Shown here piece by piece: positions 1 to 64,000 of a stretch of 64,000 nucleotides of DNA; position 1 is the first letter of the stretch, and each line of letters begins with the position of its first letter. The stretch spans positions 1,668,001-1,732,000 of the forward strand of contig CANXME010002453.1 in NCBI GenBank assembly GCA_948144175.1, in the 5' to 3' direction. Origin of the DNA: Closterium sp. NIES-65 (lineage: Eukaryota; Streptophyta; Zygnematophyceae; Desmidiales; Closteriaceae). The translations under genes were made by a program, and so were the position numbers. The notes below the pieces were generated by a model that saw nothing but the letters and a program-made list of their open reading frames with translations, made no database searches and was not told where the DNA came from.

Positions 1-2823
1 TCCGGCCTCCGCGCCGCTGCTCCCGCAAAGGCCACCAAGGTTGCGCACAAGGCTCAGTCTGCCCGTCGCGCTGCGCCAGTCCTCGTCGCGGCTTCCACCA
101 GCTGCAGCGAATCCGTTACGTCGCAGCAGTCGCAGCCGTCGCAGATGCTTTTTGCGAGCGTTACCGAGTCCACAGCCGCCGCGCCTTCCGGTCCCGCTTT
201 CTCGCCAGGGGGAGTCATCGTTCCCGCGTTGCTTGGCGCGGGAGTCCTGGGCGGTGCGACATTCGCTCTGGTGTCTAAGGCGGTTAAGCCGGCAGCCAGT
301 GCGGCTCCGGCGGCGGGGAATGAGGCTAATGGCGCTGCCGTTTCGCGCGCTAAGAGGGTAAGCTACGAAGTTTCTCATTCCCTTCTCAAACGTAAGGCTG
401 CAATTCACGCTCTCTTAACTCCAATAAATGGCTTCTACTGGCAAACTTGGATTGAACCCTGCCACTTTTTTATTGCATCGCTTGAAATGTCACATAATTC
501 GAAGAACGGCACAAACAATTCAAGAAGGTCTGAAACAGATCCGTTTCTAAAATCCCTCACCTCCTCCCCTCTCTCCTTCATCCCAACTCCCCTACCTACC
601 CAGGCCGCGCCCGCGGCGCTAGCGACAATGGCGGCGACGTTCCCCAACGCGATGCAGGAGGAGATGTTCATGCACGCCGTGGCGGACGAGCTGCGCAACC
701 TCGGCTTTAAGCGCGACAACTGCATCGCGCTCGTCAACACGTGTCGCGACGAGGTCTGCCGGCCCATCGTGAACCTGATTGATAAGGAGTTTGGGCTCAG
801 CTTTAACATCGCGGGGCTGGGAGGGCTCGTGAACTGCGGCAAGACGGGATTCAAGGCTGCGATGAGCCACTCGCCGGAGTTCCCGTGCGAAACCGACGGA
901 AAGCCTCGCGAACGATGTAAGTGGTAACCCGTTGGAGGGCTGTGGAGACGGGATTGCGGGTTTATACGGGACTGGCATAAGCCATCCCCGAATCTTTCGT
1001 GTGAAGCGGCTGGAATTCTACCATAAGATGCAAGATGCTTCGCAATCCCTTGACTACTTTCTTCCTGCTCTATATCCCGCATGCCTTCAATTGCATATTT
1101 CCCCTCTTCTCTCCCATTCTTCTCATCCCCTTCTTAACTTCCAGACATCTTCTTCGGCTTCCCCCACGTGTCCATTGGAGAAAGCGGCGAGGTTCGCAAC
1201 GGCCAGGGCAAACCTGCCTTCTCATTCAAAACGCTCAAACCTTTTCCCTCCGCTTCTTCCTTGCTCCCTTGCAGACATCTTCTTCGGCTTCCCCCACGTG
1301 TCCATTGGAGAGAGCGGCGAGGTGGGGTCGCTGCTTCGCCGCGGGCGCGGCAAGCCGTCTTCGGCGTGCGGAGCGCTGATCGCCATCCAGGGCGACATCT
1401 CCGCTGGAGGCGAGATCGAGGAGGACCCGAACAACGCGGAATATGTTCTGCTAAAAAAGAAAATCGCCGCTAAGGTGTGTGGAGATGGAGGGAGGCGGGG
1501 GGGGGGTTTGAGGTACGGGTTTTTGCATTGTTGAGGTTGAGGGGAGATGGGGGTTGGGTGTGCGGGTGTGTGCATTAGTCAGGGATGGGCACTGCAAATG
1601 TGTGCTGGGGACCACTCACGAGGCAAGCCGTCGTCGGCGTGCGGAGCGCTGATCGCCATCCAGGGCGACATCTCCGCTGGAGGCGAGATCGAGGAGGACC
1701 CCAACAACGCGGAATATGTTCTGCTCAAAAAGAAGATCGCCGCTAAGGTGTGTTTGTGGTGGGAGGGAAGGGGGTGGAGGCGCTTTGTTTCTTATTGTAC
1801 TCACGCTCAAAAGAGACCGATGAGGACCCAAACAATGCGGAATATGTTCAGCTAAAAAAGAATATCGCCGCCAAGGTGTGTTTGTGGTGACGGGAGGTGG
1901 GGGAAGGAGGGGGGGGGGGGGGGGGGGGGGAGGTTTTTGGAGGGGGTTGTTTCTCAGTGTACTCACGCTCTGATGAGATTGAGGAGGACCCCAAGAACGC
2001 GGAATGCGTTCTGCTTAAGAGGAAGTTTGCCGCTAAGGTATGTTCGGGGTGAAGGGAGGCCGGGGGGAGGGGGATTTGAGGTGTGGGGGGTTGTAGGGCG
2101 AAAATGGCGGTTGGGAGTGCTGTTGTGTGTGTTATTCAGCGCATATGTGTGCTGGGGACTCTTCTCACAAAAATATTGAAATCGCAGAAAATCAAGTATC
2201 GTTGTGATCTGATGCGGTACAGTGACAGTGTAAATGGGCATGGTTGAGCGAAGAGGGGAACAAGGGAGAACGAAGATAAGAATACATTGAGAGTGGACGT
2301 ATATGGCCTGTGATATGGAATGTAGACAGCAGCTGCCCACGAACTGACGGCTAACCACCAGCAGCAGTGGCTTCTGTATTTATGTGACATAATGGTGTCT
2401 GCCTTGTTTTACCAAAATCTGATCGGACTAAAACTTTTTTTTTTCCTCCCCTCCTTCCCCTCCTCCCTTCCTGTCTCACTGACATTGATCCCCACGCCCC
2501 ATGAACAGATCCCCCCTAGCTCAGGCAGCCCTTCCCTGGTGCAGGTGACTCGCGCTGCTCTGCAAGCCATCACTGACGACCTGGAGAACCTCATCTCCCT
2601 TACAGTCGACCCCGCTACAGCAGACTATGCTGTCATTACAGGAGTGCAGATTCACTCTGGGAACCAGGTTCCTGGGGAGGAGTTCCGGATTGAGCGCACT
2701 TGTGATTATATCGCTCCAAACGCTATGTATGCAGTCATCAGGGGGGAGAAGCACATTCTGCACTGCGAGGTGAATCAGATCACAGATATCAGATCGGTGC
2801 CTGCTGACCAGTTTGCTGCCTGA
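1..2823 (+). CDS. LCIB/LCIC-like (theta-class) carbonic anhydrase, plastid-targeted, 5' end outside the window
   Basis: Exons 1-357, 604-916, 1275-1474 and 2509-2823 join in phase to 393 codons plus stop, open at the 5' end. The first ~60 residues are Ala/Ser/Arg/Lys-rich like a chloroplast transit peptide. A glycine-rich hydrophobic stretch (about residues 75-97) follows and could be a membrane anchor; known LCIB proteins are soluble. The core carries the family landmarks: CRDE (Cys166), GFPHVSIG (His231) and SACGAL (Cys255), the Cys-His-Cys set proposed to bind zinc in LCIB homologues. In algae this family is linked to CO2/bicarbonate handling around the pyrenoid. Activity of this protein is inferred. 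The third exon has an upstream partial copy and three downstream partial copies (separate entry). The join of exon 1 to exon 2 rests on phase-0 continuity and good splice signals, not on homology. Confidence 0.82.
1145..2037 (+). repeat. Tandem partial copies of exon 3 of the LCIB-like gene
   Basis: The intact exon is 1275-1474. Copy 1145 to about 1193 repeats the acceptor and the first ~50 bases, then diverges. Copies at about 1624-1746, 1806-1875 and 1970-2037 repeat the 3' part of the exon (GEIEEDPNNAEYVLLKKK region) plus the splice donor, progressively shorter and more mutated. The copy starting near 1624 is out of phase with the upstream exon, so it is probably not used. A run of about 20 G lies between the second and third downstream copies. 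Confidence 0.85.
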
Positions 2824-3333
2824 AAGGTAGTTTGAGCTTTGCAATATCACCAGGAAAAAAAAAGGTCTAACCTAGCTTGATGTGCATGCCCCCTTTCAAT
2901 CTGTCGATAATGCAATGTGTAACGCTCCGTATTATACTGTGTTCAAATCCACGAACAATCATTTTTTTTCAAAATGTCCCTAAAACTACTTGATGTTCTT
3001 CTCATTTGATCATACGGAAAATCAATGCACTATCAATGGCATCAGCTGTTCGCTAGAATGCATGGCATAGCAACGATCGGCAAGTTACGGTATCGCGTAC
3101 AGAGTCGACAATGCCGTCGCTAAAGCATCGTACTTGTCTAGGCTTCATTAGTCCCCCTCACAGCCACAATATCAACAATTTTAGCGTTCATTCGCAAGTG
3201 CGCTCTACGTGTCGACAATTCGGCGTGCTCAGAGTCGAACTCTTGTTGTTTCTCAGCCCGCTTGAACTTTCCTGTTCAGCCAGCGCCCGTCGCTTCTTGC
3301 GGTTGTTCGAGTCTTTCCACCGTCCTCGCCACC
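2824..3333. other. Intergenic: 3' flank of LCIB-like gene and 5' flank of RPB9
   Basis: No coding signal recognised. It must hold the poly(A) site of the upstream gene and the RPB9 promoter. No clear TATA box or motif is claimed. Confidence 0.5.
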
Positions 3334-4389
3334 ATGAGTGCGATGAAATTTTGTCGCGAATGGTGGGTTCTCGTCACCTAGCTACCCGGCCGTCTCTTTC
3401 GGTACACAGAGAAGCTCAACTGCTTGAAATGCCCTTGCGCCCGATGCTCACTGTTCGTTCATATCCATAGAGACGTGTCAGTCGCGTCTATGCGCCTTCT
3501 CGTCGAACTGCGCACGCCAGCCGTTCACACATGCGCGTGGTGGTCATGACGGATACATCTCATGTCGTAAATGTGAACTGCTTATATGCGTCCCTCCCTG
3601 TTCCATATCTCACTCCATGCCCTTTTTCCCTGCTTCTAATTCTTTCCTCCGTAACCTCCCTACCTTGTTCGTCCCTCCCCCATCCCCCTCCCTCCCCTCC
3701 TTCCCCTCCCCCCTGCCGCTCCCTCCCCTGCTCCTTCCCGGCCCTTGTCGTTTCTTCTACCTCCATGTGGTATGCAGTAACAACATTTTGTATCCGAGAG
3801 AAGATAGAGAGAACCGCGTATTGCTGTATGCATGCAGAAACTGTGACCATCAGGTTTGTCCATGTACCTTATTTGAAGCACTCCTCTTTTCTTTCATGAC
3901 CGCGACCTTGCCTGGGGAGTCTGAGGGTTTCTAGATTCATTTACCTGTTAGCTGTGTCACTCCAGCGTCACCCTCCCTCCAACTTCATATCCTCCAGCTT
4001 CACCCTCCATTCATGCTTATGCTGAAAAACAGGAGGCAGCAGAGAACAATTGCGTGTATCGCAATGAAGTGCATCACACTGCAGATGAGAGAACGCAGAT
4101 CCTGCAAGATGTAACAGCAGATCCCACACTTCCTCGCACCAAGGCAGTTCGCTGTGCCAAATGTGCCCATGGCGAGGCTGTGTTCTTTCAGGTATAGCCC
4201 ACCATGATGTAGGCCCTTGGTTCAATTTGCATCAGAGTCTTCCTCTACATTGCTGGTTAATTCTCTCTCATCTGTGTTTGTTTTCTCCTCGGAACGTGTC
4301 CCTTACAGGCTACAAGTCGCGGGGAGGAAGGCATGACACTTTTTTTTGTGTGCTGCAATCCCAACTGTGGGCACAGGTGGCGAGACTAG
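3334..4389 (+). CDS. RPB9: RNA polymerase II subunit RPB9
   Basis: Four exons (3334-3362, 3778-3853, 4033-4191, 4309-4389) join in phase to 114 residues, the length of plant RPB9. The start ATG sits in a good context (ccaccATG). The N-terminal zinc ribbon has C7/C10 (FCREC) and C29/C32 (ACRNC). The C-terminal TFIIS-like ribbon has C76/C79 (CAKC) and C103 or C104/C108 (CCNPNC), and the protein ends GHRWRD. RPB9 sits at the Pol II jaw and affects start-site choice, fidelity and transcription-coupled repair. The exons are too short for ORF finders and were found by reading. Introns are normal and carry no exon copies. The identification is secure because most residues match the family in order. 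Confidence 0.97.
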
Positions 4390-4534
4390 AGTTGGTTAGA
4401 TGAAGTAAGGTAATGATAATTTGATGTTAGCCTTATTTTTTAGCAAATGATGTACCAGTACAACACTTCCTATCAAGAACACTTCAGTACAGAAACTACG
4501 GTACCAATGAATTTAAGGTTCTATGAAAACTGGA

Positions 4535-6931
4535 TCAATTCGTCCTGTCCACTAAGTTCAAGCCAAACATGGCGAACGCAATGCTTTGGAGAAAGAGGAA
4601 GATAGAGTAATCCCAGCGGTCTTCCACAAAGATCGCGTACATCCCCGCACCCAAAATAAAGGCAGCCATACCCAATTCCCTCTTGTATATTCTGCAGGAA
4701 AGAAGACATGAGAATATTAGGATAAATTGTGGATAAGAGAAGCAATGTCTGCTCTTGGAGCATTCACTTACGTGCGGTTGAACCAAGAGCTCTTAGAATT
4801 CTTGGGCTGGGCTTTATCTGCTCCTTGCTTCACCAGGCCTTCAGAAATGACTGGGAGACTCAGACTATGTGGAATGGCTCCAGCTTTTCCCAAATACTTC
4901 GCCAGCCCTGTCTTTGCAGTTGCTGCATCAGTCTGGACCCAGTTCCCAAGCTTCTGGGTTACAACCCACGAATGAGCCGTAGATAGGCCCAGGATTCCAG
5001 AGACCATTGCGGAGAACTTCACAATGCTCATGGCATTCTCAAATAGAACAAATAGCACAGTGTACAGCCACGACCTAAGACAGCAGCCAAAATTGTCATT
5101 GTACCGTACACGAAAACGAGCAAAGCAGTTGCAGTTATGACACTTACCTTGGAGTGAAAGCCACTGTTGAGATAGTCACCAGGATGGGCACATAAACCAA
5201 AGCCCAAAATGGGATCGTCACTTCAGGAGCCACCACACAGATCGGTACCAATGTGCAGTAGAATATAAAGGACACAATATGGGTGGCGAACAACCTTGTT
5301 CCAAAGAAGAAGCAATTCAGGTAAATCTTTTGAACAAGTGGGATCTGAGCAGGGGCAAACACAGTTAGTACAACTGCGGTCAACATAAACAACTGGCCGC
5401 TGCTGATTTACGTACCTCAGATTCCCAGACTTGATCCATAGCTTTTCTCCAGAGTTGCATTGGCCCACAGCTCCACCGGTGCTGCTGGTGCCTGAAAGCT
5501 GCATATGTTGATGGAATCTCGTTAACACACTGCACACATGACAATGGCACGGGAGGGAGGGCACGTCAGTGAGACCATTCAGACCACAGAAAATAGAGTG
5601 GAGCAAGAACGCTGGCTTACCGTTACGTCATTCAAGAATATAAACTTCCAGCCTCTAACGTAAGCTCGTAGAGAAAGATCCATATCCTCAACGGTTGTCC
5701 TGTTATTCCAGCCGCCTGCATCCTTGATTGCAGAGAGCCTCCATACTCCAGCCGTTCCTGCAGCCAAAAAAACGCTCAATAATTAGTTACTGAGGCACGT
5801 GAGAGAAACGGACAATGTGTCACCTACCGTTGAAATTGAAGAAGTTGCCGGTTGCAAATCTGGCATACTGTTCGCACTTCAGGTGATAATTAAGTGAAAT
5901 CTCTTGGACTCGAGTCAAGACGGACTCGTCCGCATTGGCAAACACCCAGCGTGTTTGGACAAACGCAGCCCGCGGATTGTCCTGTCCGTAGCCGATACAG
6001 TAAGACTTGGCCGGAAAGAAACAAAGCTAACGCGTCTGAGGACTTACAATGAGATATGGAATTGTCTTAAGAAGGAATTCAGGCTCTGGGCTGAAGTCTG
6101 CATCAAATATAGCTGTGAATTCGTAATCTCCAAGTGCCTTCTCAGCCTCAATCATTGCTCCAGCTTTATATCCTTGCCGATTGGATCTCCAGCGATCCTC
6201 CACGTGAATTCCAAGAGCTACCTTTTCGGCCACTGCAAGGAAGGAGAGAAGGGTCGATATGATGCTGCGCGACTGGAAACATGCGGAAGAAAGAAAAGTG
6301 ATCTGATACCTTTCTTAACCACCCTGCAGCGAGTGATGGGGCAGGTTGAATCGTCCAATATCTGGATGTACAGGCGCGATCTCGGCCATATCAGCTTGCA
6401 ACATGAGTCAATCACTTGCTCGCACACCTGCAAGGTAATCATAACAGAGCACGTCAAACAGTGCGGGACGTAGAAGCGATATGCGTTCGGAATACCAGAT
6501 GTGGCGCATACCCTCACCTCTTTTTCGTTGAACATAGGAATCTGAACAACAACTTTGGGAAAGGCCTCGGGACAGGTAGCTGGATCTGGCAAGTTGTTCG
6601 CTTCGAAGGCTTCCTCTGGGCGTTTCTTGGAGAACTTCCAGTACAAGGCGACGTAGAAGTGGAAAAGACGGTCTGCAGCGACCAGCGACGAGAGGAATGC
6701 AGTAACTCCCACAAGAATTTGCAAGACAGGAGAGAGAAAATTGATGCGAGCCTCCCTTCCTTTGACCATCGCTACCACCAGATGACCCTTAGCAGTGTCG
6801 ATGTGCTTCTTCATCGGACCATTGTCACCCAAGAGATGGCTGAGGAGAGGTTGGCCATGAAGGATGAGTAGGGCGACAGCGCAGATGGACACTATCGCCA
6901 CAGGCACGATGGCTGCTCCCCGCGGAAGCAT
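4535..6931 (-). CDS. Cellulose synthase-like CslA/CslC-type GT2 glycan synthase
   Basis: Nine exons on the minus strand (6518-6931, 6310-6427, 6048-6232, 5828-5981, 5621-5757, 5416-5529, 5148-5344, 4772-5074, 4535-4691) give 592 residues in phase. An N-terminal membrane segment is followed by the GT2 domain with ILDDST (D163/D164), FDAD (D221/D223), TVEDMD (around 312-317) and QQHRW (351-355), then four or five C-terminal membrane segments. This is the layout of Golgi synthases making mannan/glucomannan (CslA) or the xyloglucan glucan backbone (CslC). The motif spacing resembles both, as expected for the undivided CslA/C gene of streptophyte algae, so the product is not assigned. An in-frame upstream ATG at 6985 would add 18 residues; the ATG at 6931 directly before the hydrophobic segment was preferred. 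Confidence 0.92.
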
Positions 6932-8370
6932 CTTGCCTGGGTGGTATGATAACTCTCTGCAGTCGTGCCTCCAGCAATCCGACACGACTCAGAGTGCAGG
7001 AGCAGGAGCCACTTGCTCGAATTTGAAAAGGCAAGCTGTACTCGAGTGAAGAAGTACCCTGCAACTCGACCCTTGAAATGCGAAACCGCACTCGGCATGC
7101 TTGATGGCGATCCCTTGGGAATCGCTGCTGTGATTGAATGCACAAGGAGTGAGGAGACATCGACGAATTTGGTCATAGAACACACATGCTGATAAGAGGA
7201 AGCCCAGAAGTACACTAAAATTCTGGGAAGTACAGTTGGATTTGATGGCATTGTTTGATCACTACACTGCGCGGCATGATAATCTATGTGTTATGAATGA
7301 ACTTGCAGAGTGCGCAGAATATCGAATAACGAGAATGAACTGATTACCGAATTACTGAATGGCGATACAATGAGAAAGGCACGACTAAATAGGGGAAGTC
7401 CTAGCTAGGCGGAGAGGTTGGGCGAGGATGGCTCGGTGATGGTTGCGATTGGAGCGGAGGCGACTCGGGAGTGGTTCGGTGCGACGAAATAGGAAGGACA
7501 GGTTCGTCACGTGACCCTCGGGATGGCCTCGCTAACGAGTGCCTCAGTAAGGATTCTGTAAATCCTTACACTATGCAGCAGACGTCCAACTATATTGTAT
7601 CAAAACATATTGTTATAGTACCAGTATCTATTGTCACAAGAGAAGCATTACCAACTGAGGAAGGTAAGATTGACTCAATCAATGCCTCAGATTGAGCTAT
7701 GGATGGAACTATCCAAGGTAATAAAATGTTTACAAAAGGGGGTGTGTGTTTCTGGAGTCACATAGAATCTAGTATAGAAGCAAAAGCTTATGGATTTCGT
7801 TTAGAGAACACCCGTTTCTTCGAGGAGGTCCTCTGGCTGTCAAGACTGAGGGTGTGGCAACCTGAACGAGTTTTACCGTTCTTCAAGGTTGTGTCCTACA
7901 TGGTATCAAACATTCGTTGAGGTGCAAGCTCATAGTCCTCATGCTCCCCGTACCGAACATTGCGCTCGCGTGCATGCACCTGCAATGGGGAGATACCCAT
8001 GGGAAGATACCCATCAACCACAACGTGCGAAAATAGGGAGTAATAAAGAAGAGAAAGACATCAAGTGTGGATCGAGGAGGCTCGTGGGTGAGAGTGACGC
8101 GTGGAACGGCGCACACAAGCACTGTGTGGCCAATTAAAGGGCTTGACACAGAACGGAGGGCAGTGTGCAACGCGTTTGGTGTGCCGTGAGTACTGTACTG
8201 AGCTGAGCAGTGACCAGTGTGCACACACCCGTGTGAGGTACGTTCGGTCAGAGGAGATCTGCTCATGGACCAGCGCCAGCTTCTTGGACAGCTTCGTGGC
8301 CCTGCACACATTCACACGTGCAGCACAAAGGGTTGTGACACATGTGAGAATTCTCAAATATGAGGAATGT
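6932..8370. other. Intergenic region with an unidentified AT-rich open stretch
   Basis: This separates the divergent 5' end of the CslA/C gene from the 3' end of CSN3. From 7471 to 7920 one plus-strand frame is open except for a single TGA at 7693-7695, and the composition is AT-rich compared with its surroundings. The translation was not recognised; it could be a relic of an inserted gene. A copy of the last CSN3 exon lies at about 8229-8301 (separate entry). Nothing else recognised. Confidence 0.4.
8229..8301 (-). repeat. Extra copy of CSN3 exon 10
   Basis: Minus-strand sequence beginning after a TGCAG acceptor encodes RATKLSKKLALVHEQISS, closely resembling the assigned last exon (8371-8428; RAMKTSKKLAFLREHVSS). 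It is phase-compatible with exon 9, so it could be an alternative 3' exon, but no stop follows promptly. Confidence 0.7.
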
Positions 8371-11300
8371 TCAGTTTGAGGAGACATGCTCGCGGAGAAA
8401 CGCCAGCTTCTTGGAAGTCTTCATGGCCCTGCACACTCATAATGGAGCATTCATGAAGAAAAACGGATGCACCTTCACAGTGCAGCACGCATGGTTCATG
8501 GGGATACCATGGACGCACACTCACAGTGAAGCACCCATGCAACAACATTGGATCGGATCAGCCATGGGTCAACAACAATAAAATTAAAACAGTGCATCAA
8601 CTTTGGATCAGCAGAGCATAGACTTTACTGCGAAAAAAAAATTCAGAGTACAAGTGAGAAGGACATGGAGTGTCGACTGTGAGGGAGCATCTGAATGTGC
8701 CTCTCACATCTGAAAGAAAGAAAAGAAAAGAAAAAAAAAAAAACGAACTTCATGAATTTCATCTTACCTCTGGATGTGCTCCTCCACCACAGCAGCCATG
8801 GCCAGCGAGTCGTACTTCTCAGGGTCCTCCTCAAAGCTCACCATGCCCGCCTGCTGGTCTATCCTCGCAAACATCTCCCCATCTGCTATCTGCCAGGCAC
8901 ACAGCGAGAGGTGAAGAGTCACACAGGAGGCCTTTGAATTGACTCCAAAGCTCACCATGCCTGCCTGCTGGTCTATCCGTGCAAACATCTCCCCATCTGC
9001 TATCTGCCAGGCACAAGGAGGTACATGTGCATAGCCACATATGCTTAGACACATACAACGCCCTCCACTTGACTCCAAAGCTCACCACGCCTGCCTGCTG
9101 GTCTATCCGTGCAGAAATCTTCCCATCCGCTATCTGCGACACACACAATCATACTTTGCAAGAGTTCTTTAACAGTTTACCTCATGGGCTACAGGCCTGA
9201 GGCTATGGATGATACATGACAGACCGGAGTGGGGCACATGAATTTTTTTTGAGACACTCGGGAAAAAAAAAAGACTCAGGAGAGACCTCATGGTACCATG
9301 ACTTGAAGAAGGAAGGCAGTTAGGTTTTTTTTTTTTTTTTTTGGAAGTGATTATTTTTGTCTCACCATGGAAAGGAGGTATTTCTCAGCCTCGGCAGGCG
9401 AGGACAGGTGCACCGACTGAGCAAGGTCGGAGAGGGAGAGAGTGAGGTAGGTGTGCGTGAGACGCTGAATGCTGCGCTTGGGGACCGATGCAACAACCTG
9501 ATGGGCCAAGCCTAGGTTGTTGTCCTGGGAAGTGAAAGGGAACGGGGAGAAGGGGAGGGGAGGAGAGAGAAGGGGAGAGAATAAGGGTGTGCGAGGAGAG
9601 ATTGGGAGTGATGGATGCAGTGCGATAAGCTGAATTCTCGTGGATAGTGCAACACAGTGTGTTGGTGCGAGCACCCACTCACTGCCTTGAAAGCTCCCAC
9701 TCACTGCCTTGAAAGCTCCCACTCACCGCCTTGATGCCTCCCACTTACCGCCCTGAAGACGTGCTCGTGCGAGTCGACAAAATTTTTGAGAGCCTAGAGT
9801 GCCGGTGGCATGGCAGGGCACACACACAACAGCTGAGCGCGTTGGTGCGAGCACCCACTCACCGCCTTGACGCCTCCCACTCACTCACCGCCTTGAAGGC
9901 TTGCTCGTGGGAATCGACAAACTTCTTGAGCTCTGCTGCATCGCGAGACACGTAGATGTTCGCCAGGTCGTGATAGTCCTGGGAGGGGTGAAGAGGGATG
10001 GAGAGGGATGGAGAGGGGTGGAGAGGGGTGGGCAACGGATTGCAGAAGGAGGACTCGTGGAGAATGGGAGAGACTTAAAGCCAGGTCACGAGAGTCCTGT
10101 GGGTGGAGGGGTTGTGGGCTGATGCAACCAGATCACACCAGTCAGAATACACAACAAAAAAGCATTGTGTCAGCAGAATGTGAATGAATACGCACATGTG
10201 CCCTCTCTCACCCACCTGGCAGCATGCCTTGAGTCCTCTCTGCACGATGCCTGGCGTGAACTTGGGTAGAGGCGACAGCTGCTCTCATGAGACCGTGGGG
10301 AGTGGGAGCGAGGGAAGGAGTAAATGAGGGAGCAAAGGAAGGGATGGAGAAAGGGAGTTGTTCTAGCCCTCTCTGCACGATTCCTGGAGTGAACTTGGGT
10401 ACAGGCGACAGCTGCTCTCATGGCACCATGAGGGGAGGGAGCGAGGGAAGGGAGCGAGAATAGGGAGCAAAGGAAACGGCGGGAGGGATGGAGAACGGAA
10501 GGAAGAGTGTTGTTCTGCACCATTCCACTAATAAACAGCAAGAATGAATTAACTACTAGAACTAGCTCAAAGCCTCCTTGCTGATACAGCACCCTTGCTA
10601 GCACAACAAACAAGGCACACACCACACCGCACGCGACCGCATCACACACCTGTGCGTGCAGGATGAGCGACACGAGCATGTGCCTCTTGTATGTTGCCAC
10701 TGTGACGGCATTCCCCGGGCGAGCAGGAGATGGCAGCACACCACACCAGACCACACCACACCGCACTGCACCGCAATGTGCCACACTGTACCCACCTGGG
10801 CATTCAGTATGAGCGACAGGAGCACATGTCTCTTGTATGCCGCCACTGTGATGGGATTCATGGGGGACGGAGGAGATGGCATCACACCGCAGCAAAGAAC
10901 ACCACACCATACCTCACCATACTGCACCCCACCGCACCTCACCGCACCACACACCTGGGCGTTCAGGATGAGCGACACGAGCACATGTCTTTTGTATGCC
11001 GATACTGTGATGGCATTCACGACTTGTGCTGGGGATGTGATGGCCTGGCAAAAGGGGGGGGATTGGTTGGGAGGTGGGGGAGATTGAGGGAGAAAGGAGG
11101 TTCAAAGAAGGGAGGAGAGGGGAGGTTCAAAGAAGGGAGGAGAGGGGAGGTTCAAAGAAGGGAGGAGAGGGGAGGTTCAAAAAAGGGAGGAGAGGGGAGG
11201 TTCAAAGAAGGGAGGAGAGGGGAGGTTCAAAGAAGGGAGGAGAGGGGAGGTTGAAAGAAGGGAGGAGAGGGGAGGTTGAAAGAAGGGAGGAGAGGGGAGG

Positions 11301-14300
11301 TTGAAAGAAGGGGGGAGAGGGGAGGTTGAAAGAAGGGAGGAGAGGGAGGTTGAAAGAAGGGAGGAGAGGGGAGGTTGAAAGAAGGGAGGAGAGGGGAGGT
11401 TGAAAGAAGGGAGGAGAGGGGAGGTTGAAAGAAGGGAGGAGAGGGGAGGTTGAAAGAAGGGAGGAGAGGGGAGGTTGAAAGAAGGGAGGAGAGGGGAGGT
11501 TGAAAGAAGGGAGGAGAGGGGAGGTTGAAAGAAGGGAGGAGAGGGGAGGTTGAAAGAAGGGAGGAGAGGGGAGGTTGAAAGAAGGGAGGAGAGGGGAGGT
11601 TGAAAGAAGGGAGGAGAGGGGAGGTTGAAAGAAGGGAGGAGAGGGGAGGTTGAAAGAAGGGAGGAGAGGGGAGGTTGAAAGAAGGGAGGAGAGGGGAGGT
11701 TGAAAGAAGGGAGGAGAGGGGAGGTTGAAAGAAGGGAGGAGAGGGGAGGTTGAAAGAAGGGAGGAGAGGGGAGGTTCAAAGAAGGGAGGAGAGGGGAGGT
11801 TGAAAGAAGGGAGGGCGGAACACGTTTTTTCTCCACTCATCGAACCCCACTCACATGCATGAAGAGGTCTAGGGCCTTCTGATACTGCTTCAGACCCACG
11901 TAGATGGTTCCTCTGCCGGGAGTGGGGCAGGAGGGGTTGTGTGAAGGGAGGGGGCTGACAAAGAGGAGGGGGAACGAGGACAGACAAGCGATAGAGCAAG
12001 GAAGAAGCTGACAGTGGGAGAGGAGGAAGAGAATGCTGGTCATGAACCCCCCACCGTCCCCTCCCAAAAAAAACAAAAAACAAACAAACATTATTTGTAG
12101 CAGCACAAGAATCTCAATCCATTCAAGAAGCTCACCCGTAGAAGCAGTACAGAAGAAAGTCCCGGTGCACCAGCCCCGTCTTCTTGGGGTCAATATCGAG
12201 AATATCCCCCTGCAGCAGGTCCCCTCCCTGGCGGTACAGCTTGGCGAGCAGGCAGAGCTGCAGGCAGTCGGCGTGTTGCGGGGTGAGGTGCTCCGCTGTG
12301 GTGCACTGCTGCACCTTGCTGATCGCCCACCGTAGAGGCAGGACGCCTCGAGCGTACTGGGAGTGGGAGATGAGCTGGTCTCGCAGGCGATGGCACAGGG
12401 TGGCGACTGGGAGGCGGGGGGGGGGGGGGGGGGGGGGGGGGGAGGTGAGCGTGGGAGGGGGAGAACAGAGAAGGTGAGAGATGAGAAGCTACCCTCTCTG
12501 GCGGTACAGCTTGGCCAGCAGTGAAAGGAGGTGAGGGATGAATGGAGCAGGCAGAGCTGCAGGCAGTCCGCGTGTTGCGGGGTGAGGTGCTCCGCGGTGG
12601 TGCTCTGCTGCACCTTGCTGATCGCCCACCGCAAGGGGAGCACTCCCCGGGAGTACTGGGAGTGTGCGATGAGTAAATCGCGCAAGCGATGGCACAGGGA
12701 CGCGACTGGGAGGTGGTGTGCAAGGGGTGGGGGAGGGAGGAGGGGGGAGGGGAAGGATCGGGCGGAGTGTGAAGAGAGGGGCTAAAATGAGCAGTCAGAT
12801 CAGAGCTGCAGGCTGCCCGCGTGTTGGGGTGTGAGTGAGGTGGTCCGCGCTGCTGCTGCGCTGCAGCTTGCTGGTTGCCCACCAGCGTAGAGGGAGAACC
12901 CCCCGGCAGTACTGCGCGTGGGAGACCAGTAGATCGAGCAGGTGATGGCACAGGGAGGAGACTGGGAGAGACGGGGGGAAGAGGAGGGGGAGGGGAGGTT
13001 TGGGAGTGGGGAGGTTTGGGAGTGGGGAGGTTTGGGAGTGGGGAGGTTTGGGAGTGGGGAGGTTTGGGAGTGGGGAGGTTTGGGAGTGGGGAGGTTTGGG
13101 AGTGGGGAAGGAGGGCCGCTTGGTTTGATTTGACTTGGAAAGGGGAGTCGGATTGCAAGCAACTCACACTTTTCAGGCGTGAGGGAGACCTGAGTGGGCG
13201 AGGCCACTTTTTTTAATTTGATGATCGCCCCCACCACCTGCTCCCACAACTCAACTACCCAGGTGCAGTGTGCTGCATGCGGCTTTGCTGCACAGGTGCA
13301 TGCTCTTACACTTTTCAGGCGCGAGCGCGAGCTGAGTGGGAGAAGCCGCTTTGATGAAGTTGATGATCGTCCCCACCACCTGCTCCCACAACGCGCCCGC
13401 CCGGTGCCTAATGGGGGTGCTGCTCCCACAGACAACTAGTGAGCCCACTGCAACTCACACTTTTCAGGCGCGAGGGCGAGTTGAGTCGGGGAAGCCACTT
13501 TGATGAAGTTGATGATCGCCCCCACCACCTGCTCCCACAACTCGCCTACCTGGTGGTTCCTGCGCTGCTCCCCTAGCCCCCTAATAAAATTCCCAAGGGA
13601 CTGCACTGCATGTGGCTGTTGGGGCACACGAGCGATCTTCTCGCTAAGCAACTCACACTTTTCAGGTGCGAGCGCGAGCTGGGTGGGAGATGCCACTTTG
13701 ATGAAGTTGATGATCGTCCCCACCACCTGCTCCCACAACGCGCCCGGTGCCTGCGCTGCATGCGCATCACTGCAGGGGGAGGGTGAGAGAAGAGGGCGTG
13801 GGGGGTGAAGGGGTTGGAAAGCAAGGAAGGAGGGGAGAGAGAAGGGAGAAAGCGATGCGAAGACTACACCCATGCGGCGCATCATAAGACTACTTCCGTC
13901 CAACCTCTTTCCTTTTCACTTCCTTCCTCCCCCCCTCACTTCCCCCCTGCTCCTTTTCTTCCCCCCAGGAAAGCGCGCTCACAGGAAGAAGAGGAAGGCG
14001 AGAGAGTGCGGCGCAGGATCTTCCCCTCTCTCTTCCCTCCTTCCCCCCTCCCCTCTCCACCCTCCTCCCCCCCCCCCCCCCCCAATTCGCACATTTCCCT
14101 TTTCCCCCCACCCTCCCCCCACAGACTCACAGAAAGAAGAGGAAGGCAAGCGAGTGCAAGGCGGGATCAAGCGACGCGAGCAGCGTGTCGAGCTGCGGCG
14201 CGTGCTTCGCGAGCGCGTCCTCCGCGCCGCGCAGCACCTCCAGCAGGTGCGCCAGGTCGCTCCCCTTTTTCCACCAGCACGGGGTCTCTCCCCTTTCCCC

Positions 14301-14593
14301 CCTTCCCCTTTCCCACCAATTCACCCACTCACTTCCCCACTTCCCCCTCCCACGCTTTCCCCCCCCATCCGCCCAAATCCCCTCCCCACCCTTCCCCCAC
14401 AGACTCACAGGAAGAACAGGAAGGCGAGAGAGTGTAGCGCAGGATCGAGCGACGCGAGCAGCGTGTCGAGCTGCGGCGCGTGCTTCGCGAGCGCGTCCTC
14501 CGCGCCGCGCAGCACCTCCAGCAGGTGCGCCAGGTCGCTCGCGCTGCCCGACAGGCCCTGCGCCTGAGTTACCACCTTCTCGAGTGCCTCCAT
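8371..14593 (-). CDS. CSN3: COP9 signalosome complex subunit 3 (PCI-domain protein)
   Basis: Ten exons on the minus strand (14409-14593, 13657-13769, 12136-12406, 11855-11912, 10955-11044, 10216-10278, 9889-9978, 9366-9524, 8768-8889, 8371-8428) join in phase to 402 residues; plant CSN3 is about 430. Matching landmarks in order: QGLSGSASDLAHLLEVLRGA, KFATLCHRLRDQLI, DCLQLCLLAKLYRQGG, GLKQYQKALDLF, VNAITVSAYKRHVLVSL, DNNLGLAHQV, EDPEKYD and KLSKK. CSN3 is a scaffold subunit of the complex that removes NEDD8 from cullins. The C-terminus is shorter than usual. Eight exons have extra copies in neighbouring introns, so the choice of exons 2 and 10 among the copies is provisional. An in-frame upstream ATG lies at 14635. 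Confidence 0.88.
8942..9138 (-). repeat. Two partial copies of CSN3 exon 9
   Basis: About 8942-9012 and 9071-9138 each repeat the acceptor and first ~55-60 bases of exon 9 (encoding ADGEMFARIDQQAGMVSF or a near match), then diverge. They lie in the intron upstream of the intact exon at 8768-8889. Confidence 0.85.
9676..9800 (-). repeat. Partial copies of CSN3 exon 7 and its splice donor
   Basis: 9741-9800 resembles the 3' part of exon 7 (the region encoding FVDSHEQAFKA), and 9676-9735 contains about three tandem repeats of the exon end plus donor (22-base units). The intact exon is 9889-9978. Confidence 0.7.
10360..10420 (-). repeat. Partial copy of CSN3 exon 6
   Basis: The minus strand repeats the acceptor side of exon 6 and encodes LSPVPKFTPGIVQRG, versus LSPLPKFTPGIVQRG in the intact exon at 10216-10278. 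The following GAGGGAGCGAGGGAAGG-type intron sequence is also duplicated. Confidence 0.8.
10654..10880 (-). repeat. Two copies of CSN3 exon 5
   Basis: About 10654-10728 and 10796-10880 encode variants of the intact exon 5 (10955-11044), for example ITVAAYKRHVLLSLILNAQ. Both keep a GT donor but seem to have lost a usable acceptor. Short CACACC-type repeats lie between the copies. Confidence 0.85.
11094..11818. repeat. 25-bp polypurine minisatellite, about 29 copies
   Basis: Unit GGAGGTTGAAAGAAGGGAGGAGAGG on the plus strand, in the intron between CSN3 exons 4 and 5. Early units have TTC where later ones have TTG; one unit near 11345 is a base shorter. The strand asymmetry is almost complete (purine on plus). 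The long Pro/Ser/Leu-rich open frame on the minus strand is a product of the repeat. Confidence 0.97.
12490..12960 (-). repeat. Two degenerate copies of CSN3 exon 3
   Basis: About 12490-12711 and 12795-12960 resemble the 5' two thirds of exon 3 (intact at 12136-12406). The first encodes a near match to LPLRWAISKVQQ and then contains a short insertion; the second has frameshifts. A run of about 24 G at 12418-12441 lies next to the intact exon's acceptor. Confidence 0.85.
12995..13108. repeat. 17-bp minisatellite, about 7 copies
   Basis: Unit GAGGTTTGGGAGTGGGG repeated head to tail in the CSN3 intron between the exon 2 copies and the exon 3 copies. Confidence 0.95.
13164..13566 (-). repeat. 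Three extra copies of CSN3 exon 2
   Basis: Copies at about 13164-13255 (D), 13310-13407 (C) and 13459-13545, or to 13560 with the upstream acceptor (B), resemble the assigned exon 13657-13769 (A). All encode variants of LWEQVVGTIINFIKVASPTQ and keep a GT donor. C, and B with its upstream acceptor, have the same entry and exit phases as A and are therefore potentially usable. D has no in-phase acceptor that I could find. Confidence 0.88.
13977..14264 (-). repeat. Two partial copies of CSN3 exon 1 (3' part and donor)
   Basis: 14124-14264 is nearly identical to the 3' part of exon 1 with its donor (the region encoding LAHLLEVLRGAEDALAKHAP). 13977-14022 is a shorter copy of the exon end. C-rich intron sequence separates them. 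Confidence 0.88.
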
Positions 14594-15104
14594 CGCCACT
14601 CGCTTCGCCAATACCTTCGTCACTCCACACGTCACTTCTACTCGTCAATCGCGTTGATTTGATCCGTCGAATATATTCGTAGAGCTCCTTGATCTGTTTG
14701 AATTTGAAACGACACTATGAGTAAAATCCTACGGCTGAAACTTCGGCTTATGGTCCTAGGACTGGAAGGAAGCGCTAATGACTGCGAATTCCGATTCAAA
14801 TTATAGGCGGTGCGAGTCTGTTCTTGACCAGCGTAATGCTGCGGCGACCGAAAGCCTGACGAATCTGGGCCGCAGATCCCGCTCACCCTAATGGTCGGGA
14901 AACGTCGCTTGCAGCGGCTCGGATTTATGGGCAGGAGGTTGAAGAGACAAGGCACAACTCGGACTTCTGGTCCTCGATTTTGGCTGCTTCGATATAGAGC
15001 AGCAAATCTCTGAAGTGGAACCAACCTAGTGTGTTTTTTAACAGCTCAACCCTGGGGCTTCAAATGCTAAGGGTCAAACTGACTGGTAACATCTTGGTGG
15101 GCCA
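14594..15104. other. Intergenic, 5' flank of CSN3
   Basis: About 510 bases between the start of CSN3 and the end of the carrier gene, both on the minus strand. No gene, RNA or repeat recognised. Confidence 0.5.
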
Positions 15105-17711
15105 TTACTCGGAAGAAACGTTCGTCAACGCAACTGCAACATGGTAACCACCTACTAGAAGAAAAGCCCCTATCGATTGATGCATGGTTCGCAAAGCCCA
15201 GCCTTGCCAGTGGTAGCTTCGATCCCACCATCGCAAGCCAGACAACCTCTCCCACCACCTCCCATCCTTCCCCCTGCGCACTAGTGCCAACTCCATTGCC
15301 ACGTGCTGGGTGAATTCACAGAAAGGGCGCACAACACGCTCAAGAAATGTATGGATACAAGCACACAGTGGAGCACAGCAATCGACGGATACAAGCGTGG
15401 ACCGCAAGCAAGCAATTAGAGAAGAAAGGCCAGCAAACGTTTACCTTAGGCAAGACAGTGGCTTGAGTGCGGGTCTTGGCACAGTCAAACGGATGCGACA
15501 CCACCGACGCCACCGCTGCTGCCACTGCCGCTTCCAACCCTTGCGTCAACGCATACCAATACCCATTCCCCACACTCCCCCTCCCCATGTCTCCACCACC
15601 CACTCCTCCTCCCTCCGTCCTTTCCTGCTCCTCCTCCCCATCCCTCTCACTCTTCCTCCTCTGAAGCTCCTCCAGTTCCCTCAATCCCTCCTCTATAGTC
15701 ACCCACCCTCCAAAGAACACCGCTCCGAAAAGCGAGTCCCGAGTCACGCCAGCTCGAAGCCCTCGCCACAGCTGAGCTGCCCCCTCCGCCCTCACTCCAG
15801 CCCTTGCGGCTTCCCACGGGGACGAGGCAGGGAGGTAGGGCGACGGGACCGGTGTCCAGGGGTAGCGGGCGAGGGAGAGGGAAAAGGTGGTGGGCGGTGG
15901 GGGGTTAGGGGGAGGGGGGGTGGTAGGGCCACGCAAGGCTGCAGAGAAGTGCCTCTGGTGAAGGGCTTGAGTGGAGGTGAGGACGGTGGGAGGAGGCGAG
16001 GAGGAGGAAACGAATGTGCGCTTGTGAGTTGTGCGGTGAGGGCGGTTAGGTCGAGAGTTGGTCTGTCTGTGTGTGTGCGGATGGGGCAGCTTGTGCTTGG
16101 GAAGAGAGGAGCCAGTCCGTGACTTCTGACTGGGGTTGGAAGATTGATTGATGGTGGCGGATTGACCGGAGGAGGTATGGTTGGGGGAGATTTCGCTGGG
16201 GGAGGGCTTGCCTAAAGAAGAAGAGGTTGGTTGGGAAGGAGTCGAGGGGCGGTGGATGCGGATGGAAGGGCTGGGGAGGGAGATGGGGTGGGAGGGCGGG
16301 ACAGGTGGAAGCAGGGGAGTGGCGAGCAGCAGGCGGGTTCTGAGGAGGTCGAATGGTGTGGAGAGCAGGGACTCTGTCGCCCCGGCTATGGCTCCTGCTA
16401 ATGCTGCTTGAGGTGGGGAGATGGGCATCCAAGAAGGCAGACCATCTGGATTGTGCGGGGGGAATGGGGAGTGGGGGGGGAAGAGAAAGGGGATACGAAT
16501 GGGGACAGCAGAAACAGCAAAGTTTCAGGTGAAGCACGTAGAGCAGAGACTCTGTCGCTCCTGCAATGGCTCCTGCTGCTGCTGCTGCTTGAAGCGGGGA
16601 GATGGGCAGCCAAGAGGGCAGACCATCTGGGTTGGGGGGGGTGGGGGGAAGGCGAGGGGGGGAGTGAAGGGGAATATGAAGGGTTATGACGAAAATTATT
16701 AAAACAACGACCAGGCGTGAAGAGCAAGGATTCTGACACCCCGGCTATGCACCTGCTGCTGCTGCTGGTGCTTGAGGCGGGGAGATGGGGAGCCAAGAGG
16801 GCAGACCATCGGGGTAAAAAGAGGGGAAGGAGGGGACGGAAGAGGACAAGTTAACAAAGGAACAGGCTGCTGCTGCTCAAGGGGGGAAAAGACAGCATTA
16901 TGCTCAACCGCATTGAACCGTACCCGTGCTGAGTGAGTTGACTTGCTTGATGAACTAGAAGACCACGAGGAGAACGCGAGGTGAATGGCAAGGCAGGAAG
17001 GAAGGAAGGTGGACTCACCCATTTGGTAGGCGGCGGCAAGATGGTAGGTGGTGTAGCGGGCTGCTAGCGATGGCAGATGCCCCGCGATATGCGGTGAAAA
17101 CCCCGTGAACGCGGCTGGCAGGGAGAGTGGACGATGGAAAGAGCAGAGGCAGAAAACTCAGGCGGACGAATGCGTAGAGCCTTCTCCTTCAGGCGCCTTT
17201 GCCTTCCATCGGTGTTGCTTCACTCTAGCAACTCGCATGATGAAGACAGAACTGGACCGCTGAGAAAGGGCGGAGACTAAGGGATAAGAGGGAGGGAATG
17301 GGGTGGAGAAGGGGAGGATGGTGAGAGAATGGAGAGAAGGGGAGTAGGGGAGAAGGGGAGGGAGGGACAAGGGAAAATGGGGGATGGAAACATGAAGGCA
17401 TTGAGGGTTGGAGTGGTACCTCTACTTCTCCAGTTGAGACCGCTGGTAGCAGCTGCTCTTGAGGCTGCTGCTGTTCCGCTTCTCGCCAGTCCACCAGAAG
17501 ATCCTCCGCCTGGTCCCCCCGCGATCGTACTGCCCTGCACGGCGCCTGTCTGTGCGACAACCGCGTGTGCGACGCTGGCCTGTGCGACACCCGCCTGCGC
17601 GACGGTCTTCGCGACATCGAGAGGGTATGTGAGGGCGCTCGCCACCACGGCTGAAACAGCTCCTGCTGCCACGTGTCGGTAGAAGAGAGGCGATCTGGAT
17701 TCGCCGTCCAT
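15105..17711 (-). CDS. Mitochondrial carrier family (SLC25) protein with a long internal insertion
   Basis: Exons 17420-17711, 17019-17114, 15445-16445 and 15105-15305 (minus) give 529 residues in phase. Three carrier signatures are visible: TYPLDVAK (repeat 1), STPFDLLRTR (repeat 2) and SHPFDCAKTR (repeat 3), each in a Gly/Ala-rich membrane context. The last exon ends with a GWALRT...SIGAFLLVGGY helix typical of the C-terminus. Carriers are usually about 300 residues. The excess is a Pro/Ser-rich insertion after the repeat 2 signature (about 150-200 residues) and an Ala/Gly-rich stretch after repeat 1. These may be unspliced intron retained in my model, although the frame stays open. The substrate cannot be assigned. 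In-frame upstream ATG at 17786. Confidence 0.72.
16530..16814 (-). repeat. Two partial copies of the 5' part of carrier exon 3
   Basis: About 16530-16626 and 16715-16814 resemble the beginning of exon 3 (high end 16445; encoding DGLPSWMPISPPQAALAGA). The copies have CTG/CAG expansions and frameshifts. They lie upstream of the intact exon in the preceding intron. Confidence 0.85.
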
Positions 17712-18292
17712 GACAGAGGGCTTTACCCGAACTGGCGACTCAAGAAGGTTTACAACAGTGCTCCGGCTCGACCAAATGCCTGCCAATTAGAGTCTCGCGG
17801 CAATCACGCTTGCTCGACTCTGAGCGATCTGCGTGGATCTCTGACCACTGACTTCTTCTTTGTAAAAACGAAAGCAGCCGCATTCCTCAGCTGGTGGCAC
17901 GAGTCAAGCACTGAAGCCTAGCGCTTCGCCCTAGCGAACCGACCCCTGGCGCTCTGATCCGCTGACTTGTGCAGCTGTGTCATGCTTCGAGGATCCGTCA
18001 ATCGCACGCGACTTGAATTGGAGGAACGGGAGGTGTGGGAGAAGGGGACTGGTTTGCTGCTAGATTTTGTACTCGCCAGAAAATCACCCGATTGTTGCCC
18101 TTCACTACACCTCAATGCAGAACGTCGATACAAGTTCCCCACGCAATCTCAATCCCTCTTCTCTGGCCACTCCTGCTTCAACTCCGGCATTCCACGACAG
18201 CAGCCCAGCGCACCTTTGCTCAGTTTCCTCAGCTGCGATCCTCTCTCTCCTGAGGAGGCTAGGCCCGTCTGGTGTGAAGGCCCCGCTTCGCC
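17712..18292. promoter_or_regulatory. Shared 5' region of two divergent genes
   Basis: About 580 bases between the starts of the carrier (minus) and the plastid membrane protein (plus); it must contain both promoters. No specific elements claimed. Confidence 0.5.
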
Positions 18293-20064
18293 ATGGCTGA
18301 AAGCACGCTCCTGGCCCGGTCACCGGCCAAATACTCTTCTTTAAGCGCCTTTTCCCCCACCCGCATTCCCCGTTCCGCCTGCTCCCCCTCGCCTCGCGCG
18401 GCATTGCCGTCCAGGATTCCAATCACCGCTTTTGCAGCAACCCGGCATGACTCCCCCCCATCTCCCCTCTTAACCCGGCCTCGCGCCTCACCGCTCGGAA
18501 CCTCTCAGCGCGTCACCCGTTTATCGAGAGTACCGCTCCTTAGTCCAGCGCCCGGGCAGAGTCACCAGACTAGCAACGTTTCGGAATATTCCCGTAGCGC
18601 GGAGTGCAAGCGGCGCGGAGCGGTCGTTTCCCGCGCGTTTCTGCTCCCGGTGGATCCCTGGTCGCCCAACGTCGACTCCCAGAGCATCGCGTCGTCGCTG
18701 TTCGCCGTGTCGCTCTTCCCGTACCTCGGATTCCTCTACTTCCTCACGCGATCTGGGACGGCGCCGCGCATCACGCTGTTCGGGTTCTACTTCCTGCTCG
18801 CATTCGTCGGTGCCACGAGTGAGTGCGCACGTACTGGGAGCTGTAGCGGCATGCTTCATTAAATCTACCTTTTGCTCGCATTCTTAGGCAGCACGAGAAA
18901 GTGTAGGCACATATGAGCGGCATGTGTAGGACGTTATAGAATTTCCCGCATTCGTCAGTGTTACTAGTGAGTGCGCTGGTAGGGGCTTATGAGCTGTATT
19001 GGCATCCTATGTTCTGTTCAATTGTCAATCTGGCATGCCTCGATTTCACACGTCATTTCCCCCGCATCGTCTGACCGTGCAATTACCATGCCACAAGTGA
19101 ACATCATATCTCCCTCTTTTCTTCCCTCTCACCCACCCCCGTCACTCTATCTTTTCTCCCTCCCGACTCAATTTCCCTCCGCCCTTCTCTCCTGCACCTT
19201 TTGCCCACCGTCCATACCCTCCCTCCTCGAATGCCTCAATCCCGTACTCCCTGTTGCTTCACCGTCCTTTCTCGCTTCCTCTGTCCCACACTTTCCTTCA
19301 CTTTCTCTTATCACTTGCCACTAAAATCTCGTTTTTGTTTTTAACAAACCTTACTTCCCCCCTCTCCCCCCCCACTCCCACTCCTCCCCCTCTCTCCCCC
19401 CCACTCCCACTCCTCCCCCCCTCTCCCCCCCACTCCCACTCCTCCCCCCCTCTCCCCCCCACTCTCACTCCTCCCCCCTCTTCCCCCCTCTCCCACCCCC
19501 CTCCCACCCCCCTCCCGCTCCTCCCTCCCTCCCACCCCAACTATGATCACGAAACCTTTTTTCTCCTATGACAGTTCCTGCCGGAATATATGGTGAGCTC
19601 CTCTCCACTCCGTATAAGGCCACACCTTGGTCCTGTTGCCCTCCTTTGTGTGTAGTCGCTAATACATGGAAGTGGCGGTGTAAATTAACTTATCTTTGTT
19701 CGTTTTTCGTCTTCATGAGTGGGCTATCTTGCAGTACCGTAGCGTATGGACGCTATGCATATCTATTGCAAGGATTACAGAATGGTGTAATCCTGTTGCC
19801 ATGTTGTGCGTTAACCATGCGCCATTCTGTGATGCCTGTTTGAATGTGTCCTTCCATGCAGCCAAAATTCACTATGGGACATCTCTATCTAATGTAGACT
19901 ATCTACACGGCAGTGCGGAGTCCTTGCTTACAATCACAAACCTCCTGATTGTGTTCGGCCTACGCAAGGCCCTCCGGGATGAGGAGGCTAGTGAGGTTCA
20001 GGTTGGTGAATCTCCTGAAAAAGAATCTAGTGAGCGTGTAGTGGTGTCTGACAAAGTTGAGTGA
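18293..20064 (+). CDS. Plastid-targeted small membrane protein, DUF3593-like
   Basis: Exons 18293-18818, 19575-19592 (only 18 nt) and 19862-20064 join in phase to 248 residues. The first ~100 residues are Ser/Pro/Arg-rich with few acids, like a transit peptide. The conserved part has two hydrophobic segments (ASSLFAVSLFPYLGFLYFL and ITLFGFYFLLAFVGATIPAG), then KIHYGTSLSNVDYLHG and a third segment ending in GLRKALR. I recall this pattern from an uncharacterised cyanobacterial/plastid family (DUF3593); the family name is from memory and unverified. Function unknown. The micro-exon encodes the IPAGIY turn and is required for continuity. The C-terminal tail is acidic. Two decayed copies of the exon 1 end lie in intron 1. 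Confidence 0.8.
18862..18980 (+). repeat. Two decayed copies of the exon 1 end and donor of the plastid membrane protein
   Basis: The sequence around the exon 1 end (CTCGCATTCGTCGGTGCCAC plus GTGAGTGCGC) recurs with mutations at about 18868-18905 and 18945-18985. Confidence 0.7.
19355..19540. repeat. Pyrimidine-rich minisatellite
   Basis: Tandem C-rich units of the type CCCCCCTCTCCCCCCCACTC in intron 1, just upstream of the 18-nt exon. Confidence 0.9.
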
Positions 20065-20752
20065 CATGAACCTGTGAACTTGGGCCATCCAACCCAACTC
20101 AATCAACTTGGCATCATCAAATGCACCACGACCTACTACAAGACGTCAAAAACCCTAAACAAGGGAATTTTGGTAAAACATGCTCAACATTGCTGTCCAT
20201 GTACCACCCTGTATCTCATCAAATGTATTTTGAGAAAATATTCCAGTTATACATTGTCGTTTGCAGCCTATGCCATTGTGAATTGCCGCGTTATACATGC
20301 GCAGACATACACGATATAATCTTGTATTGCACGAAGGGTCTTTCTCACCACACAGGCACCATATCTCATATCTCGATTTGCTTCGCGCACTTGAGCAAAG
20401 AGTCACCCAGGTGATGCATGCTCGAACGCACGCCCCGCTGCACCTCCTTCCTTTCCTCGAATCCCCACGTGTCCTTTCGTGCTCCCTCACAAACCAGTGC
20501 TCATGGCGTCCCGAGATACCCGGACTGGGACGTCAGCGAGAAGTGCACCTTTCTGGAGACGAGGGTTTGAGGAATGGCCGTCAGCGAGTCCAGGGTGACT
20601 GCCCTGGTTACCATCCGTTCTATAACAACACCTTTCCAGTATGTGCGCGTGCAAATGGTACTGCCTGACTTACAACCTTTAGATGAAACGAGTTCGTGAT
20701 TTCTTGATATCAGCCGCCAACGACGCCGTGTTTACTTAGCTCATCTGTCGCC
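20065..20752. other. Intergenic
   Basis: 3' flank of the plastid membrane protein gene and 5' flank of the SUMO-like gene. No feature recognised; a plus-strand open frame at 20297-20668 has no recognisable content. Confidence 0.5.
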
Positions 20753-21796
20753 ATGGTTCGAGGGAAAGCTTCCGCAAGAATCCAAGTCCGAACCACCCGA
20801 ACAATAACCAGGTCTCTGAGGCCACGGCCTGCGATCCACTATGCACAGCCTGGTAGAGGCCGTGGGATTTCAGCGAGGGGAAGAGGAGGAAGAGTCGAGC
20901 ATCGACAGGCAACACAGCAGCCACCGTCGGTGGTTCTGGAATCGACCGAAGTGAGCGTCACGACAGCTGAGGCCGTTTCAGGTTCCGAAACTGCTGCGAC
21001 CACTCCGTCCAGTACCCGGGGGCTTCCTGCAGCCGTGGTGGATGCGGCGTTTGCTGCAGCGGAAGCAATTGCCACTGGTGTTCCTGTGACTGGAGGCGTT
21101 CGTGCTCTTGGCGCTGCTGCTGACGTGGCAGATGATCTCCCTTCGCTCGTTGACACGTCCGCACGCCGGGATTTGGGCGAAGAGGCGTGGAAGAAGGGTA
21201 CGAGAAGAGAGATCCCAATAACAGAAGCGGATTTTGAGCGTGAAGGCATACAGGAAGATGAGGAGTTATTGGATAAAGATGAGCCTATGGAAGCGCTGGT
21301 TAACGTGATGTTTGGGGAAGAACCTGGCGCAGATGGAGGAGGAGGCGAGGATGTGGAAGAAGTGGAAAGATCACCACCGCTGGAAAGTCAAGCAGCTTCT
21401 GCGAAAGACAAAGCAGCAGAGGAGACGAAGTCGTCACCAGCAGCAGCAGCAGGGGAAGAGTTTACAGGCAGCGGCAGTAGAGCTGCTGGTCGCTGGTCCT
21501 TGAGGTCTCATGAGAAGACAGCGGAGAATGAAGAGAGGAAAATTCAGGAGGTTCAGGAGCAAGAAACCAGACGGGTCAAGGTGCGGATGGGCAACAACGA
21601 GGTGACATATGAGATCAATACTACAGCTCCTCTGAAAAACATGTTTGCACTCTTCTGCCAGCGACTGCATTTACCTGAAGGCGGGGTGACGTTCGTCAAG
21701 AATGGCCGTGTTATTCGGGGAAACCAGACCGTGCTGGAAGCTAAGCTTGCTAATAATTCCATTATTGAAGGCTATGTTCCAAGGGACGGTGGGTAG
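20753..21796 (+). CDS. Protein with C-terminal SUMO/Rad60-SLD-like domain ending in Gly-Gly
   Basis: Single-exon reading frame of 347 residues. The N-terminal ~60 residues are Arg/Gly-rich. Residues ~60-260 are low-complexity with acidic stretches (EDEELLDKDEP) and likely disordered. The last ~70 residues form a ubiquitin fold of the SUMO-like type: RRVKVRMGNNEVTYEI (beta hairpin), PLKNMFALFCQRLHL (helix), VTFVKNGRVIRGNQT (core strands and turn) and IIEGYVPRDGG. The closest known layout is Rad60/Esc2/NIP45 proteins, which carry SUMO-like domains behind disordered regions and act in SUMO pathways and genome stability. The protein ends exactly at a Gly-Gly, as in processed ubiquitin-like modifiers. 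Whether it is conjugated is unknown. Confidence 0.72.
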   Translation: MVRGKASARIQVRTTRTITRSLRPRPAIHYAQPGRGRGISARGRGGRVEHRQATQQPPSVVLESTEVSVTTAEAVSGSETAATTPSSTRGLPAAVVDAAFAAAEAIATGVPVTGGVRALGAAADVADDLPSLVDTSARRDLGEEAWKKGTRREIPITEADFEREGIQEDEELLDKDEPMEALVNVMFGEEPGADGGGGEDVEEVERSPPLESQAASAKDKAAEETKSSPAAAAGEEFTGSGSRAAGRWSLRSHEKTAENEERKIQEVQEQETRRVKVRMGNNEVTYEINTTAPLKNMFALFCQRLHLPEGGVTFVKNGRVIRGNQTVLEAKLANNSIIEGYVPRDGG

Positions 21797-22230
21797 TAGC
21801 ATGGAACCTTTTCTTGTTGCTTCCATTGCCCATGTTCTCTGGGGTAATAGTAGTTAGGTAGGTATGTAATGTTTTCTTGTTGGTGGAGTATCTACATTGC
21901 TCATGTTCCCCATTAATGGCTTTGATAAGTAATTATCATCTTACACCAAAATATTCAAAACGCTTCTTTTGATACTTCACCTTTTTCCTGTACCAAGATT
22001 GTTTTTGTAGCAAAAAGATAACTTCGATATGATGGTGTATGAATGTAATTCGACAAACGCCTAGTAGTGGGCTAATAAACTGTAGCAAGTGAAGTGATTG
22101 CGCGTCCTGCGGAAGGAGCGCTTCGAATTCCCAACGGGCACACCTAGAAAAGGGGCTTCTTCGGGTAGGTCCGTTCCCAAGTTCCTTCAGTTGCTTAGTA
22201 TCCGCAAAAACTAATAGCTTGGTTAGAACC
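21797..22230. other. Intergenic, 5' flank of PEPCK
   Basis: AT-richer DNA, no gene recognised. An ATG in good context (AACCATGG) at 22231 starts PEPCK. Confidence 0.5.
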
Positions 22231-24810
22231 ATGGCATTCCCTGGACATGAGAAGCATGTTTGCTGCGATGACTCGTCCGCTCCTGTCAGTGCGACGTCAT
22301 TGGATGAGCTGCATTCTCTTCAAAGAAAGTCAACTTCAATTTCAGGCGGTACTAGCGCCGAGTCAATCAGGTACACATCTGATTTCCAACATAGATGCTC
22401 AAGCATTCAATCAATGCTTCTAACATTTAACATCTTTTCAGTGCCTCCTTGGCGTCTCATGCGCGGGAGCGGGGCCCTAACGTCATTAAGGGAGATCCGA
22501 ACACCGCTGTTACTAAGGATGGTCATGTGCATTTTGTCCCGTCTGACTACGTCAGTGATTTTAACCTCAAAGCGACCCACGTACTTCACAATCTTTCACA
22601 AGCAGGTAGTTAACGCACTGACCAGTTCCGCACTGTTTTGGATTTGCAAAAACTTCAGACGCACTCCTTCTTGAACAGAGCTTTACGAGCTCGCGATCAA
22701 GGATGAAAAGGGGACGTACATCACGTCAAATGGAGCTCTTGCTACTCTCTCTGGAGCGAAGACAGGACGTTCTCCTAAGGACAAGCGCATCGTGAAGGAA
22801 GAGACCTCACAGGATGACCTGTGGTGGGGAAAGTACGTGTGTTTTGTTTTTCTTTCTTCCACATATGGTGAATATATCTGAGCACATCACGTTTCCGCAG
22901 GGGTTCTCCAAACATTGAGATGGACGAAGAGACCTTCTATATCAACCGCGAACGTGCTGTTGACTATCTGAAGTCTCTGGATAAGGTATGCTTCTTTCAT
23001 GTAACACCTCTGGTCGTATGGATTAGATGCTCAGTACTCGTTTTGATGCAGGTCTTCGTGAACGACCAGTTTCTGAACTGGGACAAGGACAACAGGGTCA
23101 AGGTCAGAATCATTACCTCTCGTGCTTATCACGCTCTCTTCATGCACAACATGTAAGGATCTTGCCAGTTTGCCTCAATCTCAAGAAGGTAAAAGAATCC
23201 TATCTAATTCATTGAACAACTCAGGTGCATCCGGCCTACTCCCGAGGAGCTGGAAACATTTGGTGAACCTGACTTCACCATCTATAATGGCGGAAAGTTT
23301 CCATGCAACCGTTTCACACATTACATGACATCGTCGACCAGCGTTGACATAAACTTAAAGAGGAGGGAAATGGTTATTCTCGGAACTCAGTATGCTGGCG
23401 AGATGAAGAAGGGGCTTTTTGGGTTCATGCACTATTTGATGCCAAAGAGAGGAATACTCTCACTTCATTCTGGCTGCAACATGGGAAAGGGCGGTGACGT
23501 CTCCCTGTTCTTCGGCCTTTCAGGTATGTTGACCGGATACTCCTACTGTAACATTCTCTTACGAAAAGGTCTACTAACTTCGCTGTTTTTCTGTAGGAAC
23601 GGGAAAGACTACCCTCTCAACTGATCCTGAGAGGTACCTGATTGGGGATGATGAGCACTGCTGGAGTGACAATGGTATATCCAACATCGAAGGAGGGTGT
23701 TACGCAAAGTGCATTGACCTGTCGCCCGAGAAGGAACCAGAGATATTTAACGCAATCAAGTTTGGAACAGGTATTCTGCTGGTGTGTTTGCTCTTAGACC
23801 GTTTTTCAACTCCTGACCCTTGTCTTTTGCAGTCCTGGAGAACGTCGTGTTTGACAGCCACACCAGGGTGGTTGACTATGCAGACAAGTCTGTGACTGGT
23901 ATGCTTGTCTTGTTTTGCTCTTGTTGATAACGTCATCCACTAACATGCTGATACTCACAGAAAACACCCGTGCTGCATACCCTATCGAGTATATTCCGAA
24001 CGCTAAGATTCCCTGTGTTGGACCCCACCCGAGAAATGTCATTTTGCTCGCCTGTGATGCATTCGGAGTCCTTCCTCCTGTCAGCAAGCTGACCCTTCCC
24101 CAAACCATGTACCACTTTATTAGTGGATACACTGCTCTGGTGGGTCTCACCTGTTGGCCACTCTGAGAACCCGTTCATGTTTGAAGAGTTTCTCTTTCTG
24201 AATGTTGTGTGACTGACGCACCTTCTACTGTACAGGTCGCTGGAACTGAAGAGGGTATTAAGGAACCGCAGGCGACTTTCTCCGCATGTTTTGGGGCTGC
24301 TTTCATCATGTGGCATCCCATCAAGTATGCGGGTATGCTTGCTCAGAGGATGCACGAGAATGGAACTAGTGCATGGCTTGTGAACACGGGTTGGTCGGGA
24401 GGCAGCTACGGCGTAGGAAGCAGGATGAAGCTGGCATATACGAGGAAGATTATCGATGCGATCCACAATGGGTCTCTTGCATCTGCTACATATACGCCGA
24501 CCCCAATATTCGGTCTTCAAGTCCCAGACCATGTTGATGGTGTGCCTCAGGAGATTCTTGAGCCGCAGAACATGGTGAGTAGACTATCCACCCTTGCAAC
24601 AGATTTCACTTTGCTCTGCACCTCGTTCTCACTACCAAATATGCGGTGTTGTCTGCTAAACAGTGGACCGACAAGGGTGCTTACAATGCAACTCTGACGA
24701 AGCTTGGTGGCCTTTTCAACGCGAACTTTTCCAAATTCACAGAGAGCATGTCTGGTGTGGATACCACCCTGGCTCAGCAGATCCTCTCAGCAGGACCTCA
24801 GCTTGCGTAA
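22231..24810 (+). CDS. PCKA: Phosphoenolpyruvate carboxykinase (ATP)
   Basis: Eleven exons (22231-22370, 22442-22605, 22679-22832, 22901-22985, 23052-23152, 23225-23523, 23597-23770, 23833-23898, 23961-24139, 24236-24574, 24664-24810) give 615 residues in phase. Hallmarks: [59 protein letters not shown], the kinase-1 loop GLSGTGKTTL (about 312-321), [13 protein letters not shown] (metal-binding Asp), [15 protein letters not shown] and [12 protein letters not shown]. It converts oxaloacetate plus ATP to phosphoenolpyruvate, CO2 and ADP in the cytosol for gluconeogenesis, or in some plants for CO2 release in carbon concentration. The Ser-rich N-terminal extension (about 70 residues) is the usual site of regulatory phosphorylation in plants. 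Introns are short, with no exon copies. Confidence 0.97.
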
Positions 24811-25097
24811 AGAATTGTACCAGACTCAATAAGCACTTCTGTGTGCAAGTCCAGGTTATCCAAGTACAGTAGGTTACAGTAGGATGGGGTGTCTAATTCA
24901 GGCAATGAGGACAGTATGGCAAATAAGCCAGCAAAAGTTTGTATGGAAGTTAGATTGTTGTGTGTACTTTCAAAAAAGAATAAGAACCTGGTTAATAACA
25001 ACACAACCACCACATCAGATGGCTTTATGTTGTGTAGATACAAGGCAGAATGGATCCAGGAAGAACTGGTGACACTCGTAGCTTGTCATGATTGCGA

Positions 25098-26655
25098 TCA
25101 GTTCCTCCCAAGGGGCAATGACCTGCATGAGTAAGTCTCCTTCAGATCTTCTTTTCGCGACGAAGTGAAGATTGACGCATAGACATCTTTACTTGCACCA
25201 GCTGGTAGCCTGTCCACTGCTTTGAAATGATGCTTGACCTGAACCAAATCCGAACCTTTTGGTCGTGCTTTGTTGGCAACGCCTTCTGGTGTGTTCTTCA
25301 TTCCTACCGTTGGTCCTTCTGCTGCTTTCCTTTTGACTCCTCGCTTATCAACCAAACCCCCTGCATCAAATGCTTTGCCTTCAGGGCTCAGACTACCAGC
25401 TGCTGCCACCCCTGCTGCGGTGCTTTTCTTTTCCAAGCTTCTTGCTCTGACATCCACCACTGCCACCCCATCAACACCCCCCACTGCAGCTACCTTCAGA
25501 TCGTTCCCTGTAGCAACCACATCAACCTGAGAAGAAGGAGGAGCACCTTTTTTCTTCTTCCCAGCACGCCTGGAAGCCTGTTCTTCCTCCATCCGAGTGC
25601 GCAAAACCTCCACCTCCTCCTCAGTACCGTTAATTGGAATCTGATCCGTTTCCAGAAACTTGGCATGACAGACGAGACACGTTGGGGAGGGCAGTTCCTT
25701 GAGTGCACGAGCACTTAGCACATGTCCACAGGGGCGAAGGGCGACAAACTTGAAGCTGCCACTGAACTCCTGCTGAGTGATCGGACATTGGAACCTGCAA
25801 TAGACGAATATGTAAGTGAGGATGGGGCACCATGAAGTGGAGCCCGTGAATCCAAGGAAACAAAGAGGAAAACTCGCTTCCCCACCTAGACTTGTTGGAC
25901 CAACACAGCAACATGCGCAATCTCACACAAGCATATTATGTCCCTGTGACTGTCAGCAAGAACAGTACTCCGTGAATCTACCCATAAAGACATGGTGGGC
26001 CCGTCACCGGACCTTACACACAATCCACCGCATACCTGACATGAGCCTTCTTGTCAAGCCCTGGAATCTCCGTCAGCTGAATCCCAACGACATCCCTCAA
26101 CCCCTTGATGTGCTTCAGCGCAACGGGAATGCTCTTCTCCACTAAGGCGCGCACCACGGCTTCCTTGTTGAACACGTTTCCGAGAAGGTCCACCACACAA
26201 GGAGGAGTAAGCGGCTCGCCTGACAGATGGCAGTGCGTCCAGCTCGCCACGCGCGTGTCACGCGGGTCCACCTTATCCGGACGGCGACCAGCATACATCT
26301 GCAGGTAGCAGTCACGCGACTCAGCTCCCGTGGCTCCACCATCACCACCTCCGCCTCGCAAGGGTACGGTTACATCTAAGGTATCGTACGGACGGACATT
26401 GAGGGAGGCTACGCTGGATAAGTGGTGACGAGACGACGCGAAGGGGAAAAGCTGACGACCTCCGTGAAGCACACGGAAAGAACTGGACGAACAGCCGAAG
26501 CAGCCTCCATGACGTGAGATTTCCAAGCTTAGAGTCTCGCCGCAACGCAAGGTTGACAAGGAGAGATCTATCAACGTTTGAAGAGACGAGTTGGGACAAA
26601 TCGTGAGTGGAATTATGTGCGACTCGGGCCCAGGACCTCTGAGGAAAAGCTGCAT
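25098..26655 (-). CDS. RTF2: Replication termination factor 2 (RTF2) with N-terminal ubiquitin-like region
   Basis: Two exons (26036-26655 and 25098-25794, minus) give 438 residues in phase. The first ~100 residues begin MQLFLRGPG and resemble a ubiquitin-like fold, as in plant RTF2 proteins, ending near PLRGG. The Rtf2 domain follows, with paired RING-like elements: HCHLSGEPLTPPCV...LLGNVFNKEAV, then FQCPITQQEFSG...LRPCGHVLS...CLVC. The C-terminal half is Lys/Ala-rich and probably disordered, ending KDVYASIFTS. In yeast Rtf2 acts at replication fork barriers; in Arabidopsis RTF2 affects intron retention. The gene converges on PEPCK (287 bases between stops) and is divergent from HMGS. Confidence 0.93.
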
Positions 26656-27731
26656 GGTTGATGTCAGGATAGAGGCGAGAAGACGATGACAAGGTCGGCC
26701 TGCCTCAAACCAAGTATGTAGAACGAGGTCACCTCGTCAACTAACAACTGCCTAATCATCAGAGCAACATATGTCCGCTATTCTTGCTTTTGTGCTGCCG
26801 TGGCCAAGAAACACTAGCGAGACGCTTGGCCCTGTGTTTGACCTAGAGTTACCAGCTGGTGACGTCGCATGCTCTTTCGTCCTTCGTTCTTCGTCCTTCG
26901 TCTCCGTTTCGCTCGGGGTCTTTCCCACTCAATTCTACTTTTCAGGGCGTATTTCTGCACTTTGGGTCATCAGCACTTCGGGTCATCCGAAATTGTGGGA
27001 TCCAATCGGAAATTCGGAATCAAGAGATTGGGGTGCATTTCGATTGGATCCCACATCTCGGATGACCCGAAGTGCTGATGACCCGAAGTGCAGAGATACG
27101 ACCTTAGTAACACAATTTCCGTGCACATCAGCCATACACCGCAGAAGTCGGATGTTTGGGCGTGTCCGAAGAAATGTGGCTCATGACGTGGCTGAGTTAT
27201 ACTTTGTTGATCTTTTTGTTCTGAAATTTCAAGGTGACAATATTTTTCATTCGGTGAGTCTGAAACGAGTACACACCCCCCACCAATTCCTAGCCCAATT
27301 GTTCACCGACACCCTTGGGAACAAGAAGCACTTTCTTGCGGTGACACCTAGATCTTGGTGGCTTCTTCGCAGCAGCTGATTGGTGGAAAGCTGTCGCCAA
27401 ACCCGTTACAGTGTGAAATCTGGAGACTGGTTTTCATCGTCACTCGTCGTTCACGCAATCCATCGTGCATCCATTGATTTTCCTCGAGATTCAGCCTAGA
27501 AAGAAAGGGGAGACCAATTAGTCTCGAGACAGATAAAGACCGCTAAATTGGCGATCTGCATCCATTTCACTTCACTTCACGTCAGCTCACCACCACCGCG
27601 TCATCTCCGTCTGCTTGTCCGGCTTTTAGTACTCCACCTCTTCTCGAGTCACCAGCTGTTTGTCCATCAAGCCGTTGCTCTCTCGCAAATTACTTTCCGG
27701 GCCAAAATTTAGTTCCTTTCGCTCGCGGCTT
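26656..27731. promoter_or_regulatory. Shared 5' region of RTF2 and HMGS
   Basis: About 1.08 kb between divergent starts. It contains the palindromic element at 26948-27100 (separate entry). The proximal ~250 bases before HMGS are pyrimidine-rich, as in a 5' leader. Confidence 0.5.
26948..27100. repeat. Palindromic fold-back (MITE-like) element
   Basis: Two arms of about 65 bases are inverted repeats with only a few mismatches: left arm starting CGTATTTCTGCACTTTGGG, right arm ending in its near reverse complement at 27100. Each arm itself contains two copies of GCACTTCGGGTCAT (one with a mismatch). The loop is about 20 bases. No coding capacity and no obvious target-site duplication. Confidence 0.85.
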
Positions 27732-30700
27732 ATGGCGTCGCGTCCTCAGAATGTCGGCATCCTCGCCATGGAGCTCTACGTCCCACCCAGCTTCGTCTCC
27801 CAGGTCGCTACATCTCTCATCTCCTGAAACTCGTATCTCATCTCGTTGTTCCTCAATGCATTATAGCCTTCGTATGAAGGATTTGCAGACGTCCCTTGTG
27901 CCCGCACCACTTCACAACACCCGTCGTCATTACAAATGGAAACAAATTTATGCATTGCTGCCATGGGTACGCCTCGATTTCACCATTCTAGTCTGTCGCT
28001 GCCTCGAGTTCATTGTTCCTGCGTAATGCGTCCCGACTTTGTTACTCCACGTACTAGCGTGAACCGCTTTTAGCGCGTATGCCTGATCCATCCATAACGT
28101 GTGGGGGAAATGCAGACGGAGTTGGAGGTGCACGACGGCGTGAGTGCGGGCAAGTACACCATCGGGTTGGGGCAGGACGAGCTTGGTTTCTGCTGCGACC
28201 AGGAAGACGTCATCTCCATGAGGTGCGTTTCATCTCTCGTCAGGTGGGTTTCATCTCTCCTTGTCGTGCGTTTCATTTCGATGGAGTGAAATACCTGATC
28301 TGGTTCTGGTGCATTGAAGATCGCAATCGAGGCGAAATCAAGAACTGCTAGGGAAGAACAGCATAGACACATCAAGCATAGGACTTCAGGAGATAGGCAC
28401 GGAGACAGTGAACAACAACAGCAAATCCATCACATGCTGATGTAAGTAAATATTTTTTTAGTGAATTCTCCACTGTCCTTTCCCCCCACCCTTGCAATGC
28501 AGCCTGACTGTTGCCCAACGGCTCTTAGAGAAGAACGGCGTAGACGCATCACGCATAGGGCGGCTGGAGGTGGGCACAGAGACAGTGATCGACAAGAGCA
28601 AGTCCATCAAGACCGCCATCATGACTCTCTTTGAGGCCAGCGGCAACGCTGACGTGGAGGGCGTTGATTCGTGCAACGCGTGCTACGGTGGCACGGCTGC
28701 GCTGCTGAACAGCGTTAATTGGGTGGAGGGGTCGTCGTGGGACGGCCGTTTTGCCATCGTTGTTGCTGTTGACAGCGCTGTGAGTACAGGGAGGGACGTG
28801 TGTTGTTTGAGGGAGTTTGGGCGGCATGTGGGTACTGTGAGTGTGTGAGGTGGCATGCGTGGCATGTGGGTACTGTGAGTGTGTGCGGTGGCATGTGTGG
28901 CATGTGGGATATAACATGGAATGTGGCGTTGTTCGAGGGAAGGGGTGTGGGTATGCAAATCCAAGGGATGTGGGTTACTGGGCATGGGGTGCTGTACGCT
29001 TGCCATGCTCCATTCAGCGCCTCAAACCATATTTCTCTCCTAAACCCGAAACCCGAAACACTAAACCCCTGCCTCGCCTTCTATCCTGCCCTACCATAAC
29101 CAGGTGTACGCGGAGGGCCCAGCGCGGCCAACAGGAGGAGCAGGCGCGGTGGCGATGCTGGTGGGGCCAGACGCGCCCCTGGCATTCGAGAGTGGGCTGG
29201 CGGGCAGCTATGCCGCCCATGCGTACGACTTTTACAAGCCCAAACTCGCCAGTGAATACCCTGTGAGTTGATTTTGCTCGGGAGTTCCACATGAAAGTGA
29301 TGCTCAGTTCAAACCCTTGGTTGTGCCTCTGCTTGGACCTGAAATTTTATCCTTTGATGATAAGAGTGCTAGCAAAAGGAGTGTTGTGGGGGGGTATATT
29401 CCATAGAACCTTGTGAAATGTGCATGACCTTCCTTGGATTGCATTAGTCCCTGGTACTATCACCTGAGTACTTATCCCATCACCAATACGTTGCATCGTG
29501 GATGCATGTGTGCGTGCAGGTGGTGGACGGCAAGCTATCTCAGACGTGCTACACTAAGGCGCTCGACCACTGCTACCAACGCTTCTGTGACAAGTAAGCT
29601 CTCAAACGCCATCCCTTCAACAGTGAGCGTGCTCGCTCTTGATTCCGCTCGCCCGTTTGTTATAGAATTGGAAGCCAGCAACCTTTCGCGTTTCAACAAG
29701 CAATGCATGCTTTGAAAGTGCCTGTATGCATTCTTGCTGCGTGCCTGCCTGCTTGCCTGTGTGCTGTTTTGCAGGTACGCCAAGAAGCATGGCTCTGCGT
29801 TCTCACTGGCTGATACTGAATCCGTGGTCTTCCACTCTCCCTACAACAAGGTATGGCGGGACTGGTGCACGGCACGCTGGGTTCTAGCCATGCAAGTTGC
29901 TTACACATGTGCTTCAGGAAGCAGACAGACTGACACACCCTACTCACCAATTGATGAAGGTGCAGAAACTATGTCTTTCATAAAAATACGGCTTCGGATG
30001 TTTTATGTCATGAAATAGGACCATGATGATGCCATGGCCTATGCTTCTGCTCACACACACGTCCCCCTCCTCTTTTCCCCTCGTCCATCTCCCCTCCTCC
30101 CTGCGTGTCCCAGCTGGTGCAGAAGAGTCTGGCACGGCTAGTGTTCAATGATGTGAAGAGGGGAGTGAGCAGGTACGTAAGCACAAGGTGCCATAGCCTG
30201 TGTAGTCTGTATGGGCCAGGGCATAGACGCACTGTAGAGGGGACGGGTGCAAGAGGGAATGGTCGCAAGGGGGAACGGGCGTAGGGGCCAACATGGCTAA
30301 GAGCATAAGGGCTTCAGTTGCAGAAGTGCCTCCACGGCTGGCACTAATGTCATGATGGGTGGAGTGAACAGGAGGACATAGGGATACGGCATAGAGAAAC
30401 TGTGAGGGCCAAGAGGGGCAGGAACAAGAAATCACATGAGATGTCCCCTTTTTCTTCCCCGTTCCCCACCTCCCCCGCCTTCCCCTTTGTCCCCCATTCA
30501 TCCATTTCCTCCCGTGCCTATGCAGCGCATATCTGGGTGCAGGAGAGGCGGACGCACTGCAGCCGTTTGTGGGGCTGGAGGAAGAGAAGAGCCTCGTGGA
30601 CCGAGACCTGGAGAAGGTGAGCTGCTCCTGTGGTTTCACCCTGCCTGGGGAAGGTGATACTTGGGGAAGGTGAGCGCAGGGGCACTCATCTGACCTCGTG

Positions 30701-32028
30701 GACAGAGACCTGGAGAAGGTGAGCTGCTTGCATGGTGTAGTTTCATTCTCCCTGGGAACGTTGATACTTGGCGCTTAACACCTGAATGGGAACGGGCATC
30801 ATCTGAACCTCCTGGACGGAGAGGATCACACAAGTGCATTGTGGACAGAGACCTGGAAGGAGGTGAGCCGCTTGCATGCTGTGGACTTGCTTAAGGAAGG
30901 TGGTACTTGGCAAGATTTGTCAAGGACACTTGTAACTACTGTGATTAAGCCAGCTCCCTTAACCCTCTGTGTCTCTACACCTGTGCCCCTGTGCGCTGTG
31001 CCCATTCTCCTGCCCCCTTGCCTACAGACGGCCATGCGGGTGGCAGGGCCGGTGTACAGCAGCAAGGTGGGCCCCACCACCCTCGTGGGCAAGCGTGTGG
31101 GCAACATGTACTGCGCCTCGCTCTATGGCAGCCTCTCATCGCTTCTTGCACAGCAAGGGCAGCAACTGGTACGCGCGGTGGCTCAAAGCATAAGTGCACT
31201 CACAATGCTAGAGGAACTAGTGGTGGCAGCAGTCATAGTGCGGGTAGAATTGGTGGTGCGGGTAATGACGGTGAGCAATCAATCGTGGGAGCAACATGTA
31301 CTGTGCCTCGCTCTATGGTGTCCCTGCTCACATCGGGAGGGCCATAGCATATTGCTCTTACCCTACGGCTCTGGCCTCATGTCCACGCTCTTCGCCCCTT
31401 TCATCTTCCTCCCTTGCGGTCCTCCTCTCCCTCTCCACCCCCATCAGGAGGGCCATCGCATATTGCTCTTCTCGTATGGCTCTGGCCTCATGTCCACCCT
31501 CTTCTCGCTTACCGTGCGCCAAGCTGCTGACCCATTCTCCCTCGCCACACTCACCTCTCATCTGGATGTGCACCAGCTGCTCGAGTCTCGCACCAAGGTG
31601 GGTTCGTGTGCGTGTGTTTGTGAGGGCGTGTGAATGCCCTCTTCAAGCCGCTGCATATCGCACCTTTCAGTGTGTATTGACTGTCGATCCCTTCTCCCTA
31701 GCTGCTCTCACACTCACTGTTCATCTCGAGAAGCACCAGCTGCTGGATTCTTTCACTCACACAGACAAGCTCCTCCCCTTCCTGCTCCCCTTTCTGTTAC
31801 CAGGTAACACCAGAGGAGTTTGTCAAGACAATGCATCTGATGGAATCCCGATACGGTGCATGCTCCTTCACCCCAGCCACTCCCACAGATCGCCTTCAGC
31901 CCGGCACTTACTACCTCACGCAGGTGGATGATTTGTACCGGCGAACGTATGCGCGGAAAGGTGTAGATGCTGATAAGGCATCTGTTGATGGCGCAGTTGA
32001 GGCTGCTTCAAACGGAGTTGTGGTGTAG
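27732..32028 (+). CDS. HMGS: Hydroxymethylglutaryl-CoA synthase
   Basis: Eleven exons (27732-27803, 28116-28222, 28503-28779, 29104-29262, 29520-29593, 29775-29850, 30114-30172, 30526-30616, 31028-31168, 31448-31597, 31804-32028) give 476 residues in phase; plant HMGS is about 460. Landmarks: [44 protein letters not shown], the catalytic cysteine in [11 protein letters not shown] (C120), [44 protein letters not shown] and [14 protein letters not shown]. It condenses acetyl-CoA with acetoacetyl-CoA in the cytosolic mevalonate pathway. The first donor is GTCGCT, an unusual but GT-type site. Introns contain decayed copies of exons 3, 8, 9 and 10. Retaining the pathway is notable because many chlorophyte algae have lost it. 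Confidence 0.95.
28345..28436 (+). repeat. Decayed copy of HMGS exon 3 start
   Basis: Sequence with AAGAACAGCATAGACACATC and GGCACGGAGACAGTGAACAA matches the intact exon around 28531-28610 with many substitutions and a stop. It lies in the intron directly upstream of the exon. Confidence 0.8.
30640..30870 (+). repeat. Two copies of HMGS exon 8 end, donor and following intron
   Basis: TGGACAGAGACCTGGAGAAG plus donor recurs at about 30696-30725 and in mutated form at 30841-30867. The following intron stretch (GCTTGCATGG...TACTTGG) is also repeated. Confidence 0.8.
31285..31766 (+). repeat. Partial copies of HMGS exons 9 and 10
   Basis: 31285-31315 repeats the exon 9 stretch encoding NMYCASLYG; 31333-31392 repeats the start of exon 10; 31675-31765 repeats the exon 10 end (DPFSLA...HQLLDS). 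The intact exon 10 (31448-31597) sits between them. Confidence 0.85.
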
Positions 32029-32110
32029 TGGGTGGAGAATACACTTGAGGTCCAAGTGCAGCTCCGTGTAGTGTAGAGGGTTGGGTTGGGTGATTACTTA
32101 ACATTATTGT

Positions 32111-33668
32111 TACCCTATGGCCCCGGATATAGGCGCCATCCGATTAAGGCGCCGGCGCCTCTATCTGGAGCATGGCGCTTATGGCCGCTCCTCGATTATA
32201 AGCGCCCCCCCTAGAAAACCTTAACATATTATAAGCGCACGTGTAATTTTAATCTTATTTCTTGCTTAAAACGGTAACGAAATACATTTTTGCAGCGAGT
32301 CAGATTTCAATTTCGCTTCGTTTGACTCGCGAAGACCTGACTGGCTTCGCGTCCAGTCAGGATGTGCCGGCATGACGTGTCTTCGCCTTTGTGTGAACCC
32401 AGAATATCGCTTGCGCGAGATTCTGCTTTGCGACGCTATAACATTTCGACTCGGTTGAAATCAGTGCCCTAGATATCAGACTTCGGAGTCTGAATCAGAG
32501 TCCGTTCAGACTTGATTTTTGTACCTAGACTGAACTCAAAGAATTTATTTATGTACCTTGTCTGATTTCCAGAGTTTTTTCTTATGAGTTGTCTGAAATT
32601 TCAGCCTAATTTTACTAGGGTAGGCTGAGCCTCAGACTTGTATCCGGGGTACTTTCTGCGCGCTTATCGGAGCAAAGTTTCCTGGAAGTTTCCTTCAGAT
32701 ATGCCCACTTCCGAGATTGCAGTTGAGTGCCAGGACGTGAGCAACGCTGGGACATCCAAATACACTCGTTTGTCGAGAATATCTTCCAGTTACGCTGAGG
32801 AAAAAGTTGCGTGATTACGAGATTTTTGAAGAAAAAATCTCGTCACATGTAAGTTATCGCTAATGTATTGTAAAGAATAGGCGACTTTGATGCTGATTTG
32901 CTGAAAAAACATCTGCAGCACGCACTGGTGTGAATTGCGAAGTTCCTGATTCGTACTGAAAGTTTCGTGTGGCACTTTCTGATCCTCACATGCCACGCCA
33001 AGCAACAGTTTCTGCCTGCTGCCAACTCAGCTGCGTGGCACTTGGCCCATCTGATACAGATTGGGTGAACGATCGAATCGCTTGAAAAAGCAAATCCAAA
33101 ACTGACAAAATCGGCACACATGTGAGAAAATGGGTACAGAACGGTAATCACACACACGAGAAAACGAAATGAGATCAGCAGAGCAGAAACAACCATGCGC
33201 TGCACGTGACAAAAACACTGGAACGCCGCCGACATGAGCAGAGGCGATGCACGAGCACGAGCACGTTGCCTGATGCGTTGGTATGGTAGGTTGTAATCAG
33301 CCTACATGCTATTATAACTGCTTTTACGAAACTGCATGAACATCTTCAAATTTGAATTAACTCTGACAATTCAGACAAAAAAATTTGTGCTTGTCTGAAT
33401 TTTCAGACTAAAATTTTGAGGCACCTCTGACAGACAAAGTTCCAGGAGGGGTGTACTCTGAGGCCTCTGACTACCTCAAAACGAATCTAGGGGCCTGGTT
33501 GAAATGGCAAGAAGAAAATGAACGATTTGGTGCTCTAAATATATAATTTCTTATCTTTCATTATATAAGCGCCGGCGCTTATGGCCGTTACTCAATTACA
33601 AGCGGCCCCCCTAAAAAAAATGATTTTTTTATAAGCGCATATGCGCTACTATCCGGGGCCATACGGTA
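32111..33668. mobile_element. Non-autonomous DNA element with terminal inverted repeats
   Basis: Left end TACCCTATGGCCCCGGAT and right end (reverse complement) TACCGTATGGCCCCGGAT form near-perfect terminal inverted repeats. Subterminal blocks rich in GCGCTTATGGCCG and ATAAGCGCC recur near both ends in the same orientation. It is 1.56 kb with no recognisable transposase. It starts 82 bases after the HMGS stop. A copy of the right 264 bases plus outside flank lies at 48839-49124. Superfamily not assigned; a TA target duplication is possible. Confidence 0.75.
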
Positions 33669-33690
33669 GCTTTTGATTCAGGTACTCCTA
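33405..33690. repeat. Direct repeat, left copy (flanks the retroelement block)
   Basis: This 286-base segment, the right end of the TIR element plus 22 bases beyond it, is repeated at 48839-49124 with about six differences. Because sequence outside the inverted repeat is shared, the two copies do not look like independent transpositions. Confidence 0.93.
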
Positions 33691-33801
33691 TGTCAGAATG
33701 AGGAATGAATGGTTCCATTGATGTTTGTTGGGGTACATATAACAAACCCTAACTTCTGTACCCCCTAAGACAAACCTCACTACAGGCTACAACATTTGAC
33801 A
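33691..33801 (-). repeat. Copia 3' LTR
   Basis: 111 bases, about 97% identical to the other LTR, bounded by TGTCA and TGACA. Confidence 0.93.
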
Positions 33802-34004
33802 CACCCCCATAGCCTAAGTGAGGGGTGTCTAGCAAAATCAAAAAGAGTACGGTCACAAGACCAGTCCAAAAGAAAACAAAGCTCAGGGTGGATCACAACG
33901 TCACCACACACTCTGAGCACAAGCAACAGTGGCCACAAGGCCAGTCCAAGAGATCACAAGTATATATAGCAAGTGTACAGACGAAGCAGGCAATAAACTC
34001 AAGT

Positions 34005-37000
34005 CTACACATGACTAGAACCTGAGTGAACAAGGCCTAACTGCACACAACACCTCTGGTGGTCACAAGGCGGAAGCGCCTTGGTGAAGATGTCTGCAGT
34101 GTTGGCCTCGGACTCCACGAACTCGAAGCGAGCCTGTCCACGTCTCTGCAACTCTCGCAGAAGAAAGTACCTGACGTGAATGTGCTTCACTCTGCTCTCC
34201 AGTCGCGGCTCACGACAGAGGAGGATCGACGCCTTGTTGTCAGTAAACAAGGTCGGTGCAGAGCTCGGCCGCTCACCAAGGTCGGCGAGCAAGAAGGTCA
34301 ACCACCGCAACTCCTGTGCCGCCATGGCACCAGCGTAAATCTCAGCCTCAGCTGTAGAGGTCGAGACAGAAGAGGAGCGCGTGGAACGCCAGGAAACAGC
34401 TCCAGAACCCAGACTGAAACAGTACCCCTGAGTAGACCTGTGAGTCTCAGCGTCGTCAGCGTAAGAGGAGTCACAATGACCAGTGAGTACGATAGACTGC
34501 TGCCCTCCAAGAACTAGCCCCACGCCTGATGTAGTCGCTAGGTACTTCGCCACCCTCACAGCTGCCGTCCAGTGAACAGGACGGTGTCTCCCTGGCGCAA
34601 CAAAGCGCGCAAGGATGCTGAGAGGGAAGGCGAGGTCCGGGCGAGTACAAGTCATCAGGTACATGAGGCAACCCACAAGCTCTGCGTAGGGACCACTAGG
34701 CTCAAACGGCTCGTCAGGAAAGGGACCAGTGAGTCTGTGGTCAACAGCGAGAGGTGTGCGCTGTACGGTGGAGTGCTGAAGCCCGAACCGCTGAAGGACC
34801 TGCTGCACCATGTGTGACTGTGAGAGTGTAATGGTGCGAGCGGCTCTGTCCCTGGTGATCTGCAGGCCAAGGTAGTGGCGCAGCTCACCAAGATCAGTGC
34901 ACGTGTGTCTCTTCTACAGTTCGGACTTCACGTCTGCCAAAGCAACCCTGTCCGGAGTGGCGAAAACGAGGTCGTCGACGTAGACCTGAACAAAGAACGG
35001 TGTGGAGCCACGACGAACGAACAGCGACGGGTCGGCAGAAGACGGCTGGAACCCAAGGTCAGAGAGGGTAGAACGCAGAGTGTCGTGCCACTCACGAGGG
35101 GCCTGGCGAAGACCGTAAACAGGTCGCCTCAGCCTCCACTGGGTCCCAGGAGGGAAAGTGCCAGTGAAGGCCGAGGGACGACGTAACCAGACCTCCTCGT
35201 GTAGGCTGCCCTGAAGGAAAGCAGTGGAGAAGTCGAGAGAGTGTAACTCGTAGTCTCTCTGTGCTGCTACGTGTAGTAACACCCGAAGAGTGGTCATCTT
35301 CGGGGTAGGTGCGAAGGTCTGAAAGAAGTCAACTCCCTCGCGCTAACTGAAACCTCTAGCCACGTAGCGCGCCTTGAAGACCGGGGGAGATCCCGGTGGC
35401 CGCTTCACCCTGTAGATCCACATGCCGTCGACTACGTTCGCCCCAGGGGGGGGAACCTCATCGACGTAGGTGCCTGTGGATCTGTAGGAGGCCATCTCTG
35501 CGTCCATGGCAGCTCTCCACTGAGAGGCCCAAGGCCCTGACACTGCCTCAGCGTAAGTGCGAGGAGTCGGAATGTCAAGGGCGTCGGGGTCACCCTCAGG
35601 GGCGAGGAGCATGGCACAGAGATGAGGGGAAGCGGCCGCCAGGAACTCTAGCTCAAACTGCCTGTCCTCTAGGGCGTCACAGCCAAGGGCAGACACACCC
35701 CCGACGGCCAGAGGTCTGGTAGGAGGAGCAGCCACAAGCGTGGTGGCGTAGTCAAGGCGACGGGTAGAGGCAAAGTCAGTAACTGCGGCAGTAAGAGCGG
35801 ACACAGAGGACACAGAGGCACGAGGGTGAGTAACAAGAGAGGCGAGAACACGAGAGACAACAGGACGGTACGTGCGGTAGTAGTCAGTGACGGGAGCAGG
35901 GAGCGACACGGTGAGGGCCGACTCAGGAGGAGACGGAAGCACAGACTGAGACAGACGAGGTGGACTAGAACAAAGTAAGGCAGTACGAAGGTCAGTGAAG
36001 GGAACAGGAGACGAGGGACGAGCACGAGGGGAGCGACGAGTAGCCCAAGAACGAGACGGAGGAGGAGAGGACAAAGGCGGAGAACTGGAGAAAACAGCGG
36101 GGGAGGAGTCAGGCGGAGGAAACGTGAGACCGTAGACAGGAGGAGAGGCGGAGGAGGGAGGAGAAGGGGAGGGGAGACCAAGGGCCCGAAGACCCGAGAC
36201 AGGAGGAGGAAGTGGCTGCTGCTGCTGCTGCTGCGACTGCTGCTGCTGCGGACGCGGCTGCTGCTGGGACTGCTGCTCCTGCGGGTCCAGCTGCTGCTGC
36301 TGCTCCGCCAGCCGCTGTAACTCCCTCTCCTCTCTCTCCAACGCCAGCTGCTCGTCACGGGCACGGCGAACACGAGCCTGGTGCCTAGTCGGGTAGGGGT
36401 GGGGGGGCGGAGTAGTGTCCGAAGCAGCGGCAGCTCTAGAGTCAACCCCCGAAGAACCAGGCGCACCACCCCCAGAGGCAGCACTAACACCAGCTCCAGA
36501 CCCAGGCTCACCTGAACCCGAAGGAGGCGCATCCTCACCACCAGAGGGAGCACCCCCAGTGTCCGCGCTGCCAGCACCAGCTCCCGGACGACAAGAGTCC
36601 TCTGCACCCACCGGGTCAGCTCCAACTCCAGAACCAGAAACTCCAGCTCCAACTCCAGCACCCCCAGAACCAGAAACTCCAGTGCCTCCTCCAGCTCCAC
36701 CTCCTGCTCCAACACCAGCTCCACCTACAGCTCCAACACCAGCTCCAACACCAGCTCCAACTCCAGCACCCCTAGAACCAGAAACCGGTACAGGAACAGG
36801 CGCAGCACCAACCTCTCGAGAGCTAGCACCAGCGGCACGCTGCGAGGAGGACTGTGGGGAGGGAGGCTTTACCGGAGGGGTTACCGAAGGAGGAGGGGTA
36901 GCCTGGGACACACTTGACGGGGCTGGACCAGGGGGGGGAGGCTGTACCGGGGGAGCAGGAGGGGGAGCGGCAGTTAGGAAGAGGGGGGGAGGAGGAACCG

Positions 37001-40000
37001 GGAGACCTCGACTGGGGTACCTGACGTAGTACGGAGTGGACTCCTCGAAACGGACGTCACGGGAGTCAAAGAACCGGTGAGAGGGAGGGTGGTAAAAGGT
37101 GAAGTCAGAGGAGTCCTCAGGGAAACCAAGGAAGACACAGGGGACGGCACGAGGCGAGAGCTTGTCCGCGGAGGTGTCGCGGACAAGAGCCAAGCACCCC
37201 CAGACACGAAACCGCGACGCAACACCAGGGGACCCTGTCCAAAGACTGGTCGGTGAAACCTCTGGTCGAGAGACACGTGGCCAGAGGTTCAGCTGGTGCG
37301 CGGCGTACCTGACCGCGTAGGGCCACAGAAAATGGGGGGCACAGGCGTGAGTCAGGGAGGTGCGGGCGATCTCCATGACCAGGCCTATGCGGCGCTTAGC
37401 AACCCCATTCTGCTGTGGGGACTCTGGAAGCGTCCAGGACTGACGAATGCCCTGCTCGCGACAGAATCCAGCGAGAATGCCGGAGCGAAACTCACCCCCA
37501 CGGTCGGAGTGGAGACAGCTGACACGACGACCACGAGTGTCCTCGGTGGTGAGCAACCACCTGATCAGCGTAGAAGTCACCTCAGACTTCTTCGCCAGAG
37601 GGAACACTGTGGTGTAGCGGGAGAAGTCTTCAACGACCACCAGAAAGTAACGCTCACGCTCAGGGCCTAGACGAGGGGCGGGGCCCCAGATGTCCAAGTG
37701 AAGCGTCTCAAAAGGCTCGGTGGCCGGACGAAGGGAGGAGGAGTGAGGGGTGGCGCGCAGCCTACCCTTGACGCAGGGACGACACGGCGGCGCAAGCAAA
37801 GGCGGCAGCGACGGCAAGACACGTGGGAGGCCTAGGACAAGACGCTGACTAGACATAGCACGCAGACAAGGAAGGGACGGGTGCCCCATCCGGTGGTGCC
37901 ACAGAACGGTGGGGTGGGCAAGCGACCGGCAGGAGCACGACGCAGCGACTGGAACAGACGTAGGAACCTGACACGACACAGACACCTGGGGGGACGAAGC
38001 AACCTGGTGAGACGCGGGGACCCGAACGGGGGGGGGAACCGGGGGCAGTGGAAGTAGGTGGGGCTGCTGGTGCGGCCGCTGGTGCTGGTGCTGCTGCTGC
38101 TGCTGCGGCTGCGGCTGCTGTTGCTGCTGCGGCTGCTGCTGCGGCGCACGCGGGCCAGTGTGAAGAGTGTAGAGACCCGAGCCCGGCTCAGCAGTAAAGG
38201 TAGCAAGAGGCTGGTAAGAGTCTCCGTCAACACACACCGCAGTCTCTCCAGAAGGCTCAAACCACACACCCACGTGCTGACTCACGAGGGGTCGCACGCC
38301 CACCAAGTTCCGGGAGAACGAGGGGACGTGAAACCCAGTGAGAGACCCGGAGGGAGCAGCAGGACACGGTAAAGTGGTAGTGTGACGTGCAGTGACTGGT
38401 CCCGTAGTGGGATCAGCCAACGCTACAGAAACAGGCGTAGGAAGTGGTGTAAGTGTCGTGCTGTCCCGGAAGAAGCAGTGGGAGGCTCCAGAGTCCAGTG
38501 TGAACGACAGCGAAGCGTCCTCTGAGGTAGTCGCTGGTCTAGAGTCTACACAAGTATCTACACTAGCAACAGGCAACTTAGCAAGACTAGCACCTAAGCT
38601 AACAACACCAGAGTAAACAGAGTCAGAAACACTAGAGTCAACAACAGCATACATAGCATGAGGAGCACTAATCAGATCAACTAACTGCTCAGCAGACATG
38701 CCCCACAGAGCGGAGTCGTAGCGCTGAACCAGAGGAAGCCAGTCAGGAGCAGGACCGCCAACCCCGTAGGTCAACCGAACCGTGTCAGTGAGCTGAGCAA
38801 AGCACTGACCAGGGGGGTGAAAGCGGCCACAAGGGTGGCCCCGACGAGGACCTGTCTGAACCTGGTAGGGGCAGGGAGGGTAAGCCGCACCGCGCTGGGG
38901 CTGACGCAGCCCCGACCCCGGAGCCAGCTGCTGACGCTGCTGCTGCTGAGGCTGTTGGGAGGAAAGGGGCTGCTGTTGCTGCTGAAGGTGCTGCTGACGC
39001 TGAGCCTGGTACCACGCCGCTGCTCCACCTAGCGGGGCCGGCAGTACAGGAGGCGACTGACGAGCTCGGGGGTCGCCGCCACCAGCAGGTGCAGTGGAGT
39101 CACCAGCCGCTGCACGAGGGGTCTCTCCAGACGCTGCACTCCCACCACCCCCAGTCGCAACAGCACCCCCACTACCTCCGCTACCTCCGCCTCCACCTCC
39201 ACCAGAACCACCTTTCTTGCCCCCCCTGCCGCGGGACCGCGACGCAGTCGTAACAGCAGCCGCAGTCGTAACAGCAGCCGCAATCGCGTCAGTAGCGGCA
39301 GTGGCAAGAGAGGCAGTGAAGGTTGGTAACTGCGGGACTGTGCACCCGTGGAAGAGTGGGGGGGACACAGTACCAGAGGCGGCAGCTACCGAACGAAGGT
39401 TGCTCTCGACGTCCTTGAGTGCAGACTCAAGGACCTCGATAGTCAGCTCACTAGGGTGCTTCAGCAGAAGCGCGTCACGAACGGAGGCAAGGCGGTCAGG
39501 GAGGCTAGTGGCGATGAAATAGACAGTGATCGCCATGGGGGGAGGAAGCAGTGCAAGCTGTGCCTCAGTGCAAGCAGCGCGGTAACTAGCGTTGAGCGAG
39601 CGGAGGTGAGCGATCAAGTCAGCAGAGCGCTCAAACGAGGCAAGATCAGGAAACAGGAACGGGAGGAAAAGACGGCCAAGAGAGACAGTAGCGGGAGTAG
39701 AGTAGCGGGCCTTAATCGCAGTGAGGTACGCAGCAGCGGTGCGAACCTGAGTAAAGTGGACCTCCTCAGACTCAGGGAGGAGGCTGCTGAGTGCGATGCA
39801 GGCCGCAGCGTCACGCGACGTCCAAGCCGTCCGGTCAGCGCGCTGACGGGCAAAGCGAGCCGTAGCAGCGTCGTCAGGAGCAGGGCCTAAAGCTGTAAGC
39901 TCGGGGGGCTCGGGGAGGTCACCAGTAGCGTGTGACCAGAGGGTCTCGCCCCCCTGGACCTGACTCTCTAACAGACGGCGAGCGCGAAGAAGCCAGACGG

Positions 40001-40055
40001 AAAAGTCAAGTGGTCTACCGTCAGCGTCGAAACGAAGAACTCGCGGAGTCGCCAT
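34005..40055 (-). pseudogene. Copia Gag-Pol polyprotein with two in-frame TAG codons and altered integrase residue
   Basis: One frame of 2016 codons is interrupted only by TAG at 35343-35345 and 34914-34916. Order: Gag (residues ~1-330; UBN2-like), a Gln-rich stretch, protease (TLDSGASHCFF), integrase zinc finger (HHRMGHPSL...CRPCVKG), integrase core (LHLDIWGP; HSDRGGEF), a long Pro/Ser and Gly/Ala spacer, reverse transcriptase (LDFSTAFLQGSL; VYVDDLVF) and RNase H (TAEAEIYAGAMAAQE; SRVKHIHVRYFLLRE). Both TAGs fall where related elements carry Gln (before REGVDFFQTFAP; before KRHTCTDLGEL). The integrase motif reads QQNGVAKRR, so the usual catalytic Glu is Lys at residue 887 (codon 37395-37397). 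No frameshifts. The copy is probably dead but recent. Confidence 0.93.
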
Positions 40056-40079
40056 AGTGAGAACTAAAGCGAACGAACA

Positions 40080-40660
40080 GGCGAGTAAGAACCGGGGGGG
40101 AAGAGGACTCAGTTGCAGCGGAAGAGCGGGCTAGGGCGACGGGCCAGGACGTAGGGAGGGCAACGAGCCAGAGCCTAGGGTAGGGCGACGGGCCAGGGCC
40201 TAGGGTAGGGCGACTGGCCAGGGCTTAGGGTAGGGCGACGGGCCAGGGCTTAGGGAGGGCGACGGGCCAGGGCCTAGGGAGGGCGACGGGCCAGGGCCTA
40301 GGGTAGGGCGACGGGCCAGGGCGTAGGGCAGGGTGACGCGACGGGGGAAAGGGCGGGAGCGACGCGACGGGGCAGGGCGACGCGACGGCACAAGGCGACG
40401 CGACGAGGCAGGGCGACGGGACGGGGCAGGGCGACGCGACGGGGTAGGGTGACGCGACGGGACAGGGCGACGGGACGGGGGGGGAACAGGCGGGCACGAC
40501 GCGACGGGGGGAACGGGCGCGACGCGACGGGGGGAAAGGGCGTGACGCGACGGGGGGAAAGGGCGCGACACGACGGGGGGGAGGGGAAAGGGCGCGAGGC
40601 GACGGGGAGAAAGGGCTCTAAGCGAAGGGGGAAAGGGCGCTAGGCTCGGTACTAGGCGCG
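40080..40660. repeat. GC-rich tandem repeats in the Copia leader
   Basis: Between the 5' LTR and the Gag start lie imperfect units of the type GGGCCAGGGCCTAGGGTAGG and GGGGCAGGGCGACGCGACGG. Long open frames here on both strands are products of the repeat. Confidence 0.85.
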
Positions 40661-40752
40661 GTAACAACGGAACTGGTACGAACGAGAGGTAGGATCAGGC
40701 TCGGGAGGTACGAACGGAGAACGGAGGAACGGGATCCCACAGGATCCTAACC

Positions 40753-40764
40753 TAGCTGATACCA
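40753..40764 (-). other. Copia primer binding site
   Basis: Minus-strand TGGTATCAGC immediately after the 5' LTR; the classical initiator tRNA-Met primer site of Copia elements. Confidence 0.85.
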
Positions 40765-40874
40765 TGTCAAAATGAGGAATGAATGTTCCATTGATGTTGG
40801 TTGGGGTACATATAACAAACCCTAACTTCTGTACCCCCTAAGACAAACCTCACTACAGGCTACAACATTTGACA
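40765..40874 (-). repeat. Copia 5' LTR
   Basis: 110 bases, TGTCA...TGACA on the plus strand. On the plus side it is followed by a sequence unrelated to the flank of the other LTR. Confidence 0.93.
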
Positions 40875-41075
40875 GCCGAATGGACTCCAACTCTCGTTAT
40901 GTACTCGGCGAATTGTAATTCGCCGTTGCTTTGCTTCGTTACAGGCAGCTGCGCTTTCACAATACACATTTTTAGAAAGTGTTACACACTTTCGAAAAAA
41001 TCCATATTGAGAAAGCTTGCTTTCTGTTCTTGCAAAGGCAACTGGCTTAATTACAATTGGGTCTTCTGAGACATG
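40875..41075. repeat. Fragment resembling the left end of the DIRS-like element
   Basis: 40875-40992 matches 43159-43280 closely (GCCGAATGG...TTACAGGCAGCTGCGCTTTC...). The following ATTGAGAAAGCTTGCTTTCT is the reverse complement of the DIRS right end near 48813-48833. Probably the terminal piece of a second related element. Confidence 0.75.
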
Positions 41076-41865
41076 TGCAGCTGGAGCGTTGGAAACGTGG
41101 TGAGTGTAGTTGCGGTTGATGACATTGACGAAATGCCGGGAGGGGCGGCGTTGGTGAGTCGTGGGCTCCATGTCGATGTCGTCCGAGGTGCTGTGCGCGA
41201 AGGTTGCTCGTGCTGTTGATGTGGATGTCCCTGGTTGTTGGTGCACCAGGATAGTGGTTGAAACTGGTGGTTCCCGTACTCTACACGCCCAATGTACGGT
41301 ACAACTTTTATCTTGGGATTTAGCTTCCATGTTCTCTGCTTTACCCTACACTTCCAGTCGTTTGATGTTCCGGCCGGAATAACTACAACGTGGGTGGATG
41401 TAAGGGTTTGAAGTGGTACTCGGGTGAGTGTGGTATTCGTCATGTTGGTTGGGTAGGAACGGTCACACAATTGCCGCCTTTTACTCCCAAACGCCCATTC
41501 AGGTGACAGCATGCAAGTCGTTTCAAAGTGCGCTTTTGCTTCCTTGTCGGGTGTTATCGAACAAAGTGGGATGAGAATGATGGCGAAAACCTATCCCATT
41601 GTCATTGCCCTTATTTGGAAGAACACGGAATGTGGTTTAAAAGTGTGTGAATACCAACTGGAGTCAAGTCAAGATTTTAAAACCAACTTGAGGTGCACTT
41701 TAACAGTTGCTTCCCGAGATTTCTGTGGGGCTCCAACCAGCCTTTATTGGTCACATTAAAAAGTAAATGGGGTACATAAAAAACCAAGGATGATCCAGTC
41801 ATACAAGCGAGCACATTGTTTGAAATTTTTGCCCATTTTACGGTAAGGCCAACGTGTGGACCTTC
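41076..41865. other. Unidentified sequence between repeats
   Basis: Minus-strand open frame 41051-41512 encodes an unrecognised, Thr/Pro-rich sequence. No domain seen; perhaps part of a decayed element. Confidence 0.35.
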
Positions 41866-42376
41866 GAGTCTCTTCCCCCCTGGGGGACGGCTCTTAGGCC
41901 ACGCTAGGACCCTCAGTCCCCTTCCCTCCCCTGGGGGACGGCTCTCAGGCCACACAGGGACCCTCGGTCCCCTTCCCCCCCTGGGGGACGGCTCTCAGGC
42001 CACACGGGGCCCTCGGTCCCCTTGCCCCCCTGGGGGACGGCTCTTAGGCCACACGGGGACCCTCGGTCCCCATCCCCCCCTGGGGGACGGCTCTCAGGCC
42101 ACACGGGGACCCTCGGTCCCCTTCCCCCCCTGGGGGACGGCTCTCAGGCCACACGGGGACCCTCGGTCCCCTTCCCCCCCTGGGGGACGGCTCTCAGGCC
42201 ACACGGGGACCCTCGGTCCTCTTCCCCCCTTGGGGGACGGCTCTCAGGCCACACGGGGACCCTCGGTCTCCTTCCCCCCCTGGGGGACGGCTCTCAGGCC
42301 ACACGGGGACCCTCGGTCCCCTTCCTCCCCTGGGGGACGGCTCTCAGGCCACACGAAGACCCTCGGTCCCTTCTTT
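41866..42376. repeat. 50-bp minisatellite, about 10 copies
   Basis: Unit of 50 bases containing CTGGGGGACGGCTCTCAGGC and CACACGGGGACCCTCGGTCC, highly homogeneous in the middle. Open frames across it on both strands are repeat products. Confidence 0.96.
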
Positions 42377-42659
42377 TTATTAGGAGACGTCCTTGGGTGC
42401 GCGTTGAGTTGATCCTGTCGTAAATGTAGTTCTCCCGCGCGACCAGTAGAGTCTTTAAAAGTGTTTTTCCGCACCCGTGGTGTTGAGCCTATTTTTCTGC
42501 CACCAAGTAACAATAGGAGCATAGAGATAAATGGAAAATAATCGAAGAGGTCATAACAGAAGAAAAACTTAAACTTAAAAGACTTGCAGCACGTAGGCAA
42601 CAAATGACGCCCAGTCGAACGACTTTAGGCGCTGCAGTAGCAATTTCGTAACTGCCGCT

Positions 42660-42960
42660 CCAGCGGCCATTTCGTCCCTCGAGCGCTGGTGGCGATTTTT
42701 CCACTGGCGCATGTGGTAATTTCGCCACATGCGCGCATGTGGCGATTTCGTCCCTGGCGCGCGGCAATTGGGCCAGTGGCGATTTCGTCCCTGGCGCGCA
42801 CCACTGGCGCCAGTGTCGATTTCGTCCCTGGTGCGCGCCATTGGCGCCAGTGGCGATTTCGTCCCAATCCTGCGCCACTGGCGCCATTGGCAATTTTGTC
42901 CCTAGCGCGCGCCACTGGCGATTTCGTCTCTGGCGCGCCTGTTGGCGTTTTGTCCGACGC
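42660..42960. repeat. Tandem repeats containing ACTGGCGCCAGT palindromes
   Basis: Imperfect ~30-base units combining GGCGATTTCGTCCCTGGCGC with CACTGGCGCCAGTG. The palindromic core allows cruciforms. Confidence 0.88.
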
Positions 42961-43582
42961 ACTTCGATCTCAGTTGAGCGCCCGCTAGTTACAGTCGCAC
43001 TCGTGATAGTTTGCCCTTAATGGAAAATCAAGCGCCTGGGTTGAACGTGCAAGTGAGTATTAGCTTAGAAGGTAGTTTCTAGCGACAAGGAAACGGTCGA
43101 GGTGGTTGGACGAGAATTGGAGTGAAACTGCAAAGTTCTGAAATGAAGTCGTGGGTGGAGGCCGAATGGCCTCCAACTCTCGTTATGTACTCGAAGAATT
43201 GTAATTCGCCGTTGCTTTGCTTCGTTACAGGCAGCTGCGCTTTCACAATACACATTTTTAGAAAGTGTTACAAACTTTCGAAAAAAAATAATTTTTTAAA
43301 CACACATTGTGTTTTTTAAAATTGTGTATTGTGAAAGCGAAGCTGCTTGTACTGCACAATTGGCATCGTCGAAGCGCGCTAAACGCCCTTCTCCAACTAC
43401 AAAAACCGTGGGTTGGAGTTCATTTCCCTCCACCCACGTTTCTCGATTTTCAAACGGCTCACTCAACACTTCTGCTCACGTAGTTTATCCCTCCGTCCAA
43501 GCTGGCTAGAACAAAATCGCTTCCTAGAGGCGAGTCACCTTTGACCTTACTCAACGATATTTTTAACTTCAATCGCTCAACG

Positions 43583-44785
43583 ATGGCACCGACGCCGACA
43601 CTTAACAACGGGAACTCGTCCAACCCCGCCTTCGACAACGACCGTAACACCCGCGATTTGGCGGGCGAACGCCGTAACAAGCGACGGGCAGAAGATGGAC
43701 CGCCCGCCCCGACTGCAGTGGACGTGCTGCTGGGCGGGCTCGAGGTCAACAACTCGGCCAACGCCCAGCAGCACCCTTCGGCGCCAGTGGCGCCAGTGGC
43801 GCCTGAGGTGCCTGTGGCGCCAGTGGCACCTGCGGCGCAAGTGGCGACGCCCGCAGGCGTGGCACACGCCACTGACGCCGAGCACACGCCAGCACCCGCG
43901 GCTGGACCGTCGCGTCAGCGCCAGAGGAGGCGGACGGCGGTCTCCTCGTCTGACGCGACGACCGCCCCTGCGTTGACGCAGACGTTGACCCCGGACCAGG
44001 TCAACGCGCTGCTGTCCCTTCTACAGCAGCAGCCCGTCAGCGTTACAGCCGCGGAAACTGCACTACCCGCTGCATCTGCGTCGGCTAAAAAAGAAAATGC
44101 AAAAAAGGAAAAAGGCGCGAGAGGAGCAAGGACCATTCGGCACGACAACGACGCGGCAGCAGCAACACCCCCCACTCCAGCGGTCGACAACGACACCGAC
44201 GACTCTGAAGATGAAGCCGGTGAGGCTCCAGTCAACAATGTTAATTTTAATGGCACGGAACACCTTCCCCCCCTCCCTTCTTCTAACCTCACCTTTTCGG
44301 CGGCAACATTCGTCAACGACTCCGTGCGAGAGCAAGCGGAGCTGCTGGAGGACTTGCGCGCGTACCTGCTGCACGCGGAATATAAGGCGCAGCGCGGAGA
44401 CCCAGCGGGCGGGCTCGAACTCATCTCGCACGCTCTCAACCTCATCTCGGGGCGTTTCGAGGTGCTTCAAGTGGAGGACGCATCCGACTTCCGCACGGCG
44501 AAGCGCTTCAAGTTGTACCAGCAGAAGAGCCTGCTGACTTCTCGACCCTTCAAGCAGGCGGTCGCAGACATGGCGGCAATGGACCGTGCGGCAAGCGGAT
44601 ATGCTCGTGCCAACCGCGGCGGAAACAACGCGCCGTTGCCGTTTTTACCCAAGCGGGCCCCCCCGCCCACGGCCAATTGCCGCGGGTTTCGGGGCTCGTG
44701 CTTCCGCTGCGGCCAGCCGGGCCACGTGGCAAGTGCCTGCCCTAGGAACGGGCACGGCGGCCAAGGACCCGCTCCGGTGGTGTAG
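43583..44785 (+). CDS. DIRS-like ORF1 (Gag-like, zinc knuckle)
   Basis: 400 residues from the ATG at 43583. The N-terminal half is low-complexity with Val-Ala-Pro repeats. The middle (about residues 230-350) is more ordered and helical. A CCHC knuckle, CFRCGQPGHVASAC (C-x2-C-x4-H-x4-C), lies near the C-terminus and should bind nucleic acid. This is the usual first frame of DIRS and Ty3-like elements; sequence outside the knuckle is not recognisable. No internal stop or frameshift. Confidence 0.85.
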   Translation: MAPTPTLNNGNSSNPAFDNDRNTRDLAGERRNKRRAEDGPPAPTAVDVLLGGLEVNNSANAQQHPSAPVAPVAPEVPVAPVAPAAQVATPAGVAHATDAEHTPAPAAGPSRQRQRRRTAVSSSDATTAPALTQTLTPDQVNALLSLLQQQPVSVTAAETALPAASASAKKENAKKEKGARGARTIRHDNDAAAATPPTPAVDNDTDDSEDEAGEAPVNNVNFNGTEHLPPLPSSNLTFSAATFVNDSVREQAELLEDLRAYLLHAEYKAQRGDPAGGLELISHALNLISGRFEVLQVEDASDFRTAKRFKLYQQKSLLTSRPFKQAVADMAAMDRAASGYARANRGGNNAPLPFLPKRAPPPTANCRGFRGSCFRCGQPGHVASACPRNGHGGQGPAPVV

Positions 44786-45021
44786 GAGCGGGCCATGGGA
44801 ATAGGCGCTTGAGCGCTAGGTACGGTGCACTTTTGAGTGCGAAAACCGTGGGCAACCCTAGGGGTTTGCGATGGCAAGAGGCCAGCCCTAGTGAAGGGTA
44901 GGAATAGGCCCTGGGCCTAGGATAGGGAAGAGGAGCAACAACCCCCTCGGTCCCATGTGGTTCACCGCTCGGTAGCATGATGCATGCTAGGAGAGCATTG
45001 CTATGTGTGTTGGTTGATTTG

Positions 45022-45025
<4 letters not shown>

Positions 45026-45094
<69 letters not shown>
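45026..45094. repeat. Poly(A) run of about 68 bases
   Basis: Uninterrupted A-run between ORF1 and the RT frame of the DIRS-like element. An internal A-run of this length is unusual and may reflect repeat expansion. Confidence 0.97.
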
Positions 45095-45097
<3 letters not shown>

Positions 45098-45154
45098 ACC
45101 TTCTTAAAGGCCTACTATTTTGGCAAAGAGACTCTGAAACAATCAAGAGGAGGA

Positions 45155-45369
45155 TCAGAGAGAGAGAGAGAGAGAGAGAGAGTGTGTGTGTGTGCGAGAG
45201 AGAGCGAGAGAGAGAGAGAGGGGGAGAAAGTAAGAGAGAAAGAGAAAGAACGAGATACAACATGGTGGGCACGCATGTCCAGGATTCTACGCACCAGCCC
45301 CCATGAACTACGAGTAAGAGAGAGCATGAAAGAGAGAGGGAGAGGGAGAGAGCGAGAGAGAGAGAGAGA

Positions 45370-45410
<41 letters not shown>

Positions 45411-45460
45411 AGAGAGAAAGAGAGAAAGAGAAAGAGAGAACAAGAGAGAATAAGAGAAAC
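45155..45460. repeat. (AG)n microsatellite block
   Basis: GAGAGA-rich sequence with a short GT stretch, in two blocks separated by about 70 bases of ordinary sequence (CATGGTGGGCACGCATGTCC...). Downstream of the poly(A) run. Confidence 0.97.
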
Positions 45461-45701
45461 ACAATGGACAAGTGTGTCCATGGCCATAGGCATCATCTCC
45501 CATGCACTAAGGGCAGGCACAACCACATCCTACCGAGTGCACGCTGGGCCGAAAAAAAGAAAAAGAAAAGTAGGAAACGAGGAGAAGAAGAAGCGCCGTT
45601 TCGCGCCCGACACATTCGTTGACATTTCCGTCGGTTGTTATTTTCTTCACACATTTGATCAATGGTTGCCCGTACATGTATATGCACACACATGCTTTAA
45701 C

Positions 45702-47723
45702 ATGGAATACTCAACCCGTATACCACTTGGCCTCCCATGCACAGGAGCACGACGGTGCGAGGCGACATGCTACGATGACCCGTACGAATTTGCCGTTACA
45801 GACAGAACTATTACACAGATGCGCGGTCGTCTTCGCGCGACCTTTGCGTGGTGGAGCTCATGGTGCCCCAGCAGCCTCGTTCTCTCCGTCATCGCCAAGG
45901 GTTACTGGTTGCCATGGAGCCACGGCCCACCACAACCTTTCCACGATCGCAATCATGTCGGGGCAAACACGCATGCTACGTCCACACGTACCGCCATCCA
46001 AGAACTCATAGAGACGGGAGCGGCAGTTCCGATGGCCGCAACGGAGCTCAAGTGCATAAGTCCACTTAACGTGGTCGAAAAAAAAGACAAATGCAGGCTC
46101 ATTCTTGATCTGAGAAAGGTCAACGCTAACTTGATTGTCCCCAAGTTCAAGTACGAGGGGCTCAGCCGTGTCGCCGACCTGGCGCGCGTTGGGGACTGGA
46201 TGTTCTCCATTGACCTCAAATCCGGTTACCATCACATCGACATCCACCCATCGTGCTGGAAGTTCCTTGGCTTCAAATTCGATAAGCGCACATACGCATT
46301 TCGTTCACTACCATTCGGCCTCGCGACGGCTCCATTCGTCTTTACACAGCTCATCAAGCAACTAGCTCGGCGTTGGCGAGAACAAGGCATCCGAGTCGTA
46401 CCTTACGTGGATGACATCTCATTCCTCTGCCAGTCGAAAGCCGATGCGCAAGCAATCTGCCAGCAGGTGACATTGGACCTCAAAGAGGCAGGCCTTGTGA
46501 TAAACGCGAAGAAATCACAACTGTCACCATCGCAACATCTCCGATTCCTGGGCGTAGAACTGGAGACCGACACCGGCCGATTCTCCATCGGTCCCGACCG
46601 ACGAGCCTCACTACATGCAACCATCCGGAACCTCCTGAGCGCAAGCAGGGCATGCCGACCAGTCCCGGTCCGCCACGTGGCCAGAATCACTGGCATGCTT
46701 GCATCGATGGGTGTCGCACTTGGCGCGACCGCTCGCGCATTCAGCCACGCTATGTTACAAGTGATCAGCGAAGCACCGTCATGGAAAAGCAGCGTGGTTA
46801 TCCCCCCATCTGCAGCAGAGGAGCTCCAATTTTGGCTCGAGGAATTTGACCGTTTCAACGGCGCACCTTTTCACGTCAGGAACAGCTACGACGCAGTAAT
46901 CCATGTGGATGCCAGCTCTCATGGTTGGGGCGCCACTCTGACCACATTTCCGGGCGGCCTCGAAGAAGCTAGCGCAACCATGTCAGAGCCGCTACAAGGA
47001 ACGTCCAGCACGCGACGCGAGATCAAAGGCGTCCTTTGGGCGCTCCAAACATACGTGACTAACATCAAGCAAAAACACGTTCTCGTGCGGGTGGACAACC
47101 AGGGCGTGTTCTTCATCCTTCGAAAAGGCGGCTCTCACAGCCCCGACCTCGCAACGGCATGCAAGAGCATCATCCGAACATGCATGGAGCTTGGCACGCG
47201 CTTGATCATCGAATGGATTCCGCGCGAGCTCAATACACACGCCGACGAACTTTCAAAAATGGTCGACCACGACGATTACGCGCTGAAAACGCCGTGGTTC
47301 CGCATCTTGGAACGTCGTTGGGGGCCCCACTCCATCGACCTCTTCGCAAACTCCCGCAACACCCAACTGCCGCGCTTCTGCACAAAGATTCCCCACCCAG
47401 AAGCCATCGCAGTTGATGCGTTCTCGATCGCGTGGACACCCGAAAACAACTTCGCCTTCCCCCCGCCCCAACTGGTCCCAGCCGTCCTCCATCACGCACA
47501 ACGCACCCATGCATCACTCACACTGATAGTTCCGCACTGGCCAGGTGCAAGCTGGTGGCCACTTTTGCAACCCTCCCCATGCACTTGGGCTCCACACATC
47601 CACGCGCACATCCCTCTGACACACGGAAGCCAATGCCTAGACGCAGGGTCCCATTCCAATGCTTTCTCAGGCATGGGACTACCGCACAGCCCAATTATTG
47701 CACTGAGAATGGCATTTGACTAA
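45702..47723 (+). CDS. DIRS-like reverse transcriptase/RNase H
   Basis: 673 residues from the ATG at 45702; the frame is open from further upstream. RT motifs: ISPLNVVEKKDKCRLILDLR, SIDLKSGYHHIDIH, FRSLPFGLATAPFVFT, VPYVDDISF (catalytic YVDD near 46400) and LRFLGVELET. RNase H: HVDASSHGWGATL, RREIKGVLWAL and VDNQGVFFIL, then IEWIPRELNTHADELSK. The remaining part has the IDLFANSRNTQLPRF and WPGASWWPLL blocks typical of DIRS/Ngaro elements. It overlaps the recombinase frame by a few bases in another frame. Intact throughout. Confidence 0.95.
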   Translation: MEYSTRIPLGLPCTGARRCEATCYDDPYEFAVTDRTITQMRGRLRATFAWWSSWCPSSLVLSVIAKGYWLPWSHGPPQPFHDRNHVGANTHATSTRTAIQELIETGAAVPMAATELKCISPLNVVEKKDKCRLILDLRKVNANLIVPKFKYEGLSRVADLARVGDWMFSIDLKSGYHHIDIHPSCWKFLGFKFDKRTYAFRSLPFGLATAPFVFTQLIKQLARRWREQGIRVVPYVDDISFLCQSKADAQAICQQVTLDLKEAGLVINAKKSQLSPSQHLRFLGVELETDTGRFSIGPDRRASLHATIRNLLSASRACRPVPVRHVARITGMLASMGVALGATARAFSHAMLQVISEAPSWKSSVVIPPSAAEELQFWLEEFDRFNGAPFHVRNSYDAVIHVDASSHGWGATLTTFPGGLEEASATMSEPLQGTSSTRREIKGVLWALQTYVTNIKQKHVLVRVDNQGVFFILRKGGSHSPDLATACKSIIRTCMELGTRLIIEWIPRELNTHADELSKMVDHDDYALKTPWFRILERRWGPHSIDLFANSRNTQLPRFCTKIPHPEAIAVDAFSIAWTPENNFAFPPPQLVPAVLHHAQRTHASLTLIVPHWPGASWWPLLQPSPCTWAPHIHAHIPLTHGSQCLDAGSHSNAFSGMGLPHSPIIALRMAFD

Positions 47724-48786
47724 TTCAAAACATCAACGCCCTGTGTTCAGATTTGCTCCCAAAGTTACACGACCAAATGATCAACATGCTCGCGCAATCT
47801 CGAGCCGATTCTACGATCCGGACATACGAACCATACTGGGCCAAGTTTCGAGCCTTCTGCACAAAAGTGAACCTCCCATTTCTTCCGGCTCCGACATGAC
47901 CCTCGCGCTCTACCTGGTACACGCAATCCGACGCAAAGCCACCCTGTCCGTAGTGCAGCTGACGTGCTCGGCGGTCAGCTTCGCTCATCGCATGACTGGG
48001 AGCAAATGCCCGACAACCGGACCGTTCACCACCCAAGTCCGTGACTGTGCAAAACGACACTGCCCTCGCCCTACTCGTATGAAAGAACCCGTATCGATCC
48101 AACAAGTCCGGGACATGGCCGCGAGTTACTTGCAGTCCGACGATCCAGCGACGTTTCAGAAAGGGTTGATCCCCATCCTCATGTACTCAGGATTCCTGCG
48201 ATATTCGGACCTGGCAGCCATAAAATGGCAAGACATCCAATTCGACGACGAGGTCATGTGGATTCTCATACCACACTCCAAGACCGATTAGGCTGGTCAT
48301 GGCACTTGGATTCCCATTGCAGCAACGACAGACCCTTGTTGCCCAGTGCGCTGCACCCGACGCTTCATCCAACTGGCCGGCTATGGCCCACAGTCAGAGG
48401 GACCATTGATTCGGGTCTTCGGCCACGCTTCAACCAGCGAGGGCCAAGCAAGGCCACCCTCATACACCACGATCCGGAACTGGTGTAAGGAAGCCTTCGC
48501 AAAAGTGGGCCTTGGAGACCTGCAGCTCGGCACACATTCTTTCCGAAAAGGTGCAGCCACAGTAGCAGCCAACACGGGCGTGCCAGACAGGGTCTTCAAA
48601 CGGCTGGGCAGATGGCGAAGCGACTCAGCAAAGGAAATGTATGTTACACCATACGTCGAGCCTCTTATCGAAGCCTCCCGTAACCTACAAGACCTGACGC
48701 ATGCAGCGTCGTCGGCACAACACTCAGAGGCACTCGTACGCAACCGGAGGCCCCCGCTGCCCATGTCTCAGAGACCTCATTTGTAA
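47716..48786 (+). pseudogene. DIRS-like tyrosine recombinase, interrupted by one TAG
   Basis: One frame runs from the end of the RT gene to TAA at 48784-48786 with a single in-frame TAG at 48289-48291. Catalytic signatures: Arg in YSGFLRYSDLAAIKW, His-x-x-Arg in GTHSFRKGAAT, and Tyr in KEMYVTPYV. It replaces integrase in this class and inserts a circular DNA copy without target duplication. The TAG follows HSKTD, where relatives commonly have Gln; the change fits CAG to TAG. No ATG at the start, so translation probably depends on the overlap with the RT frame. Confidence 0.9.
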
Positions 48787-48838
48787 TGAGAACGATGCCA
48801 ATTGATAAGAATAAGAAAGCAAGCTTTCTCAATTTTTT

Positions 48839-49124
48839 AGACTAAAATTTTGAGGCACCTCTGACAGACAGAGTTCCAGGAGGGGTGTACTCTGAGGCCT
48901 CAAACTACCTCAAAACGAATCTAGGGGCCTGGTTGAAATGGCAAGAAGAAAATGAACAATTTGGTGCTCTAAATATATAATTTCTTATCTTTCACTATAT
49001 AAGCGCCGGCGCTTATGGCCGTTACTCAATTACAAGCGCCCCCCCTAAAAAAAATGATTTTTTTATAAGCGCATATGCGCTACTATCCGGGGCCATACGG
49101 TAGCTTTTGATTCAGGTACTCCTA
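48839..49124. repeat. Direct repeat, right copy
   Basis: Second copy of 33405-33690. Beyond it the sequence continues as GTGTAGAGC..., presumably the original flank; in the left copy the Copia LTR begins at that same point. Confidence 0.93.
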
Positions 49125-49443
49125 GTGTAGAGCATGAAAGCTGCACTTCGTTGGACCTTCTGAATGTTTGGAACATTTTGCAGAGGATCATTTCACAGCA
49201 CTAGCCTTGTTCAGTTCCGAAGGAGATAAGGAAGACACAGTAAGGAAACTAGACGGGAATATCACGCGACCAAATGATTTTATAACGAGAACATCTCTTC
49301 CCATCCCACACTCCCACTAGGATTTTTTTCCGTATCCTGTCCTGATGTTATTAGGGTTCTTCTTAGCGACATATTTTTGTGTCTGCATTTCCTTCCCCCC
49401 GTCCGTCCCGTCGTCGTACCTCGCTCATACGCGCAACGCCAGC
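49125..49443. promoter_or_regulatory. 5' flank of RBP45/47
   Basis: About 320 bases before the start codon; must contain the promoter and leader. No specific motif claimed. Confidence 0.45.
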
Positions 49444-52400
49444 ATGCAGCCAGCAGCACCCCCCGCGGGTCAATGGGGAGGAGCACAAGCCGCGACCGGC
49501 GCCGGCGCTGGCGCAGGCGGAGCGGATGAGCCACGGACGCTGTGGGTGGGGGATCTGCAGTACTGGATGGACGAGACTTACTTATGGAACGCGTTTGCGT
49601 CCACGGGCCAGGTCAGTTGGCGTGCCTTTGACCTCTAGAATTATCGGGTAATTTTACGATTCAGCAGTAGCGGACGGACGGGAACCTCTGGAACGTGTTC
49701 GCGTCCGCATGCGTGTATAAGCGAGAAATTGTCATAAATAAATAATTTCTCTCTCAGAGACCTCCAGTACTGTATTGTTGAGGCGCTTTTTAGTACGCGT
49801 TCCATCAATGGGACTTTTCGTTCTACAGGCGTGGACAGTCAATGTTCCATCGACCTCTACAAGCGTTTCGGTTAAAAAAAGAAGGATTTGAAGGATCGGC
49901 GTCGAGACCTACCTTTTCTGCCACGTACGAGGGCTTGAGGTGTCAAAGCGTTTTAAATTTTCTATAAGATCTCTCTCGCAATGATTTGCAAAGTTAGACG
50001 GGCGAAACACTTCTCTCGCAACGCTTGCAACGCCTGGTATTCTGATCTGTTCTATTCTGATATTTGGGGATGCATGGATCATTCAAAACAGGGCAACGGG
50101 GCAGCCGGCGGAGTAAAAGCTAGTGGAGTTCAATTGAACTGCTATCTAGTTATCCCTCCCCAAACCCGCTACCTCCCCCCCTTTTACCGTGGTACTTACC
50201 CCCTGTCCATCCCCAAAGGTTGCAAATGCGAAGATCATTCGCAATAGGGGGCCAGGGCAGCTCGAGGGGTACGGGTTCGTGGAGTTCACGACTCATGCAG
50301 CAGTGCAGCAAGCTCTAATAACCTCTCCCCTCCAACCCCCCCGCCCCCCCACAACGTCCCGTCCATCCCCGCAGGTTGCTAACCCTAAAATCATCCGCAA
50401 CAGGGCGACAGGGCAGCCCGAGGGGTACGGGTTCGTGGAGTTCACGACTCATGCAGCAGCGGCGCAGGCGCTAGCGACCTACCAGGGCACGCCCATGCCT
50501 CAGGCGGAGCAGCAGCCGTTCCGCATCAATTGGGCCGCGTTTGGCGCCGGGGAAAAAGGGTGAGGGCGGGGGGGGGGTTGTGGGTGGGGAATTTGCGGGG
50601 AAAAGGACATGGAATGTGTGAAGTAAGGGTGGGGAAAGCGTGGGGTGTGTGGGGAGGCGGGGTGTGTGGGTGGAGGTGCTTGGGAGCACCGCACGCTCTG
50701 ACCACCTACCAGGGCACGCCCATGCCTTAGGCGGAGCAGCAGCCCTTCTGCATCAACTGGGCCGCGTTGGGCGCCGGGGAAAAATGGTGAGGAGGGGGGA
50801 GGCGTGGGGGAAAAGGGCGGGGATTATCCGGGGGAAAGGATGGGGAATGCGTGAAGTAATGGTATTGAAGGCGTGGTGTGTGGATGGGTTGGGGTGGGTG
50901 GGTGGAGGTACCTGATACTGAGAGCGCAGCTGCTAGCGACCTACCAAGGCATGCCGATGCCTCAGGCTGAGCAACAGCCGTTCTGCATCAACTGGGCCAG
51001 AGAAAAAGGCTGTTGAGGGGGCGAGAAGGGGGGAGTTAAGGTTGGGAAATGCGAGAGCGGATTCCTCCATATTCGTGGAGACGGGCAGGCGAACAGACGG
51101 GCAGGAGTTCTCCCCGTGTATGGAGGCGTTACTCGTGGGTGAACTGGCTCCAGATGTGAATGAATATCTGCTCTGCACAACCTTTTATCACTTCCCCCCC
51201 CAACCCCCCCTCACCCGCATCCCACCTTTGTACCAGTGGTGGGTGGCCAGCAGACGGGCAGGAGTTCTCCATATTCGTGGGCGACCTCGCTCCAGACGTG
51301 AACGACTTCTTTTTAACTCCTCCTTCCATCCTTGGCCCCCTCTCCCCCCCCTCTCCCCCCCTCTCCCCCTCTTCTTTCCCAACACCCCAGTGGCGGCCGC
51401 CCAGCGGACGGGCAGGAGTTCTCCATATTCGTGGGCGACCTCGCTCCAGACGTGAACGACTACCTTCTCTGTGAAACCTTCCGCTGCCGCTACGGCTCTG
51501 TCAGAGGCGCCAAGGTGAGGGGCGGGGAAGGGGATAGGGTTCTGGATCCCAGGCTTAGGGTTTAGGGCGAGAGGGGTGTGGGGGTGAGGGGGGCGTGTGG
51601 ATGGAGTGGTGTGTCTGGCAAGTGACGCTTGGCTCCAGACGTGAACGACTATCTGCTCTGCGAGACCTTCCGCTGCCGCTACGCCTCTGTCAGAGGCGCC
51701 AAGGTGAGGGGTGGGGAAGGGCTTTAATCTTGAGGGTTTAACGACTTAGAGCTTGAGGGCTTAAGGTTTAGGGTTGAGGACAGAAGTGGGCGAACAAGGG
51801 GTATCGCTTCGTGCAGCTTTCCTCTGGACTTACCTTCTTCTCCTTTCCCATCAAAATCTCCCACCTCCTCCCTCCCCCCCCCCCGCTCCCCGCGCCTGTC
51901 CCCCTCTTTGCCTTCCCCTTCTACTTAACAGGTGGTGCTGGTCAATGTCAGTGGGCGTACCAAGGGGTGTGGCTTTGCGCGATTTTCCCCAAGGGCCTCC
52001 CTTACCCCTCCCCCTTCTCCCTCTCCTCCCCCCACCAACCTCCCCCTCCCAGCAACCTCCCTTCCCCCCACCAACCTCCCTTCCCCCCACCGGACATCAG
52101 GTGGTGGTGGACAACGTGAGTGGGCGCACCAAGGGACATGGCTTTGTGCCATTTTTATCAGAGAACTTACTTTCCCTCCATCCCCCACCGCCTTGTTCCC
52201 CAACCCCCGCTTCCCCCCTCCCCTTTCCTGTTCTATCCGCCCTTTCTTCCCCCACTGGGCATCAGGTGGTGGTGGACAATGTGAGTGGGCGCACCAAGGG
52301 TTACGGCTTCGTGCGATTCTCTTCGGAGGAGGAGCGGGACCGCGCGTTGCACGAGATGAACGGCCAGATGTGCTCCTCCCGCCCCATGCGCATCAGCGTT

Positions 52401-55400
52401 GCCACTCCCAAGAAGCCTGGAGCGCCGGGGCAAGGTGAGGGACTGGAGGGGTGTGAGGGTCGGATGGGGTAGGGTTAAATATGGGCAAGTGGCGAGTCGA
52501 GTAAAACTTGACTCGTTTTGGCGAGTTTTTTGTTGCACTCGCGAGTTTTAATTGTCGAGTTTTTTTTGCCAAAAATCAAACTCGAAAATCGCCCATAATA
52601 TCGAGTTTTTCAAAAGCTCGTACGAGTTTTGAAAAAGCTCGTTCGAGTCAAGTAAAACTCGACTCGAACTTAACCAGCACCCACAGCCACCACTTTAGCC
52701 ACACAGCACCAGCCAGAGGGTGCACAGAAATAAGGTCCATCCACGCCCACTCAACATAGCAACTACAATTTTGAGGTCGACATCCCTCAACCCAACACCC
52801 ACCAGCATTCCAGTCCTACATCACCCCCACACTTTCACACCCCAACCGTGCTGCACAACGCCTGGTGCAATAGTGTCCTGACAAGAGGTGTGGGGAAACA
52901 CCTCCAGCAGCCCACTCCCGCAGATAAAAGCCACGCATTCAAGCACCTGCTGAAACCTAGACAACGGTTACAAACCAGCAGCAATGTACCAAGCATATTG
53001 AGAAGAAAGGCCAAGTCTAGCGCTCTGGTGAGCGTCAGAGAGGGAGATTAATTTAGAGAATAGCTATTCTAATAAATAAAGATGTCTACTATCCTGATCT
53101 GAACATGCAAAAATGGGGCCCTTCGCTCACAACTCCTCATCCAGGTCCACTCCCACTTTGTCATCCACCATGGCCACCATGGCGGCCTTTCCCAATGGGG
53201 TGCCCGGGTACAAAGCGATCCATAACTTCAAGGTCATGCATGCCTCAACGCGTTCAGCACCCAACCTGTGCCGCTGCCATGTGATGAGGTTCCTGCCTTG
53301 TGAGAAGAGCCTCTCAGTGGCAGCAGAGGTGGCTGGAATGGCCAAGTAGTCCTTTGCCATAGCCTGCAGCCCCTCCAAATCACCCCTACGACGCCAGTAT
53401 GCAAGGGGGTTTGTGGATAGGGGCTGCATGGGCTCCTCAAGGTAAATCTGGATTTCATCCTTGTTCTCTGCTGCCTGCTTCGCACGCAACGCCGTCAGGC
53501 GTGCCACGAGTCCTCCCGAATCATGATTCTGGCCCCCAAACAGGTTCAGCCCCCTCCGAGTCGTCCCGCTGCTGCTGCCACTACCCCCGGCCGCTGTGCT
53601 GCTAGTCCCGCCCAAGCCCACCACCATCAGCTCCCCTCTTCCCTTCCCAGTAGCCGCCTCTTGCTCGCGCCGCACCTTCTCCTTGTATGGCTGCCACTTC
53701 GCACGCACAAGAGCCAGTACCTCCTCCGAGGGCACGTGAGATACCGCCCTGCCCATGTTGCTGCTCCCGTCCTCGAGCTCTAAGTACCCGAGCTTGAATG
53801 CCGGGTCCAAGAAGGTAGCGACACACAGCTCATCACTGCTGCTGTAGTAATACTCCTGCAGCTTGCCCAAGGAAGCGTCGATGCACTTCCGCATGATCAC
53901 GGAGGGAGGGGAGGTGGTGCTGTCCCTGATCTTCTCGAGCGAATCCATAAGCTCGTTGTATTGCGGCACCACCCGGCTCGCAGTCGGGTACAGGGACCCC
54001 TCCGCTGCCAAAGTCACAGCGTTGAAGGGCATGACGAACTTTGCAAGTTCCTCAAGCGCGTCCCACTGCTCAGCAGAAATGCGCAGCGGTGGCGCATCAA
54101 CTGGAGCATTGGCCTGTGAAGGCGAGTGGGGCGGGTACAAGGGGGAGGCAAGGATTGGGGGGCGGGTACAAGTGGGAGGCAAGGATTGGGGGGCGGGTAC
54201 TACTGTGTTGGCCAAAAATAAGAGTCCAGCTCACGTCTCACGGCTGAATTAGCAAGGCGGGTGGGCGAGGGTATGCTCACAACTGTGTGCCAAATGAGCC
54301 TGCTGCACTTGAGACAACGGCGTTTTTCGTCCTTGGCGCCTAAATTCTCGAAACATGGTGTCGCAGCTGAACGGGACTTTCTAGGCTTTCTGGCGGCCTT
54401 TGGATTAACCACAGCTGCAGGCGCGGTAGGAGCAGCATTGGGTGGTGGACGTGGCTGAGAACAACCCACGCCTCCGTTCCCACCAGCCCCCCTCTTTGCA
54501 ACTCGTCCCCCTCCTCCACGCGCTCTCCCACCCGCTCTTCCAACCTTTCCCCCACCGCGATCCTGCCTCAATCCGCCACCACGCTTCTTAGAAGGTTCCT
54601 GGTCGACCATAGCACGATTCCCCTTCGCATCCGCCTTTGTAGCCCGTTGTAGACCTCGTGGTGTTTTTGTGGCCCCCTCTTCCTCATTTTCCAATCCAAC
54701 AAAGTCCTCTTCCCTATCCTCCTCAACCTCATCATCCTCAGCATTGTACATCTCTTCCTCTGCGATGTCACCTTCTTATCCTCCTCCTCCTCCTCCTCCT
54801 CCTCCTCCTCCTCCTCCTCCTCCTCCTCCTCCTCCTCCTCCTCCTCCTCCTCCTCCTCCTCCTCCTCCTCCTCCTCCTCCTCCTCATCTGCCTCATCCCC
54901 ATGCTCCTCCCCTCCCCCCTTTACATAAATATCATTCCCACCCTCACTCTCCCTCATGACTTGGCCGGACAACTCTTCCATGAATGCATTGCTAAACCAT
55001 TCTGTTACAACCCCCCTCTGCTGCCTCCCCCCACGCCTTCCGCAATCCCTCCGCCTTCCCCGCCTGCACCTCCTCCCGAGGCATGGGTCCGCCGCCCCCA
55101 ACCCCCCCACCCTTGTGGTTATCATCCGCCTGCCGTGCCCCATCAACCCCCATTCCAGCCATGGCAGACCCCGCCACCATGGGGACAGCAACGTCCCCTA
55201 CCGCCCCCTGCTCGGCCCCTGCAGATGTACTTGCGGCGGATGAACCCCCTGAAGCCATGTCTCTACCTCGCCCACCACCCTTGGCGGACGCTTGCAACAC
55301 CTTTGCAGCGTCCGCAGCTGTTGCAATGGCTTGATAACGGCTTTGCTCCGATCTGGGGAGGGCGTGGAGCTCGATGTCATCTCCATTGACATCCTCACCG

Positions 55401-58400
55401 CCTCGTCCTGCCCCCCTACCGCCTCCGCCACGTACTCTCCCTCCTCTCCCTGCACCCGATCTACCACGCACCATGCTATTCCACGCAGTCACTCCAAAAC
55501 CAACCGTGCAAATTAGCTGTTTTCACCTTAACTTAGTCTAATTCAAAGGGAGAAGACGTATGGGTCCGAAATTGAACTGTGTTATAATGCTTGCGGGTGT
55601 CATTAGCCTTCCACCTGACTGAAACCCTAGAAAAACACGATTTTGTTTAAGAAGAACACGTAGGCTGAGCGGACGTTCCTAGGTGTGGTAGAACACCTAG
55701 AAACTACCCTACGAAATGGTGGTTCCTTTTAGATCTTGGAAACCAGATCTGAAAAATGAACATTTTTTACATTTGTATCTGACCTAGGTGACGCGCGAGT
55801 TTCTTAAGCTCGAAACTGGATAGGAAAAACTCGCGAGTTTAAAAAACTCGCGAGTAGTAAAAAAACTCGTGGAAAAACCGAGTTTTCCGCGAGCTTTTTT
55901 TTCCTTGCGAGTGAAACTCGACTCGGGCGTCCGAGTTTTTCCAACAAAAAAACGAACTCGAAACTCGAGCTTTTCGAGTCCCTCGAACGAGGCGAGGAAA
56001 AACTCGACTCGTTTGCCCATGTATAGGTAGGGTGAGGCAGGAGGTGGCAGGATGCGGCAGGAAGGGGTAGGGTAAGAAGCACTCCTGCTCGTGGCTGGGG
56101 CAGTAATGGCTGTAGGGTGGAGATGTGTGATGTGCTCCTCCGATGCCCCTTGCGCATCAGCATCACCACTCCCAAGAAGCTCTGAGCGCTGGGGCAAGGT
56201 GAGCGGAAGAGAGGAGGGGGCCTGGGGTGGAATGGGTGAAGGTGGGTAGAGTACGGTGGGGTAGGGTGAGAATGTGATGTGCTGTGATTCTCATGCCCCA
56301 TGCGCATCAGCATCGCCACTTACAAGAAGCCCCGACCGGAGCTCCTCTCCCAAAGCATCCCCTTTCTTTACGACCTGGAATTTCCCCTTCTTTCAGGTGG
56401 TGCGCCGGGTGGGCAAGGCGGAGGTGCACGGGCGGGGCCCCAGCCCCAGCCGCAGGGGCCCGGGGGAGAGGACGACCCTTCCAACACCACGGTGAGTGGG
56501 CAGACCGTTAAACACCTCAGCAACAATTACGGTCAGCACAATGTGTGGGTTGGTCGGGCAAGGTGGAAGAGCACGGTCGGGCGGGAAAGGGGGAAGATCG
56601 GGTCCCCAGCCCCAGCCACAGGGACCCGAGGGGGAGGACGACCCCAGCAACACTACGGTGAGTGGGCAGACCGTTCTCGTTGAACCAGCAACTGTAAAAG
56701 TCAGCAATTTGTGGGTTGGCTGGGCAAGGCGGAGGTGCACGATTGGGGCCCCAGCCCCACAGTGAGTGAGCAGACTGTGTGGTGGTAGGTGACAGTGTGA
56801 CGGGCGAGCAGCTGAGAGCGGTGTTTGGTTCGTGGGCCAAGCTTGGGTGGTGTGAGTGGTGTTTGGTTCGAATCTTCCGCCTCCATTTCCTTCGATATTC
56901 CTTGTTCACTGCGGCACTGCCCATCCCATCCCATGGCAGATATTTGTGGGAGGGTTGGACCAAAGTGTGACGGATGGGCAGCTGGGAGCAGTGTTTGGGC
57001 CGTGGGGCAAACCGGGGTCGCTGTGTTTTGAGTCAAGCTTAAAGCAACCTTCTTCCCGCCCCCGTCCTGTTTCACGGCAGATTTTTGTGGGAGGTTTGGA
57101 CCAGAGTGTGACGGACGAGCAGCTGAGAGCGGTGTTTGGGCCGTGGGGCGAGCTGGTATACGTGAAGATCCCATTCGGCAAGGGCTGTGGCTTCGTGCAG
57201 TTCCGACATCGGTGGGTGCATGGTTGGATGGATGGGTGCTTTGGTGCACTGGTGCATGGGTCATTTAAATTGCTCTTACTCTTATCCTTCCTGCATCCCC
57301 CCAGTGTGTAGTAACCATCATCCGGCCTTCTTTTCCACCCCCTTTTTGAGGCACCTCCGAAGCTAATTCTGTGTTGTTTCCTGCTTTTTGTCCTGATTCC
57401 TCTCCTCCCCCCCCCCCCCCCCCCTGCTCCCCCCCTCCCCCCATTGTCAGATCACAGGCAGAGGAGGCGCTGAGGAATATGCACGGCACGGTCATTGGGC
57501 AGCAGTCTGTGCGGCTCTCATGGGGACGCAATCCTGCCTCAAAGGTACCACTGCCTCATGCGTTAGATGGTTTATATATGTTTCTTGCATATGCATCTCG
57601 ATGCGTATGTGTATGGTCACGTGCATGAGCATGTGTTTGTGTATGCGCATGCGTTTGTTTCGTCGCTATTTTCGTTTCGTCTCTAGCCTTACTACTCTAA
57701 TGCCTCTCCTTGCTGCTAACGACCATTGTCTCTGTTTTTATGGTGGTTCTTTGCACAGCGTACCTCGACATACCCCTCGCAAGGCTCTCAGTGGCAGCAG
57801 CCGCAGCAGCAGCACGATCCCAATGCAGCAGCGGCAGGTGGTTGGGGCGCTGCTGCCGGTAACACTGGTTACTACGGAGGGTACAGTGGTTACGATGCTT
57901 CAGGGGGTTACAACCAGGGAGCATATGCCTCATATGGTGGATATGGAGGATATGGGGGCTACGGGCAGCAACAGGTATGTGCACATGAGAGATTTTCAAG
58001 CAGTCATTACTGTTTAGCTCATAATATACTGGCTTGACTGCATGCTTGGATGGGACTCTCTGTATTCACATTGTTTTTACTGTGGTGCCAGGCTTGGCCT
58101 CAAGCTCAAGCTGCTCCAGCTGCAGCGGCAGCATCTCCCGCCACAACACCAGCACCACAAAGTGCAGCAGCAGCGCCTGCTTCTGGATTTGCAGCTGGAG
58201 TTACCCCAGAACCCTTCGATCCCCTGCGCCCCATTGACGTGGACAAGTGAGCTAACTTCTGCCTGTCATGCTGTCAATCCCCCATCTGTGCTACCCTTGT
58301 GACGTAGACCCTCATTATCTCCCAACCTCTTCCTCAGCAAATTATGTGGCCGCATGCATGATGAGATTGGCAGCTTCATTTTGTTCTCCTGTCTACGCGC

Positions 58401-58505
58401 CCATTGCTTCTCTGCAGGATGAATGCTCAATATATGGCAAAGCACGAGGGGTCACTTGTGCCTCATCATGTTTGGTTCAAAATGCCAGAATCAGCAAGTG
58501 CATAG
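49444..58505 (+). CDS. RBP45/RBP47-type RNA-binding protein with three RRMs
   Basis: Ten exons (49444-49611, 50375-50559, 51391-51514, 52266-52434, 56397-56491, 57081-57211, 57451-57544, 57759-57974, 58092-58246, 58418-58505) give 474 residues in phase. RRM1: TLWVGDLQYWMDE, EGYGFVEF. RRM2: SIFVGDLAPDVNDYLL, KGYGFVRF. RRM3: IFVGGLDQSVTDEQL, KGCGFVQF. A Gln/Gly/Tyr-rich region (GGYGGYGGYG) and an Ala/Pro-rich region follow, and the tail MNAQYMAKHEGSLVPHHVW is characteristic of the plant family. These nuclear/cytosolic proteins bind U-rich or poly(A) RNA and enter stress granules. Exons 2-6 have extra degenerate copies, and intron 4 holds a 3.5-kb hAT remnant. The last exon is reached through a GTGAGC donor that overlaps an apparent TGA. 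Confidence 0.93.
50215..51015 (+). repeat. Partial copies of RBP45/47 exon 2
   Basis: 50219-50318 copies the 5' half of exon 2 (encoding KIIRNRGPGQLEGYGFVEF). 50694-50794 and 50930-51013 copy the 3' half; one has an in-frame stop at the PMPQ site. The intact exon is 50375-50559. The GT donor survives at 50694-50794. Confidence 0.88.
51060..51706 (+). repeat. Partial copies of RBP45/47 exon 3
   Basis: About 51060-51180 (degenerate), 51236-51311 (5' half, nearly identical) and 51632-51704 (3' half with donor) flank the intact exon 51391-51514. Confidence 0.88.
51931..52160 (+). repeat. Two 5' copies of RBP45/47 exon 4
   Basis: 51931-51997 and 52100-52158 repeat the acceptor and first ~55 bases (encoding VVVDNVSGRTKG variants). 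Intact exon 52266-52434. Confidence 0.88.
53127..54215 (-). pseudogene. hAT transposase, C-terminal half
   Basis: An open frame of 362 codons ends with the hAT dimerisation region: AYWRRRGDLEGLQAMAKDYL, IPATSAATERLFSQGRNLIT, VEACMTLKLWI. Upstream, YPTASRVVPQYNELMDSLEK and ATFLDPAFKLGYL are also typical of the family. The frame starts without ATG at a 3-copy minisatellite (54128-54210, GGGCGGGTACAAGTGGGAGG). The central RNase H part with the first catalytic Asp residues is missing, so it cannot be autonomous. Confidence 0.88.
54200..54751 (-). pseudogene. hAT transposase N-terminal remnant with BED-like finger
   Basis: Basic, Gly/Arg-rich sequence followed by KDEKRRCLKCSRLIWH and LDSYF, resembling a BED zinc finger (C-x2-C...). 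It is in a different frame from the C-terminal half, joined at the minisatellite. Upstream minus-strand frames to about 55492 (with a poly-Glu run from the microsatellite) probably belong to the same broken gene. Confidence 0.65.
54776..54886. repeat. (TCC)n microsatellite, about 35 copies
   Basis: Uninterrupted CTC/TCC triplets inside the hAT element; reads as poly-Glu on the minus strand. Confidence 0.98.
56128..56345 (+). repeat. Two 3' copies of RBP45/47 exon 4 beyond the hAT element
   Basis: 56135-56200 and 56285-56342 repeat the exon 4 end (encoding MRISIAT and variants, with donor in the first). They are separated from exon 4 by the transposon, so the duplication predates the insertion or the element landed within the array. 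Confidence 0.85.
56555..56770 (+). repeat. Two copies of RBP45/47 exon 5
   Basis: 56555-56656 (with donor) and 56708-56775 resemble the intact exon 56397-56491 (encoding PQPQPQGPGGEDDPSNTT) with small changes. Confidence 0.88.
56785..57010 (+). repeat. Two copies of RBP45/47 exon 6
   Basis: 56788-56850 and 56939-57010 resemble the first ~75 bases of the intact exon 57081-57211 (encoding GLDQSVTDEQLRAVFGPWG). The second keeps an AG acceptor. Confidence 0.88.
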
Positions 58506-58670
58506 AGCATTTTTCATCAGTAGTACGGTAACTTCACTTGCAGCATTGATATTGTCATGACAGTGTTATAGAGCATTCACCAGCTATGCATTCACATGCG
58601 CAACCCCTCTCAAACAGAAGACATAACAGCACTGGAGGGTGGCTTGACTACCAGCACAAACTAGTTCCAC

Positions 58671-61600
58671 TTATGAAGGTGACCTTGGGCTCACTGGAGA
58701 AGTCCACTTTTTATGCAGGGCTTTGAGTTCATGCACTATCATTGAAAATGATGGCCTTTCAGAAGGTTTCCTGCTTGGGAGAAAGTGGGAGCTTAGAAAT
58801 GAGAGTTCAAGGGAAAACGCAAAAAGTTGTGGGACATACTCTGCCCAACAAGCTCTGATGATTTCTGAAACAGCAGGATCAACTGATGCTGGTATATCCA
58901 GTCTCCTTTGCTGGAATCCAACAGCTCCAACAACTTGCATGGCATTCAAGCCCCTCCATGGGCGTTGCATTGTCGAGAGCTCCCAAAGGACTACACCAAA
59001 ACTGTAAACATCGCTCCTGAAAACAAACAACTTAAGTTGGATAGAAAGCACGCATTTACTGAACAAGCGGTGTGAAAAAGAGTGGAAAAAGGGGACCGAG
59101 GTTTAGGCAGGAGTGGCTGGAGCACAAGCAGACAACCTACTTCTCATTTGTAGGTTCATTGCGCAGCACTTCCGGGGCCATCCACTCTGGCTGCATATGA
59201 TGACACATGATGATCAAAACTCAGACACAGCAACAGTGAAGCAGAATGGGTCATACATACTGTTCCAGCTGCAGTCCTTGATGAGAGATACGTTTGATGC
59301 TTGATCTTTGACAGCCCGAAGTCACAAACCTAGAATGCACCTGTGTCAGTGTCACTGCACGTTTCGCAGTCCAAGCAATTACGCACATAAAAAAATGTTT
59401 CACCTTCACGACCCAATTCTTATCCACAAGAAGATTTTGAGATTTGAGGTCTCTGTGAACGATAAGAGGGTTGCAGCAGTGAAGGTAATTCATCCCCTTT
59501 GCCTGCAAACATAACGTCACTCAAATTGCGTTTACTGTAGAAAGGGATCCTACAATACACTAACTCACCACATCCAGTGCCATCTTTAATCGTCGACGCT
59601 CATCCATGCTTGAAGATGCATTTGGCCTTGTCAGCAATCGGAAAATACTTCCCCTGCCACTCCAAGAAGTTAACCACAAGGGTTGACAACCATGGAATGC
59701 CACAAAACACACATACCGTGGGAGAAATTCTGTCACAATTGATAGATGTGGAGGGTCAATGATTGCACCCATGAAAAGCAGAATGTTCGGATGACGTAGC
59801 CGATGCATCATGGCAACCTGCGCTCAGCGATAGAGTGAGATTATCCTGGGTACATCAAAATTATGACAATGCGGGAAGGATTCGGCCATATGAATACAGT
59901 ACCTCAGACTTGAAATCTTCAACAGCGTCAGCTGGGATTTCTTGATCTATCAGCTTCTTCACTGCCACCTCCTGCCAAAAGCGAGTGTTAACAGAGTGTA
60001 ATCTGCCAATCAGACCAAGAAAATCCAGAACAAAGGTTCGTACAAAGCCATTCCATTCGCCCTTGAACACTTCTCCAAAGGACCCTGCAATTGCCAGGCA
60101 GTTTGTATTTTAACGTTGAATATGGGAGCTTTGATTGTTTAAGGCACATCACATACCTAGTCCCACTCGTTCGCCAAGTGACACTGCCCCCCTTGGAATC
60201 AAATAGCCATCCATTGTATATATTTTGATCTCTTTTGAGAAACTGAAATCGTTAGGGTCTTCACATACTGACTGCGAAGCATTTTCACCGTGGTTGTCGG
60301 TTTTATCTGCCATGATTACACTCTGCTGTTGAAAAATGCACATGAACACTTCGGCTGGCTTGATTTCAAGCTTTCCCTCATGAATTACCTGCATCCAACC
60401 TTGCTTCCTCTGTTTCTACAGCCTGAACAGATTGAGTTGTTTTGGTCAGTCAAGATGAGCAGAAATGATGATGAAAGATCACAATAAGACACTCGTCACC
60501 TGATTGTCTGAAAACAACTGTCGTTTTTCTTTATCAGGAGACTGCAGAACAGCCTGAGAAAGGAAGTCTCAACATGAGTCGATGACATGCATTTGTCTGT
60601 CATGATGAAAGTTTGTATACCTTTAGCCTCTGAGCAAATCTTGGATTCTCCTTGGCAACATCTGCAACAAGCATGGGAACTTGTGGGGAACCCCATCCAT
60701 CCGTCCAGGAAGGTGATCTGCGTCGGTTCTTCCTGTCTTCGGGACGAAACATTGGGCTGCTGCTTCCGACATCTGATCCACTTCCATCACCAGATTGATG
60801 ACTCAGAGGCGTTTGCCCAAAACGTGTTTTCCGAGAATCAGGTTCTGGTCCTGTTACAGTGACTTCAGTCAGAGTCTAGGGTCAACATGCTAAAAATGAA
60901 GTGTTGTACACGTACCATCCTTCCCCTGTAATTTCGCCATGGATGCCACCAACGCTGGAAAAAGAGCTGTCCCCACGTCACAGTATTCACCAACAGGACT
61001 TGCAATTGGTGAAATTGTAGGCGTTTCCAGATTTGTAACCGGGACTAAAAGGCCTGGCGCTTTCATTAGATCAACCACATATTCTGAACCATTTTCGTCT
61101 CGAACCTTGGCCCTTGCATCATCCTTTGTGCCAGTGTAAAACCGACCACGGACAATGCAGCAAGGTACGCCAACTCTATCCGCCAGCACCTGGAAGACAA
61201 CACGTGCCAATGAAGCTCACCCAGGCAAAACGCGAATGGTAGAACTGTTTGACATACCTTAAAGAGAAGGACCCTGTGCCTGATTAATCCAGAAGTAATC
61301 AAGCCAAGTGAAATGTAGTGACTCCGAAATGCGCTCTTGATTTTCCAATATACAGATCGCCAGTCAGACTGCAGCGACTGGTCTGAGTCTGCTGTTCCTC
61401 CCATACGGTTTGCAACAAGCTCTGCCAAACGAACTGCGATGCCTCGCCAACCGAGTTTTGCAGTTGTGCAGGCGCCGGAAGGACTGGCTGGACTATCAAC
61501 TAAAATTGCTTTGCGTTCAAGAAGGATGAGCTCAGCGTCTGACTTTCTGTCCACTAGAACAGCCTCAACAGTCGCTGGGAAGTTGTCAAGGATGATGGAT

Positions 61601-62009
61601 GATGACAACGGAAACTGCTCGGCTGCTCCCCAAACGTCAACGAAACCATCAGGGACTTTGTCTCCATAGGTTAGCATGTTCTTCTTCTGCGCATTTGTCA
61701 GCAGTCAGACTGCAGCGCATTTTACTTAGGCTGGGATGACATAAGCAAGAACGGCAGACATACCCAGTAAGTTTCAGAAAAGGCAAGAGCTGCAGTAACA
61801 GGTGATTCCGGTGGGGTCGATACGCTTAATCCGCGCAAAGACTTGATGGAGCTCCATGTGTTGAGCTCAACGGCTGAATTTATGAGAGCAGATGATAATA
61901 CGGCGTGGGCGTCTTCATCTGGTGTGCTTGTGACCTTCGCTTCGCCTACACCTGACATGGTTGCATCATTTACCTCACTCGCACTTGACGGCTGATCACC
62001 TGAACTCAT
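58671..62009 (-). CDS. Raf-like MAP kinase kinase kinase, EDR1/CTR1 type
   Basis: Fifteen exons on the minus strand (61764-62009, 61258-61686, 60916-61189, 60621-60850, 60500-60553, 60157-60325, 60044-60084, 59903-59971, 59717-59817, 59569-59653, 59404-59502, 59261-59329, 59141-59190, 58840-59016, 58671-58770) give 730 residues in phase. The N-terminal half is the EDR1 domain ([42 protein letters not shown]), followed by a Ser/Gly linker and the kinase domain: [18 protein letters not shown] (K486), HRDLKSQN (D584), DFG (602-604), [19 protein letters not shown] and ERPSF. Plant relatives act in ethylene, defence and stress signalling. The start is uncertain: 62009 is the first ATG in the open frame, which continues upstream to about 62171. 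No exon copies. Confidence 0.9.
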
Positions 62010-62365
62010 TCCGGAAATGCGGAGCTGGGATGTGGGTCGTGTGAGAATGGCGTTCAGGCAAAAATGAGATTCAAGTCCTGGAAGGGGAAAGCGAGGGTAG
62101 GAACATTCTAGTTCAGCTCCAAACTTTTCCCCTAGTGGGTGTTCCGTTAGAAACACAACCGGCTGTGGCAAATATCAATAGCCGATTTGGTGGTTGCAAC
62201 AAATGATCGAATACACTTTGGCGAAGCGGTTCAGATCAACAGATACCACACAGCTTTGCTACTCTTCCCAAAACAGCACCACCACATTCACAATCATCGA
62301 GCACCAGATTCCGAGCCAGAGTAGCCACTTAGCAAATACAAGCTGGTCAGCGAACCGCCAGCATC
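62010..62365. promoter_or_regulatory. Shared 5' region of MAPKKK and RING-PUF genes
   Basis: About 356 bases between divergent starts; part may be coding or leader for the MAPKKK, whose frame stays open to ~62171. Confidence 0.45.
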
Positions 62366-63995
62366 ATGTCGTTCCTGAACAGATTGCTTGCATCTCAAGA
62401 AGCGCAAGTTAAGGGAGGGACAGCGCACGATTCTTTGGTTGATGGTTTGCGTTCGTCTTTGAAGCTTGATGAGGAGAAGTCAGAAGGTTCTGATGGCGAG
62501 TTCTGTGCGATATGTTGCGAAGACACGTCTGCGGATTTGTATTTCGTTCCTTGCCGCCACAAATCGTGCGCAGATTGCGTCCAGAAGCTCAGACAGTCCG
62601 CTGTTTATAAGGTCCTGGTGCTAACCAGTTTCTGTGTGGTTGTTTGTTAGTAGCCATGGTTGCAACTGGATTATTCATGAACGTGAATCCTTACGTCTCG
62701 TTGCATGCAGGCTGATAAAGGAGTCCGCTGCCCTTTCTGCCGTCAGATTGTTGAAAGCTATTCCAACACGTTACCGCCAGTCAAATGCATCAAGCCTCAT
62801 GATGATTATCTGCGAGAAGAAAGACAATCCTTTCAGTTACTCATTGGAGCTGGGAGCGCCAAAGGGTTGGCCAAAGAAATTGTACGGTATGGACGGAGTG
62901 GAGTTGTCTCAATTGGGGGATTGAATGAGTATGCTCCTCCTCCCAGCGTCACTGGGGCTGATGGGAGTGGATTGCGGTTGAACACGCGGCCGGATGACCT
63001 GAAAGAAGGTTACATCGTCCCTCCTCTGAAGCCTTACGATGACTTCGTCGCCATGGCGTATGATCGCACAGTACGTTGTTGCATGAATGATTTACTCGTT
63101 ATCATAATGATTTGGTTTTGACCTGCGGCGTTTTATACACTACCAGGGGTCAAGGCACCTGGCCTACCACTTGCGTCCAGGAAACCCTAGAAGGTCTAGA
63201 GTGGGAAAACAAGCCCTTGAAAGTCTCGCTCCTCATGCCGCAAAGCTCTCAACACATTGTGAGTCACCACTCTTCGCCATTGGTCCTCAGAAATCCTATC
63301 TCTTCGTTCTCTGACATTCTCTGTTACAGTGTCAGGAAATTATGTCCTGCAAAAGCTTTTTGACTATGCGAGTAATGCGAGGAATGATGTGGTTCATGGG
63401 GAGTGTGGCTTCACCTCCATTGTGCGCTTTTTGACCCGTGACAAGGGGCTAGTGACTTCTTCAAAAGATCAGCGGGGTACCTTTACAATTCAGAAAATGG
63501 TTAGTTAGAAGGATTTTCGCACTGATTCAGGAAGTTGGATGCATTATCTTACAACCTGTCTGGTGGTCTGGCAGCTTGTGTGCCTCTATGGAGCTCAAGA
63601 AATGAAGATGGTTATGGAAAGTATTAAAGGAAGCATTGTAAGACTCCTGAAGCTCTCCCCTTTATCTCTTTGTATTCAAAGCGACTGACTGGTTCACGGT
63701 TTTTACTGTGCAGCTTTCAATGGTGATGGACCAGTATGCAGTTTATGTTATTGAAAGAATCGTAAGTTGCTGTTTTAACCAGTATCCTTATTGAACTGCT
63801 TTCAGTTGTGAATCCAGTGAATTTATTCTGTCATTGCATAACCTTCTGCAGGCTGAAATATGCATTTGTTCCTTACGCCCGCCTATGGGAATGAAAGCAC
63901 GAATTCCACCATCCTTAGCATTCACTTCTTTAGCACAAATCTGTGCGGAGCTTGGTAAAGATCAAGAAACGTCAGTTTATGTTGGACAGCATGGG
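62366..63995 (+). CDS. RING-finger protein with Pumilio (PUF)-like repeats, 3' end outside the window
   Basis: Seven exons (62366-62611, 62711-63070, 63147-63258, 63330-63499, 63575-63637, 63714-63761, 63852-63995) give 381 residues in phase, ending at a GTAAG donor at the window edge. Residues 47-92 form a complete C3HC4 RING (C47, C50, C63, H65, C68, C71, C89, C92), as in E3 ubiquitin ligases. Further on come SGNYVLQKLFDYA (~241), DQRGTFTIQKM (~286-296) and DQYAVYVIERI (~323-333). The last two are spaced ~37 residues, which fits PUF repeats that read RNA bases. The combination suggests an RNA-guided ubiquitin ligase; this is inference. The first donor is GTCCTG. The end of the gene and the repeat count are unknown. 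Confidence 0.78.
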
Positions 63996-64000
63996 GTAAG

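Follow-up and report, generated by a model that had tools for sequence, protein, structure and literature searches.

The window analysed here, 64,000 nucleotides of contig C2155 from Closterium sp. NIES-65 (Zygnematophyceae), contains eight genes that we modelled exon by exon: those for LCIB, CSN3, a mitochondrial carrier, a DUF3593 protein, HMG-CoA synthase (HMGS), an RBP45/47-type RRM protein (RBP), RPB9 and PEPCK. The models are open throughout; that for LCIB starts at the edge of the window, and that for CSN3 omits the gene's last part. Each exon of at least 26 nt was aligned to the non-coding DNA of its own gene within 3 kb, and significance was judged against the best of 1000 dinucleotide-preserving shuffles. 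The genes and copies are listed below; copies were placed by shuffle-tested alignment except where brackets give another source.

1275..1474 (+): LCIB exon 3, functional (open gene model; PF18599)
1145..1193 (+): LCIB exon 3 upstream copy, nt 1-49, 98%
1619..1747 (+): LCIB exon 3 downstream copy, nt 72-200 plus donor, 96%, 5 silent and 0 replacement changes
1813..1875 (+): LCIB exon 3 downstream copy, nt 138-200 plus donor
1975..2037 (+): LCIB exon 3 downstream copy, nt 138-200 plus donor
8229..14593 (-): CSN3 gene, 10 exons modelled, 8 with copies (gene model; homologues)
8361..8428 (-): CSN3 exon 10 copy, upstream
8946..9003 (-): CSN3 exon 9 copy, upstream, 95%
9076..9133 (-): CSN3 exon 9 copy, upstream, 86%
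9749..9790 (-): CSN3 exon 7 end copy, downstream
10365..10411 (-): CSN3 exon 6 start copy, upstream
10650..10732 (-): CSN3 exon 5 copy, downstream
10796..10880 (-): CSN3 exon 5 copy, downstream
12484..12705 (-): CSN3 exon 3 start copy, upstream, present too in the Naga37s-1 model
12801..12961 (-): CSN3 exon 3 start, second upstream copy
13168..13281 (-): CSN3 exon 2 copy, downstream
13310..13409 (-): CSN3 exon 2 copy, downstream, 96%
13459..13568 (-): CSN3 exon 2 copy, downstream, 91%
13983..14020 (-): CSN3 exon 1 end copy, downstream
14131..14262 (-): CSN3 exon 1 end plus donor plus intron copy, downstream, 93%, 9 silent and 0 replacement changes
15445..16445 (-): mitochondrial-carrier exon 3, functional (gene model; PF00153)
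16454..16626 (-): carrier exon 3 start, upstream copy
16629..16809 (-): carrier exon 3 start, upstream copy
27732..32028 (+): HMGS gene, 11 exons, 5 with copies (gene model; NIES-64 model P0002)
28349..28432 (+): HMGS exon 3 interior copy, upstream
30319..30371 (+): HMGS exon 7 copy, downstream
30694..30718 (+): HMGS exon 8 end plus donor copy
31280..31335 (+): HMGS exon 9 interior copy, downstream
31337..31443 (+): HMGS exon 10 start copy, upstream, taken as an exon by NIES-64 model P0002
31681..31756 (+): HMGS exon 10 end copy, downstream
49444..58505 (+): RBP gene, 10 exons, 6 with copies, hAT-type element in intron 4 (gene model; homologues)
49661..49706 (+): RBP exon 1 copy
50078..50132 (+): RBP exon 2 copy, upstream
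50219..50324 (+): RBP exon 2 start copy, upstream
50685..50784 (+): RBP exon 2 end copy, downstream
50891..50998 (+): RBP exon 2 copy, downstream
51084..51184 (+): RBP exon 3 start copy, upstream
51237..51312 (+): RBP exon 3 start copy, upstream
51632..51703 (+): RBP exon 3 end plus donor copy, downstream
51932..51987 (+): RBP exon 4 start copy, upstream
52101..52163 (+): RBP exon 4 start copy, upstream
56129..56203 (+): RBP exon 4 end plus donor copy, the hAT-type element lying between exon 4 and the copy (self-comparison)
56283..56338 (+): RBP exon 4 end, second copy, beyond the hAT-type element (self-comparison)
56578..56657 (+): RBP exon 5 copy, downstream, with the other segment's exon-5 letters at 6/6 sites (shuffle-tested alignment, segment comparison)
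56711..56759 (+): RBP exon 5 part copy, downstream
56782..56843 (+): RBP exon 6 copy, upstream
56940..57015 (+): RBP exon 6 start copy, upstream

The exon copies are real. Across the eight modelled genes, 21 of the 56 tested exons have at least one significant same-strand copy in an intron, giving 40 copies (HMGS 6, LCIB 4, CSN3 14, carrier 2, RBP 14) that are 74 to 98% identical to their exons, versus a single passing match on the opposite strand (CSN3 exon 1, 66% identity). Six genes had originally been predicted to carry copies of their own exons; five pass the shuffle test, and the sixth, DUF3593 (the "plastid membrane protein"), does not, with zero passing copies and a best score, for exon 1, of 41 against a threshold of 55.5. 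The DUF3593 copy is a by-eye reading only. No copy was detected by shuffle-tested alignment for any of the 15 exons of RPB9 and PEPCK, and self-comparison of the window, the method applied to the GT2/CslA, MAPKKK, RING and SUMO-like genes in place of exon-by-exon models, found no tandem pairs within these four.

The geometry shows head-to-tail duplication. Partial copies upstream of an exon contain its 5′ part in 16/16 cases, and partial downstream copies contain the 3′ part in 13/14, so that the predicted division into copies with exon end, donor and intron and copies with acceptor and exon start proves right and stronger than was claimed. The polarity was replicated at RRM loci elsewhere in the genome (9/9 upstream, 8/8 downstream and 2 others), where the measurement used matches to RRM domains and not to entire exons. 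Few copies amount to a whole exon with both splice sites: in the window, five of the 40 come close to full length, 30 extend to one border and five to neither. Splice dinucleotides are intact at 27/31 borders. Homology runs into the adjoining intron at 12 of 29 testable flanks, although one of the 12 extends for 7 nt, and six start at the exact splice junction; at the other 17, which contain pyrimidine tracts, intron homology was not significant against shuffles, and four further flanks were too short for testing. Exon fragments inserted at random, as retrocopies or by transposon capture, are scarcely credible and were rejected: a hAT-type element and retroelements lie nearby, but the copies have polarity, lie only on the same strand as their exons and include intron sequence.

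The same copies recur at matching positions in another segment of the NIES-65 genome, on contig C1826, and copy number differs between the two segments. The prediction that the process has been repeated over time is also supported. (A weak fourth match to RBP exon 2 overlaps exon 4 on C1826 and was not counted.) The segments differ blockwise, from 93 to 99.6%, as a mosaic of near-identical and diverged blocks. Because most copies are common to both, their births are unobserved. Copies are also present in NIES-64 models P0002 and P0139, and those of CSN3 and RBP in gene models from Naga37s-1, which we take to be strain NIES-4552. The region abounds in repeats and the genome contains it twice, circumstances that could favor an assembly artefact. 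Nonetheless, recurrence in the second segment and, for two genes, in Naga37s-1 makes assembly error unlikely, and we rejected it with near certainty: the assembly derives from 110 Gb of PacBio reads with an N50 of 30 kb, longer than any array, and the divergence of the copies is codon-structured.

Exon copies were found at 7 of 21 sampled loci encoding other RRM proteins in the genome, in agreement with the view that this is not a feature of one gene. The scan returned 37 same-strand matches, of which 19 were retained by hand as exon copies; the 18 dropped comprised matches between RRM domains (63-73%), one cross-match to another exon's copy (81%) and four rows for a match that was itself a copy (68-86%). 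Of the retained copies, two (L014 3968-4019 and L015 6288-6374, 76-77%) are weak and may be domain repeats. The predicted link with base composition held in part. Homopurine and homopyrimidine runs are more abundant at affected RRM loci (7 vs 14; Mann-Whitney p = 0.010) and when RRM and window genes are combined (12 affected vs 21, p = 0.0013 with DUF3593 counted as unaffected; p = 0.0003 with it counted as affected). GC content did not differ clearly between affected and unaffected RRM loci (p = 0.14), and run content showed nothing when the five affected window genes were compared with the three tested unaffected ones alone (p = 0.29).

Per site, silent positions in the copies have diverged about three times as fast as replacement positions, which suggests that many copies originated as variants of a working exon and that their decay set in afterwards. 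The per-site ratio of replacement to silent divergence (N/S) between copy and exon is 0.34 over the 40 copies (0.26-0.43, bootstrapped over 21 exons), 0.24 for the 19 copies at RRM loci, and 0.35-0.59 within each of four mutation classes. Neutral-decay simulations under varied mutation biases gave mean values of 0.44-0.58, and the lowest of 40 runs in any setting was 0.38. In 5000 simpler simulations the mean was 0.52 or more (P below 0.0002 for the observed value), although these treat copies of one exon as independent, which they are not; the exon bootstrap does not. On the copy branch, N/S was 0.39 (0.30-0.49) for 13 exons with an intron-derived spectrum and 0.57 (0.43-0.72) under a strong assumed mutation bias, the latter within the 0.5-1 allowed for neutral copies. 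Adding one shared, silent-only divergence of about 0.15 to the model raised lnL by 24-27, and 11 copies with pN under 0.05 have a pooled pS of 0.25, compared with about 0.10 expected. This divergence of about 0.15 arose as if both members were still coding. With copies at 74 to 98% identity, the predicted gradation is real, but it probably does not reflect decay alone.

Two other causes of the low ratio were considered. Mutation bias as the whole cause was rejected, as the ratio is similar for CpG and non-CpG changes, for transitions and transversions, and with the intron-derived spectrum; a strong bias does narrow the gap to the neutral expectation. Gene conversion between exon and copy was rejected by reasoning only.

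The explanation that we consider best, although tentative and unproven, is that unequal exchange among diverged copies of a gene makes tandem exon pieces that then decay. Genes with introns rich in purine or pyrimidine runs would undergo repeated head-to-tail duplication of segments of about 100-300 bp straddling an exon-intron border. The event would be unequal recombination, or repair by copying, between partners that may be duplicated segments of one genome or, in hybrids, the versions of the parents, and it would create or overwrite tandem exon pieces. One complete exon would remain in use, and the extra pieces would stay in the intron and be removed by splicing. A silent-site difference of about 0.15 between copy and exon would exist from the outset, because the two would come from separately selected working exons, and the copy would decay thereafter. 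We infer both the exchange and the present disuse of the copies.

The polarity, the homology running into introns, the low N/S and the blockwise difference between segments all favor this explanation; comparisons between segments and strains bear on the exchange itself. For exon 5 of RBP, the copy in the window has the letters of the functional exon of the other segment at 6/6 differing sites. When every informative site is counted, copies agree with the other segment at 9, with their own at 4 and with neither at 1, and six of the nine are linked. The six RBP sites may represent one event that replaced the exon and not the copy. For CSN3, 16 of 65 replacement residues in copies occur in functional exons of sister strains, versus about 2 expected at random; there was no clear enrichment for RBP (4/65, about 1 expected) or HMGS (2/42, about 2 expected), and the members of two further segment pairs, with five exons and 11 copies, resembled each other too closely to be informative. 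Relevant passages of a study of the Closterium psl. complex describe one strain, NIES-4550, as a hybrid in which sequences of different origin have recombined (PMC10407611). The same passages report that in group II-B, which holds NIES-64 and NIES-65, 216/246 duplicated gene groups form one clade, which points to recent duplication or concerted evolution and not to hybrid parentage (PMC10407611). This one-clade pattern counts against exchange, as does L014 5891-5958, which looks like a fresh local duplicate (98.5%, zero silent change).

It is possible, though doubtful, that the copies are or were used as alternative or mosaic exons, selected as coding for a time and then abandoned. The fitted N/S implies, by arithmetic, that both lineages were constrained for about 40% of their separation, and in CSN3 the rate of change between segments was about half as high in copies as in introns (11/1309 vs 45/2975). 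The intact splice dinucleotides would fit such use, but by our estimate are not clearly above what neutral decay would leave. Five of ten published Closterium models examined include copies as exons (P0002, P0139, P0121, P0123 and P0242, but not P0001, P0003, P0122, P0124 or P0241), so that predicted proteins of the group need checking; these models are partly ab initio. Against use, most copies extend to a single exon border, the reading frame is broken by 17 of 27 indels, and the C1826 copy of CSN3 exon 3 has a Trp to Arg change. Outside RBP, recent changes in copies number only 13, of which 4 are silent and 9 replacement, close to the 1:3 of neutrality.

The original prediction was of local copying, by slippage or break repair at purine tracts that duplicates an exon in place, followed by plain neutral decay. 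We regard this as rather unlikely. The tandem geometry, the association with purine and pyrimidine runs, the frame-breaking indels and the apparently fresh L014 duplicate all count in its favor. Stop codons occur in 4/40 copies, replacement changes are mostly copy-specific (HMGS 36/42, CSN3 48/65, RBP 58/65), and raw differences number 229 silent and 236 replacement, with a silent excess in only 19/40 copies. Against it stand the low N/S and the silent excess of the 11 low-pN copies. In addition, none of 30 tandem pairs is purely intronic, whereas random placement would touch an exon in only 40% of cases; the process is therefore not indifferent to exons, or its intron-only products are unrecognisable. 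This count left out 27 pairs labelled as low-complexity, which include minisatellites and also long exon-including pairs, and two "intron-only" rows proved on inspection to be pieces of exon copies.

More speculatively, and with still lower probability, introns throughout the genome could serve as a slowly renewed store of partial exon versions that trade sequence with working exons by two-way gene conversion, in which case a gene might obtain silent and replacement variants from the introns it contains. Should the copies themselves prove to be genome-wide, sub-exon duplication would be reshaping the genes of an alga related to land plants. Its introns would then preserve earlier exon versions in layers, allow study of how the splicing machinery passes over decoy splice sites, and reveal recombination between diverged gene copies at the 100-bp scale.

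In models of intron gain, tandem duplication is tolerated because splicing removes the extra sequence. The Closterium copies share tandem duplication with intron gain in the potato RdRp gene (PMC4974935), but here the introns pre-exist and the copies carry an existing donor or acceptor; in place of a segment duplicated inside an exon to yield a new intron, 30/40 copies reach an existing exon border exactly. With tandem exon duplications and mutually exclusive exon arrays (PMC9013439, PMC6071210), they share a same-strand, head-to-tail position in the intron beside the parent exon, but are mostly partial, with one border and several copies per exon. Work on the Closterium psl. complex reports, in passages on copy-number variation and hybrid recombination, diverged copies recombining in one genome (NIES-4550) of the same organism, but at gene and contig level; in 12 of its 25 passages on exons, introns, tandem sequence and related matters there is no description of sub-exon copies (PMC10407611). 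Nor do such copies appear among the titles and abstracts listed on Closterium and tandem exon duplication, which does not establish their absence from print. Within the window there are no dispersed, near-identical elements serving as introns, as introners would; exon copies match their own gene, and the other self-comparison matches are low-complexity sequence or transposons. Minisatellites form head-to-tail arrays in the same introns, but the exon copies differ from them in being mostly 100-300 bp apart, with 1-4 extra copies per affected exon and codon-structured divergence.

The window corresponds to positions 1668001-1732000 of contig C2155 in the 874,075,685-bp genome of Closterium sp. 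NIES-65, a zygnematophycean alga whose growing cells are haploid; the assembly is based on PacBio reads (110 Gb, N50 30 kb). Eight genes were modelled by hand (LCIB, carrier, DUF3593, RPB9, HMGS, CSN3, RBP45/47 and PEPCK), and their reading frames are open along the full length of every model. Pfam backs the identities of LCIB, carrier, DUF3593 and RPB9, homologues back those of HMGS, CSN3 and RBP45/47 (RBP), and the name PEPCK was assigned by eye. Among the 56 exons tested, 21 have intronic copies scoring above 1000 shuffles, with 40 same-strand copies as against a single opposite-strand match. The original prediction, that six genes carry partial copies of their own exons, stood in this test except for DUF3593, which misses significance; RPB9 and PEPCK yielded no exon copies in the window.

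The copies are polar in their arrangement. Partial copies upstream of their exon hold its 5′ part (16/16) and those downstream its 3′ part (13/14; Fisher p = 1.2e-7), as expected of head-to-tail duplication in which one whole exon must survive; five of the 40 copies are near full-length and five are internal. Homology extends into the adjoining intron at 12 of 29 testable flanks, in one case as a 7-nt match, and begins exactly at the exon-intron junction in 6 of the 12. Copy borders retain the donor GT in 14 of 15 cases and the acceptor AG in 13 of 16. When tandem pairs outside low-complexity sequence were collected, 28 of 30 were labelled as involving exons or exon copies and the other two proved on inspection to be pieces of exon copies, where random placement predicts exon contact for 40%, although many pairs share arrays and do not represent 30 independent events. 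We regard the head-to-tail duplication of border-spanning segments as firmly supported. G at +5 is present in every one of the 14 copy donors with an intact GT, and each of the three +3 changes among copy donors replaces G by A, one consensus base by another; both sets are too small for a test.

Copies and exons differ at 11.2, 9.4 and 24.2% of codon positions 1, 2 and 3. Over the 40 copies, raw counts of silent and replacement differences are nearly equal (229 and 236; silent exceeds replacement in 19 copies and equals it in 4), but with three replacement sites for every silent one, the ratio of replacement to silent differences per site (N/S) is only 0.34 (bootstrap over 21 exons, 0.26-0.43). 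N/S was 0.35-0.59 across four classes of change (CpG or non-CpG, transition or transversion). On the branches leading to copies of 13 exons, it was 0.39 (0.30-0.49) with an intron-derived spectrum and 0.57 (0.43-0.72) with a strong assumed bias, replacement changes amounting to 43% and 63% of expectation, respectively.

Other RRM-gene loci of the genome, drawn from a hit list blind to copies with one kept per near-identical pair, provided a replicate. Seven of the 21 loci sampled carry exon copies (5/15 in a first set, 2/6 in a second), and no opposite-strand matches were found at the 21. The 19 copies of the first set, kept by hand, give an N/S of 0.24, codon-position differences of 7.9, 6.8 and 20.8%, and a polarity of 9:0 and 8:0, plus 2 others. 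Affected genes had also been described as rich in GC and in purine runs. The latter link was borne out, with more homopurine/homopyrimidine run sequence at affected RRM loci (p = 0.010; p = 0.0013 with the window genes included), and the former was not, affected loci being not clearly GC-richer (p = 0.14).

The best single account, which we advance tentatively, is that much of the silent divergence is older than the copies: exchange between diverged gene copies would supply exon pieces whose silent differences largely predate their life as copies. A model assigning each pair the same silent-only divergence (~0.15) before the copy is freed gave a far better fit. Simulation of a copy free from birth alongside a constrained exon gave a mean N/S of 0.44-0.58, depending on mutation bias, with 0.38 in the lowest single run, still above the observed 0.34. 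Since expected values start as low as 0.44, and since most gene duplicates of this mating group are recent according to PMC10407611, we weight exchange lower and both of its rivals slightly higher. The main rival, former use of the copies as alternative exons, is rated less probable, and plain decay, which ranks next, less probable again. A lasting role is contradicted by the copy-specific nature of 142 of the 172 replacement differences in three genes, a sign that decay did take place, and most copies are now likely non-functional. Tandem exon duplication is itself a known phenomenon; the form seen in NIES-65 is new in how dense and how polar it is, in the partial nature of the copies and in the excess of silent change.

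A second contig, C1826 (442,420 bp), carries the counterpart of the whole window at 306-352 kb, but neither the transposon cluster of 32.1-49.1 kb nor the hAT-type element listed below.

Mobile elements and other features of the window
32112-49101: transposon cluster
35343-40130, minus strand: integrase polyprotein frame, labelled Copia-type from its domains
45330-47723, plus strand: reverse-transcriptase frame, in the cluster
33389-33690 and 48823-49124: 303-bp direct repeats, 96.7% identity, in the cluster
33690-33801/40764-40874 and 40875-41000/43161-43286: nested repeats, in the cluster
52450-56103: hAT-type element in RBP intron 4, transposase frame at 53127-54230 on the minus strand
26944-27104: imperfect palindrome upstream of HMGS, 83% match to its own reverse complement
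11089-11814: minisatellite in a CSN3 intron, a 25-bp polypurine unit present 29 times
20708-21796: long open frame whose C-terminal part encodes a SUMO-like Rad60-SLD domain

The hAT-type element parts RBP exon 4 from its two downstream copies, which come in addition to the 40. The CSN3 minisatellite aligns to C1826 in shorter pieces only.

Identity between the segments is 95.8-98.9% at 0-12.8 kb, rises to 99.6% for both 13.1-32.1 kb and 56.6-64 kb, and is 93-95% for 49-56.5 kb. Judged from sequence, this pair of segments within one haploid genome looks like a recombination mosaic, its blocks ranging from 93 to 99.6% identity and changing abruptly at the transposon cluster and close to 13.1 and 56.6 kb. 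The same exons carry copies in both segments, and copy number differs at LCIB exon 3 (a single 303-bp indel inside the array), CSN3 exon 5 and RBP exons 2, 3 and 4. Exons differ by 0.48%, copies by 2.5% and other sequence by 1.3%, a pattern driven by the RBP block. Individual genes give a mixed picture: copies change less than introns in CSN3 (11/1309 vs 45/2975), more in HMGS (3/401 vs 5/2465), and not at all in LCIB and carrier. Changes in copies comprise 31 silent and 45 replacement (N/S 0.48), or 4 and 9 outside RBP. Of the sites that distinguish the functional exons of the two segments, copies in the window agree with the other segment at 9, with their own at 4 and with neither at 1; RBP exon 5 accounts for six of the nine, and these are linked.

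Comparison with sister strains revealed that 16 of 65 replacement residues in CSN3 copies are also present in functional exons of sister strains, where about 2 would be expected, with no clear excess in RBP (4/65) or HMGS copies (2/42), although one sister model (P0123) itself holds a copy and may disturb this comparison. The CSN3 model of strain Naga37s-1 includes an exon 3 copy sharing copy-specific residues with the window copy, which is thus probably older than the split of these strains. Both versions of exon 3 share one residue within each strain, Gln in NIES-65 and His in Naga37s-1, a hint of gene conversion. The Naga37s-1 RBP model has three extra exon 4 starts, of which one spans just five residues. 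Copies are absent from the models of NIES-67 and NIES-68 examined, but may still be present in their introns. The window HMGS model equals that of NIES-64 (P0002) except for two insertions in the latter, both intron sequence also encoded in the window. Published models that include copies combine ab initio and transcript evidence. One NIES-64 model (P0139; 4500-9200) joins the end of CSN3 to the adjacent glycosyltransferase 2 gene, with intron copies read as exons.
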